Positions 1-48,195 of a stretch of 48,195 nt of DNA are shown piece by piece. Each line of letters opens with the position of its first letter. Positions within the stretch are counted from its first letter, which is position 1. A program made the translations under genes and the position numbers. The DNA comes from an uncultured Lachnospiraceae bacterium (GTDB taxonomy: Bacteria > Bacillota > Clostridia > Lachnospirales > Lachnospiraceae), in assembly GCA_902792005.1 (NCBI GenBank), contig CADAXW010000021.1, forward strand, positions 1 to 48,195. Direction: 5' to 3'. The notes below the pieces were generated by a model. The model was not told the origin of the DNA, ran no database searches, and was given only the letters and a program-made list of their open reading frames with translations.

Positions 1-474
1 CTTACGGTGACAAAGACGGTTACCGGAAATCAGGGCAGCAGAGATAAGGAGTTTAATTTCACCTTTGCTGTGACCGGAGATGATGGAACCGGAACGACGG
101 AGTATGCGTGGACCAAGAACGGTATTTCGCAGGCGACACCGCTGAAGTCCGGCGGTACATTTAAACTGGCACATAATGAGAGGGTTGCGATCTCGGTTCC
201 CGGTGGAGCTGAGGTTACCATTACCGAGAATGCTGAAGATTATAAACCTACCTTCCAGCTGGGAAGCGCAACAGCGGTGGAGGATAATAAACTGAAGTTT
301 ACCGTGTCTGCGGATATCACCCTTGCGGTGACCAACACCCGGGCGGGCATCATCCCCACCGGTGTCTGGATGAACTGTGACGCATTGCTTGTTATGGCGC
401 TGATGCTGGGTGCAGGAATCGTATTCTTTACCAGAAGAGGCAGGAAAAGAAGAAGGACTGATGAGGAAGAGTGA
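1..474 (+). CDS. Sortase-anchored surface/pilin-like protein, C-terminal part
   Basis: The reading frame is open from base 1, so this is the 3' end of a longer gene cut by the window edge; the GTG at 7 is internal. The visible 157 residues hold one beta-rich module (TVTKTVTGN... to ...TLAVTNTRAG) resembling the pilin-type isopeptide-forming modules of Gram-positive surface proteins. A cell-wall sorting signal follows: IIPTG, a variant of LPXTG, then a hydrophobic stretch (ALLVMALMLGAGIVFF) and a basic tail (RRGRKRRR). This predicts covalent anchoring to peptidoglycan by a sortase. No sortase gene is in the window. It lies 12 nt upstream of rfbB on the same strand. The anchor assignment is firm; ligand and full domain structure cannot be judged from this fragment. 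Confidence 0.8.
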   Translation, partial: LTVTKTVTGNQGSRDKEFNFTFAVTGDDGTGTTEYAWTKNGISQATPLKSGGTFKLAHNERVAISVPGGAEVTITENAEDYKPTFQLGSATAVEDNKLKFTVSADITLAVTNTRAGIIPTGVWMNCDALLVMALMLGAGIVFFTRRGRKRRRTDEEE

Positions 475-486
475 TAGGAGGATCAG

Positions 487-1506
487 ATGACAATAATCGT
501 AACCGGCGGTGCCGGCTTTATCGGAAGTAACTTTGTATTTCATATGCTTGACACCTATCCGGACTATGCCGGAAATCTTTCCACGCTGGCAAGCCTGCTG
601 GAGGAGAGTGCACCGGATTATGACGCTGCGAAGGCGGCGCGGTTCCGTTTCTGCAAGGTGGACATCTGCGACCGTGTGGCAGTGGAAAAGGTGTTTGAAG
701 AGGAGAAGCCGGATATCGTCGTAAACTTTGCGGCGGAGTCCCATGTGGATCGTTCCATCGAGAACCCGGGTATCTTCCTGGAGACTAATATCATGGGAAC
801 CTCCGTGCTGATGGATACCTGCCGCAAGTTCGGCAACACCCGTTATCATCAGGTTTCCACGGATGAGGTTTATGGCGACCTTCCGCTGGACCGTCCGGAC
901 CTGTTCTTTACGGAGACCACGCCGATCCATACCAGCTCGCCTTATTCCAGCTCCAAGGCCGGAGCGGATCTGCTGGTTATGGCTTACTACAGAACCTATG
1001 GACTGCCTGTGACGATCTCGCGGTGCTCCAATAACTACGGGCCGTATCATTTCCCGGAGAAGCTGATCCCGCTTATGATCGCGAACTGCCTTGCGGATAA
1101 GCCGCTTCCGGTTTACGGCGAGGGTAAGAATGTCCGTGACTGGCTCTACGTAGAAGATCACTGCAAGGCCATCGACCTGATCATCCATAAGGGAAAGATC
1201 GGTGAGGTTTACAATGTGGGCGGACACAATGAGATGGCAAACATCGATATCGTTAAGTTGATCTGCAAGGAGCTTGGCAAGCCGGAGTCACTGATCACTT
1301 ATGTTACTGACCGGAAGGGTCATGACATGCGTTATGCCATCGATCCCACAAAGATCCATAATGAACTGGGATGGCTGCCGGAGACAAAGTTTGCTGACGG
1401 GATCAAGAAGACCATCCAGTGGTATCTGGACAACAGATCCTGGTGGGAGGAGATCATCTCCGGAGAGTATCAGAATTATTATGAGAAAATGTACGGCGAC
1501 CGGTAA
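487..1506 (+). CDS. rfbB: dTDP-glucose 4,6-dehydratase
   Basis: This is a 339-residue short-chain dehydrogenase/reductase-fold enzyme of normal length for RfbB/RmlB. It converts dTDP-glucose to dTDP-4-keto-6-deoxyglucose with bound NAD+, the second step of dTDP-rhamnose synthesis. The N-terminus has the Rossmann motif [11 protein letters not shown] (residues 6-16). The catalytic YxxxK is Y153/K157 in [11 protein letters not shown], and the STDEVYGD segment carries the family's active-site Thr-Asp-Glu. The [14 protein letters not shown] and [12 protein letters not shown] blocks are RmlB hallmarks. The start ATG has an AGGAGG site 5 nt upstream. No rmlA, rmlC or rmlD is visible, so the rest of the pathway must lie outside. 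It ends at a strong convergent terminator. Confidence 0.93.
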
Positions 1507-1543
1507 GGTGTGCCGATAATCTCGGAAAAGATTTGGAAAAGAA

Positions 1544-1588
1544 AAAAGGCTAAGGAAGCGCGCGTGGCGATGGTTTCCTTAGCCTTTT
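1544..1588. terminator. Bidirectional intrinsic terminator between rfbB and the response regulator
   Basis: A perfect 14-bp stem (AAAAGGCTAAGGAA at 1544-1557 with its complement at 1575-1588) closes a 17-nt loop. Its A-rich left edge and T-rich right edge give a U-tract to transcripts from either strand. It sits exactly between two convergent genes. Confidence 0.88.
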
Positions 1589-1595
1589 CTTCTTG

Positions 1596-2315
1596 TCAAT
1601 TCCCCTTCAGTGCAAGGGTCAGCTTCACGCGGTCATGTATGCCGGTTTTATCGTAGATGCTGGAAATGTAGTTCTTTACGGTTCCTTCCGAGATGTACAG
1701 CCGCTCGGCGATCTGCTTGTTGGACAGGCCTTCTGTGATGAGTACGCAGATTTCTTTCTCGCGGTCTGTCAGAGGGTCGGCTGCGTCAGTGAGTCTGTTT
1801 GCGGACTGGTCGGCAGAGGAGGCTCCAGTGGAGTGATCGGACGAGCTGTTGGATGTGGTAGAAGAGTTGTCAGCTGACGAGCTTCCTGCTCCTCCTGCAT
1901 TGGCGCTGACCAGCATGGTCAGGCGCTGCATAACCTTTGCATCCAGTACGGTGACGCCGCCCAGAATCTGGCGGACTGCTCCAAGGATCGCGTCCTTGCC
2001 GCTGTCCTTCAGAAGATATCCGTCAGCACCGCGGCTGATGGCATCGGTGATATTCTTATCGTCATAAAATGTGGTGAGCACCAGGATCCGGATGGAAGGA
2101 TAGTGCTGCTTCATCTCGCCGATGAGCTGGATGCCGCCCATCCCCTGCATGTTCAGATCCACCAGCGCCAGATCGGGCTGAGCAGACTTCAGAAGTTCAA
2201 GGGCCTCCACGCCGTCATGTGCTTTTCCCATGATCTCATATCCATTCAGGGACAGAATGATCTCCAGGCTGTCAAGCAGCATGGTTTCGTCATCCACCAG
2301 AAGTATGCTGTTCAT
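1596..2315 (-). CDS. NarL/FixJ-family response regulator
   Basis: This 239-residue regulator has a receiver domain (residues 1-120) with acidic pair D8/D9, phospho-acceptor D53 (LVDLNM), T80 and K102. The C-terminal LuxR-type helix-turn-helix (about 175-239) contains DPLTDREKEICVLITEGLSNK and IAERLYISEGTVKNYISSIY. Between them lies an unusually long Ser/Asn/Thr/Ala-rich linker (about 138-172), low in complexity. It follows the sensor kinase by 28 nt and is the last gene of the minus-strand ABC-transporter operon, so it is likely that kinase's partner. Its likely targets are the dyads upstream of the first permease. The stimulus is unknown; cell-envelope or antibiotic stress is typical for such gene sets. 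Confidence 0.9.
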   Translation of the reverse strand: MNSILLVDDETMLLDSLEIILSLNGYEIMGKAHDGVEALELLKSAQPDLALVDLNMQGMGGIQLIGEMKQHYPSIRILVLTTFYDDKNITDAISRGADGYLLKDSGKDAILGAVRQILGGVTVLDAKVMQRLTMLVSANAGGAGSSSADNSSTTSNSSSDHSTGASSADQSANRLTDAADPLTDREKEICVLITEGLSNKQIAERLYISEGTVKNYISSIYDKTGIHDRVKLTLALKGN

Positions 2316-2343
2316 GTCTCGGTTTCCCCCTTATATGCTTGTG

Positions 2344-3501
2344 TCAGGTGTTCTGCGGAACAGGCAGCTCGATGCTGGCCCGGAAGCCGTCCTCGTTTCG
2401 GAATCCGGCCTGTCCGCCGCAGCGCTCTGCGTAGGAGATGATCTTCTTCAGGCCGAAGCCGTTCTCGATGAGCTTCGCCGCATTTGCGTCATTATAATCG
2501 CTCCTGCCATTGTCCTTCACAATGAGCTGTAAATGTCCCGAGTCGCCGGTCAGGTTGATCAGGAAGCTGTCTGCCTGCCCGTGCTTCACGCCATTGGTGA
2601 GAAGCTCCTCCAGAACACCGGTCAGAAACTCCATATGCTCATGGGGGATCTGCATTCCCTCCGGGAAGGACTCAGTCTTGAAATCACAGCGCCGTGCGGT
2701 GTCCATGGTGAATTCCTCGATGATATTCTGAAGACCGGCGATCAGATCCGTCAACGGTACATCCTTGCTTTCCTCGTCCAGTGTACGTACCGCGCGCCGG
2801 ATGGACTCCAGGCTGCCGCGGATCCGCTCATTGGCATCATTCATTTTCTTTCGCGCTTCCTCCGGCTTTACATCATAAAGCATGTCAGCCGCATCCAGTG
2901 TCATGATGGCAGCAGTAATGGTGTGCCCCACACTGTTATGGATGTTCCGGCTGATATTCTCCCGCTCCGTAAGCCGCGCGTTCTTATCCACCAGATAATT
3001 CTGCTGTGCCAGCTGCCGGTTCAGCTTCTTTTCACGCATCTCACTGATGGCGAAGCTTCGGAGGCGAGCCTGTTCTGTCTCTTTCTTCGCCAGCTCCTTT
3101 CGGATCATTTCCTTCAGAAGGAGCAGGAGAGCGTTCCCGGCCATGACTGCCAGCGACAGAAGGAAGGTAGATGCAGCAAAATGCACCGATACATCTCCGG
3201 CCTGAAGGCACAGGGCGTAGATCGCATACAGGATCCCCGGCACAGCGATGAGCAGGGGGATCACCCCGGGCCAAAGTACGGTGAAAGCGAGGAATCCGAT
3301 CCAGGAGTTGGAAAGAACCGCGAAGGCGATACAGAAGGCGGCCTTCACCCAGTAGAGCCGGAACTCCAGAGAATCTGCTGTGACCATAACGACAAAAAGC
3401 CCTGCAGTTATGATAAGCAGGATGGGAAGATCAGCACCAAGTACCGTAACAAGGCATAGCGTGAAGATGATTATGTTGTCGATCATTGCGTATATCATCA
3501 T
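2344..3501 (-). CDS. Sensor histidine kinase, HisKA_3 (DesK/NarX) type
   Basis: The N-terminus has about five to six hydrophobic membrane segments and no large extracellular domain. A short coiled linker follows, then the dimerisation helix with phospho-acceptor His in RNIHNSVGH, and a HATPase_c domain (VLEELLTNGVKHGQ, VKDNG, GFGLKKI). This class pairs with NarL-type regulators, and one lies 28 nt downstream. The frame is open to a TTG at 3534, but no ribosome site precedes that TTG. I chose the ATG at 3501, preceded by AGGATAGAT, with a GGAGGT further up; an ATG at 3498 is equally possible. With this start the phospho-His is residue 188. It is co-directional with the ABC permease upstream, separated by a 144-nt spacer containing a hairpin. 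Confidence 0.88.
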   Translation of the reverse strand: MMIYAMIDNIIIFTLCLVTVLGADLPILLIITAGLFVVMVTADSLEFRLYWVKAAFCIAFAVLSNSWIGFLAFTVLWPGVIPLLIAVPGILYAIYALCLQAGDVSVHFAASTFLLSLAVMAGNALLLLLKEMIRKELAKKETEQARLRSFAISEMREKKLNRQLAQQNYLVDKNARLTERENISRNIHNSVGHTITAAIMTLDAADMLYDVKPEEARKKMNDANERIRGSLESIRRAVRTLDEESKDVPLTDLIAGLQNIIEEFTMDTARRCDFKTESFPEGMQIPHEHMEFLTGVLEELLTNGVKHGQADSFLINLTGDSGHLQLIVKDNGRSDYNDANAAKLIENGFGLKKIISYAERCGGQAGFRNEDGFRASIELPVPQNT

Positions 3502-3576
3502 ATCTATCCTAACAATATTACCTCCGCTGTGCAAGTCCTGAGAGGAGAATGATCCGGCATTTACCCCGGATCCCGG

Positions 3577-3632
3577 TTCTCAGGGCTGTCCCTCCGCTTC
3601 GCATATCGACTCGAGAGGAATGGCCCTGAGAA
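3577..3632 (-). other. Inverted repeat between permease and kinase genes
   Basis: TTCTCAGGGC (3577-3586) pairs perfectly with GCCCTGAGAA (3623-3632) across a 36-nt loop. It lies in the spacer between the second permease and the histidine kinase. A smaller hairpin (ATCCGG/CCGGAT, 3552-3571) follows on the same transcript. Neither has a T-tract, so they are more likely mRNA processing or stability elements than terminators. Confidence 0.45.
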
Positions 3633-3645
3633 ATGCTGCGATTCC

Positions 3646-4737
3646 CTAGAACTCCGTCACATCTGCTTTCCCCATGCGACGACCCTTGGAGAGGATCATC
3701 GGAAGAAGAACCGTCAGGTTCGAGATCACGAAGCACAGAACGCCCAGCCAGGAGAAGTAGGGCAGGAACCGGCCGCCCGGGATATAGTAAAGCTCATTCA
3801 GCAGGAACGTGGTCAGGAAGCACACGGCTGCACCGATCACGATGGCGATGGCATCCATGAGAAGGAGCTCGGCGGCACATTTCCGGAAGACTCTCTTCCG
3901 TGAGATGCCAAGGGCGCGGTACACGCCGAATTCGTAGGTCCTGCGGATGTACTGGCCGTTGACCACGGAGTTTACGGTGACTGCAAGGATCACTGACAGG
4001 AGAAATGCGCCGACGGTAAAGATCAGATACAGCGGTGCCAGCTGCCGGTTGACGAACTCGCTGCTGAAATTGCTCAGCTTCACCTTCCGGTCACCGATCA
4101 GATTCAGGATGTAGTCATGCAGGTCCTGGCCGGTGAGCTCGTCGCTGTATACGTAGGTTCGTGCGTCATTCTCGGACTCCACCAGATAAAATGTAGCGAA
4201 GGAATTTCCCTCGAAGACAGCGCCCAGAGTGTAGGTATCATCCAAAGCATCATCCACGGTCCGGTCCAGCTTGTCGCCGGCCTTCAGGCCTTTGTTCCTT
4301 GCCAAAGCACTGCTGATCACGATGCTGCGGTTCTCCAGTTTGGAGACGTCAACGTCGATGCCCCAGAGGTCGAAGGCAGTCTTCATGTCCTCTTTGGAAT
4401 TGAATACCTTGCTGTAGCTTCCGATGTCAAAGCCCAGGGTGCAGGTCCATTCCAGTCCGCCATAGCCATAGCCGCTGAGGTTCATCCACTTCAGCTTGGG
4501 ATCCTTGTCAATCTCTTCTCTGACCGCCTTGTAATCCCTGGAGTCCTCGTCGGTGGGCAGGACCTGGATCACTGCAAGCCGGTCTTCGTAGGAAAAACAA
4601 TCCTGCCAGTACCAGTCCATACTCTTGATGTAATTTCCGGCAATGAACATCAGGGTGGTGAAGAACATCATGAAGATGATCAGAGCTGCACGCCCTTTGT
4701 TATTGCGTATGTAATAAAATGATGAAAGCGGGTTCAT
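3646..4737 (-). CDS. ABC transporter permease (FtsX/MacB-like)
   Basis: The 363-residue membrane protein has FtsX/MacB topology: one N-terminal membrane helix (AALIIFMMFFTTLMFIAG), an extracytoplasmic domain of about 220 residues, then three C-terminal helices beginning near YLIFTVGAFLLSVILAVTV. The conserved cytoplasmic RRTYEFGVYRALGISRKRVF segment between them is the usual contact to the ATPase. The start at 4737 was chosen because GGAGG lies 7 nt upstream; an in-frame upstream extension would overlap the ATPase gene and has no site. The N-terminal SSFYYIRNNKGR resembles SASKYIRNNKRT of the other permease (5496-6653), so the two probably form a heterodimer with the ATPase between them. Confidence 0.88.
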   Translation of the reverse strand: MNPLSSFYYIRNNKGRAALIIFMMFFTTLMFIAGNYIKSMDWYWQDCFSYEDRLAVIQVLPTDEDSRDYKAVREEIDKDPKLKWMNLSGYGYGGLEWTCTLGFDIGSYSKVFNSKEDMKTAFDLWGIDVDVSKLENRSIVISSALARNKGLKAGDKLDRTVDDALDDTYTLGAVFEGNSFATFYLVESENDARTYVYSDELTGQDLHDYILNLIGDRKVKLSNFSSEFVNRQLAPLYLIFTVGAFLLSVILAVTVNSVVNGQYIRRTYEFGVYRALGISRKRVFRKCAAELLLMDAIAIVIGAAVCFLTTFLLNELYYIPGGRFLPYFSWLGVLCFVISNLTVLLPMILSKGRRMGKADVTEF

Positions 4738-4754
4738 TCTTTTCCTCCATTCAA

Positions 4755-4786
4755 CGATTCCGCGATTCCACGATTCCGCGATTCCC
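4755..4786. repeat. Four tandem 8-bp units upstream of the permease ribosome site
   Basis: CGATTCCG, CGATTCCA, CGATTCCG and CGATTCCC stand head to tail between the ATPase stop codon and the permease Shine-Dalgarno sequence. Units differ only in the eighth base. Copy-number slippage would alter leader length, not reading frame. Confidence 0.85.
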
Positions 4787-4808
4787 GCAGATCGTTCCAT
4801 ATTCCGGA

Positions 4809-5471
4809 TCAAGCGATATTGCTGATCATGCCGTCCCACATTTCCACGGTCATATCCACATCCTTCAGGATGGAGCGGTCATGGGTTACGACCAGAACAA
4901 GTCGGTCTCTGGAATACTCCTTCAAAATGTTCATCACGTTAAATGCGTTCTCGTGGTCCAGAGATGCGGTGGGTTCGTCGGCGAAAATGACCTTCGGATC
5001 ATTCACCATGGCTCTTGCGATGGCCACACGCTGGCACTGTCCGCCGGACAGCTTGGCGGGGCGCTTGCCGAACTCGCGCTCGGAGAGGCCCAGCTTCTTC
5101 AGAAATTCCTTTGCGCGATCCACGGACTCACGGCTGTGGTCGGTGGCGGCAACCATGACATTGTCCAGGGCATTCATGTAGGGAACCAGATAATGCTTCT
5201 GGAAAACGAAGCCGAACTCCTTTCGGCGAAGCTCCTCCCGCTCGGAATCCCTGCAGGCAGTCACCTCGGTTCCGTTATAGACCACGCTTCCTTCCGTGGG
5301 CTTTTTCAGAGTGGAAATGCAGTACATGAGCGTGCTCTTGCCGCTTCCGGAGGGACCGATGATCCCCACCAGCCCGGTGTCGGGAAGAGAGAGGTCGAAA
5401 CCGCCCAGAGCATACATTTGCTCATCTGTATCTGAATCGTAGATCATGCATATATTCTTTATCTCAAACAT
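4809..5471 (-). CDS. ABC transporter ATP-binding protein (LolD/MacB type)
   Basis: This 220-residue cytoplasmic ATPase energises the two flanking permeases. Walker A is GPSGSGKST, the Q-loop lies in FGFVFQKHYLVPYMNALDNV, the signature is LSGGQCQRVAIARA, Walker B plus D-loop is VIFADEPTASLD, and the switch His is in VLVVTHD. Length and motif spacing are standard for the MacB/LolD/BceA group, whose members drive antimicrobial-peptide resistance or lipoprotein handling rather than solute import. No substrate-binding protein is encoded nearby, which fits this group. The gene sits between the two permeases in a permease-ATPase-permease-kinase-regulator order. Confidence 0.94.
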   Translation of the reverse strand: MFEIKNICMIYDSDTDEQMYALGGFDLSLPDTGLVGIIGPSGSGKSTLMYCISTLKKPTEGSVVYNGTEVTACRDSEREELRRKEFGFVFQKHYLVPYMNALDNVMVAATDHSRESVDRAKEFLKKLGLSEREFGKRPAKLSGGQCQRVAIARAMVNDPKVIFADEPTASLDHENAFNVMNILKEYSRDRLVLVVTHDRSILKDVDMTVEMWDGMISNIA

Positions 5472-5495
5472 AATTCGTTCCTTTCTGTTCTGTGT

Positions 5496-6653
5496 CTAGT
5501 CCTCGATCATATCAATGGTCCGGATGTTGTGGACCGTGATCAGGATCGGTATTTGCAGCAGACCGATGATGGCTGTAAATGCAGCGATGATACTCAGGAA
5601 ATGTTCCGGATACCACCAGCCGGATGTGAGACCCTGTGGATGGATCAGCAGAAGATCCAGCAGCCACATGGCAAGTGCGGCGCAGATGACGCCAAGCAGG
5701 ATGCCGCTTCCGAAGTTGATGCCCATCTCCCGCATGATCATGCCGTAGACCTCCCGCTTCGAGAAACCGATGGAGGTGTAGAGGCAGTACTCATTAGCTC
5801 TGTTCCGCATGAAGGAGATATATGCCACCAGCACCGAGATGGCCAGGAAGATCATGACCACCAGCAGGATCGCAAAGATCACGGTGGAGCCGACGGACTC
5901 GACTTCATCATGATAGAACGCTTTGTAGTCGGGCTGGTCATCGATGATGTCCAGATCGGAGGTCTTTATCCCAAGCTCTTCGGCAATCTTGCTGAAGTCG
6001 GAATGTGCTTCATCCGTCAGGATCACAAAATACCATCCGGAGTTGTTGAAGCCATTCGGGGTTCCGATGCAGAACCGGTAGTCGGACTCAATGACGCCGG
6101 TGACCTTGAAGACCTTTCCGTAGGCAGATTCCATAAACCAGTCTCCGATGGACAGATTGCTGTTCTTCATGATGCAGCTGTCCACCAGGAGTTCGCCGTC
6201 CCCTGCGGGCATTGTTCCCTCCACCAGCTTAGCACCGACGTGATCCATGACCTCGGGAATATCCTCGGGAGACAGCAGCGGGAATTCGTAGCTCACACCT
6301 CCCAGGACTGCAAAGTAGGATGAATTTATGACCTGTGTGTAATAGGCATTTCTGATCCCGTTTATCTTCTTCAGCCGATCCACGATGGATTGCCTTGTTT
6401 CCTGAATGATCTGATTTCGCTCTTCCTGAGGCGTGTTTGCCAGATCGATGCCCATGGATTCCGGGGTGAGATCTGCGTAGGTGATCTTCTTTGGAAGCTC
6501 CAGGCAGACAGGCGCGAGACTCTCGTTGGTTACCATCATCAGGTAGTTTATGACGTACATGGTCATGAAGGTGAGCCCCAGCGCCAGGATGAGCACAAAA
6601 CAGGTCCGCTTGTTGTTTCGTATGTACTTGGAGGCGGATAGTCCGGTTTTCAT
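5496..6653 (-). CDS. ABC transporter permease (FtsX/MacB-like), first gene of operon
   Basis: The protein has 385 residues. One N-terminal helix (CFVLILALGLTFMTMYVINYLMM) is followed by about 210 extracytoplasmic residues and three C-terminal helices (from VGSTVIFAILLVVMIFLAISVLVAYI). The loop RNRANEYCLYTSIGFSKREVYGMIMREMG is the FtsX-type coupling region. Start ATG 6653 has AAGGAG 8 nt upstream. It is the promoter-proximal gene, with a candidate promoter and two dyads just upstream. The ATPase follows, as far as can be seen, with it (24 nt gap). Substrate unknown. Confidence 0.88.
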   Translation of the reverse strand: MKTGLSASKYIRNNKRTCFVLILALGLTFMTMYVINYLMMVTNESLAPVCLELPKKITYADLTPESMGIDLANTPQEERNQIIQETRQSIVDRLKKINGIRNAYYTQVINSSYFAVLGGVSYEFPLLSPEDIPEVMDHVGAKLVEGTMPAGDGELLVDSCIMKNSNLSIGDWFMESAYGKVFKVTGVIESDYRFCIGTPNGFNNSGWYFVILTDEAHSDFSKIAEELGIKTSDLDIIDDQPDYKAFYHDEVESVGSTVIFAILLVVMIFLAISVLVAYISFMRNRANEYCLYTSIGFSKREVYGMIMREMGINFGSGILLGVICAALAMWLLDLLLIHPQGLTSGWWYPEHFLSIIAAFTAIIGLLQIPILITVHNIRTIDMIED

Positions 6654-6690
6654 TTTCGTTCTCCTTTTTGGTTTTCGCTTTGTTAGTTTG

Positions 6691-6720
6691 AATGTAGCAC
6701 ATTTCCGGAGGGGGTGACAG
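6691..6720 (-). promoter_or_regulatory. Candidate sigma-A promoter for the ABC/two-component operon
   Basis: On the minus strand, -35 CTGTCA (6715-6720) is followed after 18 bp by an extended -10, TGC plus TACATT (6691-6696). It lies 38 nt upstream of the first permease start. The dyad at 6721-6732 abuts the -35, as expected for an activator site. Confidence 0.55.
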
Positions 6721-6771
6721 TGACCGCGGTCATATCTTTCATAGTCCCGGGTATGACTGCGGTCATATCTT
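6721..6771. promoter_or_regulatory. Two dyad operators in direct repeat
   Basis: The 18-mer TGACCGCGGTCATATCTT at 6721-6738 recurs as TGACTGCGGTCATATCTT at 6754-6771, 17 of 18 bases identical. The spacing is 33 bp centre to centre, about three helical turns. The core TGACCGCGGTCA is a perfect 12-bp palindrome. The pair lies between two divergent operons, each encoding a response regulator. Best candidates to bind are the NarL-type regulator (dyads) or the SARP-like regulator (direct repeats). Confidence 0.7.
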
Positions 6772-6814
6772 CAGGGCAGACCGGGCGGAGGGACGGTGGC
6801 AGATGAAATTCCTG

Positions 6815-6843
6815 TTGAGAAAACCCATCGGGTTCGTTAGAAT
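6815..6843 (+). promoter_or_regulatory. Sigma-A promoter for the LytS-like kinase operon
   Basis: -35 TTGAGA (6815-6820), 17-bp spacer and -10 TAGAAT (6838-6843) lie 53 nt upstream of the kinase start. Confidence 0.6.
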
Positions 6844-6895
6844 ATATCTGTGATTATATTGCGTAATCCCTATGGAATGAGAGAGGTTAGCGGCG

Positions 6896-8242
6896 TTGAT
6901 AGAGGAACTGGTCTTAAGAAACGGAATATGGGACGTCATACATGGTGCGGTGGAGAGCTTTACCTGCGTCGTTCTGCTGGTCATGATCGGGACCATGTGT
7001 TACAGCGTTCATCAGGACAGGAAGAATACGCTGTCCGGGAGAGTCCGGGTCCCCTATACGGTTGAACTGATCGTTTTCTTTGCGATCCTTCTGGTTGCAA
7101 ATGAAGCAGATATCACCATGCTGCTTTTCAGGCGGAACCCGGATGCGGTCACTGCGCACCGGATCGCCGCATTTATCTACGTTCTCGCACTCTGGGGAGA
7201 GACGTTTTTCGTTTTAAATACACTTCGGGTCCGTTTCACGAAGGTGCAGGAGAACAGGTTCGTCGCGGTTATTTTCAAGGCGCTGATGGTTCTTCAGTTT
7301 GTCGATCTGCTGCTCCTGTTTTGCACACCTTTTACGGATGTTCTGTACCGGATCGATACGGACGGTGTCTTTTCCATGAGCTGGGGTTTCTGGATCTGGA
7401 CGGGTATCAGCCTTTTCACGTATCTGTTCATAGGAGTGAGCCTGTTCATAATGAGAAAGCAGGCAGATCCGAGCCTGCTCAAGCTGGGAATTCTTTCGGC
7501 GTTCTGCCCGATGCTGTCTATCGGTATCCGGATATTCCTGCCTGATCTGAATGTGACAAATTATATGGTATGCGTTGCGGCCCTGTTTATGTTTGTCATC
7601 TATGAGAACTATAAGGCGGAGATCATCGCTGAGGATGCCCGTCGGATGGAACGTATGCAGACGAAGCTGATGGTATCGCAGATACAGCCACATTTTCTGC
7701 ATAATACCCTGGTATCCCTGATCTATCACTGTGACAAGGATGCCAGGAAGACAAAGCAGGGACTGGTGGATTTTTCAAAGTATCTTCGGCATAATCTGGA
7801 CAGCATCAAATCGGAGTCGGTGATCCCATTTGAGTCGGAGCTGGAGCATACCCGTGTCTATCTCTCGCTGGAGAAGCTTCGCTTTGAGGATCGTCTGCAG
7901 GTGGAGTCGGATATTCGGGACTGGGATTTCAAGCTGCCGATCTTCAGTGTGCAGACGCTGGTGGAAAATGCGGTGAAGCACGGAGTGAGCAAAAACGGGA
8001 AAAAGGGCGGAACGGTCCGGGTGTCCTCCCGGGCTACCGATACCTGCCACGAGGTTGAGATTCATGATGACGGTGTCGGCTTCGACATCACACAGCTTGA
8101 AAAACTGGATGATACCCATATCGGTATCGCAAATGTACGTGCGCGCCTTGCAGCGGAGTGTAACGGCGAGCTTCTGGTGGACAGTGTTCCGGGGAAAGGG
8201 ACCACCTGTATCATAAGGATACCGAAGGAGGTTGGAAAATGA
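6896..8242 (+). CDS. Sensor histidine kinase, LytS/His_kinase type, multi-pass
   Basis: The 448-residue protein has roughly six to seven membrane segments in residues 15-235, no extracellular sensor domain, then a short coiled coil (KAEIIAEDARRMERMQ). A His_kinase-type phospho-acceptor block SQIQPHFLHNTLVSLIYH follows, with H266. The HATPase_c domain has VENAVKHGVSKNGKKGG, HDDGVGFD and HIGIANVRARL. The start is TTG 6896, preceded by AGAGAGG; no better ATG exists nearby. Such kinases normally pair with LytTR regulators, but the partner here (overlapping by 4 nt) has a different output domain. Its membrane-embedded sensor suggests it detects a lipophilic or membrane signal (inference). Confidence 0.9.
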   Translation: MIEELVLRNGIWDVIHGAVESFTCVVLLVMIGTMCYSVHQDRKNTLSGRVRVPYTVELIVFFAILLVANEADITMLLFRRNPDAVTAHRIAAFIYVLALWGETFFVLNTLRVRFTKVQENRFVAVIFKALMVLQFVDLLLLFCTPFTDVLYRIDTDGVFSMSWGFWIWTGISLFTYLFIGVSLFIMRKQADPSLLKLGILSAFCPMLSIGIRIFLPDLNVTNYMVCVAALFMFVIYENYKAEIIAEDARRMERMQTKLMVSQIQPHFLHNTLVSLIYHCDKDARKTKQGLVDFSKYLRHNLDSIKSESVIPFESELEHTRVYLSLEKLRFEDRLQVESDIRDWDFKLPIFSVQTLVENAVKHGVSKNGKKGGTVRVSSRATDTCHEVEIHDDGVGFDITQLEKLDDTHIGIANVRARLAAECNGELLVDSVPGKGTTCIIRIPKEVGK

Positions 8243-9051
8243 AGATCATGGTCATAGATGATGAGCGGCCGGCACTCTACTTACTTACGGAAATGCTGCA
8301 GTCACTTCGACCGGATGCTGAGATCGTAGCATTTGAGGATGTGGATGACTACCTGGCCTATGATAAAAAGCAGGATTTTGATGTGGCCTTTCTTGACATC
8401 GAGGTGGGACGGGTCACCGGGATCTGGCTGGCTGAGGAGGTGAAAAAGCATGCACTGCATTGCAATATCATCTTTGTTACAAGCTATTCCCAGTATGCGC
8501 TGGAGGCGTATCATGTCCGTCCCAGCGGATATCTGCTGAAGCCCTTTACCGAGGAGGATATCGAGCAGGAGCTGAAGAACCTGCGCACCCCGGTGGAAGA
8601 GGAGACGGAACGGGTGGATCAGCTGACGGTCATCACCTTCGGCAATTTCATGGTATATAACAAAAAGCGGGAAGCGATACATTTTTCAAGAACCTATTCC
8701 AAGGAGATCCTGGCATATCTCATCGACCGGTGCGGCATGCCGGTGACTACAAGGGATATCGCGGAGGATATCTTCGAGGATCATGAGTTTGGAAAAAACA
8801 GATCGAAGATGATCTCCAAGCTGCTGGGTTATCTCACGCAGGATCTGGCAGATGCAGGTTTTCCTGAGGTGATCGTTCATCAGAATCGGCAGATCCAGAT
8901 CGATCGAAATAAGGTTCACTGCGATCTCTACGACGCGCTGGACGGAAATGAAATGGTTCGAAAGCATTACCATGGTGAGTATATGCTGGACTACTCCTGG
9001 GCGGAAACGGGCTATGCCGCTTCCCTGCTGGAGAATATGGGGGTGAACTAG
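8239..9051 (+). CDS. Response regulator with SARP-like winged-helix output
   Basis: The protein has 270 residues. The receiver domain (1-118) carries D7/D8, phospho-acceptor D53 (AFLDIEVG), T81 and K101 (YLLKPF). The C-terminal half (VITFGNFMVYNKKREAIHFSRTYSKEILAYLIDRCG...) matches the pattern of the winged-helix domain of SARP/AfsR-type activators, where a short beta region precedes three helices. It is neither LytTR nor OmpR in motif. The ATG overlaps the kinase stop (ATGA), so translation is coupled. Targets could include the direct repeats at 6721-6771. The subfamily call for the output domain is from memory of consensus and is moderate. Confidence 0.85.
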   Translation: MKIMVIDDERPALYLLTEMLQSLRPDAEIVAFEDVDDYLAYDKKQDFDVAFLDIEVGRVTGIWLAEEVKKHALHCNIIFVTSYSQYALEAYHVRPSGYLLKPFTEEDIEQELKNLRTPVEEETERVDQLTVITFGNFMVYNKKREAIHFSRTYSKEILAYLIDRCGMPVTTRDIAEDIFEDHEFGKNRSKMISKLLGYLTQDLADAGFPEVIVHQNRQIQIDRNKVHCDLYDALDGNEMVRKHYHGEYMLDYSWAETGYAASLLENMGVN

Positions 9052-9095
9052 GGCGAACTCGGTTTAGTATAATATTCCTGTAAGGCGTATTTATT

Positions 9096-9123
9096 CAGAT
9101 GTCCAATGATGGATGGATGTCTG
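9096..9123 (+). other. Hairpin in the 281-nt gap after the response regulator
   Basis: CAGATGTCC (9096-9104) pairs with GGATGTCTG (9115-9123) through nine pairs including two G-T wobbles. A TATAAT (9068-9073) lies just upstream without a convincing -35, and the terminator at 9152-9195 lies downstream. The stretch could be the 3' untranslated region of the operon or encode a short RNA. I see no ORF with a ribosome site in it. Confidence 0.3.
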
Positions 9124-9151
9124 ATACCTGTACGGACGTCTTATCCCCCCT

Positions 9152-9195
9152 ATAGGCAGGTGTTCGGAAACGAATGGCTGCCTATTATTTTTTTT
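9152..9195 (+). terminator. Intrinsic terminator after the two-component operon
   Basis: ATAGGCAG (from 9152) pairs with CTGCCTAT (ending at 9185). The stem continues inward through TTCG/CGAA around a GAAA tetraloop, and a long T-tract follows (about 9186-9195). Confidence 0.85.
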
Positions 9196-9286
9196 AAGGA
9201 GGATGGGCTGCACGAAAACAGGCTTTCCATGAGGCGCCGGAAATAAGGCGGCAGAACAGAAATTTCTGTACTGTCACCTCGTTTTT

Positions 9287-9295
9287 TGGTATAAT
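9287..9295 (+). promoter_or_regulatory. Extended -10 promoter for the sseB-like gene
   Basis: TGG followed by TATAAT (9290-9295) is a full extended -10. The -35 region is poor. It lies 37 nt upstream of the start codon, with GGAGGAG between. Confidence 0.6.
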
Positions 9296-9332
9296 CATAG
9301 GATATATAACCATGTTTTGGAGGAGATAAGCT

Positions 9333-9821
9333 ATGAATGTTGAAATAAACAATCCCCTGAAAAATCCGACTCTGGATAAATATCTGGAGGAGCGGAGAGA
9401 TCTGAAGCCGGGCAGTGAGGATTTCATGCAGTGCATGAATGTGATCGCACGGGAGATCGCGCTGGAAGGAAAGTTCCTGGCACCGATCAAGGCAGCACCG
9501 GAGGCAGTGGATATGAAGCCCAACGGGACCGGAAGACTGAAGGAAGGAAATTCCTTCTCCTTTGTTCAGCTGACTGCACCGGACGGAACACAGTTCTTCC
9601 CGGCATTTACCAACTGGATGGAGGTTCGGAAGGGAGATATGTTCCTCAGCGAGGATACCATGTGCCTTACGCTTACCTTCGACGATTATATGACCATCGT
9701 TGAGGATGATGCCGGTGTTGTTGTGAATCCCTTCAGCGACAATGTCATTTTTCCCAATGAAGGGCTGAAGCATATGGCAGGGATGAAGGCAAAGGAGCTG
9801 AGTCAGAAGGCCGGGAAGTAG
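9333..9821 (+). CDS. SseB-family protein
   Basis: This is a 162-residue soluble protein with no signal peptide or membrane segment. The central region (GKFLAPIKAAPEAVD..., FVQLTAPDGTQFFPAFTNWMEVRKG) and the C-terminal block VVVNPFSDNVIFPNEGL follow the SseB N-terminal domain pattern found in many Firmicutes and Actinobacteria, where the function is not established. ATG 9333 has GGAGGAG 7 nt upstream. The next gene starts 3 nt after its stop, so the two are probably co-transcribed. Confidence 0.8.
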   Translation: MNVEINNPLKNPTLDKYLEERRDLKPGSEDFMQCMNVIAREIALEGKFLAPIKAAPEAVDMKPNGTGRLKEGNSFSFVQLTAPDGTQFFPAFTNWMEVRKGDMFLSEDTMCLTLTFDDYMTIVEDDAGVVVNPFSDNVIFPNEGLKHMAGMKAKELSQKAGK

Positions 9822-9824
9822 GGA

Positions 9825-11066
9825 ATGAAATATTGCAGATTTTGCGATAACCGGATAGAGGATGACAGCGAGCTCTGTCCCTTCTGCAACAGGTGGCAGG
9901 GGCAGGAGCTGCCGAGCTACGGCGCTCACGGCCCGCGGGAGAGCGGACCGATGCCGGGAGCCGGGCAGATGCTGCAGTATCATGAGCAGCCGCTGAACAG
10001 TCAGATGCCCCTGTTTCAGTATCAGCCAATGCCGCAGGAAAGCATGCTGCCACAGCGGAAGAAGAGAAAATGGCTTCCCTGGGTCTTTGCGGTGGTCTGT
10101 CTCTTATTTCTGGTGAGCCTGTTCTTCCTGGTGGTGGTTCTCACCAGAAGATCCTTTATCCAGGGAAATGATAAGCTTTTAGCCGGGATACCGACCTTTG
10201 GATATACCATAAACGGAGCGGATTACGGCGAGATGCAGATCAAAGAGCTGACCCTGGTGGAGGCGGAGGGCTTCTTCGAGTTCAAGGCCAGATACCATGT
10301 GACCCTGGAGGATGACCGGATGATCCATCGTCTGACACTGGACGTGGAAGGGAAGTACAGCTTCCCCTTTGGCTGGGATGTGAAAAGCACCAGATGGTCC
10401 GAGAAAACGACGGGAGAGATCGAGATCAAGGAAGCCGGCATGAGGCAGCTGATCAAAAAAGAGGCGGAAAAGGGCGTTCCCACCCATTCCCTGGAGAATC
10501 TCAGCATCACACTGGACCAGACGAAGGGAAATGCATTTCACGGAGTCAGCGTGATCGCAAATGTTCCCGGTTCCATATATCAGGTTCAGGCGGGATATGT
10601 GTTTAAGGGCCAGGTCCTGTTTGACGCGTATCCGACGGATGAAAACATGTATAACTACACGCTTTGCATCCAGCCGGATCAGACACTTTCCTCCTTCTGC
10701 ACCTACGGACTGTATACGGATGTTTCGGAGCTGGTGTTCGTGAAGGAGACGAAATGGGGAGAGCTGCGGGTTCAGATCCTGAATGTGGATTCGGATACCG
10801 TATTATATAACATGAAGATGATCTATAAAAACGGAAGACCGGCAGAGTTCCTGCGGGAACAGAAGGCGGAGCTTCACTGGGATATCGAGGAGGATCCGCT
10901 GACACAGAACCCGATCGCATCGGACCGGATCGGCTGTGAGGCAGACTATGCGGAGCAGGGCTTCCGGCTGCGGATCATTTTCGGATATGATACCATCAAT
11001 GCCTATCTGGATGAGGAGCTGATGGAGCCGCGGAGTGATCCGAGGCTGATGCAGGAGCAGCCCTGA
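9825..11066 (+). CDS. Zinc-ribbon membrane protein of unknown function
   Basis: The 413-residue protein opens with a zinc ribbon (CRFCDNR and CPFCNR, four Cys at about residues 4, 7, 18 and 21). A Pro/Gln/Met-rich linker follows, then one membrane helix (WVFAVVCLLFLVSLFFLVVVL, about 85-105), then about 300 extracytoplasmic residues rich in beta-strand pattern. The ribbon would face the cytoplasm. I do not recognise the extracytoplasmic domain. Zinc ribbon plus single helix plus exported domain is a common Firmicute architecture of unknown role. Its last codons and stop lie in a duplicated 17-bp segment (see repeat at 11039). Confidence 0.75.
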   Translation: MKYCRFCDNRIEDDSELCPFCNRWQGQELPSYGAHGPRESGPMPGAGQMLQYHEQPLNSQMPLFQYQPMPQESMLPQRKKRKWLPWVFAVVCLLFLVSLFFLVVVLTRRSFIQGNDKLLAGIPTFGYTINGADYGEMQIKELTLVEAEGFFEFKARYHVTLEDDRMIHRLTLDVEGKYSFPFGWDVKSTRWSEKTTGEIEIKEAGMRQLIKKEAEKGVPTHSLENLSITLDQTKGNAFHGVSVIANVPGSIYQVQAGYVFKGQVLFDAYPTDENMYNYTLCIQPDQTLSSFCTYGLYTDVSELVFVKETKWGELRVQILNVDSDTVLYNMKMIYKNGRPAEFLREQKAELHWDIEEDPLTQNPIASDRIGCEADYAEQGFRLRIIFGYDTINAYLDEELMEPRSDPRLMQEQP

Positions 11067-11087
11067 GCGCTCCGAGGCTGATGCAGG
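11039..11087. repeat. 17-bp direct repeat straddling a stop codon
   Basis: TCCGAGGCTGATGCAGG occurs at 11039-11055, inside the last codons of the zinc-ribbon gene, and again at 11071-11087, just after its stop, 32 bp apart. The flanking CTGAG is also shared. The pattern suggests a recent local duplication of the gene's 3' end. Confidence 0.85.
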
Positions 11088-11109
11088 GACACCGCTGAGG
11101 GGGTTTTCC

Positions 11110-11138
11110 TTGTAAATACAGGGAAAGAAGAGTAATAT
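11110..11138 (+). promoter_or_regulatory. Candidate promoter for the P-type ATPase
   Basis: -35 TTGTAA (11110-11115), 17-bp spacer and -10 TAATAT (11133-11138) lie 30 nt upstream of the ATG. Confidence 0.5.
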
Positions 11139-11168
11139 ATACTCATTGATATTGGGAAGAAACAGTTT

Positions 11169-13580
11169 ATGAAGAAATCGCAGGAACTGCAGGAACTGAA
11201 GAAGAAAGAGCTGATGGCAGAGTTTGAACGGGAGCCGGACATGAACGGTCTTTCGACGGAGGAAGCACTTCGGAGAGAGAACGACGGTCTGTCGAATGCG
11301 ATCCCGGATCAGAGCTCACAGACGGTTGCAGGTATTATCATTAGTAATGTCTGCACTTATTTCAATGCCATCTTTTTCGGTCTTGCGATCCTCGTCATCG
11401 TTGCAGGTGCTTATAAGGACCTGATGTTCATGCCGATCATCATTGCCAACATGATCATCGGTATCGTTCAGCAGCTCCGTGCCAAGAAGGTTCTGGATAA
11501 TCTGTCCCTTCTGGATACGACGGAGTATACCGTGATCCGCGACGGAAAGGAACAGGTCGTGGATATCGCGAAGCTGGTGCTGGGCGACCTGGTGGTCCTT
11601 TCGGCGGGACAGCAGATCCCGGCGGATGCTGAGGTGGTGGAAGGAAAGATCTCCGCAAATGAGGCGCTTCTCACTGGAGAATCGGATGAGATCGAAAAGA
11701 GGCATGGTGCGGAGCTGATGTCCGGAAGCTTTGTGGTCTCCGGAAGCTGTAAGGCCAGACTGATCCGCGTGGGAAGTGATTCCTATGCTGCGAAGCTGAC
11801 GGCGAAGGCCAAGGAGGTTAAGCAGAAGAAGTCGGAGCTGATCCGTGATATCGAGATCATCGTTATGGTAGCCGGCATTATCATCATTCCCGTGGGCGGC
11901 GGCCTTTTATATCAGGCCCTGGCGGTGAATCATCATACCTTCCAGGAGTCCGTTGTAAGTATGGTGGGTGCCGTGATCGGTATGATCCCGGAGGGACTTT
12001 ACCTCCTGCTTACCATCGCACTGACCGTGAGCTCGGCGAAGCTGGCACGGAACAAGGTCATGCTGCATGACATGAAGAGTATCGAAACGCTGGCGCGGGT
12101 GGATGTGCTTTGCGTTGATAAGACAGGAACCATCACAAATGATGTGATGACCGTTACGGCAGTCTTTGCTCCGAAGGGCCGGAGTGAGGCTGAGAAGACA
12201 GAAGCGGAAGAACTTCTCGCCCGTTATGTGCATACCGTGCCGGACGGAAATATCACCATGGTGGCACTGCAGAAGCATTATACGGATAAACAGCCGCTGG
12301 AGACGACTGCGGTTTTACCCTTCAGCTCCAAGACAAAGTATTCCGAGATCCAGATGGCCAGCGGGATCTATCGTCTGGGCGCTCCGGAGTTCCTTCTTTC
12401 GGAGGCGCAGCTGGAGGAGAACCGGGAGGGGATCGAGACCTACACCGGAAAAGGGCAGCGCGTGCTTGCACTGATCCGGAGAACGGATAACGGCACGGAG
12501 AAGGATGCAGAGCATGTGACTCCCATCCTCTTTGTCAGCCTGGCCAATGAGATCCGCGAAACGGCACCCGCTACATTTGCGTACTTTAAGGAACAGGGCG
12601 TAAAGGTGAAGGTGATCTCCGGGGATAACCCCCTTACGGTATCTCGGGTTGCAGTGGCAGCGCATATCGACGGAGCAGAGAATTATATCGACGCCGGAAA
12701 GCTTATGACTGAGCGTCATTATCGCGATGCAGTTCAGAAATATACCGTATTCGGACGTGTGAAGCCGGAACAGAAGAAGCGTCTGGTGGAAGCCATCAAG
12801 GCCAACGGACAGCGGGTTGCCATGACCGGAGACGGTGTCAATGACATCCTGGCCATGAAGGAAGCAGACTGCTCCATCGCCATGGGCGGTGGTAGTGATG
12901 CGGCCCGTCAGGCGGCACAGGTCGTCCTGATGGATTCCGACTTCTCCCATATGGAGATGATCGTTACTGAGGGACGCCGGATCATCAATAACATTACGAG
13001 ATCCAGTATCCTGTTCCTGTACAAGAACATTTTCTCACTTGTGCTTGCCGTTTATTCCATCGCTACGGCGACACACTATCCTCTGACCGCAGCAATGATC
13101 TCGCTGGTTTCCGCATTTAATATCGGAATCCCGGGCTTCCTGCTGGCTTTTGAAAATAATAAAAAGAAGCAGCATGGACGTCTGCTGATACGTACCCTGA
13201 TAGGTGCGGCACCGGCAGCGCTGGCCGCATCCATGGTGGTGGCGGTCCTTACGCTGATCGGTGAAAATCTGGAGATGACGGAGAATGAGATCGCGGTTGG
13301 GGCCATGTATACACTGTCAGCCGTGGGATTCGTTATGCTGTTCCGCCAGCTGAGGCCGCTGAACAAGTATCGCTGGCTGGTATTTGGGATCTCTTCGGTG
13401 GGAATGATCATCAGCGTAGCCGCGTTCTGGAATGTATTCGTAAATGTAACGATATCCATCCGGGGAGGCTGGCTGGCCATCGGCGTTGCTGCTATTGGTT
13501 CGATTATCGCACTGTTTATCATGATCCTCTTCGATAAATGGGGAAAATCTCTGATCGGAGTTAAGGACGAAGAAGGCTGA
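11169..13580 (+). CDS. Cation-transporting P-type ATPase, CtpE-like
   Basis: The 803-residue pump has the phosphorylation motif DKTGTITND with D317, the actuator loop LLTGESDEIEK (TGES), the hinge TGDGVNDILAMKEAD and about ten membrane helices (two pairs before the catalytic loop, six after). The N-terminus (GLSTEEALRRENDGLSNAIPDQSSQTVAGIIISN) and IPEGLYLLLT in helix 4 fit the CtpE-like group, whose mycobacterial member takes up calcium. There is no heavy-metal domain and no CPC motif, so it is not a copper/zinc pump. Substrate here is inferred only from family. It is flanked by unrelated genes and is probably monocistronic. Confidence 0.88.
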   Translation: MKKSQELQELKKKELMAEFEREPDMNGLSTEEALRRENDGLSNAIPDQSSQTVAGIIISNVCTYFNAIFFGLAILVIVAGAYKDLMFMPIIIANMIIGIVQQLRAKKVLDNLSLLDTTEYTVIRDGKEQVVDIAKLVLGDLVVLSAGQQIPADAEVVEGKISANEALLTGESDEIEKRHGAELMSGSFVVSGSCKARLIRVGSDSYAAKLTAKAKEVKQKKSELIRDIEIIVMVAGIIIIPVGGGLLYQALAVNHHTFQESVVSMVGAVIGMIPEGLYLLLTIALTVSSAKLARNKVMLHDMKSIETLARVDVLCVDKTGTITNDVMTVTAVFAPKGRSEAEKTEAEELLARYVHTVPDGNITMVALQKHYTDKQPLETTAVLPFSSKTKYSEIQMASGIYRLGAPEFLLSEAQLEENREGIETYTGKGQRVLALIRRTDNGTEKDAEHVTPILFVSLANEIRETAPATFAYFKEQGVKVKVISGDNPLTVSRVAVAAHIDGAENYIDAGKLMTERHYRDAVQKYTVFGRVKPEQKKRLVEAIKANGQRVAMTGDGVNDILAMKEADCSIAMGGGSDAARQAAQVVLMDSDFSHMEMIVTEGRRIINNITRSSILFLYKNIFSLVLAVYSIATATHYPLTAAMISLVSAFNIGIPGFLLAFENNKKKQHGRLLIRTLIGAAPAALAASMVVAVLTLIGENLEMTENEIAVGAMYTLSAVGFVMLFRQLRPLNKYRWLVFGISSVGMIISVAAFWNVFVNVTISIRGGWLAIGVAAIGSIIALFIMILFDKWGKSLIGVKDEEG

Positions 13581-13646
13581 GTGGGTCTGGAACCGGTGGG
13601 AAGGCCGGATCAGGTATGACACAGCCGGATAAGGGAGTAATGGGAA

Positions 13647-15740
13647 ATGAGAGACGGTCATTCATTAAGACTATTAGAGTACATTTATAATTCGGCATCG
13701 ATCCTTAATTTTGGTGCGCTCTTCAGTGACGGAACGGAGAATTTCTGTTCCCCCTCAGAGCCGGCAGTAGGAGATGATATCACCCTGCGTTTTCGTACGG
13801 CAGTCGATAACGTGGACGGTGTTTATGTGGTAGTGAATGAAGACCGTTATGAGATGAAGGTGGCTGAGAAAACCTCGCTCTTTGATTATTATGAGGTTGT
13901 GATCCCGGAGGTAAAGGAACGGATCCGTTACTATTACGAGATCCATGCGGGCAGAGTGGTGGTATACTACAACCGGGTTTCCAAGCATAAGGATCTGAAT
14001 CGGACCTACGATTTCGAGATCTGCCCCGGCTTCCATACGCCCGACTGGGCCAAGGGTGCCGTATTCTATCAGATCTATGTGGATCGCTTCTGTAACGGCG
14101 ATCATACCAATGACGTACTGTCCAATGAGTACTGCTATATCGGACAGCCGGTACGCCGGATCGAGGATTGGAATAAGTATCCCGACAACATGGATGTGGG
14201 GAACTTCTACGGCGGGGATCTTCAGGGTGTTATCAATAAGCTGGACTACCTGAAGAATCTGGGCGTGGACGTAATTTATCTGAACCCCATTTTCGTATCC
14301 CCCTCCAACCACAAATATGATATCCAGGATTACGATTACGTAGATCCGCATTTCGGGAAGATCGTTAAGGATGAGGGCGAGCTTCTTCCGCCGGATTCCC
14401 TGGACAATACAAGAGCAACGAAGTATATCTCCCGTGTTACGAATAAGGAGAATCTCGAGGCCTCCAATCAGGTGTTCATCCGTCTGGTGGAGGAGGCCCA
14501 TAGCAGGAATATGCGGGTGATCCTGGACGGTGTCTTCAATCACTGCGGTTCCTTCAACAAGTGGATGGACCGGGAGAAGATCTACGACAAGAACCCGGAT
14601 TATCCGAAGGGTGCGTATCTCACCGGCGAAAGCCAGTACCGGAAGTTCTTCCGGTTCCAGGATGATTCGGCCTGGCCGGATAACGGAAGCTATAACGGCT
14701 GGTGGGGGCATGATACCCTGCCGAAGCTGAATTATGAAGAGTCCGAAGAACTGTATCAGTACATCCTGAACATCGGAAAGAAGTGGGTTTCTCCGCCCTT
14801 CAATGCAGACGGCTGGCGTCTTGACGTGGCAGCGGATCTGGGTTATTCGGAGGAGTTTAACCATCGCTTCTGGAGAGACTTCCGGAAGGCCGTGAAGGGG
14901 GCAAATCCGGAGGCCATCATCCTTGCGGAGCACTATGGAGATCCCAAGGCATGGCTGATGGGTGACCAGTGGGATACAGTCATGAACTACAGCGCATTTA
15001 TGGAGCCCATCACATGGTTCCTGACGGGCGTTGAGAAGCACAGCGACGAGTTCCGCGGCGACTTCCTGGGAAATCAGGATATGTTCGTCGGATCCATGCG
15101 GCATTACATGTCCACATTTATGGCAGGATCTCTGCAGGTAGCCATGAACGAGCTGTCCAACCATGACCACTCCCGCTTCCTGACACGTACCAACCGCCGG
15201 GTAGGCCGGATCCACACCCTGGGTCCCGAGGCGGCAAATGAAGATGTAAACAAGGGTATCTTCCGACAGGCGGTTGTCTTCCAGATGACCTGGCCGGGAG
15301 CACCCACGATCTATTACGGAGATGAGGCCGGTGTTACAGGCTGGACCGATCCCGACTCCAGACGAACCTATCCCTGGGGATTCGAGGATCATGATCTGAT
15401 CAATTTCCACAGGGAGATGATCCGGATCCACAAGCAGTATGATGCGCTGATGCGCGGCTCGCTGGTATTCCTGCACACTGAATTCAAATGTATCGCCTAC
15501 GGCCGTTTCACCCGGAAGCAGGCGGTGGCCATCGTCATCAACAATGACTATAACGATAAGAAGCTGAACCTGCACATCCGCCATCTGGGTGTGCCCAACA
15601 ACCGCACCATGCGCCGGATCATGCTGACCACGGAGGAAGGATACTCCATCGACTCCCAGACGGTGATCACACAGAACAACCAGATGTCCGTAGTGGTTCC
15701 CAAGATGTCGGCAGCGGTATATGTTTGTGAGTTGGGTTAA
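13647..15740 (+). CDS. GH13 alpha-amylase-family hydrolase (neopullulanase/cyclomaltodextrinase-like)
   Basis: The protein has 697 residues. An N-terminal beta domain (about 25-130, ending ...NRTYDFEICPGFHTPDWAKGAVFYQIYVDRFCNGD) looks like the N-domain of neopullulanase-type enzymes. The catalytic barrel follows: region I DGVFNH, nucleophile D393 in DGWRLDVA, acid/base E428 in ILAEHYGD, and transition-state Asp D507 in ELSNHDHSR. No signal peptide is seen, so it likely acts on imported maltodextrins in the cytoplasm. ATG 13647 has AAGGGAG 9 nt upstream; an ATG at 13640 is out of frame. Exact specificity cannot be read from sequence alone. Confidence 0.9.
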   Translation: MRDGHSLRLLEYIYNSASILNFGALFSDGTENFCSPSEPAVGDDITLRFRTAVDNVDGVYVVVNEDRYEMKVAEKTSLFDYYEVVIPEVKERIRYYYEIHAGRVVVYYNRVSKHKDLNRTYDFEICPGFHTPDWAKGAVFYQIYVDRFCNGDHTNDVLSNEYCYIGQPVRRIEDWNKYPDNMDVGNFYGGDLQGVINKLDYLKNLGVDVIYLNPIFVSPSNHKYDIQDYDYVDPHFGKIVKDEGELLPPDSLDNTRATKYISRVTNKENLEASNQVFIRLVEEAHSRNMRVILDGVFNHCGSFNKWMDREKIYDKNPDYPKGAYLTGESQYRKFFRFQDDSAWPDNGSYNGWWGHDTLPKLNYEESEELYQYILNIGKKWVSPPFNADGWRLDVAADLGYSEEFNHRFWRDFRKAVKGANPEAIILAEHYGDPKAWLMGDQWDTVMNYSAFMEPITWFLTGVEKHSDEFRGDFLGNQDMFVGSMRHYMSTFMAGSLQVAMNELSNHDHSRFLTRTNRRVGRIHTLGPEAANEDVNKGIFRQAVVFQMTWPGAPTIYYGDEAGVTGWTDPDSRRTYPWGFEDHDLINFHREMIRIHKQYDALMRGSLVFLHTEFKCIAYGRFTRKQAVAIVINNDYNDKKLNLHIRHLGVPNNRTMRRIMLTTEEGYSIDSQTVITQNNQMSVVVPKMSAAVYVCELG

Positions 15741-15749
15741 AGGAGGGGC

Positions 15750-15860
15750 CCGCTGTGCGGAGCACAGTGGGAGGATGCCTTTAATCCGAGCGAAGCGAGG
15801 ACATCCGATGCGAAGCAGCGGCGCACGGCGAAGCCGTGAGACAGACCGCGAAGCGGGCTG
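15750..15860. repeat. Cluster of five hairpins with GNA triloops
   Basis: Five consecutive small hairpins fill the gap upstream of uvrB. H1 15750-15770 has a 9-bp stem and GGA loop. H2 15785-15801 (TCCGAGCGAAGCGAGGA) has a GAA loop with tandem G-A mismatches. H3 15805-15821 (CCGATGCGAAGCAGCGG) has a GAA loop. H4 15824-15838 (CACGGCGAAGCCGTG) is a perfect 6-bp stem. H5 15842-15860 is a CCGC/GCGG stem with flanking CAG/CTG. Four share the core GCGAAGC, known as an exceptionally stable DNA mini-hairpin. GGTTAAAGGAGGG occurs at both ends of the region (from 15735 and from 15871). No T-tract, so not a terminator. Confidence 0.75.
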
Positions 15861-15885
15861 TATGCCATAGGTTAAAGGAGGGACC

Positions 15886-17895
15886 ATGTCAGAGTCTCTG
15901 TTTCATTTGGAAGCACCATACGAACCTACGGGTGATCAACCCCGGGCCATTGAAGAACTGGTCCGGGGTTTTGAGGCCGGAAAGAAACAGCAGACACTGC
16001 TGGGCGTCACCGGTTCCGGCAAGACCTTTACCATGGCAAATGTGATCAAGGCGCTGAACAAGCCGACCCTGATCATTTCCCACAACAAGACTCTGGCAGC
16101 CCAGCTGTACGGGGAGATGAAGGCATTCTTCCCGGAGAATGCAGTGGAGTATTTCGTGTCCTACTACGATTATTATCAGCCGGAGGCATACGTGCCCTCC
16201 AGCGATACCTATATCGCGAAGGACTCCTCCATGAATGACGAGATCGATAAGCTGCGTCACAGCGCCACAGCTGCGCTGATCGAGCGAAAGGACGTGATCG
16301 TGGTAGCATCCGTTTCCTGTATCTACGGAATCGGAAATCCCGAGGATTATAAGGCCATGATGCTTTCGCTCCGCCCCGGCATGCAGATCGACAGGGACGA
16401 GCTCATCGGACGTCTGATCGATATGCAGTACACCCGGAATGAGATGGACTTCAAGCGCAGCACATTTCGCGTAAAGGGAGATGTGCTGGATATCATCCCG
16501 GCGAATACGAATGAGAATGCGATCCGCATCGAATTCTTCGGAGATGAGATCGACCGGATCTCCGAGTTTGATCCTCTGACAGGAGAGGTGAAGAGAAATG
16601 TGAATTTCTCGGCCATCTTCCCTGCATCCTACTATGTGATCGCCCATGAGAAGATGGAGCGGGCACTGAAGGAGATTGAGGAAGAGCTGGAAGAGCGGGT
16701 GGCTTACTTTAAAGCCCATGATAAGCTGCTGGAGGCACAGCGGATCCGGGAGAGAACGGAATTCGACATCGAGATGCTGCGTGAAACGGGCATCTGCTCC
16801 GGCATCGAGAACTATACACGGATCCTGGCGGGCGGCAAGCCCGGAGATCCGCCGGATACCCTGATGGATTTCTTCGGGGATGATTACCTGCTCATTGTGG
16901 ACGAGTCCCATATGACCCTCCCTCAGGTCCGGGGTATGTTCGGCGGAAATAAGGCAAGGAAGCAGACCCTCATTGATTTCGGCTTCCGTCTGCCTTCGGC
17001 CATGGACAACCGGCCCTTGTCCTTTGATGAGTTCGAGACAAGGATCGATAAGGTCATGTATGTTTCGGCAACGCCGGGCCCCTATGAAGAGGAGCATGAG
17101 GAGTATCGTACCGAGCAGATCATCCGTCCCACCGGACTGCTGGATCCCCCCATTGACGTGCGTCCTGTGACAGGTCAGATCGATGATCTCTATCAGGAGA
17201 TCCAGAAGGAGACCGCGGCCGGCCATAAGGTGCTGGTTACCACCATGACCAAGCGTATGGCGGAGGAGCTGACGAAGTACCTTCAGGGTCTGGATGTTAA
17301 GGTGAAGTATCTTCATTCCGATATCGACACCATGGAGCGGACGGAGATCGTTCGGGATCTTCGCCTGGGTGTTTTTGATGTGCTGGTGGGTATCAACCTG
17401 CTTCGTGAAGGACTGGATATCCCGGAGATCACGCTGGTTGCGATCCTGGATGCAGATAAGGAGGGCTTCCTGCGTTCCGGCACATCCCTGGTCCAGACCG
17501 TGGGACGTGCGGCCAGAAATGTGGACGGCCACGTGATCATGTATGCAGACGTGATCACAGACTCCATGAAATATGCCATCGACGAGACCAACCGCCGCCG
17601 GGCGCTTCAGCAGGCCTACAATGATGCAAACGGGATCACGCCCCAGACCATTCAGAAGGCAGTGCGGGAGCTCATCACCACCAGCGTGGAGGATGAGAAG
17701 GCAGCTGCAGGAAAGCGGGCACGGTTCACGAAGGAAGATCCGGATCTGATGAGCAAAAAGGAGCTGAAGAAGGAGATCGACCGACTGACCCGCCGTATGA
17801 ATAAAGAGGCTGCAGAGCTGAACTTCGAGGTTGCCGCTCAGCTGAGAGATGAGATCAAGGAGCTGAAGGTAACCCTGAGGGATATGGAATCATAA
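15886..17895 (+). CDS. uvrB: Excinuclease ABC subunit B
   Basis: The 669-residue UvrB is the DNA-damage-verifying helicase-like subunit of nucleotide excision repair. Walker A is GVTGSGKT (residues 40-47). The beta-hairpin that inserts between strands is in [21 protein letters not shown]. Helicase motifs include [27 protein letters not shown] and the motif VI region [11 protein letters not shown]-terminal UVR domain ([30 protein letters not shown]) contacts UvrC. Start ATG 15886 follows AAAGGAGGGACC. uvrA follows 67 nt downstream; uvrC is not in the window. Its last codons form the first unit of a tandem repeat. Confidence 0.97.
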
Positions 17896-17937
17896 ATATG
17901 GATTCGTAAATGCGGAATCTTAAATTTGGAATCGTCG
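17882..17937. repeat. Four imperfect 14-bp tandem units at the uvrB stop
   Basis: Units ATATGGAATCATAA, ATATGGATTCGTAA, ATGCGGAATCTTAA and ATTTGGAATCGTCG run from 17882 to 17937. The first contains the last uvrB codons and its TAA, so the array looks like an expanded copy of the gene's end. It fills most of the uvrB-uvrA spacer. Confidence 0.75.
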
Positions 17938-17962
17938 GATATGAAAGTAAAGGACAGCAATC

Positions 17963-20791
17963 ATGAAGGATATTAAATATATCACGATCCAGGGTGCGAG
18001 AGAGCACAATCTGAAAAATGTGAATGTGAAGATCCCGAGGAATCAGTTCGTGGTATTCACGGGACTTTCCGGTTCGGGTAAATCCTCCCTGGCGTTTGAT
18101 ACCATCTATGCAGAGGGACAGCGGCGCTACGTGGAGTCCCTCTCTTCTTATGCCCGCATGTTTCTGGGGCAGGCGGATAAGCCGGATGTGGACAAGATCG
18201 ACGGCCTCTCACCGGCCATCTCCATTGACCAGAAATCCACCAACCGAAACCCGCGGTCTACCGTGGGAACCGTAACGGAGATCTATGATTATCTGCGTCT
18301 TCTTTTTGCGAGAGTGGGAGTTCCTCATTGCCCGAAATGTGGAAAGACCATTGAACGGCAGACCGTGGATCAGATGGTGGACAGCATCATGACGCTTCCG
18401 GAGAGGACCAAATTCCAGGTGCTTGCTCCTGTGGTCCGCGGACGGAAGGGAACCCATGAGAAGCTGCTGGCAGCGGCGAAGCGCGCAGGCTTTGCCCGTG
18501 TCATCGTGGACGGAAGCCAGTATGATCTGGATGAGGAGATCAAGCTGGATAAGAATATAAAGCATAATATCGATATCATTGTGGACCGCCTTGTGATCAA
18601 GGAGGATATGGAGCTCCGTCTGGCAGGGTCTCTGGAAACGGCACTGAAGCAGTCGGAGGGTCTGGTGAAGATAGACGTGATCGGAGGAGAGATGCTGAAC
18701 TTCTCGGACAGCTTCTCCTGCCCGGACTGCGGGATCTCCATTGATGAGATCGAGCCCAGGTCCTTCTCCTTCAATAATCCCTTCGGGGCCTGTCCGACGT
18801 GTACCGGACTGGGTTTCCGCCAGGAGTTTGATCCGGATCTCATGATCCCGGATAAGACCCGTTCTCTGAATGAAGGAGCCATCGCCGTTCCCGGCTGGAT
18901 GAACAGCGGAGACAAGAAGAGCTTCGGTCATGCCGTGCTGGAGGCGCTTTCTGCCGAGTATGGCTTCTCTCTGGATACACCCTGGAGAGAGCTGTCGGAT
19001 GAGGCAAGAAATGTGGTGCTGGGCGGAACAAAGGGAAACAGGATCAAGATCTATTACGAAGGGCAGCGGTCCAGAAAAAATGTGTACTTCCATCCCTTCG
19101 AGGGACTGCTGAAAAACTGTCAGCAGCGCTACAGGGAAAGCTTTTCCGAAAGTGCGAAGGCAGCCTATGAGGAATTCATGACGCTGATCCCCTGTGAGGA
19201 CTGCGGAGGAAAGAGGCTGAAGCCCTCTTCACTGGCGGTTACCATCGGGGACAAGAATATCTTTGATGTCACGGAGCTGTCCGTGGATAAGCTGCGGGAG
19301 TTCTTTGAGAATACAGAGCTTACGGACCGGCAGAATATGATCGGTGAGCAGATCCTCCGGGAGATCGGGGCACGCCTCCGGTTCATGTCGGATGTGGGGC
19401 TTAATTATCTTACCCTCAGCCGGGCTACATCCACTCTGTCCGGTGGTGAGGCACAGCGGATCCGTCTGGCAACCCAGATCGGTTCCGGTCTGGTGGGTGT
19501 GTCCTATATTCTGGACGAGCCCAGCATCGGCCTGCACCAGCGGGACAACGACAAGCTGATCACCTCACTGAAGAATCTTCGGGATCTGGGAAATACCCTG
19601 ATCGTGGTGGAGCATGACGAGGACACCATGCGTGCGGCGGATTATATCGTCGACGTAGGTCCCGGGGCCGGAGTTCACGGCGGAGAGATCGTGGCCTGCG
19701 GAACGGCTGAGGATATCATGAAATGTAAGGACTCCGTCACCGGAAAGTATCTGTCTCATGAACTGGCCATCGAGGTACCGAAGGAACGGAGAGAAGCCAC
19801 GGGATGGCTTACGATCCGTGGAGCAAAACAGAATAATCTGAAGAATATCGATGTAGAGATCCCCCTTGGGATATTTACCTGTATCACCGGTGTGTCCGGT
19901 TCCGGAAAGAGCTCGCTCATCAATGAGATCCTGAAGAAGAGACTGCTCCGGGATCTGAATCGCGCAAGGGTGAAGCCCGGAAAGCATGATGCCATCGAGG
20001 GCTATGATGTGCTGGACAAGGTGATCGATATCGATCAGTCCCCCATCGGAAGGACACCGAGATCCAATCCTGCCACCTATACCGGTGTGTTTGATCAGAT
20101 CCGTGATCTCTTTGCAGCAACGAGAGATGCCAAGACCTTTGGCTACAGCAAGGGTCGTTTCTCCTTCAATGTGGCCGGCGGCCGTTGCGAAGCGTGTAAG
20201 GGTGATGGTATCATAAAGATCGAAATGCATTTCCTTCCGGACATTTATGTCCCCTGCGAGGTCTGCGGCGGCAAGCGTTACAACCGGGAGACCCTGGAGG
20301 TAAAGTATAAGGGGAAGAACATTTACGAGGTCCTGGATATGACGGTGGACGAGGCCTGCGACTTCTTTGATGCGGTTCCTTCCGTGAAGCGGAAGATGGA
20401 AACCCTTCGGGATGTGGGGCTTGGCTATATCAAGCTGGGACAGCCCTCAACCACTCTGTCCGGCGGAGAGGCACAGCGGATCAAGCTGGCCACCGAGCTC
20501 TCCAGGCGGAGCACGGGGCGGACCATTTATATACTGGATGAGCCCACCACGGGACTACATTTTGCAGATGTACAGAAGCTTCTGGATATTCTGCAGCGGC
20601 TGGCGGAGGGCGGAAATACGGTGGTTGTGATCGAGCATAATCTGGATGTGATCAAGCAGGCGGATTATATCATCGACATGGGCCCCGAGGGCGGTGACGG
20701 CGGAGGAACCGTGGTCGCCACCGGAACGCCGGAGAAAGTGGCGAAGAATAAGAAGTCCTACACCGGCAAATACCTGAAGAAGATGCTGTGA
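17963..20791 (+). CDS. uvrA: Excinuclease ABC subunit A
   Basis: The 942-residue UvrA is the damage-recognition ATPase of nucleotide excision repair, of normal length. It has two ABC modules: Walker [10 protein letters not shown] near the N-terminus and GVSGSGKSS in the second half, with signatures [14 protein letters not shown] and [14 protein letters not shown]. Zinc sites are CPKCGKT (insertion region), CPDC/CPTC and CEACKGDG...[10 protein letters not shown]. Start ATG 17963 follows AAAGGACAGCAATC. It is co-directional with uvrB and probably in the same transcript. No obvious LexA-type operator was seen in the short spacer. Confidence 0.97.
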
Positions 20792-20860
20792 TCGGCAGCG
20801 GAGAATATGCATGGATCGTATGTCAGGCCGGACTATGTGCCTGGCATCAGGAGGTAAGCT

Positions 20861-23800
20861 GTGACAAAGGGAAAATCTATATTTCGTAATTTTGGTGACA
20901 GCCGTTTTGCGGATATCGGAAAAAGAAGGAATTATTATTTAACCTTCACGGTTATCTTTCTTGTCATGCTCCTGGTTGCCTATGGATGGATCTTTTTCAC
21001 CGGCCGTTCCCTGATCTGGAATACCGACGGGATGGAGCAGCACTATAAGGCGTATTCCTACTGGGGTGAATACTTAAGGAAGTTTATCGGAAATGTGTTC
21101 TCCAACCATTCCCTGTCCTTCCCGGAATGGGATTTTGCGCTGGGTGAGGGAAATGATATTCTGCATACCCTGCAGTTCTATGTGATCGGAGATCCCTTTG
21201 CGGCGCTGTCCGTGGTATGTCCTACGGAATACATGCATTATTTCTATGATTTTATGATCCTGCTCCGTCTGTATCTTGCGGGGATCACCTTCTCGGCCAT
21301 GTGTGCATACGTGGATCCGGAGGGGGATCGCTGGGGAAGACTGACAGGAGCGCTCTGCTACGGTTTTTCTTCCTGGGCAGTGTTTTCTGCGGGGAAGCAT
21401 CCCTTCTTCTTAAACCCCATGGTGTTCTTACCGCTTCTGGTGCTTGGTGCGGAGAAGATCTTCCGGGGAGACAGAAAGCGGACCTTTGTGCTGGCGGTAT
21501 TCCTGTCGGCGCTGGGGAATTTCTATTACTTCTATCAGATCGTGCTTGTGGCAGTGATCTATATCCTTGTAAGACTGATCTACCTGTTCCGGAAGCAGAT
21601 CAAACAGCTGTTCATAAAGCTGCTTTGGATCTTGCTTTCGGCGGTATTCGGCGTGCTGATGGCAGCGGCCATCATCCTGCCCACCCTGCTGGTCTATCTG
21701 GGGGATTCCAGGCAGCAGGCGGGGGTTCCCTTTCAGTGGATCTATGAGTCGTCCTATTATACCAAGCTTCCGGGTCTGCTCTTCGGCGGGCTGGATATCT
21801 CCGGCTGGCTTTGTATCGGAATGGCCGGCATCGCCATCGTTTCTCTGATCCTTCTCCTGATCCGTAAGGGACATGTGTGTCTCAAGATCTATCTTCTGAT
21901 CAGTGCGATCATTATGATAATACCTGCATTTGGACAGATCTTTAACGGGATGTCCTATGTGGCAAACCGCTGGAGCTGGGCCTTCGGCCTTCTTGCGGCA
22001 TTCATCGTGGCGGTGATGTGGAAGGAGCTGATGCAGATCACACAGCGGGAGTACCGGATGGTTCTGGCGGGGCTGATCGTCTGTATGGGCCTGATCCTTT
22101 TCCTGTCCGGTGCCGGAATGAAGGAAGCCTTTATCGGGCTGGCATGTACATTTCTCCTGATGGTGATCCTGCGGCGGTCGAGTGCCGAAGCTGCGGAAAC
22201 TGGCGAAGCTGCGGAGAATGCTGAGGCGGCGAAGAGCGCGAAAGCTGCGGAAAGTGCAGAAGATGCGAATAGTGCAAAACGGGCTAAGAGGAAGATACTT
22301 CCCATCCTCTGTCTTACTGCAGTGAACCTTGTGGTGCCGGTGATCTATTATTATGCGCCCGGCGAGCGGGGAAATGTCTACAATCTGAAGGATACCAGCC
22401 GGCTGGATGATCTTTCGGAAACCGAAGTGATCCGTGCCCAGGCCGAGGCAGATGGAACTGAAACCTTCTATCGGTACTCCGGCGGAAAGAGCTGGAATGT
22501 CCACACCCTGGCGGGGCTTTCGAACCCGGGGTATTACTGGTCCCTGACCAATCCTGCGGTTTCGGATTATATCCGGCAGCTGGGTATGGTGGACAGTGTG
22601 ATATGGAAGAACTGGGGGACTGACAGGAAAACCGGTGTTCTTACCAGCGGAAATGTAAAGTACCTTCTGGTGAATGACACGGATGAGAATGCAGTCGTGC
22701 CCTACGGCTTTAAAGAACTGGCTGTGGAAGATTATAACAAAGAGCTGATCGAAACAGTTCAGGCAGAAACAGCGGAAGAGCTGGGGAAAGAACTGACAGA
22801 AGAGCAGAAGAAGAACATAGAGGATACATTTTCGGATCCATACCGGCTTTACAGAAATCAGTATTTCCTGCCCTTTGGCTATGTTACCTCAAATGTGATC
22901 ACATCGGATCAGTGGGAGGGGCTGAAGCCGGTGGAGAAGCAGGAGGCCATGCTTCAAGGCGTTCTTCTGGGAGAAGATGCCGGTCTTAAGTCTACCTGCA
23001 CGCCGAGCTTTGACAGCAGAAAGCTGGATTATACCTGTGTGGAGAGTTCCACCGGTGTTACCATGAAGGACAATGAATTTGTGGTAACAAAGAAGGGAAG
23101 CTATATCAAGTTTGAAGTGGAGAAGGTGCCGGATGCCGAGATGTATCTGGAGTTTGACAAGCTCCGTTACGAGGGATATCCCCAGAAGGAGCTCTACAAG
23201 GATGACGGGACAAAGGATCCGAAGGACTTCTATACGGAAACTACATGGAAGTATCTGACGTCCAATTCCAAAACCAGACTGAATGAGGATGCGGCGGCTT
23301 ATGGCGGAAATGAGGATTCCAAGGCGTCCATGTCCCTTATGACCTCGGATAAGCATCAGGTGGATGTGAACCTTCTGACACCAAGAGCTAGCAAGTACGA
23401 AGAGATCCCCGTGCATTCGGCTTATCTGGGATATTCCGAGAAGGGGGTAAAGGAGATCAAGATCACATTTTCCGATATCGGAACCTACTCCTTTGACGAT
23501 TTTCGGGTGATGGTGCTTCCCATGGAGCATTACGGTGAGCGCGTGAAGGCGCTGAAGACCTACCCCATGCGGAACGAGACCTTCAGCGAGGATATGGTGG
23601 AGGGCAGCGTTACCGTCCCGAAGGAGGGCGGCGTACTGCGTCTGGCCATTCCCTACGGAGACGGCTGGAAGGCCTATGTGGACGGACAGGAAACCGAGAT
23701 CCTTCATGCGGATATTAAATACATGGCCATTTCACTGACAGGCGGAGATCATGATATCCGTCTGGTTTATCAGACACCCATGCTCCGGACAGGTCTGCTG

Positions 23801-23899
23801 ATCTCAGGGGCATCCATTCTTGTCTTTCTTCTTGGGATCACCGTGGTGCCGCTGGTGGTGCGGAGGGTGAAGAAGAAAGAGGCGAGAGAAGAGGCGTGA
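20861..23899 (+). CDS. YfhO-family membrane protein (paralogue 1)
   Basis: The 1012-residue protein has about 12 hydrophobic helices in the first 480 residues, a large exported domain (about 490-975) and a final helix (GLLISGASILVFLLGITVVPLVV) with a basic tail. The pattern, including WNTDGMEQHYKAYSYWGEYLR and SFPEWDFALGEGNDILHTLQFYVIGDPF, matches YfhO. In Bacillus and Listeria YfhO is the GT-C-like enzyme that adds sugars to lipoteichoic acid. GTG 20861 is chosen for AGGAGG 6 nt upstream. A small hairpin (20820-20847) precedes the ribosome site. Between helices lies a roughly 35-residue Ala/Glu/Lys/Ser repeat (from AEAAETGEAAENAEAA) that paralogue 2 at 30463 lacks. The gene stands alone, without a glycosyltransferase beside it. 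Confidence 0.85.
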   Translation: MTKGKSIFRNFGDSRFADIGKRRNYYLTFTVIFLVMLLVAYGWIFFTGRSLIWNTDGMEQHYKAYSYWGEYLRKFIGNVFSNHSLSFPEWDFALGEGNDILHTLQFYVIGDPFAALSVVCPTEYMHYFYDFMILLRLYLAGITFSAMCAYVDPEGDRWGRLTGALCYGFSSWAVFSAGKHPFFLNPMVFLPLLVLGAEKIFRGDRKRTFVLAVFLSALGNFYYFYQIVLVAVIYILVRLIYLFRKQIKQLFIKLLWILLSAVFGVLMAAAIILPTLLVYLGDSRQQAGVPFQWIYESSYYTKLPGLLFGGLDISGWLCIGMAGIAIVSLILLLIRKGHVCLKIYLLISAIIMIIPAFGQIFNGMSYVANRWSWAFGLLAAFIVAVMWKELMQITQREYRMVLAGLIVCMGLILFLSGAGMKEAFIGLACTFLLMVILRRSSAEAAETGEAAENAEAAKSAKAAESAEDANSAKRAKRKILPILCLTAVNLVVPVIYYYAPGERGNVYNLKDTSRLDDLSETEVIRAQAEADGTETFYRYSGGKSWNVHTLAGLSNPGYYWSLTNPAVSDYIRQLGMVDSVIWKNWGTDRKTGVLTSGNVKYLLVNDTDENAVVPYGFKELAVEDYNKELIETVQAETAEELGKELTEEQKKNIEDTFSDPYRLYRNQYFLPFGYVTSNVITSDQWEGLKPVEKQEAMLQGVLLGEDAGLKSTCTPSFDSRKLDYTCVESSTGVTMKDNEFVVTKKGSYIKFEVEKVPDAEMYLEFDKLRYEGYPQKELYKDDGTKDPKDFYTETTWKYLTSNSKTRLNEDAAAYGGNEDSKASMSLMTSDKHQVDVNLLTPRASKYEEIPVHSAYLGYSEKGVKEIKITFSDIGTYSFDDFRVMVLPMEHYGERVKALKTYPMRNETFSEDMVEGSVTVPKEGGVLRLAIPYGDGWKAYVDGQETEILHADIKYMAISLTGGDHDIRLVYQTPMLRTGLLISGASILVFLLGITVVPLVVRRVKKKEAREEA

Positions 23900-23907
23900 C
23901 ACATTGC

Positions 23908-24049
23908 GTGACAAAGGGGACTGTCCCCATTGTCACGTTTTGCGCGTTAAAATGAGCCATGCACAACCGCCCCGTCACTGCTTTGCGCAAGCTTGCTTGC
24001 ATGCAAGGCAATGACGGGGCGTGACAAGCGGGACTGTCCCCTTTGTCAC
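23908..24049. repeat. Compound palindromic repeat, copy A (expanded centre)
   Basis: The outer hairpins are the usual GTGACAAAGGGGAC...GTCCCCATTGTCAC (23908-23936) and GTGACAAGCGGGAC...GTCCCCTTTGTCAC (24021-24049). The centre is not the normal 16-nt palindrome but about 84 nt holding its own hairpin, GCCCCGTCA (23969-23977) with TGACGGGGC (24012-24020). It lies between convergent genes, and its right edge contains the stop codon of the minus-strand synthetase gene. Confidence 0.85.
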
Positions 24050-25110
24050 GCCTGCTCTTTTTCCCTCAGTCGAAGGATGTGGTTTGCGTGCTGTTCTGCG
24101 CGTTTCGGTGTGGAATCGCCCAGCATGAAGAATACGATGAGCTGGCGGAGATTGTAATCTCCCCGGACTAGCTTTGCACGGCAGATATAGTATAGACCGA
24201 CGATGGAGGATAATTCATCCAGTGCGATGCCGGTCAGTGCCTGTTTTGCGAAGTACAGGGCATCATCCCGATTCTCTCTTACAAAGGTTCTCAGCTCACC
24301 CAGGGTGTGGATGTTGAAGAAGGCCAGATCCTGTAAGTAGGACTCCGGATCGGACTCGATGATCTTTGAGTTGTTGATGGCGGCGATGTCCGCCAGCAGC
24401 CGGTTCATACTCTGGCTCAGCTCCAGATATGCCTTCAGGGATACCAGATCCAGGGGCATGTCGTCTGCCTGATCGACTGCGATCTTCTCCCGCACCTCTG
24501 TTTCATACTGATGGATTGAGTTACGGATCCGGAGGAAGGATTCGTCAGCAATCTCCAGAAGACCTGCCACCCGGGAAAACTCCCGTCGTACATTTCTGGG
24601 GATACTGAACTCTGTTTTATAACCCAGATCGTGCTCGATCTCCGCCCAGGTATGCTGAAGAATGGTCCGGATCTGAATCTCAAACTTAAGGTCGGTCAGT
24701 TCTTCGGGGTAGGTTCCGTTTTTGGGAAGTGAGCAGATATAGTGAAGCGACAGGTATCCAAATGTGGTGGGATCCATCAGCTCGCGCTTGTCGCTGGACA
24801 GGGCAGTATCAACGTCCAGGATCTCCTCGATGAGAGCAGCGCTCTGATCCACCTGGTCCGTAAAATAGCAGATGATACGAATGCCCAGCATATCGTTGAG
24901 ATCATGGAGATTGTGATACTTATCCGGCTTTCTGGAAAGCTTTCCGATGGCGGATTCCGCTCCTTTGATGCGGTGCTCGATCTGCAGGGTTCGAATGCCG
25001 CCGTTCTTCAGGCCATCCCCCAGCAGCTTTACCACGATTTCCTCGAGCTGCCTGTATTTCTCCGACAGGCTGTTATATTCTTCCAGTCTCAGCTGATTGA
25101 TATTGTCCAT
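24046..25110 (-). CDS. RelA/SpoT-domain (p)ppGpp synthetase-like protein
   Basis: A 354-residue protein with the RelA/SpoT synthetase fold and no HD hydrolase, TGS or ACT domain. Synthetase blocks include YHNLHDLNDMLGIRIICYFTDQVD, GYLSLHYICSLP and FEIQIRTILQHTWAEIEHDLGYK, with the EIQIRT Glu and the downstream HxWAxxEHD signature. It would make (p)ppGpp from GTP/GDP and ATP. It is longer than RelP/RelQ-type small synthetases (about 210-230 residues), with an extra helical C-terminal half of unknown role. Start ATG 25110 has AAGGAG about 10 nt upstream; an in-frame ATG at 25146 has none. The stop TGA lies inside repeat copy A. Confidence 0.87.
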   Translation of the reverse strand: MDNINQLRLEEYNSLSEKYRQLEEIVVKLLGDGLKNGGIRTLQIEHRIKGAESAIGKLSRKPDKYHNLHDLNDMLGIRIICYFTDQVDQSAALIEEILDVDTALSSDKRELMDPTTFGYLSLHYICSLPKNGTYPEELTDLKFEIQIRTILQHTWAEIEHDLGYKTEFSIPRNVRREFSRVAGLLEIADESFLRIRNSIHQYETEVREKIAVDQADDMPLDLVSLKAYLELSQSMNRLLADIAAINNSKIIESDPESYLQDLAFFNIHTLGELRTFVRENRDDALYFAKQALTGIALDELSSIVGLYYICRAKLVRGDYNLRQLIVFFMLGDSTPKRAEQHANHILRLREKEQA

Positions 25111-25148
25111 AATCGCTGGTCTCCTTGGTTGCAAATTTATTTTCACCT

Positions 25149-25154
25149 ATTATA
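25149..25154 (-). promoter_or_regulatory. Candidate -10 for the synthetase gene
   Basis: TATAAT on the minus strand at 25149-25154 lies 38 nt upstream of the ATG. The -35 is not convincing. Confidence 0.4.
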
Positions 25155-25179
25155 AATGATGGATGAGAAAAAAACCACC

Positions 25180-25205
25180 CTGAATCATAGTCCTGAATCA
25201 TAGTC
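25180..25205. repeat. Tandem 13-bp duplication
   Basis: CTGAATCATAGTC is repeated exactly, head to tail (25180-25192, 25193-25205), in the divergent spacer between the synthetase gene and the fruK remnant. It could be an operator pair or a slippage product. Confidence 0.85.
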
Positions 25206-25252
25206 AAAAAACTTTTCCTGAAAATCTTTTAGTATCAAAAAAGACTCTGGCA

Positions 25253-25261
25253 TGTTACAAT
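25253..25261 (+). promoter_or_regulatory. Extended -10 promoter upstream of the fruK remnant
   Basis: TGT followed by TACAAT (25256-25261) forms an extended -10, 35 nt upstream of the ATG. The -35 is weak. It probably also drives ptsI. Confidence 0.5.
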
Positions 25262-25296
25262 GAATCAAGGCAGTAAAAGACAGGGGGTGATAGTCC

Positions 25297-25602
25297 ATGG
25301 TCTACACAGTGACGTTTAATCCGTCACTGGATTATATCGTAACGGTGGATGATTTTCGGACGGGGATCACCAACCGTACCACTTCGGAGCTCATGCTTCC
25401 GGGCGGGAAGGGGACACTGGTGAACGGTGTTGGTGCCGGAGATTCCATGGTTGCCGGCTTTCTTGCCGGATGGGCTGCCAGGGAGGATTACGGATACGCG
25501 TTCCGGATGGGACTGGCTGCGGGGAGCGCCAGCGCATTTTCGGAGTATCTTGCAACGAAGGATGAGGTGGCAGCGGTCTGCGCCGCCATCGAGACGAGCT
25601 GA
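25297..25602 (+). pseudogene. fruK: 1-phosphofructokinase (PfkB family), internal in-frame deletion
   Basis: Only 101 residues remain of a protein normally about 300. Residues 1-39 are a typical FruK N-terminus (YTVTFNPSLDYIVTVDDF... ending in the substrate-binding PGGKG). Residues from about 40 are the typical C-terminus (LVNGVGAGDSMVAGFLAG..., with the catalytic GAGD). About 200 residues, including most of the ribokinase fold, are missing, yet the frame is kept, and a good ribosome site (GGGGGTGATAG) and an ATG remain. It cannot be an active kinase. It precedes ptsI, consistent with an original fructose/PTS operon. An assembly collapse or a true deletion are both possible. Confidence 0.85.
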
Positions 25603-25658
25603 CAATAAGGACACACGGCGAAGACTAGCAGTGCCGTACCAAAAGGAGAGGAGAATTT

Positions 25659-27305
25659 ATGGTCGTATACGAAGGAAAAGCTGTATTTGAAGGAGTTGCA
25701 ATTGGAAAACTTTCAGTGTATAAAAAGAACGAAGAAACCGTGAAACGCGAAAAGGTTGACGACGTGGATGCGGAGATCGCCCGCTACGCCGAGGCCCGGG
25801 AGGCAGCCGTCGAGCAGCTGCAGGCACTGTATGAAAAGGCAGTGAAGGAAGTCGGCGAGGCAAGCGCAGAGATCTTTGAAGCACACCAGATGATGGTGGA
25901 GGACGAGGATTTCATCGAGGCGGCCGAGAGTATCATCCAAAGCCAGAGTGTTAACGCGGAATACGCGGTTGCTGAAACCGGTGATAATTTCAAGAAAATG
26001 TTTGAGGAGATGGAGGATGAGTATTTCCGCGGAAGAGCAGCGGATATCAAGGACATCTCCGAGCGGATCATCCGGATCCTGCAGGGCAACGGCAACGCAG
26101 GGATTGAGTCGGATGAGCCGTCCATCATAGTAGCAGATGATCTGGCACCATCGGAAACGGTTCAGATGGATAAGGACAAGATCCTTTCCTTCGTGACCGT
26201 TCACGGTTCTGCCAATTCCCATACATCGATCCTGGCAAAGACCATGAACATTCCGGCGATCATCGGCTGCAGCATCCCGCTGACAGACGAGGTGAACGGA
26301 AAGCAGGCCATCGTGGATGGCTTCGAGGGTAAGGTCTATGTGGATCCGGAGCCGGAGGTTCTGGAGGCAAAGAAGAAGATCCTGGCAGCTGAACTCGAAA
26401 AGAAGGAGCTTCTGGAACAGCTGAAGGGCAAGGAAAATGTAACGCTGGACGGCCAGAAGATCAACCTCTATGCGAACATCGGCAATACCAAGGATCTCGG
26501 CCTGGTACTGAAGAATGATGCCGGCGGGATCGGACTGTTCCGTTCCGAGTTTATCTATCTGGGCTCCGAGGATTATCCCACAGAGGATGAGCAGTTTGCG
26601 ATCTATAAGCAGGTTGCTGAGACACTGGCAGGGAAGAAGGTCATCATCCGTACATTGGATATCGGCGCGGATAAGCAGGCAGACTACTTCAAGCTTCCTG
26701 CGGAAGAGAATCCGGCACTGGGCCTTCGGGCGATCCGTATCTGCCTGACAAGACCGGAGATCTTCAAGACACAGCTTCGGGCGATCCTTCGGGCATCTGC
26801 CTATGGAAAGATCTCCATCATGTTCCCCATGATCATCTCGGTGGATGAGGTCCTGAAGATCAAGGAGATCCTGGCTGAGGTGAAGGCCGAGCTGGACGGA
26901 GAAGGCATCCCCTATGACAAGGAGATCGAAACAGGTATCATGATCGAGACACCGGCGTCTGTCATGATGGCAGAGGAGCTGGCGAAGGAGGTTGACTTCT
27001 TCAGTATCGGTACCAATGACCTGACCCAGTATACGCTGGCCATCGACCGTCAGAATCAGTCTCTGGATGAGTTCTATGATTCACATCATCCGGCGATCCT
27101 GAAGATGCTGAAGATCGTGGTTGACAGTGCACATAAGTACGGCAAATGGGCCGGCATCTGCGGTGAGCTTGGCGCAGATCTGTCTCTGACAAAGGAATTC
27201 CTGGCCATGGGCTTTGATGAGCTCTCCGTATCACCGGGACGGATCCTTCCGCTTCGGAAGATCGTACGTGAAACGGATGTATCCCGCTACAAAGCGGAAA
27301 AGTAA
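25659..27305 (+). CDS. ptsI: Phosphoenolpyruvate-protein phosphotransferase (PTS enzyme I)
   Basis: The 548-residue enzyme I takes phosphate from phosphoenolpyruvate and passes it to HPr, at the head of PTS sugar uptake. The N-terminal HPr-binding and phospho-His domain has the phospho-acceptor H188 in GSANSHTSILAK. The C-terminal PEP-binding barrel has GIGLFRSEFIYL, FRSEF, IRTLDIGADKQ, NPALGLRAIRICL, MIETPASVMMAEELA, FSIGTNDLTQYTLA and GICGELGAD. Length is slightly short of the usual 570-575 but complete. ATG 25659 follows AGGAGAGGAGAATTT. No ptsH or sugar-specific EII is nearby; only the fruK remnant precedes it. Confidence 0.96.
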   Translation: MVVYEGKAVFEGVAIGKLSVYKKNEETVKREKVDDVDAEIARYAEAREAAVEQLQALYEKAVKEVGEASAEIFEAHQMMVEDEDFIEAAESIIQSQSVNAEYAVAETGDNFKKMFEEMEDEYFRGRAADIKDISERIIRILQGNGNAGIESDEPSIIVADDLAPSETVQMDKDKILSFVTVHGSANSHTSILAKTMNIPAIIGCSIPLTDEVNGKQAIVDGFEGKVYVDPEPEVLEAKKKILAAELEKKELLEQLKGKENVTLDGQKINLYANIGNTKDLGLVLKNDAGGIGLFRSEFIYLGSEDYPTEDEQFAIYKQVAETLAGKKVIIRTLDIGADKQADYFKLPAEENPALGLRAIRICLTRPEIFKTQLRAILRASAYGKISIMFPMIISVDEVLKIKEILAEVKAELDGEGIPYDKEIETGIMIETPASVMMAEELAKEVDFFSIGTNDLTQYTLAIDRQNQSLDEFYDSHHPAILKMLKIVVDSAHKYGKWAGICGELGADLSLTKEFLAMGFDELSVSPGRILPLRKIVRETDVSRYKAEK

Positions 27306-27359
27306 AAAAAACCGGGCGCAGCACGCGAGCGGTTAAAAAAGAAAGTTGATAGTTAAGTT

Positions 27360-28889
27360 ATGAAACACATGAAGTCATTTATACCGGGGAAAGCGTCAGA
27401 AGAAAGATCAGTCCGGCATAGGAAATCGGTTCTGCTTGGCGGACTGATATTCTTCCTCTTCTTTGGAATCTTCGGGTTCAGCCAGACAGCTGAGGCAGAG
27501 ACCATAACAACAGAGAGCGGAGAATGGAAGTGGGAATACTGGACATCCCCGCCGTCCAAGCAGACAAAGGTATCTTATTCCTTTGCACGTGTACGGAATA
27601 CCCGGACAGGCAAGCTGCTTTCTTCAGGGTGGCATGCGATCGACAATAAGAATTACTATGTATCTGCTTCCGGTCTGATACGTGATCAGTTCCACGGTGG
27701 AAATTACATCGGAGAAAAAATGGGCGAGGGCACATTTACCAAAGGAACGAAGCAGACGAAGTATAAGTGGCTGAAGTATAAGGGCGGAAAATGGAAGTAC
27801 GGCACCAAGAACAAGAAAACCTTCGTGAAGAACAGAAAGGTCTGGATCGACGGAGGCCTCTATATCTTCGATGAAGACGGCTTCCTGCCCAAGGCCGGCT
27901 GGTATCAGTTTTCCGGAAAATGGTACTACGTTTTGAAAAGCGGTGCCTGTGCATTAGGCTGGAAGAAGGTATCCGGCGCCTGGTTCTTCTTTGATTATAC
28001 CACGGGTGTGATGGTGGAGAAGGGCTGCTACGATACCAAGGGAGTCTTTGCAAAGAAAAGTCATTACTATATCTTCACTCCGGGCGGCGCTCTGAAGACC
28101 GTTCGCGGCTGGCAGAAGGGGATCGACGGATACTGGTACCGTTCCAATAAGGACGGCTCCGCGGTCTTTGGCTGGGACACCGTTGACGGCAAGGATTACT
28201 ACTTCGAGAAGGCCCAGGGCGGACGGATGGCAGTCAGTGGCATCAATGGAATGGAATGCTTCCAGAACGGACGTCACCTGAAGAAAAACGGTGTGGCCGA
28301 GGCAAAGAAGTATGCATGGCATGAAAAGGACGGGTTCTGGTGGTACGGCAAGGGCGGTACCGGACTTGCCTCCCAGACGGCCTGCATCAACGGCTGGTAT
28401 TATTACTTTAATGATGACGGCTACTGTGTCCGGGGCTGGAATATCGCCCGGACCAAGCAGACGGTTTATATCAAGGAAACAGAGTATGATGATCCCAAGG
28501 ACATCACCTGGAATGATCCCATCAAGCTGACGAATGAGGAGCTGCTTCTCTTCGGAGCGGTGATCTATCTGGAGGCAGGGGCAGAGCCCTACCGCGGCCA
28601 GCTGGCTGTGGCAAATGTAGTGCTGAACCGTCTCAGGTCCGGCCGCTACGGCTCCACCATCAGTGACGTGATCTACGCGCCGTATCAGTTCAGTGTAGTG
28701 GGAACCAAGACATTTGAACGGATGATCAAGACCGGCGGGTCCGAGACGGCGCTGAAGGCGGCGAAGGAAGCACTGAAGGGTAAGAACAACATCGGATCCT
28801 ATGTCAGCTTCCGGATGATCATGTCCTATGATATCACGAAGCTGTCGGATTATAAGATCATCGGAAATCATGTATTCTTTACCGAGTGA
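27360..28889 (+). CDS. Secreted SleB-like cell-wall hydrolase with wall-binding repeats
   Basis: The protein has 509 residues. A signal peptide (basic RSVRHRK, then VLLGGLIFFLFFGIFGF, then QTAEAE) leads into aromatic, Gly/Trp-rich repeats (about 80-370; GWYQFSGKWYYVL, GWKKVSGAWFFFD, GWQKGIDGYWYRS, GWDTVDGKDYYF and others). These resemble choline/cell-wall-binding repeats of Firmicute surface hydrolases. The C-terminal domain (about 390-509; LLLFGAVIYLEAGAEPYRGQLAVANVVLNR) is the SleB/CwlJ-type hydrolase domain, the Glu in YLEAGAEP being the likely catalytic residue. In spore formers this domain degrades cortex, but with these repeats a vegetative wall role is more likely. Ribosome site is weak. 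A strong terminator follows. Confidence 0.88.
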   Translation: MKHMKSFIPGKASEERSVRHRKSVLLGGLIFFLFFGIFGFSQTAEAETITTESGEWKWEYWTSPPSKQTKVSYSFARVRNTRTGKLLSSGWHAIDNKNYYVSASGLIRDQFHGGNYIGEKMGEGTFTKGTKQTKYKWLKYKGGKWKYGTKNKKTFVKNRKVWIDGGLYIFDEDGFLPKAGWYQFSGKWYYVLKSGACALGWKKVSGAWFFFDYTTGVMVEKGCYDTKGVFAKKSHYYIFTPGGALKTVRGWQKGIDGYWYRSNKDGSAVFGWDTVDGKDYYFEKAQGGRMAVSGINGMECFQNGRHLKKNGVAEAKKYAWHEKDGFWWYGKGGTGLASQTACINGWYYYFNDDGYCVRGWNIARTKQTVYIKETEYDDPKDITWNDPIKLTNEELLLFGAVIYLEAGAEPYRGQLAVANVVLNRLRSGRYGSTISDVIYAPYQFSVVGTKTFERMIKTGGSETALKAAKEALKGKNNIGSYVSFRMIMSYDITKLSDYKIIGNHVFFTE

Positions 28890-28939
28890 TATTATTCGCT
28901 TGAACTGTACATAAAAATGTGTTAAAATGCGCACGGTGC

Positions 28940-28975
28940 AAAAAGAAGGAAATCCACCAGGATTCCCTTCTTTTT
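28940..28975 (+). terminator. Intrinsic terminator after the SleB-like gene
   Basis: A 16-bp stem with one mismatch (28940-28955 with 28960-28975) closes an ACCA loop and ends in TTTTT. The A-rich left arm also permits use from the opposite strand. Confidence 0.85.
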
Positions 28976-29045
28976 GGTGACGTTTTCAGATGGTGTCAAT
29001 GACCGGGTTTGGGTCGATCAACGATAGATCGGGGAAGAGAGAAAA

Positions 29046-29954
29046 ATGCTTTCAGTAGTGATTCCCGCGTACAATGAAGGGAATATGATAGAAAAGGCAG
29101 CAACGACCATCCATGAGATCCTTGCGGCAGAGACCATCGAGCATGAGATCCTGTTCGTGAATGACGGATCGAAGGATGAGACCTGGGCGAACATATGCCG
29201 GGTTTCTGAACAGGTGGCCTATGTGAAGGGGATCAGCTTCTCAAGAAACTTCGGTAAGGAATCAGCCATGTTTGCCGGCATTTCCGAGGCCGAGGGGGAC
29301 TGTGTGGCAGTGCTTGACTGTGACCTGCAGCATCCGCCGGAAAAGCTTGTGGAGATGTACCGCCTTTGGGAACAGGGTTATGAAGTGATCGAAGGTGTAA
29401 AGACCTCCAGAGGTAAAGAGGGCGTGTTCCATTCCTTCGCTTCCAAAATGTTCTATAAGATCATCAGCGGTGCCACGGGGGTTGATATGAGCCGTGCATC
29501 GGATTTCAAGCTTCTGGATAGGAAGGCAGTTCTGGTGCTCCGGAATCTCCAGGAGAAGAATGCCTTCTTCCGCGCACTTTCTTCCTGGGTGGGATTTAAG
29601 ACCACACAGGTGGAGTATGACGTGCAGGAACGTACAGAGGGCGAGTCCAAGTGGTCTACGAAATCTCTGATCAAGTATGCGGTAACAAATATCACATCCT
29701 TTACTACCATGCCGATGCAGATCGTAACGGTGCTGGGAATCCTGATGTTTGTGCTTGCCTTTGTGCTTACCGTCATCGCGATCGTGCAGTATATCTCCGG
29801 AACCTCAGTAGCAGGCTTTACCACGGTGATCATCCTGCAGTGCTTCACGGGAAGTGTGATCATGATCGCGCTGGGAATCATAGGCTATTACATATCGAAG
29901 ATCTACGAAGAGGTAAAAGGCCGTCCCAAATTTATTATTTCCGAACGGCGCTAG
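29046..29954 (+). CDS. Undecaprenyl-phosphate glycosyltransferase, GT2 (CsbB-like)
   Basis: This 302-residue protein has a cytoplasmic GT2 catalytic domain (LSVVIPAYNEGNMIEKA, LFVNDGSKDET, metal-binding AVLDCDLQHPPE) and two C-terminal helices (VTVLGILMFVLAFVLTVIAIVQYI and a second ending IALGIIGYYISKIYEEVKGRP). This is the layout of enzymes that load a sugar onto undecaprenyl phosphate on the inner membrane face. With GtrA (next, 44 nt) and YfhO (overlapping GtrA), it forms the three-part machine known in Bacillus and Listeria: CsbB-type loader, GtcA-type flippase, YfhO-type transferase onto teichoic acid. Sugar identity cannot be read. ATG 29046 follows GGGGAAGAGAG. Confidence 0.9.
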   Translation: MLSVVIPAYNEGNMIEKAATTIHEILAAETIEHEILFVNDGSKDETWANICRVSEQVAYVKGISFSRNFGKESAMFAGISEAEGDCVAVLDCDLQHPPEKLVEMYRLWEQGYEVIEGVKTSRGKEGVFHSFASKMFYKIISGATGVDMSRASDFKLLDRKAVLVLRNLQEKNAFFRALSSWVGFKTTQVEYDVQERTEGESKWSTKSLIKYAVTNITSFTTMPMQIVTVLGILMFVLAFVLTVIAIVQYISGTSVAGFTTVIILQCFTGSVIMIALGIIGYYISKIYEEVKGRPKFIISERR

Positions 29955-29998
29955 ACCACAGGTGATTCAAAAAACATGGAAAGGGCGTTCCTGAATTC

Positions 29999-30466
29999 AT
30001 GAAAGCATTGTTTGAAAAATATGGTGAAGTGATCCGGTATCTGATCATCGGCGGACTGACGACGTTGGTCAGCTTAGCCGTTTATTATGCATGCGTCTTT
30101 ACGTTTCTGGATGCGGAGGATGCAGTACAGCTCCAGGTGGCAAATGTTCTTTCCTGGATCGCAGCTGTCACATTTGCGTACTTTACAAACCGTGCCTTTG
30201 TTTTCCGGAGTCATAATAAAAATGTACTGAAGGAAGCGATCGCTTTCTATACCTCCCGGGTCGGTACACTTCTGATCGACATGGGACTCATGTTTCTCGG
30301 TGTAACCGTGTTCGGCTGGAATGACAAGGTCATGAAGATCGTGGTTCAGGTTGTGGTTACCATCGGAAACTATATCATAAGTAAGTTCTTTGTATTTAAC
30401 AAAAAGGATGAGCAGGAGTCAGAGGAGCAGGAGTCTAAGGAGCAGAAGAAAGAGGAGCAGTCGTGA
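29999..30466 (+). CDS. GtrA-family membrane protein (lipid-linked sugar flippase)
   Basis: The 155-residue protein has four hydrophobic helices and the GtrA pattern (FEKYGEVIRYLIIGGLTTLVSLAVYYA, NVLSWIAAVTFAYFTNRAFVF, NYIISKFFVF). GtrA/GtcA proteins are proposed to flip undecaprenyl-phosphate sugar to the outer face. The tail (about 135-155) is an unusual Glu/Gln/Lys/Ser-rich repeat, EQESEEQESKEQKKEEQ. The stop overlaps the yfhO GTG start by 4 nt (GTGA), so the two are translationally coupled. Confidence 0.9.
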   Translation: MKALFEKYGEVIRYLIIGGLTTLVSLAVYYACVFTFLDAEDAVQLQVANVLSWIAAVTFAYFTNRAFVFRSHNKNVLKEAIAFYTSRVGTLLIDMGLMFLGVTVFGWNDKVMKIVVQVVVTIGNYIISKFFVFNKKDEQESEEQESKEQKKEEQS

Positions 30467-33465
30467 ATAAGGTCGCTGACAGGATATGGGAATTCAGACG
30501 TGTTTTTCCGGGAGATCTGAATAAAAAACGTAATTTTTATACCGCATACACAGTACTCTTTCTGTTGGCGGGTCTTCTTGTGTTTGGCTGGATCTTGTTG
30601 TCCGGACATACGACTGTCTGGGAGGTTGATGGTTATTCTCAGCACCTGAAGGCGTATGAGTATTGGGGCACCTATCTTCGGAATCTGGTTCGCTCCATTT
30701 TCGGCGGAGAAGGAAATGGTTTTCAGGAATGGGACTTCTCTCTGGGTGAGGGAAGCGATATTCTGCAGACCATGCAGTTCTATGTGATCCTGGATCCCTT
30801 TGCTCTTATCATGGCCGTTGTTCCCCACAGCCTTTCCTATCTGGCTTATGGGGCGCTTATGTTTGTCCGCCTTTATTTTGCAGGACTCGCATTTTCAGCA
30901 CTTTGTACCTATACCGCGCCGAAGAGCAACAGGTGGGGTATCCTTGCCGGATCCCTCGCTTATGTATTCGGTGTCTGGTCGATCGTGAATGTCGCCCGAC
31001 ATCCGTTTTTCCTGAATCCAATGGTCTTCTTCCCACTGATCATTTTAGGCGTGGAGAAGATACTGAAGGAAGGAAGAACCAAGGTGTTTATCTTTGGCGT
31101 CTTTCTTTCCGCACTCAGCAATTTCTATTTTTTCTACAACATCGTTTTACTGACAGTGATTTACGTGCTCACCCGGTTGATCTATGTGTACCGGAAAGAA
31201 CTCAAAACACTGTTTCTTAAGCTGCTTCAGATCGCCGGGGCTGCGATCCTCGGAACAGCCATGGCAGCCGCCATTGTGCTGCCCACCGCGCTGATCTTCC
31301 TGGCAGATTCCAGAGCAGATATGGTAATCCCCTTCTATTTGTTTTATGATCGTTCCTACTATAGTTCTCTTCTGGGAATGATATTCGGTGGTGAAAATGT
31401 TCTCTGGCTGTGCGTCGGAACCGTTGCTCCGGGTGTTGTTGCAACGATCCTGCTGCTCACGAAGAGAAAGAAGCACACCTGTCTTAAGATCCTTCTTCTC
31501 ATCTGCCTCATCATTACACTGTTCCCTGTATTCGGACAGATTCTGAACGGCATGTCATACATGTCCAATCGCTGGAGCTGGGCTTATATCCTGTTGTCAT
31601 CCTATATTCTTGCCATCATGTGGCAGGATATCTTTCAAATGGCAAAAAAGGAGATCAAATGGATCGCTGCCATCCTGTGTGTATGTCCGGTCCTTATGAT
31701 CTTTCTGGATGGTTCCCATTCTGCATCCGATCTTGCGGGTCTGGCACTGTCGATCCTTGCTTTGTTCGTTCTGGCCCTTGGAAGGTGGAAGGAAGCAAAG
31801 AATGAAGCAGGGGATGTTGAAAGCGGAAGCGAGAAGAAAGGCTTGTATCGCTGGAAGCAGCCGTTTATTCTCTGCATCACAGTATTTCATTTATTTACAT
31901 TCTGCTGGTTTTACTATGCTGAGGTGGATTCAGAGACCGGCAAGAAGAGGATCCTGGAGCTGATGGATGCGAATGAGGTCAAGGAGGATCTGAAGGAAAC
32001 CGAGGTGGTCCGTTCCTATGCAGCGGAGGATGGGGTGACTGGTTTTTATCGTTATTCCGGCGGCCTCAACTGGAATGAGCATACTCTGGGCGGGTTGTCA
32101 AACCCCGGCTATTACTGGTCGGTTTCCAATCCCTCCAACTCGGAATTCCTGAAAAAAATGGGGATCACGGACAGTGTTCTTCACCAGCACTGGGGAAATG
32201 ATAATAAAACGGCTCTTATGACTACGGGAACCGTGCGATATATCGTTTCACAGGGAAAGGTAACCAATAAGCCCTTCGGTTTTAGAAAGGCGGGAACCTA
32301 CGACCGAAATGAAGATGTTGTAACTCTGAAGAAGAATGCTGCAGAAGCAGGACTGGGTAAGACATTAACGGAAGAACAGCAGCTCTCCCTCAAATCCGAT
32401 GACTCGAATGTTTGGAACATTTACAGGAATAAGTATTCTCTCCCCCTTGGGTATTTCACAGCGAATGTGATCCCGGAGGAAACCTGGAAGGATTATAACT
32501 TCACCCAGCGGCAGGAAGGGATGATGCAGGGTATCCTTCTGTCCATGGATACCGGGATCGCGGCATCCTATACACCGGAGTTCGACAGCAAGGAACTCGA
32601 GTATGACATAGAGTTTGACAGCGTTGATGTAACGAAGGAAGGCAATACATTTACGGTAACAAAACCGGATGCAACCATCACCCTCAAGGTGAAGAATGCG
32701 CCTTTGACCAGTGAGAACTATTTGGAGCTTAGAGGCGTGGACATTAAGCTGTATGACGAGTATGATCTCTACTTCGGAGATGAGGAACAGGACCCGCTCA
32801 ACCTTTATACAAAGGAAATGTGGGATAAGCTTCCCGTCAATCGCAGGGATGCCATTCTCGAGGAAAGAAAGGAAGATGTTGACGGTAATAGTGCTACACT
32901 GGTATTCAAGACCGCAAATGAAGAAGCCTTAAGTACAGAAGTCAGAAGAGTAAAAATCTACAGGGAGAAAAACGCCTGGTATTCCGGACAGAAGGACTAT
33001 GCGGTCAATCTCGGATATCAGCGGGAGGCGGTTGAAACAATCGTGATGAAATTCCCGTATGTCGGAAAGTATACCTTTGATTCGCTGAAGGTCGTTTCCT
33101 ATCCGATGAACAATTATGTGAAGAATGTAAAGAAGCTGGCGAAGTACCCCATGGAGAATGAGTCCATTGAGACGGATACGGTAAAGGGAACCATCAAGGC
33201 CCCGTCTGATGGTATGCTGTGTCTTGCCATCCCGTATGCCAAGGGCTGGGAAGCCTATGTAGACGGTGAGAAAACGGAGATCTATCAGGCAAATATCCGT
33301 TATATGGCAGTCCCGGTGAAGAAGGGACAGCATGAGATCAAGCTGGAGTACAAAACACCGTATTTAAGGATCGGCGCACTGGTGTCTGCGGGAAGCATTT
33401 TCGTGTTTGTAGCCGGAACGGTTGTTGTTGCAATCGTGAGAAGAAGAAAGAAAAAGAAGGCGTGA
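30463..33465 (+). CDS. YfhO-family membrane glycosyltransferase (paralogue 2)
   Basis: The 1000-residue protein is colinear with the YfhO protein at 20861 (WEVDGYSQHLKAYEYWGTYLR; FQEWDFSLGEGSDILQTMQFYVILDPF; WSWAYILLSSYILAIMW). It has about 12 N-terminal helices, a large exported domain and a C-terminal helix plus basic tail. In the operon context it would transfer the flipped sugar onto a surface polymer such as teichoic acid. GTG 30463 overlaps the gtrA stop. Its final Ala codon and TGA (33463-33465) belong to repeat copy B, so the insertion defined or redefined the end of the protein. Codon choice is more AT-rich than in paralogue 1. Confidence 0.88.
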   Translation: MNKVADRIWEFRRVFPGDLNKKRNFYTAYTVLFLLAGLLVFGWILLSGHTTVWEVDGYSQHLKAYEYWGTYLRNLVRSIFGGEGNGFQEWDFSLGEGSDILQTMQFYVILDPFALIMAVVPHSLSYLAYGALMFVRLYFAGLAFSALCTYTAPKSNRWGILAGSLAYVFGVWSIVNVARHPFFLNPMVFFPLIILGVEKILKEGRTKVFIFGVFLSALSNFYFFYNIVLLTVIYVLTRLIYVYRKELKTLFLKLLQIAGAAILGTAMAAAIVLPTALIFLADSRADMVIPFYLFYDRSYYSSLLGMIFGGENVLWLCVGTVAPGVVATILLLTKRKKHTCLKILLLICLIITLFPVFGQILNGMSYMSNRWSWAYILLSSYILAIMWQDIFQMAKKEIKWIAAILCVCPVLMIFLDGSHSASDLAGLALSILALFVLALGRWKEAKNEAGDVESGSEKKGLYRWKQPFILCITVFHLFTFCWFYYAEVDSETGKKRILELMDANEVKEDLKETEVVRSYAAEDGVTGFYRYSGGLNWNEHTLGGLSNPGYYWSVSNPSNSEFLKKMGITDSVLHQHWGNDNKTALMTTGTVRYIVSQGKVTNKPFGFRKAGTYDRNEDVVTLKKNAAEAGLGKTLTEEQQLSLKSDDSNVWNIYRNKYSLPLGYFTANVIPEETWKDYNFTQRQEGMMQGILLSMDTGIAASYTPEFDSKELEYDIEFDSVDVTKEGNTFTVTKPDATITLKVKNAPLTSENYLELRGVDIKLYDEYDLYFGDEEQDPLNLYTKEMWDKLPVNRRDAILEERKEDVDGNSATLVFKTANEEALSTEVRRVKIYREKNAWYSGQKDYAVNLGYQREAVETIVMKFPYVGKYTFDSLKVVSYPMNNYVKNVKKLAKYPMENESIETDTVKGTIKAPSDGMLCLAIPYAKGWEAYVDGEKTEIYQANIRYMAVPVKKGQHEIKLEYKTPYLRIGALVSAGSIFVFVAGTVVVAIVRRRKKKKA

Positions 33466-33535
33466 CAAAGGGGACAGTCCCCGTTGTCACGTTTTCCCGG
33501 GGAAACGTGACATTGGGGACTGTCCCCTTTGTCAC
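33462..33535. repeat. Compound palindromic repeat, copy B
   Basis: A 74-nt element: hairpin GTGACAAAGGGGAC/GTCCCCGTTGTCAC, central GTTTTCCCGGGGAAAC, hairpin GTGACATTGGGGAC/GTCCCCTTTGTCAC. It begins in the stop codon of yfhO-2 and ends 26 nt before the glnN start codon, leaving almost no separate room for a glnN promoter. Confidence 0.9.
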
Positions 33536-33561
33536 GCTTTGTGAGAATAAAGGAGGAATCT

Positions 33562-34347
33562 ATGGAAAAGACAAATATTCCGGAGCTGTTTGGATCTCTG
33601 GTGTTTGACGACCGGGAGATGCGGGCGAGACTTTCTGAGGAAATCTACACATCCCTTCGCAGGACCATTGACGAAAATGTACGTCTGGACGAGAAGGTTG
33701 CTGAGGCTGTTGCGGATGAGATGAAGGAATGGGCCATCGAAAACGGGGCGACACATTTTACGCATTGGTTCCAGCCCCTGACAGGTATGACGGCGGAGAA
33801 GCATGACAGCTTTATCTCACCCTCCAAGGACGGAAGTGTGATCCTGGAGTTTTCCGGCAAGGAGCTGATCAAGGGAGAATCCGATGCATCCTCCTTCCCC
33901 TCCGGCGGACTGCGCGCCACATTTGAGGCGAGAGGCTATACCGCATGGGATCCCACATCCTATGCCTTCATCAAGGATCATACCCTGTGTATCCCCACAG
34001 CGTTCTGCTCTTATTCCGGGGATGCGCTGGACAAGAAGACACCGCTGCTTCGTTCCATGCAGGCCATCAACCGTGAGGCCATGCGTGTGCTGAAGCTGTT
34101 CGGAAATGAGGACGTGACCCATGTGAATACCAGTGTGGGTCCGGAGCAGGAGTACTTCCTCATCGATCAGAAGCTCTTTAACCAGCGGACGGATCTGGTG
34201 TACACCGGCCGCACACTGTTCGGCTGCAGACCTCCCAAGGGACAGGAGATGGATGACCACTACTATGGCGTCATCAAGCCCCGGGTATCTGCATTTATGG
34301 AGGACCTGAACCGGGAAGCTGGGGATCCTCGCCAAGACAGAGCATAA
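33562..34347 (+). pseudogene. glnN: Type III glutamine synthetase, 5' part of frameshifted copy 1
   Basis: This is the first 251 correct codons of a GSIII gene ([14 protein letters not shown]..., [42 protein letters not shown]). They are colinear with the intact copy at 46039. At about 34316 an 8-nt deletion relative to that copy (the GAGCTCTGG region of ELWKLGIL) shifts the frame, adding a short missense tail to the TAA at 34345. ATG 33562 has AAAGGAGG. The Glu residues of VGPEQEYF, part of the active-site metal cluster, are in this half, so neither half alone can be a complete enzyme. No promoter is evident apart from repeat copy B and upstream genes. Confidence 0.88.
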
Positions 34348-35656
34348 TGAGGTGGCTCCGGCACAGCACGAGCTGGCTCCCATCTATACCACGACAAATA
34401 TCGCTGCGGACCATAACCAGCTGACCATGGAGATCATGCAGAAGGTGGCAAAGAAGCATGGCATGGTATGCCTGCTTCACGAGAAGCCCTTCGCCGGTGT
34501 CAACGGTTCCGGCAAGCATAACAACTGGTCCGTATCCACAAATACAGGAGTGAACCTGCTGTCTCCGGGCGAGACGCCCCACGAAAATGCGCAGTTCCTT
34601 CTGTTCCTCTGCGCTGTGATCCAGGCAGTGGATGATTATCAGGATCTGCTTCGTCTTTCCGTTGCGACAGCCGGAAATGATCACAGACTTGGCGCAAATG
34701 AGGCGCCTCCGGCCATCATTTCCGTATTCCTGGGAGATGAGCTGACCGGAATTCTGAATGCCATCAAGAATGACGAGCCCTATGCAGGGGTTGAGAAGGT
34801 GCAGATGAAGCTGGGTGTGCATGCGCTTCCCAGATTCTCCCGTGATACCACAGACCGGAACCGTACCTCACCCTTTGCATTTACCGGAAATAAGTTCGAG
34901 TTCCGTTCCCTTGGCTCCTCCAACAGCATTGCCTGCGCAAATATCATGCTGAACGCTGCAGTTGCGGAAAGCCTGAAGCAGTATGCAGATGAGCTGGAGA
35001 AGGCAGAGGACTTCCAGACCGCGCTGCATGAGCTGATCAAGAGTGTGATCATCAAGCATGAGAGGATCCTCTTCGACGGTGACGGATATGGCGCAGACTG
35101 GGTGAAGGAAGCGACCGAGGTGCGTGGTCTTTCGAACCTGAAGACGACGGCAGATGCCATGCCGAAGCTTCTGGACAAGAAGAATATGGACATGCTGATC
35201 CGTCAGAAGGTCTTCAGCGAGGCGGAGATCCATTCCCGCTGCGAGATCATGCTGGAGAACTACTGCAAGACCGTGAATATCGAAGGACTTACCATGGTGG
35301 ATATGGTCCGGAAGGATTACCTGCCGGCCATCGAGGAATACCTCTATACACTGGCACGTGCCGTGGATTCCATGAAGTCCGTAAGTGCAAATCTGAAGTG
35401 CAGATATGAGATATCTACGATAGAGAAGCTGACGGATCTGACGGATAATATTCTCAGTTCCGTTGAGATCCTGGAGCAGGAGCTGGCAGACCTGAAGAAC
35501 TGCAAGGATATCTTCGAGACATCGGCAGCGATCCGGGACAAGATCCTGCCTGCCATGTCCACACTCCGCGGCTATGTAGATGCAGCCGAGATGCTGACAT
35601 CAGCGAAGTACTGGCCGTATCCGAGTTACGGTAAGCTGCTGTTTAGTGTGCAGTGA
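34316..35656 (+). pseudogene. glnN: Type III glutamine synthetase, 3' part of frameshifted copy 1
   Basis: In the shifted frame the GSIII sequence resumes at [22 protein letters not shown] (34316) and runs without further defects to the normal C-terminus ([23 protein letters not shown]). It includes the Glu/His-rich [26 protein letters not shown] and [22 protein letters not shown] active-site blocks. Possible internal start GTG 34352 has no ribosome site. Apart from the 8-nt deletion the gene is well preserved, so the lesion is either very recent or a sequencing error. Repeat copy C follows 21 nt after the stop. Confidence 0.88.
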
Positions 35657-35676
35657 ACCACGAAGTGTGACACAGC

Positions 35677-35750
35677 GTGACAAAGGGGACTGTCCCCATT
35701 GTCACGTTTTCCCAGGAAAACGTGACAAGCGGGACAGTCCCCTTTGTCAC
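35677..35750. repeat. Compound palindromic repeat, copy C
   Basis: The 74-nt element (GTGACAAAGGGGAC...GTCCCCATTGTCAC, centre GTTTTCCCAGGAAAAC, GTGACAAGCGGGAC...GTCCCCTTTGTCAC) lies between convergent glnN copy 1 and the Feo accessory gene. The TGA of that accessory gene (35747-35749) is inside it. On the plus strand GCTTTTTTCCC follows the right hairpin, giving a plausible U-tract. Confidence 0.9.
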
Positions 35751-35911
35751 GCTTTTTTCCCGGCTGCACGGTCACACGTTGTGGCCATGCCGCAGCATGA
35801 ACAGCCGGAGCCGCAGGGCTTCCCCTGCTTCTTATTCTTTCGGATCCGCAGGATCGCCAGGGTGACGATCAGCAAAAGCAGGATCACGATCACGATATCC
35901 CATACATTCAT
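35747..35911 (-). CDS. FeoB-associated Cys-rich membrane protein
   Basis: A 54-residue protein. One membrane helix (VWDIVIVILLLLIVTLAIL) is followed by a basic segment (RIRKNKKQGK) and a cysteine cluster (CGSGCSCCGMATTC). This is the architecture of the small FeoB-associated Cys-rich proteins that follow feoB in many Clostridia, of uncertain role in ferrous iron handling. ATG 35911 has AAAGGAG 7 nt upstream and lies 12 nt after the FeoB stop, on the same strand. Its last codon and stop (GCG TGA) come from repeat copy C, so the native C-terminus may have been altered. Confidence 0.88.
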   Translation of the reverse strand: MNVWDIVIVILLLLIVTLAILRIRKNKKQGKPCGSGCSCCGMATTCDRAAGKKA

Positions 35912-35923
35912 AGGCAGCTCCTT

Positions 35924-37057
35924 TCAAAACAGACCGCCCACCAGCCAGGTGAGAAGGCCGGCGAGCCAGGCGATGGCGCACTGCCAGAGTACAACGCCGA
36001 TGGCCCATTTGTGGCCAAGCTCTCTTCGGATGGAGGTAATGGCTGCGACACAGGGCGTGTAAAGCAGCGAGAATACCAGGAGTGATGCAGCGGCCAGCGG
36101 AGCCATGACGGTGGTGAGTCCGTCACCATACAGAACACCCAGGGTGGAAACCACGCTTTCCTTTGCGAGGAATCCGCTGATCAGCGAGGTCATGATACGC
36201 CAGTCACCAAGTCCCAGCGGGGCCATGACAGGTGCGATCCATCCTGCGATGGTGGCAAGTATGCTGTCTCTTTGATCGCTGACCAGATTGAAACGGAAAT
36301 CAAAGCTCTTCAGAAGCCAGATCACGATGGTTGCGATGAGGATGATGGTAAAGGCCCGCTGGATAAAGTCCTTTGCCTTCTCCCAGAGCAGGTGGCCTAC
36401 ATTTTTTGCACCCGGCATCCGGTAATTCGGAAGCTCCATGACGAAGGGGACGGCTTCTCCCTTAAAGAGGGTTCCCTTGAAGAGGAGAGCCACCGCGATG
36501 GCGATGATGATCCCCAGCAGATACAGGCCGATCATGATCAGAGCCTTGTGGGATGAGAAAAATGCGTCCACAAAAAATGCATAGATCGGCAGCTTTGCCG
36601 TACAGCTCATAAAGGGAGTCAGCAGGATCGTCAGTTTTCGGTCCCGTTCACTGGGCAGGGTTCTGGTTGACATAACTGCCGGTACCGTACACCCGAAGCC
36701 AATGAGCATGGGGACGATGCTGCGCCCCGAAAGTCCGATCCGGCGGAGCATTTTGTCCATGAAAAATGCGACGCGGGCGGTATATCCGCTGTCCTCCAGC
36801 AGGGACAGGAAGAAAAACAGGGTGATGATCACAGGCAGAAAGCTGAGCACGCTGCCCACACCTTCCATGATGCCGTTTACTATCAGACCGTGAAGAATCG
36901 GATTGATATTCGCCTGATCCATGGCGGTATCCACCAGAGTGGTCAGGGAATTGATGCCCTTCTCCAGAGCGTCCTGCAGGGTTCCGCCGATCAGATAAAA
37001 TGTGAGCCAGAACACCACGCCCATGATCAGAATGAAGATGGGGATGGCGCGGTCCAT
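35924..37057 (-). CDS. feoB: FeoB, C-terminal membrane part (separated by frameshift)
   Basis: The 377 residues cover the ferrous-iron transport membrane domain: about eight helices including the two Gate regions (YTARVAFFMDKMLRRIGLSGRSIVPMLIGFGCTVPAVMSTRTL and GFLAKESVVSTLGVLYG), with the Cys in FGCTVPA. It begins at an ATG that overlaps the upstream frame by 31 nt in the -1 frame, directly at GGAAAATGGACC. Family consensus suggests the junction should read TGKWTAIPIF. Removing one GC from ACCGCGCCATC restores exactly that, so the gene was probably one reading frame. Coupled reinitiation or slippage on AAAA could still join the parts. Confidence 0.85.
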   Translation of the reverse strand: MDRAIPIFILIMGVVFWLTFYLIGGTLQDALEKGINSLTTLVDTAMDQANINPILHGLIVNGIMEGVGSVLSFLPVIITLFFFLSLLEDSGYTARVAFFMDKMLRRIGLSGRSIVPMLIGFGCTVPAVMSTRTLPSERDRKLTILLTPFMSCTAKLPIYAFFVDAFFSSHKALIMIGLYLLGIIIAIAVALLFKGTLFKGEAVPFVMELPNYRMPGAKNVGHLLWEKAKDFIQRAFTIILIATIVIWLLKSFDFRFNLVSDQRDSILATIAGWIAPVMAPLGLGDWRIMTSLISGFLAKESVVSTLGVLYGDGLTTVMAPLAAASLLVFSLLYTPCVAAITSIRRELGHKWAIGVVLWQCAIAWLAGLLTWLVGGLF

Positions 37058-38238
37058 TTTCCTGTGAGGATCCGGTCGATCCGTTCGCTGCGCAGGCTTT
37101 CCCGGCTTTGTGCAGGCTTATGAACATTGGGCTGGCACACCTTGTGGATGAAGGAGAAACGCATGTCCGCAATGGCGGCGCTTCGGTCCAGGCCCCGTTC
37201 CTTTTCCATCTGGAGAACAATATGCTCCAAAGTCTCCGACTCATTTTCGTCCAGACCCAGCTGTTCCAGGACGCGCTCATCCCCCTCGATCACCTTGCTT
37301 GCGGCAAAGCGAAGGGGCAGATCCGCAGCCTCCGCATGATCCTGGATCAGGTGCATGGTGGCCTGAAAATGTGCCACGTGGAGCGCATGCTCGATCAGCT
37401 CGCCGATACCGCTCCGCTTGGCAGCGGAAATGGGGATGACCGGAACACCGAGCTGGGACTCCAGCGCATTGATGTCGATGGTCCCGCCGTTTGCGGTCAC
37501 CTCATCCATCATGTTCAGTGCAATGACCATGGGGATGTTCATTTCCAGAAGCTGCATGGTAAGATACAGGTTCCGTTCGATATTGGTAGCATCCACGATG
37601 TTGATGATGGCCTTCGGCTTTTCCCGAAGGACAAAATCACGGGATACCAGTTCTTCCGCACTATAGGGAGACATGGAGTAGATGCCGGGCAGGTCCGTGA
37701 CCAGGGTCTCAGGATATCCTTTGATCACGCCGTCCTTTCGATCCACTGTTACGCCGGGAAAATTCCCGACTCTCTGATTGGAACCGGTGAGCTGGTTGAA
37801 GAGCGTGGTCTTGCCACTGTTCTGATTGCCCACCAGTGCAAAGGTCAGTGTGGTTCCCTCCGGCAGCGGATCACCGCTCCCCTTGGGGTGAAACTTTCCA
37901 CCCTCCCCCAGACCGGGATGGACGGACTGATTGGAAAGCTTTTTATCGGAGGAGGTCTTTTTTGCTGTTTTTGCAGCATCTGCAGCGTCTTCAGCATCTT
38001 CAGCCGATTCCTTCTCTATGGGCAGGATCTCGATCTGGGCAGCGTCCGCCAGCCGAAGGGTCAGCTGATAGCCGTGGATGGTGAGTTCCATGGGATCCCC
38101 CATGGGAGCGTACTTCACCACAGTCACTTCCTCGCCGGGGATCACACCCATATCAAGAAAATGCTGGCGCAGAGCTCCGTCTCCGCCAACAGATCTGATC
38201 ACGGCACTTTTTCCGATTTCCAACTCCCTTAATGTCAT
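37027..38238 (-). CDS. feoB: FeoA-FeoB fusion, FeoA domain and GTPase domain
   Basis: A FeoA (SH3-like) domain occupies residues 1-70 (MTLRELEIGKSAVIRSVGGD...). An Ala/Glu/Asp/Lys-rich linker follows (about 75-100). The FeoB G domain has G1 GNQNSGKTT (137-145), G2 in NFPGVTVDRK, G3 VTDLPGIYSM, G4 ALNMMDE and G5 ISAAK. It ends RIDRILTGKW, then eight out-of-frame residues. FeoB imports Fe(II) and normally continues into the membrane domain, here in another frame. The start ATG 38238 was chosen on homology. The frame is open to 38430, but that extension is merely translation of promoter and repeat copy D. Confidence 0.87.
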   Translation of the reverse strand: MTLRELEIGKSAVIRSVGGDGALRQHFLDMGVIPGEEVTVVKYAPMGDPMELTIHGYQLTLRLADAAQIEILPIEKESAEDAEDAADAAKTAKKTSSDKKLSNQSVHPGLGEGGKFHPKGSGDPLPEGTTLTFALVGNQNSGKTTLFNQLTGSNQRVGNFPGVTVDRKDGVIKGYPETLVTDLPGIYSMSPYSAEELVSRDFVLREKPKAIINIVDATNIERNLYLTMQLLEMNIPMVIALNMMDEVTANGGTIDINALESQLGVPVIPISAAKRSGIGELIEHALHVAHFQATMHLIQDHAEAADLPLRFAASKVIEGDERVLEQLGLDENESETLEHIVLQMEKERGLDRSAAIADMRFSFIHKVCQPNVHKPAQSRESLRSERIDRILTGKWTAPSPSSF

Positions 38239-38277
38239 AAATGTTCCATCCGTTCGGTTCTTGATTAGACTCATTTG

Positions 38278-38306
38278 AATATAGCACACAGGGTGGGGAT
38301 AGTCAA
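38278..38306 (-). promoter_or_regulatory. Sigma-A promoter for feoAB
   Basis: On the minus strand, -35 TTGACT (38301-38306), 17-bp spacer ending in TGC, and -10 TATATT (38278-38283) lie 39 nt upstream of the ATG. No clear Fur box was recognised. Confidence 0.75.
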
Positions 38307-38328
38307 TGAAGGCGCTCACCGGAAGAGT

Positions 38329-38402
38329 GTGACAAAGGGGACAGTCCCCATTGTCACGTTTTCCCGGGAAAACGTGACAAGCGGGACTGTCCCCTTTGTC
38401 AC
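38329..38402. repeat. Compound palindromic repeat, copy D
   Basis: A 74-nt element with a perfect centre, GTTTTCCCGGGAAAAC. It lies between the divergent promoters of feoAB and the GtrII-like gene, 23 nt from the feoAB -35 and 17 nt from the other -35. Confidence 0.92.
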
Positions 38403-38419
38403 ACTTTCGCCCAAATAAA

Positions 38420-38448
38420 TTGACAATCAAGGGGGCAGTGTGTAAAAT
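38420..38448 (+). promoter_or_regulatory. Sigma-A promoter for the GtrII-like gene cluster
   Basis: Consensus -35 TTGACA (38420-38425), 17-bp spacer ending TGTG, and -10 TAAAAT (38443-38448). The start codon is 66 nt further on. Confidence 0.75.
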
Positions 38449-38514
38449 ATTAAGGATAGTGCATTACTATGCGCTTTAAAGGAAATTGTAAGAAAAAGGG
38501 GCATATTTATTATT

Positions 38515-40194
38515 ATGATGGGAGCATGGGACAGGCTGAAAAAAATGTTTTCGGATAAGACGAGTCGGAACATTTTTTTGTATACTTTTATTTGCGGGTT
38601 GATGGCACATGGCTTCGTGTTTTTCAATAAGCTGGCGTGGCATGATGAACTGCAGCACGGCTTCCGACTTTCTGCATCCCGGGTTATGGCCCTTGGAAGA
38701 TGGCTTCGTGCCGGCCTTGGCTGGATCGTGGCCAAGCTGTTCGGAGACTACAATCTGAGCCTGCCATGGGTTCATGGCCTGATCTCCGTATTCTTTATCT
38801 CTCTTTCGGTTCTGCTGATCATCCGACTGTTTCATATCAGGGAAAAGGCATACCAGATCCTGGTGGCCGGTCTTCTTGTATCCTTCCCGGTTGTGGCATC
38901 CACCTTCGGATATATGTTTACGGCACCCTATTATTTCATCGCACTGTTCCTGTCTGTATGGGCAGTTTATCTTACGTACCGGATGAAAAATGTATGGGGT
39001 CTTATTTTAGGAGCGGGTCTTATCTGTTCGAGCATGGCCATCTATCAGCCCTACGTGGGGGTTGCGGCTTCGCTCTTTGTGATCCTGCTCATCATTGATA
39101 TCGCAAAGAATCGGTATAACGGCGTTGCCGGTATCTTCAAGCATGGCTTCTACTACCTGAGCACCTGCCTGGGCGGTGTGGTCGGTTATATGGTCATGTG
39201 GAAGGTGACCATGGCGATCTTCGGGATCAAGGCCGGAGATTATCAGGGCATTTCCTCCATGGGCGAGGGCGGCATCGGCAAGTACTTCGATGGCGTGGCA
39301 AGGGCTTATAAGAGCTTTCTTATGCAGTTTGAAAACCCCATCGAGGATGTGTATCCCATGTCCCTCTCCGTGGTCCAGTGGATCATCATCATCGGCAGCC
39401 TTCTGCTGGGACTCTATCTGGCGGGCCGCCAGTTTAAGAAGCATAAGGGACAGGCAGTTCTGATGCTTCTTTTGATCGCGATCCTTCCCCTGGCATTAAA
39501 TGTGGTCTATGTCATGGCATCCTCTTCCGCGGAGTCAAAGGTTCACTCCCTGATGCTTTACGGAATGGCCATGTTATATGTGTTCTTTATCTGTGCCCTC
39601 AGAGAGGTGACGAAGCGAAAGACGGATACGGTATTTGATCCAAAATCCGCGGAGGAAGTAAAGATTCCGGAAGCGGCAGAGGCTTCGGAAGATACAAAGG
39701 ATTCGGAAGAGGCAGAAGCGCCGGAGAATGAAAAGCGCAAATTCCGCCCCGCCGGTCTTATCGCCGGTCTGGCAACGGCTGTCCTGTTTGTTGCCATGTT
39801 CATGATGATCTATATCAGCAACGCGGCCTATCTTCGTGCCGACATGCAGCAACAGCAGGCCATCAGTGATCTGACGGTGCTGACCGCCAAGATCAAGACG
39901 CTGGATGGTTATACGGATAACATGAAGGTCTGCTTCGTCATGGAGGGAAAGCGTGACAAGACCCGGACATCCAATAAGGAGTTCGCGAATATCACATTTA
40001 TGCCCTATACGAATGTGTACCCGTATCATAATCAGAGAAATGTGGCGAACTTCCTGGAGCACTGGTGCGGCTTTGCCCCCACCTATGTAAGTCAGAAGCA
40101 GTTTAAGGACCGGGAAGAGGTAAAGGCCATGCCATCCTATCCGGATGACGGAAGTATAAAGATCATTGATGATACCGTCGTGATCAAGTGGTAA
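38515..40194 (+). CDS. GtrII-like membrane glucosyltransferase
   Basis: The 559-residue protein has about ten membrane helices and an early acidic loop (HDELQHGFRLSASRVMALGRW). The last helix (LIAGLATAVLFVAMFMMIYISNAAYLR) precedes an exported domain of about 120 residues. The pattern, including WVHGLISVFFISLSVLLI and VASTFGYMFTAPYYF, fits the GtrII family, which transfers glucose from undecaprenyl-phosphate glucose to O-antigen or other surface polymers. An Ala/Glu/Ser-rich cytoplasmic insert (IPEAAEASEDTKDSEEAEAP) lies before the last helix. It begins a four-gene plus-strand cluster ending in a GtrB-like loader (42665), its likely donor enzyme. ATG 38515 or 38518 both fit. Confidence 0.8.
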   Translation: MMGAWDRLKKMFSDKTSRNIFLYTFICGLMAHGFVFFNKLAWHDELQHGFRLSASRVMALGRWLRAGLGWIVAKLFGDYNLSLPWVHGLISVFFISLSVLLIIRLFHIREKAYQILVAGLLVSFPVVASTFGYMFTAPYYFIALFLSVWAVYLTYRMKNVWGLILGAGLICSSMAIYQPYVGVAASLFVILLIIDIAKNRYNGVAGIFKHGFYYLSTCLGGVVGYMVMWKVTMAIFGIKAGDYQGISSMGEGGIGKYFDGVARAYKSFLMQFENPIEDVYPMSLSVVQWIIIIGSLLLGLYLAGRQFKKHKGQAVLMLLLIAILPLALNVVYVMASSSAESKVHSLMLYGMAMLYVFFICALREVTKRKTDTVFDPKSAEEVKIPEAAEASEDTKDSEEAEAPENEKRKFRPAGLIAGLATAVLFVAMFMMIYISNAAYLRADMQQQQAISDLTVLTAKIKTLDGYTDNMKVCFVMEGKRDKTRTSNKEFANITFMPYTNVYPYHNQRNVANFLEHWCGFAPTYVSQKQFKDREEVKAMPSYPDDGSIKIIDDTVVIKW

Positions 40195-40220
40195 TACCCG
40201 GGACGGACAGGAAGAAAGAA

Positions 40221-40242
40221 AAAGAGAGAATAAAGAGAGAAT
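40221..40242. repeat. Tandem 11-bp duplication in a leader
   Basis: AAAGAGAGAAT occurs twice in tandem between the GtrII-like gene and the pyruvyl-transferase-family gene, inside the likely ribosome-binding region. Confidence 0.8.
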
Positions 40243-40251
40243 AAAGACAGT

Positions 40252-41373
40252 ATGAAAAGCGTAGAAAACTCAGAGAACAAAGTGAATCAGACAGTAGCCG
40301 GAAAAACAGGGATCATAACCTTTCACTTTGTAAATAACTTCGGCGGGGCACTCCAGGCTTATGCGCTTCGAAAGTACGTGTCCGCCCGGTTCTGTTCGGA
40401 TACGGGACTGGTGGATTACCGGCACTGGTTCATCCGGTTTACGGATGCTGTGCGCATGCTGCCCATAACAACGAACTTCAGGTATTATGGGCCGTGGTTC
40501 GGCGCATTTCCGAAGATCCTGAAGCGGAGGAGAAAGTTTTCTGCGTTTGCTAAACGGGAGCTTCAGCTGTCCGATCGGGTGAATCGGGAAGGCGGACTTA
40601 AGAAGCTGGGAGAGGATTATCAGTACCTGATCTGCGGCAGCGATCAAATCTGGAATCCCACCATCACGCTGGGGCTGTCCAAGCCTTACTTCCTCACCTT
40701 TGCGCCGGAGGGCTGCAGAAAGTTTTCCTATGCGGCCAGCGTGGGAACGGTGAAGCCGGCGAAGCAGAAGACCATGCTGGGCTATCTGAAGGATCTGGAC
40801 GCAGTTTCCATCCGCGAGAAGGTGGACTGGATCGATGATGAGCCGTCTCTTGACGTTCATCATAACATCGACCCCACATTTCTTCTGGAGACGGAGGAGT
40901 GGAAGTCCATGGCAAGACTTCCGAAGAAGAAGCAGAAGTATATCCTGACCTACTTCATGCAGAAGAACGAGGATTCCTATCCCACCATTCAGGCCATCAA
41001 GAATAAAAAGAACTGCAAGGTGGTGGAGATCAGCCGCTATGGTTACAAGGCGGACTGCGTTGATAAGGTCATGGTGGATGTGGGACCGGAGGAGTTTGTC
41101 GGACTCTTCTCGGGGGCATCCCATATCTGCACAAACTCCTTCCACGGTCTGGTGTTCGGTGTGATCTTCAATAAGAGTGTCGATTTTATTCCGATCAAGA
41201 AGTTCGGAGGGCGGATCGAAGCACTGTGTGAGCTGCTTCACCTGACGAAGGTTCCGGTGGACGGAGGAAGGTACTTCCACATCGAGTATGATCCGGAGGA
41301 AGTGAAGGCCATTATAGCCAGAGAGCGGGAAAAGACTTATTCCTATCTGGAGAAAGCGTTTAAGAGCGAATGA
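40252..41373 (+). CDS. Polysaccharide pyruvyl transferase family protein
   Basis: The 373-residue protein has the family's N-terminus (GIITFHFVNNFGGALQAYALRKYV), the block YLICGSDQIWNPTITLGLSKPYFL, and the C-terminal THICTNSFHGLVFGV-like segment (ASHICTNSFHGLVFGVIFNKSVDFI). Characterised members add pyruvate ketals from phosphoenolpyruvate to sugars of surface polysaccharides. Many clostridial members, paired like this with an FrhB-like Fe-S protein, are uncharacterised. The stop overlaps the next gene start (ATGA), so the two are tightly coupled. No membrane segments. Confidence 0.87.
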   Translation: MKSVENSENKVNQTVAGKTGIITFHFVNNFGGALQAYALRKYVSARFCSDTGLVDYRHWFIRFTDAVRMLPITTNFRYYGPWFGAFPKILKRRRKFSAFAKRELQLSDRVNREGGLKKLGEDYQYLICGSDQIWNPTITLGLSKPYFLTFAPEGCRKFSYAASVGTVKPAKQKTMLGYLKDLDAVSIREKVDWIDDEPSLDVHHNIDPTFLLETEEWKSMARLPKKKQKYILTYFMQKNEDSYPTIQAIKNKKNCKVVEISRYGYKADCVDKVMVDVGPEEFVGLFSGASHICTNSFHGLVFGVIFNKSVDFIPIKKFGGRIEALCELLHLTKVPVDGGRYFHIEYDPEEVKAIIAREREKTYSYLEKAFKSE

Positions 41374-42638
41374 TAAAGATTACGAAAAAGGAAATGTGCT
41401 GCGCCTGCAGTGCATGTGCGAAAATCTGTCCTGTGGGATGTATCTCCATGAAGGAGGATGAGGAAGGCTTCCTTTATCCCTCCGTGGATGAAGCGCGGTG
41501 TGTTCACTGTGGAAAATGTGAGTCCGTCTGCCCCATTCTCCGGGTGGATCGTGGAGAGCCGGAGACGGAGGGGCTGAAGCCGGAGCCGGAGGCTCTGGGA
41601 GGATGGCACCGGGATGAGAAGGTCCGGGAAGCATCCTCCAGCGGCGGCGCATTTACGCTGCTTGCTGACCTGATCCTGGAGAAGGGTGGTGTCGTATTCG
41701 GCGCAGCTCTGGTGGATCTCACAGTACGCCATATCGCCGTAACGGACAGGGAGGGCCTGGAGGCTCTCAGGGGCTCCAAGTATGTGCAGAGTGAAGTGGG
41801 AGATTCCTATTCCCAGGTGAAGGAATATCTTGAGCAGGGAAGAGAGGTACTCTTCTCCGGAACGCCCTGTCAGACAGCGGGTCTTCGAACCTTCCTGGGA
41901 AAGGAATATGAAAACCTGTATCTGGTGGATTTCATCTGCCACGGTGTTCCCTCTCCCAAGGTGTTCAGAGAGTATATAAAGAGCGTTGAAAAGAAAGAAA
42001 ATGCGGAGGTGGTTGACTTCCGGTTCCGCATGAAGGATAAGGGCTGGCATCCTTCGGGACTCCAGCTGGGAACGAATACAACACTGTCGAACGGGAAAGA
42101 GATCCGGAAGTATCCGGCCATGAAGGACAGTTATATGAATGCCTTTCTGGAGAATCTGGACCTTCGGCCCTCCTGCTACGAATGCAGGTTCAAGCAGGTG
42201 CCCAAGTGGGGCGCGGATATCACCATCGCTGATTTCTGGGGCGTGACAAAGGCTGTCCCCGAGCTGAATGATAAAAAGGGTACTTCCCTGGTTCTCCTTA
42301 ATACGGAGAAGGGATCCCGGCTGTTTGATGCAGGAAAGACGGAGTTCCATTTCAGGGAGACTGACTGGCAGACTGCCACAAAAAAGAATCCCACACTGGT
42401 CCGTCCGGCGAAACGCCCGTCCCTTCGGGATCGGTTCTTCCCCGAGCTGGAACAGCTGGGCTATGATAAGGTGGCAAAGAAGCATCTGTCCTTCGGGACT
42501 ACATTTGTCCGGAAAAGCTTTGGTATCGTGAGCGGAAAGCTGCGGCAGAAGAAGCTGATGCGGTGCGTGAAGGTCCTTGCAGCAGCTGCAGGCGCTGTGG
42601 CCGTTTGGTGCTTCTTCCGAAGAGGAAAGAAGAATTAG
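41370..42638 (+). CDS. FrhB-like Fe-S protein of polysaccharide cluster (F420 hydrogenase/dehydrogenase beta-subunit family)
   Basis: The 422-residue protein starts with two 4Fe-4S motifs (CCACSACAKICPVGC and CVHCGKCESVCP, residues about 9-50). The family's core follows (SSGGAFTLLADLILEKGGVVFGAAL, LRGSKYVQSEVGDSY, VLFSGTPCQTAGLRTFLG, VDFICHGVPSPKVF, YECRFKQVPKWGADITIADFWGV). A C-terminal hydrophobic helix (VLAAAAGAVAVWCFF) with a basic end suggests membrane tethering, which is not universal in the family. Methanogen relatives use F420, but in Firmicute glycan clusters the cofactor and reaction are unknown. The 4-nt overlap with the pyruvyl-transferase-family gene points to a joint redox step on a surface sugar (inference). 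Confidence 0.87.
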   Translation: MIKITKKEMCCACSACAKICPVGCISMKEDEEGFLYPSVDEARCVHCGKCESVCPILRVDRGEPETEGLKPEPEALGGWHRDEKVREASSSGGAFTLLADLILEKGGVVFGAALVDLTVRHIAVTDREGLEALRGSKYVQSEVGDSYSQVKEYLEQGREVLFSGTPCQTAGLRTFLGKEYENLYLVDFICHGVPSPKVFREYIKSVEKKENAEVVDFRFRMKDKGWHPSGLQLGTNTTLSNGKEIRKYPAMKDSYMNAFLENLDLRPSCYECRFKQVPKWGADITIADFWGVTKAVPELNDKKGTSLVLLNTEKGSRLFDAGKTEFHFRETDWQTATKKNPTLVRPAKRPSLRDRFFPELEQLGYDKVAKKHLSFGTTFVRKSFGIVSGKLRQKKLMRCVKVLAAAAGAVAVWCFFRRGKKN

Positions 42639-42664
42639 AAAGATCAGAAAGGACGGTAATCTGA

Positions 42665-43798
42665 ATGATGCCAAGACCGAAGGAATTGTCCGTAGTGGTT
42701 CCCTGCTACAATGAGGAGGAGGCCCTACCCATCTTTTACAACACGGTGACGGAGATCGTAAAGTCCATGGGGATCACATATGAGCTGGTTCTGGTGGATG
42801 ACGGATCCTCGGATCATACGCTGGATATCATGAGAGATCTGGCAAGACGCGATCCGGCAGTCCGTTACTTCTCCTTCTCCAGAAACTTTGGAAAGGAAGC
42901 GGCCATTTTTGCAGGACTTCAGCAGGCCACCGGGGCATACGTGGCTCTGATGGATGCGGATCTGCAGGACCCGCCGGCCTATCTGCCTGAGATGCATAAG
43001 CTCCTGAAGACAGGGGAGTATGACAATGTGGCAACCCGCCGGGCAACCCGGAAGGGAGAACCGAAGATCCGGTCCTTCTTTGCACGGCGTTTCTATAAGA
43101 CCATCAACCGTATGACGGATACGGAGATCGTGGACGGTGCAAGAGACTTCCGCATGATGAGCCGGAAGATGGTGAATGCCATCCTGAAGGTGGGAGAGTA
43201 CAACCGTTTCTCCAAGGGACTTTTCAGCTGGGTGGGCTTTAAGACCTACTGGCTGTCCTATGACAATGTGGAGCGTGTGGCAGGCCAGACCAAGTGGAGC
43301 TTCTGGAAGCTCCTGAAGTATGCCATCGACGGCATCATCAATTATTCCCATGCTCCGTTAAATGTGGCGACCAACGCGGGTATCATCTTTACCATCATCG
43401 CATTCATCTGGATGATCGTGCTGATCCTGAAGCGGATCATCATCGGCGGATACAATGTATCCGGCTGGACCTCCACCATGTGCGTGATCCTGTTCATGGG
43501 CGGAATTCAGCTGATCTCCATCGGTATCATGGGACAGTATATCGCAAGGATCTTCCTGGAGACCAAGCACAGACCCATCTACATCGTGGGAGAGTCCAGC
43601 GATGAATTTGAGAATCAGAGCAGGATCCCCAAGGGGAATTGGGAGGACAGGAGTGCAGGAAAACCTGCAGGAAAAACTGTAGATGTTCCGCCCCAGCCCT
43701 TCGCGGTTGGAACCGGCGGAAGCGGGCAGTACACGCCTCCGAAGGACCGCGGAAGTGCGAAGAATTCCCAGATCCCGGATCCCTTCCGTGAAGGCTAA
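42665..43798 (+). CDS. GT2 undecaprenyl-phosphate glycosyltransferase (GtrB/DPM1-like)
   Basis: The protein has 377 residues. The GT2 domain has LSVVVPCYNEEEALPIF, LVDDGSSDHT and the metal site LMDADLQDPP. Two C-terminal helices (NAGIIFTIIAFIWMIVLIL and CVILFMGGIQLISIGIMGQYIARIF) are followed by ETKHRPIYIV. It would load a sugar on undecaprenyl phosphate for the GtrII-like enzyme at 38515. A further 65-residue Pro/Gly-rich tail (VDVPPQPFAVGTGGSGQYTPPKDRG) is unusual. The homologue at 29046 lacks this tail and differs in sequence, so the window has two separate lipid-sugar loaders. The ribosome site is AAAGGACGG. Confidence 0.9.
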   Translation: MMPRPKELSVVVPCYNEEEALPIFYNTVTEIVKSMGITYELVLVDDGSSDHTLDIMRDLARRDPAVRYFSFSRNFGKEAAIFAGLQQATGAYVALMDADLQDPPAYLPEMHKLLKTGEYDNVATRRATRKGEPKIRSFFARRFYKTINRMTDTEIVDGARDFRMMSRKMVNAILKVGEYNRFSKGLFSWVGFKTYWLSYDNVERVAGQTKWSFWKLLKYAIDGIINYSHAPLNVATNAGIIFTIIAFIWMIVLILKRIIIGGYNVSGWTSTMCVILFMGGIQLISIGIMGQYIARIFLETKHRPIYIVGESSDEFENQSRIPKGNWEDRSAGKPAGKTVDVPPQPFAVGTGGSGQYTPPKDRGSAKNSQIPDPFREG

Positions 43799-43801
43799 CG
43801 T

Positions 43802-43875
43802 GTGACAAAGGGGACAGTCCCCATTGTCACGTTTTCCCGGGAAAACGTGACAAAAGGGACTGTCCCCTTTGTCAC
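43802..43875. repeat. Compound palindromic repeat, copy E
   Basis: A 74-nt element with centre GTTTTCCCGGGAAAAC; the right hairpin begins GTGACAAAAGGGAC. It lies 4 nt after the GT2 stop and 27 nt before the amtB-proximal promoter. Confidence 0.92.
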
Positions 43876-43902
43876 GGGAAACAAAAAAAATAAAAAAAGG
43901 TA

Positions 43903-43931
43903 TTGACAGATAAAAAATCTGGTCGTATAAT
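43903..43931 (+). promoter_or_regulatory. Perfect consensus sigma-A promoter upstream of amtB
   Basis: TTGACA (43903-43908), exactly 17 bp, TATAAT (43926-43931), preceded by an A-rich UP-like tract (43881-43898). The expected transcription start is near 43938. Confidence 0.9.
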
Positions 43932-43950
43932 TCGTCACATAAAAGGCAAG

Positions 43951-43984
43951 GGCGTCTTGGAGTATTTCTCCGAGACGCCTTTTT
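43951..43984 (+). terminator. Promoter-proximal intrinsic terminator (attenuator or end of a tiny RNA)
   Basis: A 12-bp stem with one G-T pair (GGCGTCTTGGAG at 43951-43962 with CTCCGAGACGCC at 43968-43979), a TATTT loop, then TTTTTAT. It begins about 13 nt after the predicted start of transcription, so most transcripts from the consensus promoter would stop after roughly 45-50 nt unless the hairpin is suppressed. Confidence 0.82.
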
Positions 43985-44184
43985 ATATTTTGCCGGGACT
44001 GATCAGAAGCCGCGTGCCGCCTGGATGGCGACAAGGCGAATGGAAGATGGTCAGTGACCCGCGCAGCGATGCAATGGTGTTTCGTTATGTAGGGAGAGCG
44101 CAGCACCGCCGGCATTCGCTCAGCACTTCACGCATACGAAGAGTTCATCGCAAATGAACAGAAATGAAAGTGAGGTGCATGTAA
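43985..44184 (+). other. 200-nt untranslated leader of amtB
   Basis: The 386-nt gap between the GT2 gene and amtB holds repeat E, the promoter, the terminator and this leader. The leader has no ORF with a ribosome site. Small stems are visible, for example CGCC/GGCG around TGGAT (about 44021-44033) and GAGCG/CGCTC (about 44096-44121). No second consensus promoter was seen. It may be a regulatory 5' untranslated region. Confidence 0.4.
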
Positions 44185-45945
44185 ATGCTAGAGGAATTAC
44201 TCGGAAAATTAGACGGAGAACTATTTGCGGTCTGGTTCCTGATCGGAGCCGCGCTGGTGTTCTGGATGCAGGCCGGTTTTGCAATGGTGGAGACCGGATT
44301 TGCAAGAGCAAAGAATGCAGGAAACATCCTGATGAAGAACCTGATGGATTTCTGTATCGGTTGTGTGGTTTTTATCCTGATCGGATTTGGACTTCTGCTT
44401 GGAGAAGACCTGTTTGGCTTCATCGGTGAGCCGGGCTTCGACATTTTCACAAAATATGAAAACTTCGACTGGTCGAATTTCGTATTTAACCTTGTGTTCT
44501 GTGCAACAACGGCAACCATCGTATCCGGTGCCATGGCAGAACGTACAAAGTTCCTCAGCTACTGTGTATATTCAGCGGTTATTTCCGCTTTGATCTACCC
44601 CATCGAGGCACACTGGATCTGGGGCGGCGGCTGGCTCGCAGAGCTGGGCTTCCACGATTTCGCAGGTTCCTGTGCGATCCACATGGTTGGTGGTATCGCA
44701 GCCTTCATCGGAGCAAAGATGGTAGGCCCCAGAATCGGAAAGTTCGAGAGAGACTCGAAGGGTAAAGTAACAAAGGTAAATGCATTCCCGGGTCACAACC
44801 TGGTAATCGGTGCACTCGGCGTTTTCATCCTCTGGCTTGGATGGTACGGCTTCAACGGAGCAGCTTGTACAAGCGTAGATCAGCTGGCATCCGTATTTCT
44901 AACAACAACCGTCGCACCTTCCGTAGCAACGGTTGTCTGCATGATCTTCACCTGGATCCGCTATGGTAAGCCTGATGTGTCCATGTGTCTCAACGCATCA
45001 CTGGCAGGTCTGGTAGCCATCACGGCAGGATGTGATGTAACAGATGCTCTGGGAGCTTCCGTCATCGGTGCAGTCGCAGGTGTTCTGGTCATCTTCGGTG
45101 TATGGCTTCTGGATTACAAGCTTCATATCGACGATCCGGTTGGTGCATGTGCAGTTCATATGCTGAACGGTATCTGGGGAACCATCGCAGTTGGTCTTTT
45201 TGCAACCACAACGGCTCCCGGAAATGATAAACTCAGCGGTCTCTTCTACGGCGGCGGAGCTGAGCTTCTCGGAAAGCAGCTTCTTGGTTTTGTAACAGTC
45301 GCAGCATGGACGACAGTCGGAATGATCATAGTATTCGCCCTGATCAAAAAGATCTTCGGTCTTCGGGTTTCCGAGGAGGAAGAGCTGGAAGGTCTGGACC
45401 TGACAGAGCATGGTCTTGCATCTGCATACTCCGGTTTCAGTATCGTTGATATGTCAAGTGCAATGATGAGCGAGAACGAGAACACCAGCCTTGGTGTAAG
45501 CGATTATGACGAGGCAAGTGAAGCGAAACGGAACGCAGCGGTTCCGGTGGAAAATGTATCGGCGGCCATGGCGGGTATGATCCCCGACAGTGGCATCAAC
45601 AAGGTAGTCATCATAACGAAGCTGTCACGGTACGACAAGATCAAACGTGCCCTGAACAACCTGGGTGTCACCGGTATCACGGTAACACAGGTCAGCGGCT
45701 GTGGTATCCAGAAAGGTACCGGCGAGATGTACCGTGGAGTTGAGATGGATATGACCCTTCTTCCGAAGATCAAGCTGGAGGTAGTGGTAAGCGGCATCCC
45801 CGTTGACAGCGTGATCGAAACTGCGAAGAAGACACTTTACACCGGTAAGATCGGTGATGGTAAGATCTTTGTATATCCGGTAAGCCGGGTAGTAAAGATA
45901 AGAACGGGCGAGGAAAACTACGATGCATTACAGGATGTAGAGTAG
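44185..45945 (+). CDS. amtB: Ammonium transporter with fused C-terminal PII domain
   Basis: The 586-residue protein is a fusion. Residues 1-400 are an Amt channel of eleven helices (FAVWFLIGAALVFWMQAGFAMVETGFARAKN, the pore His in AIHMVGG and AVHMLNG, LVIGALGVFILWLGWYGFNG). After a linker, residues about 471-586 are a GlnB/GlnK domain (NKVVIITKLSRYDKIKRALNNLGVTGITVTQVSGCG...). The PII T-loop reads GEMYRGVEMDMTLLPK. The position of the uridylylated Tyr51 of enteric PII is Met, so modification there is unlikely. Normally GlnK plugs AmtB when nitrogen is plentiful; fusion makes the regulator part of the channel. It lies 93 nt upstream of glnN copy 2, with which it is probably co-transcribed. Confidence 0.93.
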   Translation: MLEELLGKLDGELFAVWFLIGAALVFWMQAGFAMVETGFARAKNAGNILMKNLMDFCIGCVVFILIGFGLLLGEDLFGFIGEPGFDIFTKYENFDWSNFVFNLVFCATTATIVSGAMAERTKFLSYCVYSAVISALIYPIEAHWIWGGGWLAELGFHDFAGSCAIHMVGGIAAFIGAKMVGPRIGKFERDSKGKVTKVNAFPGHNLVIGALGVFILWLGWYGFNGAACTSVDQLASVFLTTTVAPSVATVVCMIFTWIRYGKPDVSMCLNASLAGLVAITAGCDVTDALGASVIGAVAGVLVIFGVWLLDYKLHIDDPVGACAVHMLNGIWGTIAVGLFATTTAPGNDKLSGLFYGGGAELLGKQLLGFVTVAAWTTVGMIIVFALIKKIFGLRVSEEEELEGLDLTEHGLASAYSGFSIVDMSSAMMSENENTSLGVSDYDEASEAKRNAAVPVENVSAAMAGMIPDSGINKVVIITKLSRYDKIKRALNNLGVTGITVTQVSGCGIQKGTGEMYRGVEMDMTLLPKIKLEVVVSGIPVDSVIETAKKTLYTGKIGDGKIFVYPVSRVVKIRTGEENYDALQDVE

Positions 45946-45977
45946 GCCCGAAGGTAAAGGTTGGTTATGAGAGACGG

Positions 45978-45997
45978 CCCGGGGTCATTTCCCCGGG
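45978..45997 (+). other. GC-rich hairpin between amtB and glnN
   Basis: CCCGGGG (45978-45984) pairs perfectly with CCCCGGG (45991-45997) around TCATTT. An A-rich stretch, not T-rich, follows, so it is more likely an mRNA processing/stability element than a terminator. Confidence 0.5.
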
Positions 45998-46038
45998 TGC
46001 GGTCTGTGAAAAATAAAAAAACGAAAAGGAGAACTACT

Positions 46039-48141
46039 ATGGAAAAGGTAAATGTACCGGAGCTGTTTGGTTCACTGGTCTTCAATGACCGTGAGATGAA
46101 GGCAAGACTTTCGAAGGATGTTTATAAGTCTCTTCGTAAGACCATCGATGAAAATGTGCGTCTGGATGAGCAGGTTGCAGAGGCAGTGGCAAAGGAGATG
46201 AAGGAGTGGGCCATCGAGCATGGCGCAACACATTTCACACACTGGTTCCAGCCCCTGACAGGCGTGACAGCTGAGAAGCACGACAGCTTTATCGAGCCGA
46301 CAGGCGACGGCGGGGTACTGATGGAGTTCTCCGGAAAAGAACTGATCAAGGGTGAGCCGGATGCATCCTCCTTCCCCTCAGGCGGACTTCGCGCCACATT
46401 TGAGGCAAGAGGCTATACCGCATGGGATCCCACATCCTATGCGTTCATTAAGGATCATACCCTGTGCATCCCCACAGCCTTCTGCTCCTACTCAGGAGAG
46501 GCTCTGGATAAAAAGACACCGCTGCTTCGTTCCATGCAGGCCATCAACCGTGAGGCACTGCGTGTGCTGCGACTGTTCGGAAATACAGATGTTAAAAATG
46601 TCAGCACAAGCGTTGGTCCGGAGCAGGAATATTTCCTTATCGATCAGAAGCTCTTTAACCAGCGGACTGACCTGGTTTATACAGGACGTACCCTGTTCGG
46701 CTGCAGACCTCCGAAGGGGCAGGAGATGGACGATCACTACTTCGGTGTGATCAAGCCCCGTGTCATTGAGTATATGGAGGATCTGAATCAGGAGCTCTGG
46801 AAGCTGGGTATCCTTGCAAAGACAGAGCATAATGAGGTGGCTCCGGCACAGCACGAGCTGGCTCCCATTTATTCCACAACGAATATCGCAACTGACAACA
46901 ATCAGCTTACCATGGAGATCATGCAGAAGGTGGCAAAGCGCCATGGCATGGTATGTCTGCTTCATGAGAAGCCCTTCGCAGGTGTGAACGGCTCCGGTAA
47001 GCACAACAACTGGTCGATCTCCACGAACACAGGCGTGAACCTTCTTTCTCCGGGTGAAACACCCTACGAGAATGCACAGTTCCTTCTGTTCCTCTGTGCA
47101 GTCATCCAGGCAGTGGATGATTATCAGGATCTGCTTCGTCTGTCCGTAGCAACTGCAGGAAACGACCACAGACTTGGCGCAAATGAGGCGCCTCCGGCTA
47201 TCATTTCCGTATTCCTTGGCGAGGAGCTGACAGGTATCCTGAATGCCATCCGCGATGACAAGCCGTATGAGGGCGTTGAGAAGGTGATCATGAAGCTGGG
47301 CGTACATGTTCTGCCCCGGTTCTCCCGTGATACCACAGACAGAAACCGTACATCACCCTTCGCATTTACAGGAAACAAATTCGAGTTCCGTTCTCTGGGC
47401 TCCTCCAACAGCATTGCATGCGCAAATATCATGCTGAATGCAGCCGTTGCAGAAAGTCTGAGACAGTATGCAGATGAGCTGGAGAAGGCTGATGACTTTG
47501 AGACATCCCTCCACAACCTGATCAAGCGCGTGATCACAGAGCATCAGAGGATCCTCTTCGACGGAAACGGTTACGGCGAGGACTGGATCAAGGAAGCAAC
47601 CGAGGTTCGCGGACTGTCCAACCTGAAGACAACCGCAGACGCTATGCCGAAGCTTCTGGATCCGAAGAATAAGGAGATGCTGATCCGTCATAAGGTATTT
47701 AACGAGGCTGAGATCCAGTCCCGTTGCGAGATCATGCTGGAGAATTACTGCAAGACAGTCAATATCGAAGGTATGACCATGGTAGACATGGTACGTAAGG
47801 ATTACCTGCCGGCAATCGAAGAGTATCTGTATACTCTGGCCCGCGCAGTGGATTCCATGAAGTCCGTCAGCGAGAACGTAAAGTGCAGATATGAGATCTC
47901 CACCATCGAGAAGCTGACAGATCTGACAGATAACATCCTGACAGCAGTAGAAGCACTGGAGGAGGCACTGGCAGCACTGAAGGATTGCGAGGACATCTTT
48001 GCAACCTCCGAGGCCATCCGCGACTCCATCCTGCCCAGCATGAATACGCTCCGCGGCTATGTAGATGCAGCCGAGATGCTGACATCCGCAAAGTACTGGC
48101 CGTATCCGAGCTACGGCAAGCTGCTGTTCAGCGTGCAGTGA
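46039..48141 (+). CDS. glnN: Glutamine synthetase type III, intact copy 2
   Basis: A 700-residue GSIII, the large dodecameric form that makes glutamine from glutamate, ammonia and ATP. Active-site blocks are intact: [78 protein letters not shown] and [25 protein letters not shown] 46039 has AAAAGGAG 7 nt upstream; the frame is open to 45961 without a site. With the upstream Amt-PII fusion it forms an ammonium uptake and assimilation unit. It is closely related to the broken copy at 33562, implying duplication in this lineage. A repeat element (copy F) follows 13 nt after the stop. Confidence 0.96.
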
Positions 48142-48154
48142 ACAAATTGACAGT

Positions 48155-48195
48155 GTGACAACGGGGACAGTCCCTCTTGTCACGTTTTCCCGGGA
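48155..48195. repeat. Compound palindromic repeat, copy F (cut by window end)
   Basis: The left hairpin (GTGACAACGGGGAC/GTCCCTCTTGTCAC) and the first half of the centre (GTTTTCCCGGGA) are visible before the window ends. Confidence 0.88.

Follow-up and report, generated by a model that had tools for sequence, protein, structure and literature searches.

What kind of element is the palindromic repeat in the right half of this window, and what could have moved it? The window is the whole 48,195-nt stretch of DNA analyzed here, one contig among the 102 of a draft genome with a completeness of 92%. The original prediction described six 74-nt copies of constant architecture and likened them to the REP/BIME elements mobilized by a TnpA-REP (RAYT) transposase.

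Repeat copies in the window

We found the following features, all given on the plus strand.

23896..23901, +: GTGACA, apparently left over from another unit, with a TGA (23897-23899) that terminates the ORF at 20861-23899
23908..24049, +: long-form copy, shortened to 142 nt, consisting of a left arm, an insert of ∼84 nt, and a right arm
33462..33535, +: 74-nt doublet; its first GTGAC gives the TGA (33463-33465) that terminates the YfhO-family ORF at 30463-33465
35677..35750, +: 74-nt doublet, 20 nt past the stop of the ORF at 34352-35656 (C-terminal part of a type III glutamine synthetase)
38329..38402, +: 74-nt doublet, with a second, identical copy on contig C32
43802..43875, +: 74-nt doublet, 3 nt past the stop of the glycosyltransferase ORF at 42665-43798
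48155..48195, +: doublet truncated by the contig end after its first 41 nt, 13 nt past the stop of a second type III glutamine synthetase ORF at 45961-48141

Thus, four of the six predicted copies are full 74-nt doublets sharing one architecture, and a genuine but incomplete copy starts at 48155. The copy at 23908 belongs to a longer form, with its cores 113 nt apart rather than the 45 nt seen in the 74-nt doublets. It occupies the gap between two convergent ORFs, and its right end gives the TGA of the minus-strand ORF at 24046-25146 (RelA/SpoT domain). Within the window no copy lies before 23.9 kb, as predicted; with at least 64 repeat places in 2.30 Mb, 24 kb without a repeat at the window start appears unremarkable. 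Six places in 24 kb of the window is a notable density, and contig C31 has five in less than 13 kb.

A genome-wide repeat family

The 74-nt repeat is real, and its family is genome-wide. Exact matches to the arm numbered 112 in the 2.30-Mb draft, and a reversed control pattern gave none. Among the matches listed, at least 64 repeat places were distributed across 36 contigs, and the repeat is not peculiar to the contig on which it was noticed. These 64 listed places comprised 44 full doublets with 45-nt core spacing, 1 further doublet truncated by a contig start, 5 pairs with other spacings, and 14 single arms, including the truncated copy at 48155. With 14 singles to 50 pairs among the places listed, the ratio of singlets to doublets is below 2, as in REPINs. 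This census leaves out two core matches attributed to chance (L120 at 437 and L133 at 8578) as well as another single arm, on contig C95; the count of repeats at contig ends drew on nine hand-listed places. The long form is present elsewhere in the genome at 213 to 222 nt, with an unrelated insert.

The original prediction placed all distinguishable copies in one orientation. Judged by the bulge, this was so for the copies at 35677, 38329, and 43802, which are the orientable full copies in the window, but both orientations occurred genome-wide (16 versus 12, where contig orientation is arbitrary and 16 of the 44 doublets were unclassifiable and omitted). Orientation matched the local GC skew in 21 of the 28 classifiable copies; in 14 hand-picked copies, it had no association with the strand of the adjoining gene.

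Among the other genomes searched, just one (G224) had doublets of this family; it is a MAG, possibly contaminated by DNA of the source species. The doublet family is rare in sister species. Viral contigs, phages, and plasmids gave no match to the repeat. A search of the window against Rfam returned nothing at the gathering threshold. Four weak hits to microRNA models on long-form loci fell far below gathering scores, and we read them as generic hairpins.

Unit architecture and fold

Each unit of ∼29 nt consists of an outer stem, GTGACAA/TTGTCAC, enclosing the core GGGGACAGTCCCC, and two inverted units form the 74-nt doublet. Each arm is itself near-palindromic, and as in REPINs, the two inverted units can form one hairpin. 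The predicted RNA fold of the copy at 38329 had an energy of −66.1 kcal/mol (z = −14.0), equaled by none of 200 shuffles.

Covariation across the 44 doublets favors one long bulged hairpin of ∼78 to 80 nt over two independent hairpins. Under the long-hairpin model, 93.2% of the cells were paired, and 12 pairs were altered on both sides, a number matched by 2 of 500 shuffles. The covariation score was 0.107 versus 0.059 (0 of 500 shuffles) for the long hairpin and 0.055 versus 0.033 for the two-hairpin fold, which one slid control exceeded at 0.059. For instance, positions 11 and 70 formed A-T in 21 of the 44 doublets and C-G in another 18, while position 11 paired with its local partner, position 25, in 3 of 44. 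One measure, the number of further pair types in the long hairpin, did not rise above shuffles across the 44 doublets (21 versus 20.3; 214 of 500).

Motif class and the search for a transposase

The core GGGGACAG conforms to GGGGWSAS, the signature of repeats flanking genes for TIRYT-type tyrosine (Y1/HUH) transposases (PMC3733652, PMC6006769). This motif was present in 78 of 88 arms and in at least one arm of 41 of 44 doublets. In canonical REPs, the foot of the hairpin bears a GT[AG]G tag (PMC6006769); none of the 88 arms had this tag there, and 87 began with GTGA. Filing the repeats under REP/BIME is only partly supported: they are extragenic and palindromic, but their motif fits the GGGGWSAS class instead. 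Because of this motif and the layout, we place the element in the GGGGWSAS class as a REPIN-like doublet, a novel representative of an established type whose mechanism is inferred. In the literature we found, repeats of this class receive only brief treatment under the TIRYT name, and the words Firmicutes and Clostridi are absent from the 2013 main text (PMC3733652). PMC4853749 contains the core letters solely within a primer. In PMC6006769, 291 of 292 sequences of RAYT group 1 fall within TnpA-Y1 subclass 2.1, whose genes have no REP-like sequences reported beside them there, and the E. coli TnpA-REP enzyme belongs to subclass 2.2.

We examined the flanks of RAYT-like genes in the genus (20 of 24 loci, chosen by eye). 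Within 250 nt of these 20 genes, GGGAC was 5.4 times and GGGGWSAS 4.9 times denser than farther away; GGGAC was missing from this interval at 6 and GGGGWSAS at 9 of the 20 loci. At two loci (L091 and L093), the RAYT-like gene lies between complete doublets containing GGGGACAGTCCCC and GTGACAA, and at a third (L094) it lies between GTGACAAGGGGACAGGCACCTTGTCAC-type units. The encoded proteins look like subclass 2.1 members, a resemblance rather than a tree-based classification. It is important to note that they were chosen via Y1_Tnp, so this domain provides no independent support; matches to HTH domains were few and weak.

In the 92%-complete draft, neither Y1_Tnp (PF01797) nor a profile of the genus RAYTs had a match, and the profile also had none in G224, the only other doublet-bearing genome found. 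At that completeness, the negative for the draft is a weak one. The RAYT gene flanked by the same hairpins that the original prediction proposed to seek genome-wide did not appear: no TIRYT gene was found in the draft, and the units flanking RAYT-like genes of the genus are related rather than identical. Two candidate locations were rejected. In G205 and G237, two arms separated by ∼2.3 kb were considered as bounds of an autonomous insertion sequence, but the sequence of the enclosed gene reads as a GGDEF/EAL-type regulatory protein. At the repeated contig ends of C14, C18, and C17, we saw no transposase; the 92 nt that these ends have in common look like a gene's 3′ end.

The proposed RAYT link is supported in kind, given the inverted doublets, their hairpin and compensatory changes, their extragenic position, the lack of a constant target-site duplication, and the core next to many RAYT-like (Y1) genes of the genus, although the search of the draft did not find the enzyme itself. 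Our preferred reading, to which we assign a probability of roughly 0.72, is that the 74-nt sequence is a nonautonomous mobile element of the GGGGWSAS class, built as an inverted doublet and moved by a TIRYT-type Y1/HUH transposase (RAYT group 1, TnpA-Y1 subclass 2.1). In single-stranded DNA, the two units would pair into one long bulged hairpin; the transposase would have recognized this folded strand, cut at the hairpin feet, and inserted copies at further single-stranded sites, leaving the target unduplicated. Insertions on or immediately after stop codons would have been tolerated. The enzyme gene may be in the missing ∼8% of the draft, since genes enclosed by repeats can drop out during assembly or binning, or it may have been lost. 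We consider it rather unlikely, if worth stating, that the ∼60 REPIN-like elements persist after such a loss as portable gene-end modules kept by the host (a stop codon plus a bidirectional 3′ hairpin) or are moved in trans by the RAYT of a neighboring species. The genus has many RAYT-like loci with differing repeat tags and one common core, and this genome has a large doublet population with no visible enzyme; together, they make two questions accessible to testing: which portion of the repeat is recognized by the enzyme, and how a REPIN population fares once the enzyme has gone.

Insertion sites and alternative origins

No constant target-site duplication was found for the 44 doublets at lengths of 2 to 6 nt and offsets of 0 to 3. 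Flanking direct repeats of at least 3 nt occurred in at most 1 of 44 doublets at any tested offset and length. A 2-nt direct repeat at the extreme ends (23 of 44 doublets versus 18.3 expected) is due to the GC...GC ends, and copies ending in GT...AC lacked it. These results bear on whether the element is a MITE of a DDE-type insertion sequence, with the ∼37-nt arms as terminal inverted repeats and the DDE transposase elsewhere. Strong foldback, moderate copy number, and homogeneous sequence agree with such an origin, and the searches, which covered PF01797 and the genus RAYT profile, identified no autonomous partner. However, the absence of a constant duplication of 3 nt or more in the 44 doublets, the near-palindromic nature of each arm, and the match of the core to repeats adjoining Y1 genes in the genus make it quite improbable. 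We found no base-precise empty site, as syntenic relatives, including G246 and G247, have flanks that have diverged too far; in one near-identical relative, an arm occupies the corresponding position, adjoining a rearrangement.

Placement relative to genes was analyzed for the 49 of the 64 listed places with two called neighbors, 45 of which were used for distances. A stop codon lay within 20 nt of 37 of these 45 copies, compared with a mean of 20.8 and a maximum of 26 in 1,000 null placements. Start-side distances are unreliable because gene calls were simple longest-ORF calls of at least 90 or 100 amino acids. At nine places the TGA of the gene comes from the repeat. For HolA, close relatives end in ...LLAL or similar with a stop of their own, while the protein here ends in ...LLAKA with a TGA from the element; among 30 of 55 matches read, one of which was the protein itself, the C termini of the other 29 ranged in the alignment from 3 residues shorter to 5 longer than here.

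Neighboring genes were tail to tail at 23 of 49 repeat places, compared with 12 of the 99 remaining gaps within these loci, and the spacing of some convergent pairs barely exceeds the element. Together with the RNA fold of −66 kcal/mol, this agrees with a host function that now keeps the copies, whatever moved them, as 3′-end hairpins (message stabilizers or bidirectional terminators) and ready stop codons between convergent genes. We regard that explanation as very unlikely, since selection against insertions elsewhere would give the same placement, none of 15 terminator-like sites in 33000-48195 lay on an element, and the copy at 43802 is followed by a terminator-like hairpin of its own kind, distinct from the element (43948-43982). 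In that interval, no element scored as an intrinsic terminator. Binding sites of a chromosome-organizing or regulatory protein, spread by recombination rather than transposition, would suit the near-perfect core palindrome and the agreement of orientation with GC skew, but are highly improbable because the rarity in sister species, the unrelated insert of the longer form, and the stop codons supplied at insertion points all indicate insertion of DNA.

Comparison with known systems

The REP/BIME elements of E. coli, with their TnpA-REP, are likewise extragenic, palindromic, and interspersed, and they lie near gene 3′ ends, like the elements here. They differ in motif and tag, and the E. coli enzyme is of subclass 2.2 whereas the genus enzymes here are apparently of subclass 2.1.

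REPINs (Bertels and Rainey 2011, PMC3116915) are likewise inverted doublets forming one hairpin with compensatory changes across it, have conserved ends and a variable spacer, outnumber singlets, and come close in size (doublets of 71 bp in one of their groups, 74 nt here). Our elements differ in that no GT[AG]G-tagged REP or RAYT was found and in that copies are concentrated at stop codons.

The third comparison is with the terminal inverted repeats of TIRYT genes. Our elements differ from these in their outer stem GTGACAA, in an additional longer form with an insert, and in a genome where no TIRYT gene was found. They share with them the GGGGWSAS motif, self-complementary units, dimers, and moderate copy number, and flanks of this type often occur beside RAYT-like genes of the genus.

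A genome-wide repeat family

The 74-nt repeats form a new GGGGWSAS-class family resembling REPINs (inverted doublets of REP sequences), expanded in one species. The window is one contig (C21) of a draft genome (2.30 Mb, 102 contigs, 92.28% complete) in which the palindromic arm GTGACANNNGGGACWGTCCCNNNTGTCAC had 112 exact matches and a reversed control pattern had none. We took a census of the surroundings of 64 places over 36 contigs, the window included. Full doublets with a core spacing of 45 nt occupied 44 places, with a mean column identity of 91%; the others comprised 1 doublet truncated where its contig starts, 5 pairs with different core spacings (113, 184, 185, 185, and 193 nt), and 14 single arms, among them the truncated doublet at window position 48155. 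The original prediction of six 74-nt copies in the window was correct in substance but erred at 23908, which is a member of a longer form. The copies and other features of the window are as follows.

11033-11096: tandem pair of a 32-nt unit, 81% alike (repeat family D9)
20861-23899 and 30463-33465: a pair of YfhO-family membrane proteins whose stops are the TGA within GTGACA; the first contains 18-nt tandem repeats at 22180-22287 (repeat family D5)
23908: longer-form copy, cores 113 nt apart rather than 45
33462, 35677, 38329, and 43802: 74-nt copies, GTGACAAAGGGGACAGTCCCCATTGTCAC-GTTTTCCCGGGAAAAC-GTGACAAGCGGGACTGTCCCCTTTGTCAC or near variants
33529-34347 and 34352-35656: type III glutamine synthetase in two ORFs, followed by a repeat
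44185-45945: ORF for an ammonium transporter whose C terminus carries a P-II domain (residues 472-576) in the same protein, adjoining the next feature
45961-48141: second type III glutamine synthetase, a single ORF, also followed by a repeat
48155: 41 nt only, truncated by the contig end

Just past the stop syntenic to window position 43798, a relative without the doublet (locus L192) has GTGACAAAGGG at roughly the same position, which may be a decayed unit or chance.

At 13 places, an arm is followed by an insert starting near ATGAGCCATGC. Four of these are complete (213 to 222 nt), the window copy is shortened to 142 nt, and eight have one arm only, including at least one (L145) that reaches a contig end. 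The two forms have their arms in common but not what lies between, which suggests that the mobile part is the arms.

Fold of the doublets

Covariation across the 44 doublets supports one long hairpin, in which 93.2% of cells were paired. Its covariation score was 0.107 versus 0.059 in shuffles (0 of 500), and 12 pairs were altered on both sides (equaled in 2 of 500 shuffles), although such shuffle counts exaggerate significance because the copies are related. Further pair types were no more numerous than in shuffles (214 of 500). The layout originally proposed, two 29-nt hairpins around a 16-nt palindrome, scored 0.055 versus 0.033, and 0.059 when slid by two columns. The clearest single sign of covariation is at columns 11 and 70, which alternate between A-T (21/44) and C-G (18/44). 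Columns 24 to 26 form a bulge, with column 25 unpaired in 35 of 44 copies. Pairing continues 2 to 3 nt outside the element: positions -1 and +1 were complementary in 93% of copies (61% expected), with 77% at -2 (70% expected), 52% at -3 (39% expected), and no excess over expectation at -4.

Position relative to genes and replication

For the 49 places with two called neighbors, 23 lay between converging genes, 22 between same-strand genes, and 4 between diverging genes, compared with 12, 69, and 18, respectively, among 99 other gaps from the same loci. A stop codon was found within 20 nt at 37 of 45 places (null mean, 20.8, and null maximum, 26, in 1,000 random placements inside the same gaps). 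At nine places, eight of them confirmed in a further check, the TGA in the element's own GTGAC is the gene's stop codon. One such gene is, we presume from its sequence, that for DNA polymerase III delta (HolA). Each of the 29 HolA homologs examined in the genus stops at its own stop codon, and the closest (∼60 to 63% identity) mostly terminate in ...LLAL, ...LLEL, or ...LMAL, whereas HolA of the window's genome terminates in ...LLAKA, followed by the element; it looks as if the element inserted at a native stop.

Enzymes that use single-stranded lagging-strand DNA are expected to leave a replication-linked orientation. With the bulge as the guide to orientation, 21 of the 28 copies that could be classified agreed in sign with the GC skew around them (binomial P = 0.013; Fisher P = 0.02), a weak signal under a single definition of orientation that hints at such a link. 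Orientation was not associated with the side of the neighboring gene (14 copies, 7 versus 7).

Distribution among relatives

The exact arm had no match in 199 other genomes sampled from the family. A laxer half-arm search (up to 2 mismatches) found matches in 7 of 60 other genus genomes, six with 1 to 4 each and one, G224, with 12 and 10; the reversed control had a single match, in genome G237. Among 84,980 species genomes, a search that may omit records of the window's own genome, the exact paired-arm pattern occurred only in the Eubacterium sp. RUI538 MAG (4 doublets on 3 contigs), which we take to be G224. Two of these three contigs are 97 to 98% identical to the draft over parts (1,626 nt at 97.1%; 918 nt at 98.1%, adjoining 1,721 nt at 92.0%), and a separate 92% copy of one such region sits on another G224 contig. 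For these reasons, G224 likely holds misbinned DNA from the window's species or a close relative.

Compared with locus L117, a close relative at L051 (4930-5026) has an extra half unit of ∼23 nt at the same insertion site, which suggests that arms can be gained or lost singly. Near position 876 of L210 (contig C95), homology to a near-identical relative ends at a repeat arm, likely a rearrangement breakpoint. Single arms flank one regulatory gene at matching places in two sister species (L049, 4324 and 6621; L050, 144 and 2440), so that certain insertions may predate the two species.

Candidate transposase

A target-site duplication of constant length was absent, with repeats of at least 3 nt in at most 1 of 44 doublets; the 2-nt GC repeat at the ends of 23 of 44 reflects their palindromic nature. 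The absence counts against a DDE transposase and is consistent with Y1/HUH enzymes, which, judging from the anatomy and from relatives, would mobilize the element. The RAYT (Y1/HUH tyrosine transposase) gene that the original prediction linked to the repeats did not appear: neither the PF01797 (Y1_Tnp) profile nor profile A1, built from 11 RAYT-like proteins of the genus, matched the 92.28%-complete draft, and A1 did not match G224. PF01797 matches occur in 36 of the 61 genomes of the genus and in 115 of the 200 of the family. In the draft, at least eight contig ends are no more than 200 nt away from an element (nine hand-listed places), and assembly or binning could therefore have dropped a RAYT gene that such repeats enclose.

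We examined the regions on either side of 20 RAYT-like genes from the genus, at loci that are partly nonindependent (L091 and L093 are near-identical). GGGAC occurred at 7.0 per kb within 250 nt versus 1.3 per kb beyond, with at least one copy within 250 nt at 14 loci, and GGGGWSAS at 1.4 versus 0.3 per kb farther away (11 loci). At L091 and L093, complete doublets with GGGGACAGTCCCC and GTGACAA flank the gene on both sides; the gene at L094 has GTGACAAGGGGACAGGCACCTTGTCAC-type units. Helix-turn-helix (HTH) matches at E values of 0.01 or better were few (HTH_23 in 3 of 11 proteins) and, in the single protein examined in full, C-terminal and below Pfam cutoffs.

Comparison with known repeats

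In the accessible text of papers found by searching for the core letters GGGGACAGTCCC and GGGGACAG, REPINs with RAYTs in Firmicutes, and Lachnospiraceae palindromes, the 74-nt family was not found; it looks undescribed in that literature, and the kind itself is known. REPINs are defined as inverted REP doublets in which compensatory changes are common (PMC3116915), and work on their persistence raises RAYT loss as a model extension (PMC8049555). A classification study assigns 20 of 26 TIRYT genes to subclass 2.1, which has HTH domains at the C terminus, and it reports that genes of this subclass have no REP-like sequences next to them (PMC6006769). TIRYT is the name given to RAYT-like genes with terminal inverted repeats; some of the flanking repeats have GGGGWSAS in common, and many form dimers or clusters (PMC3733652).
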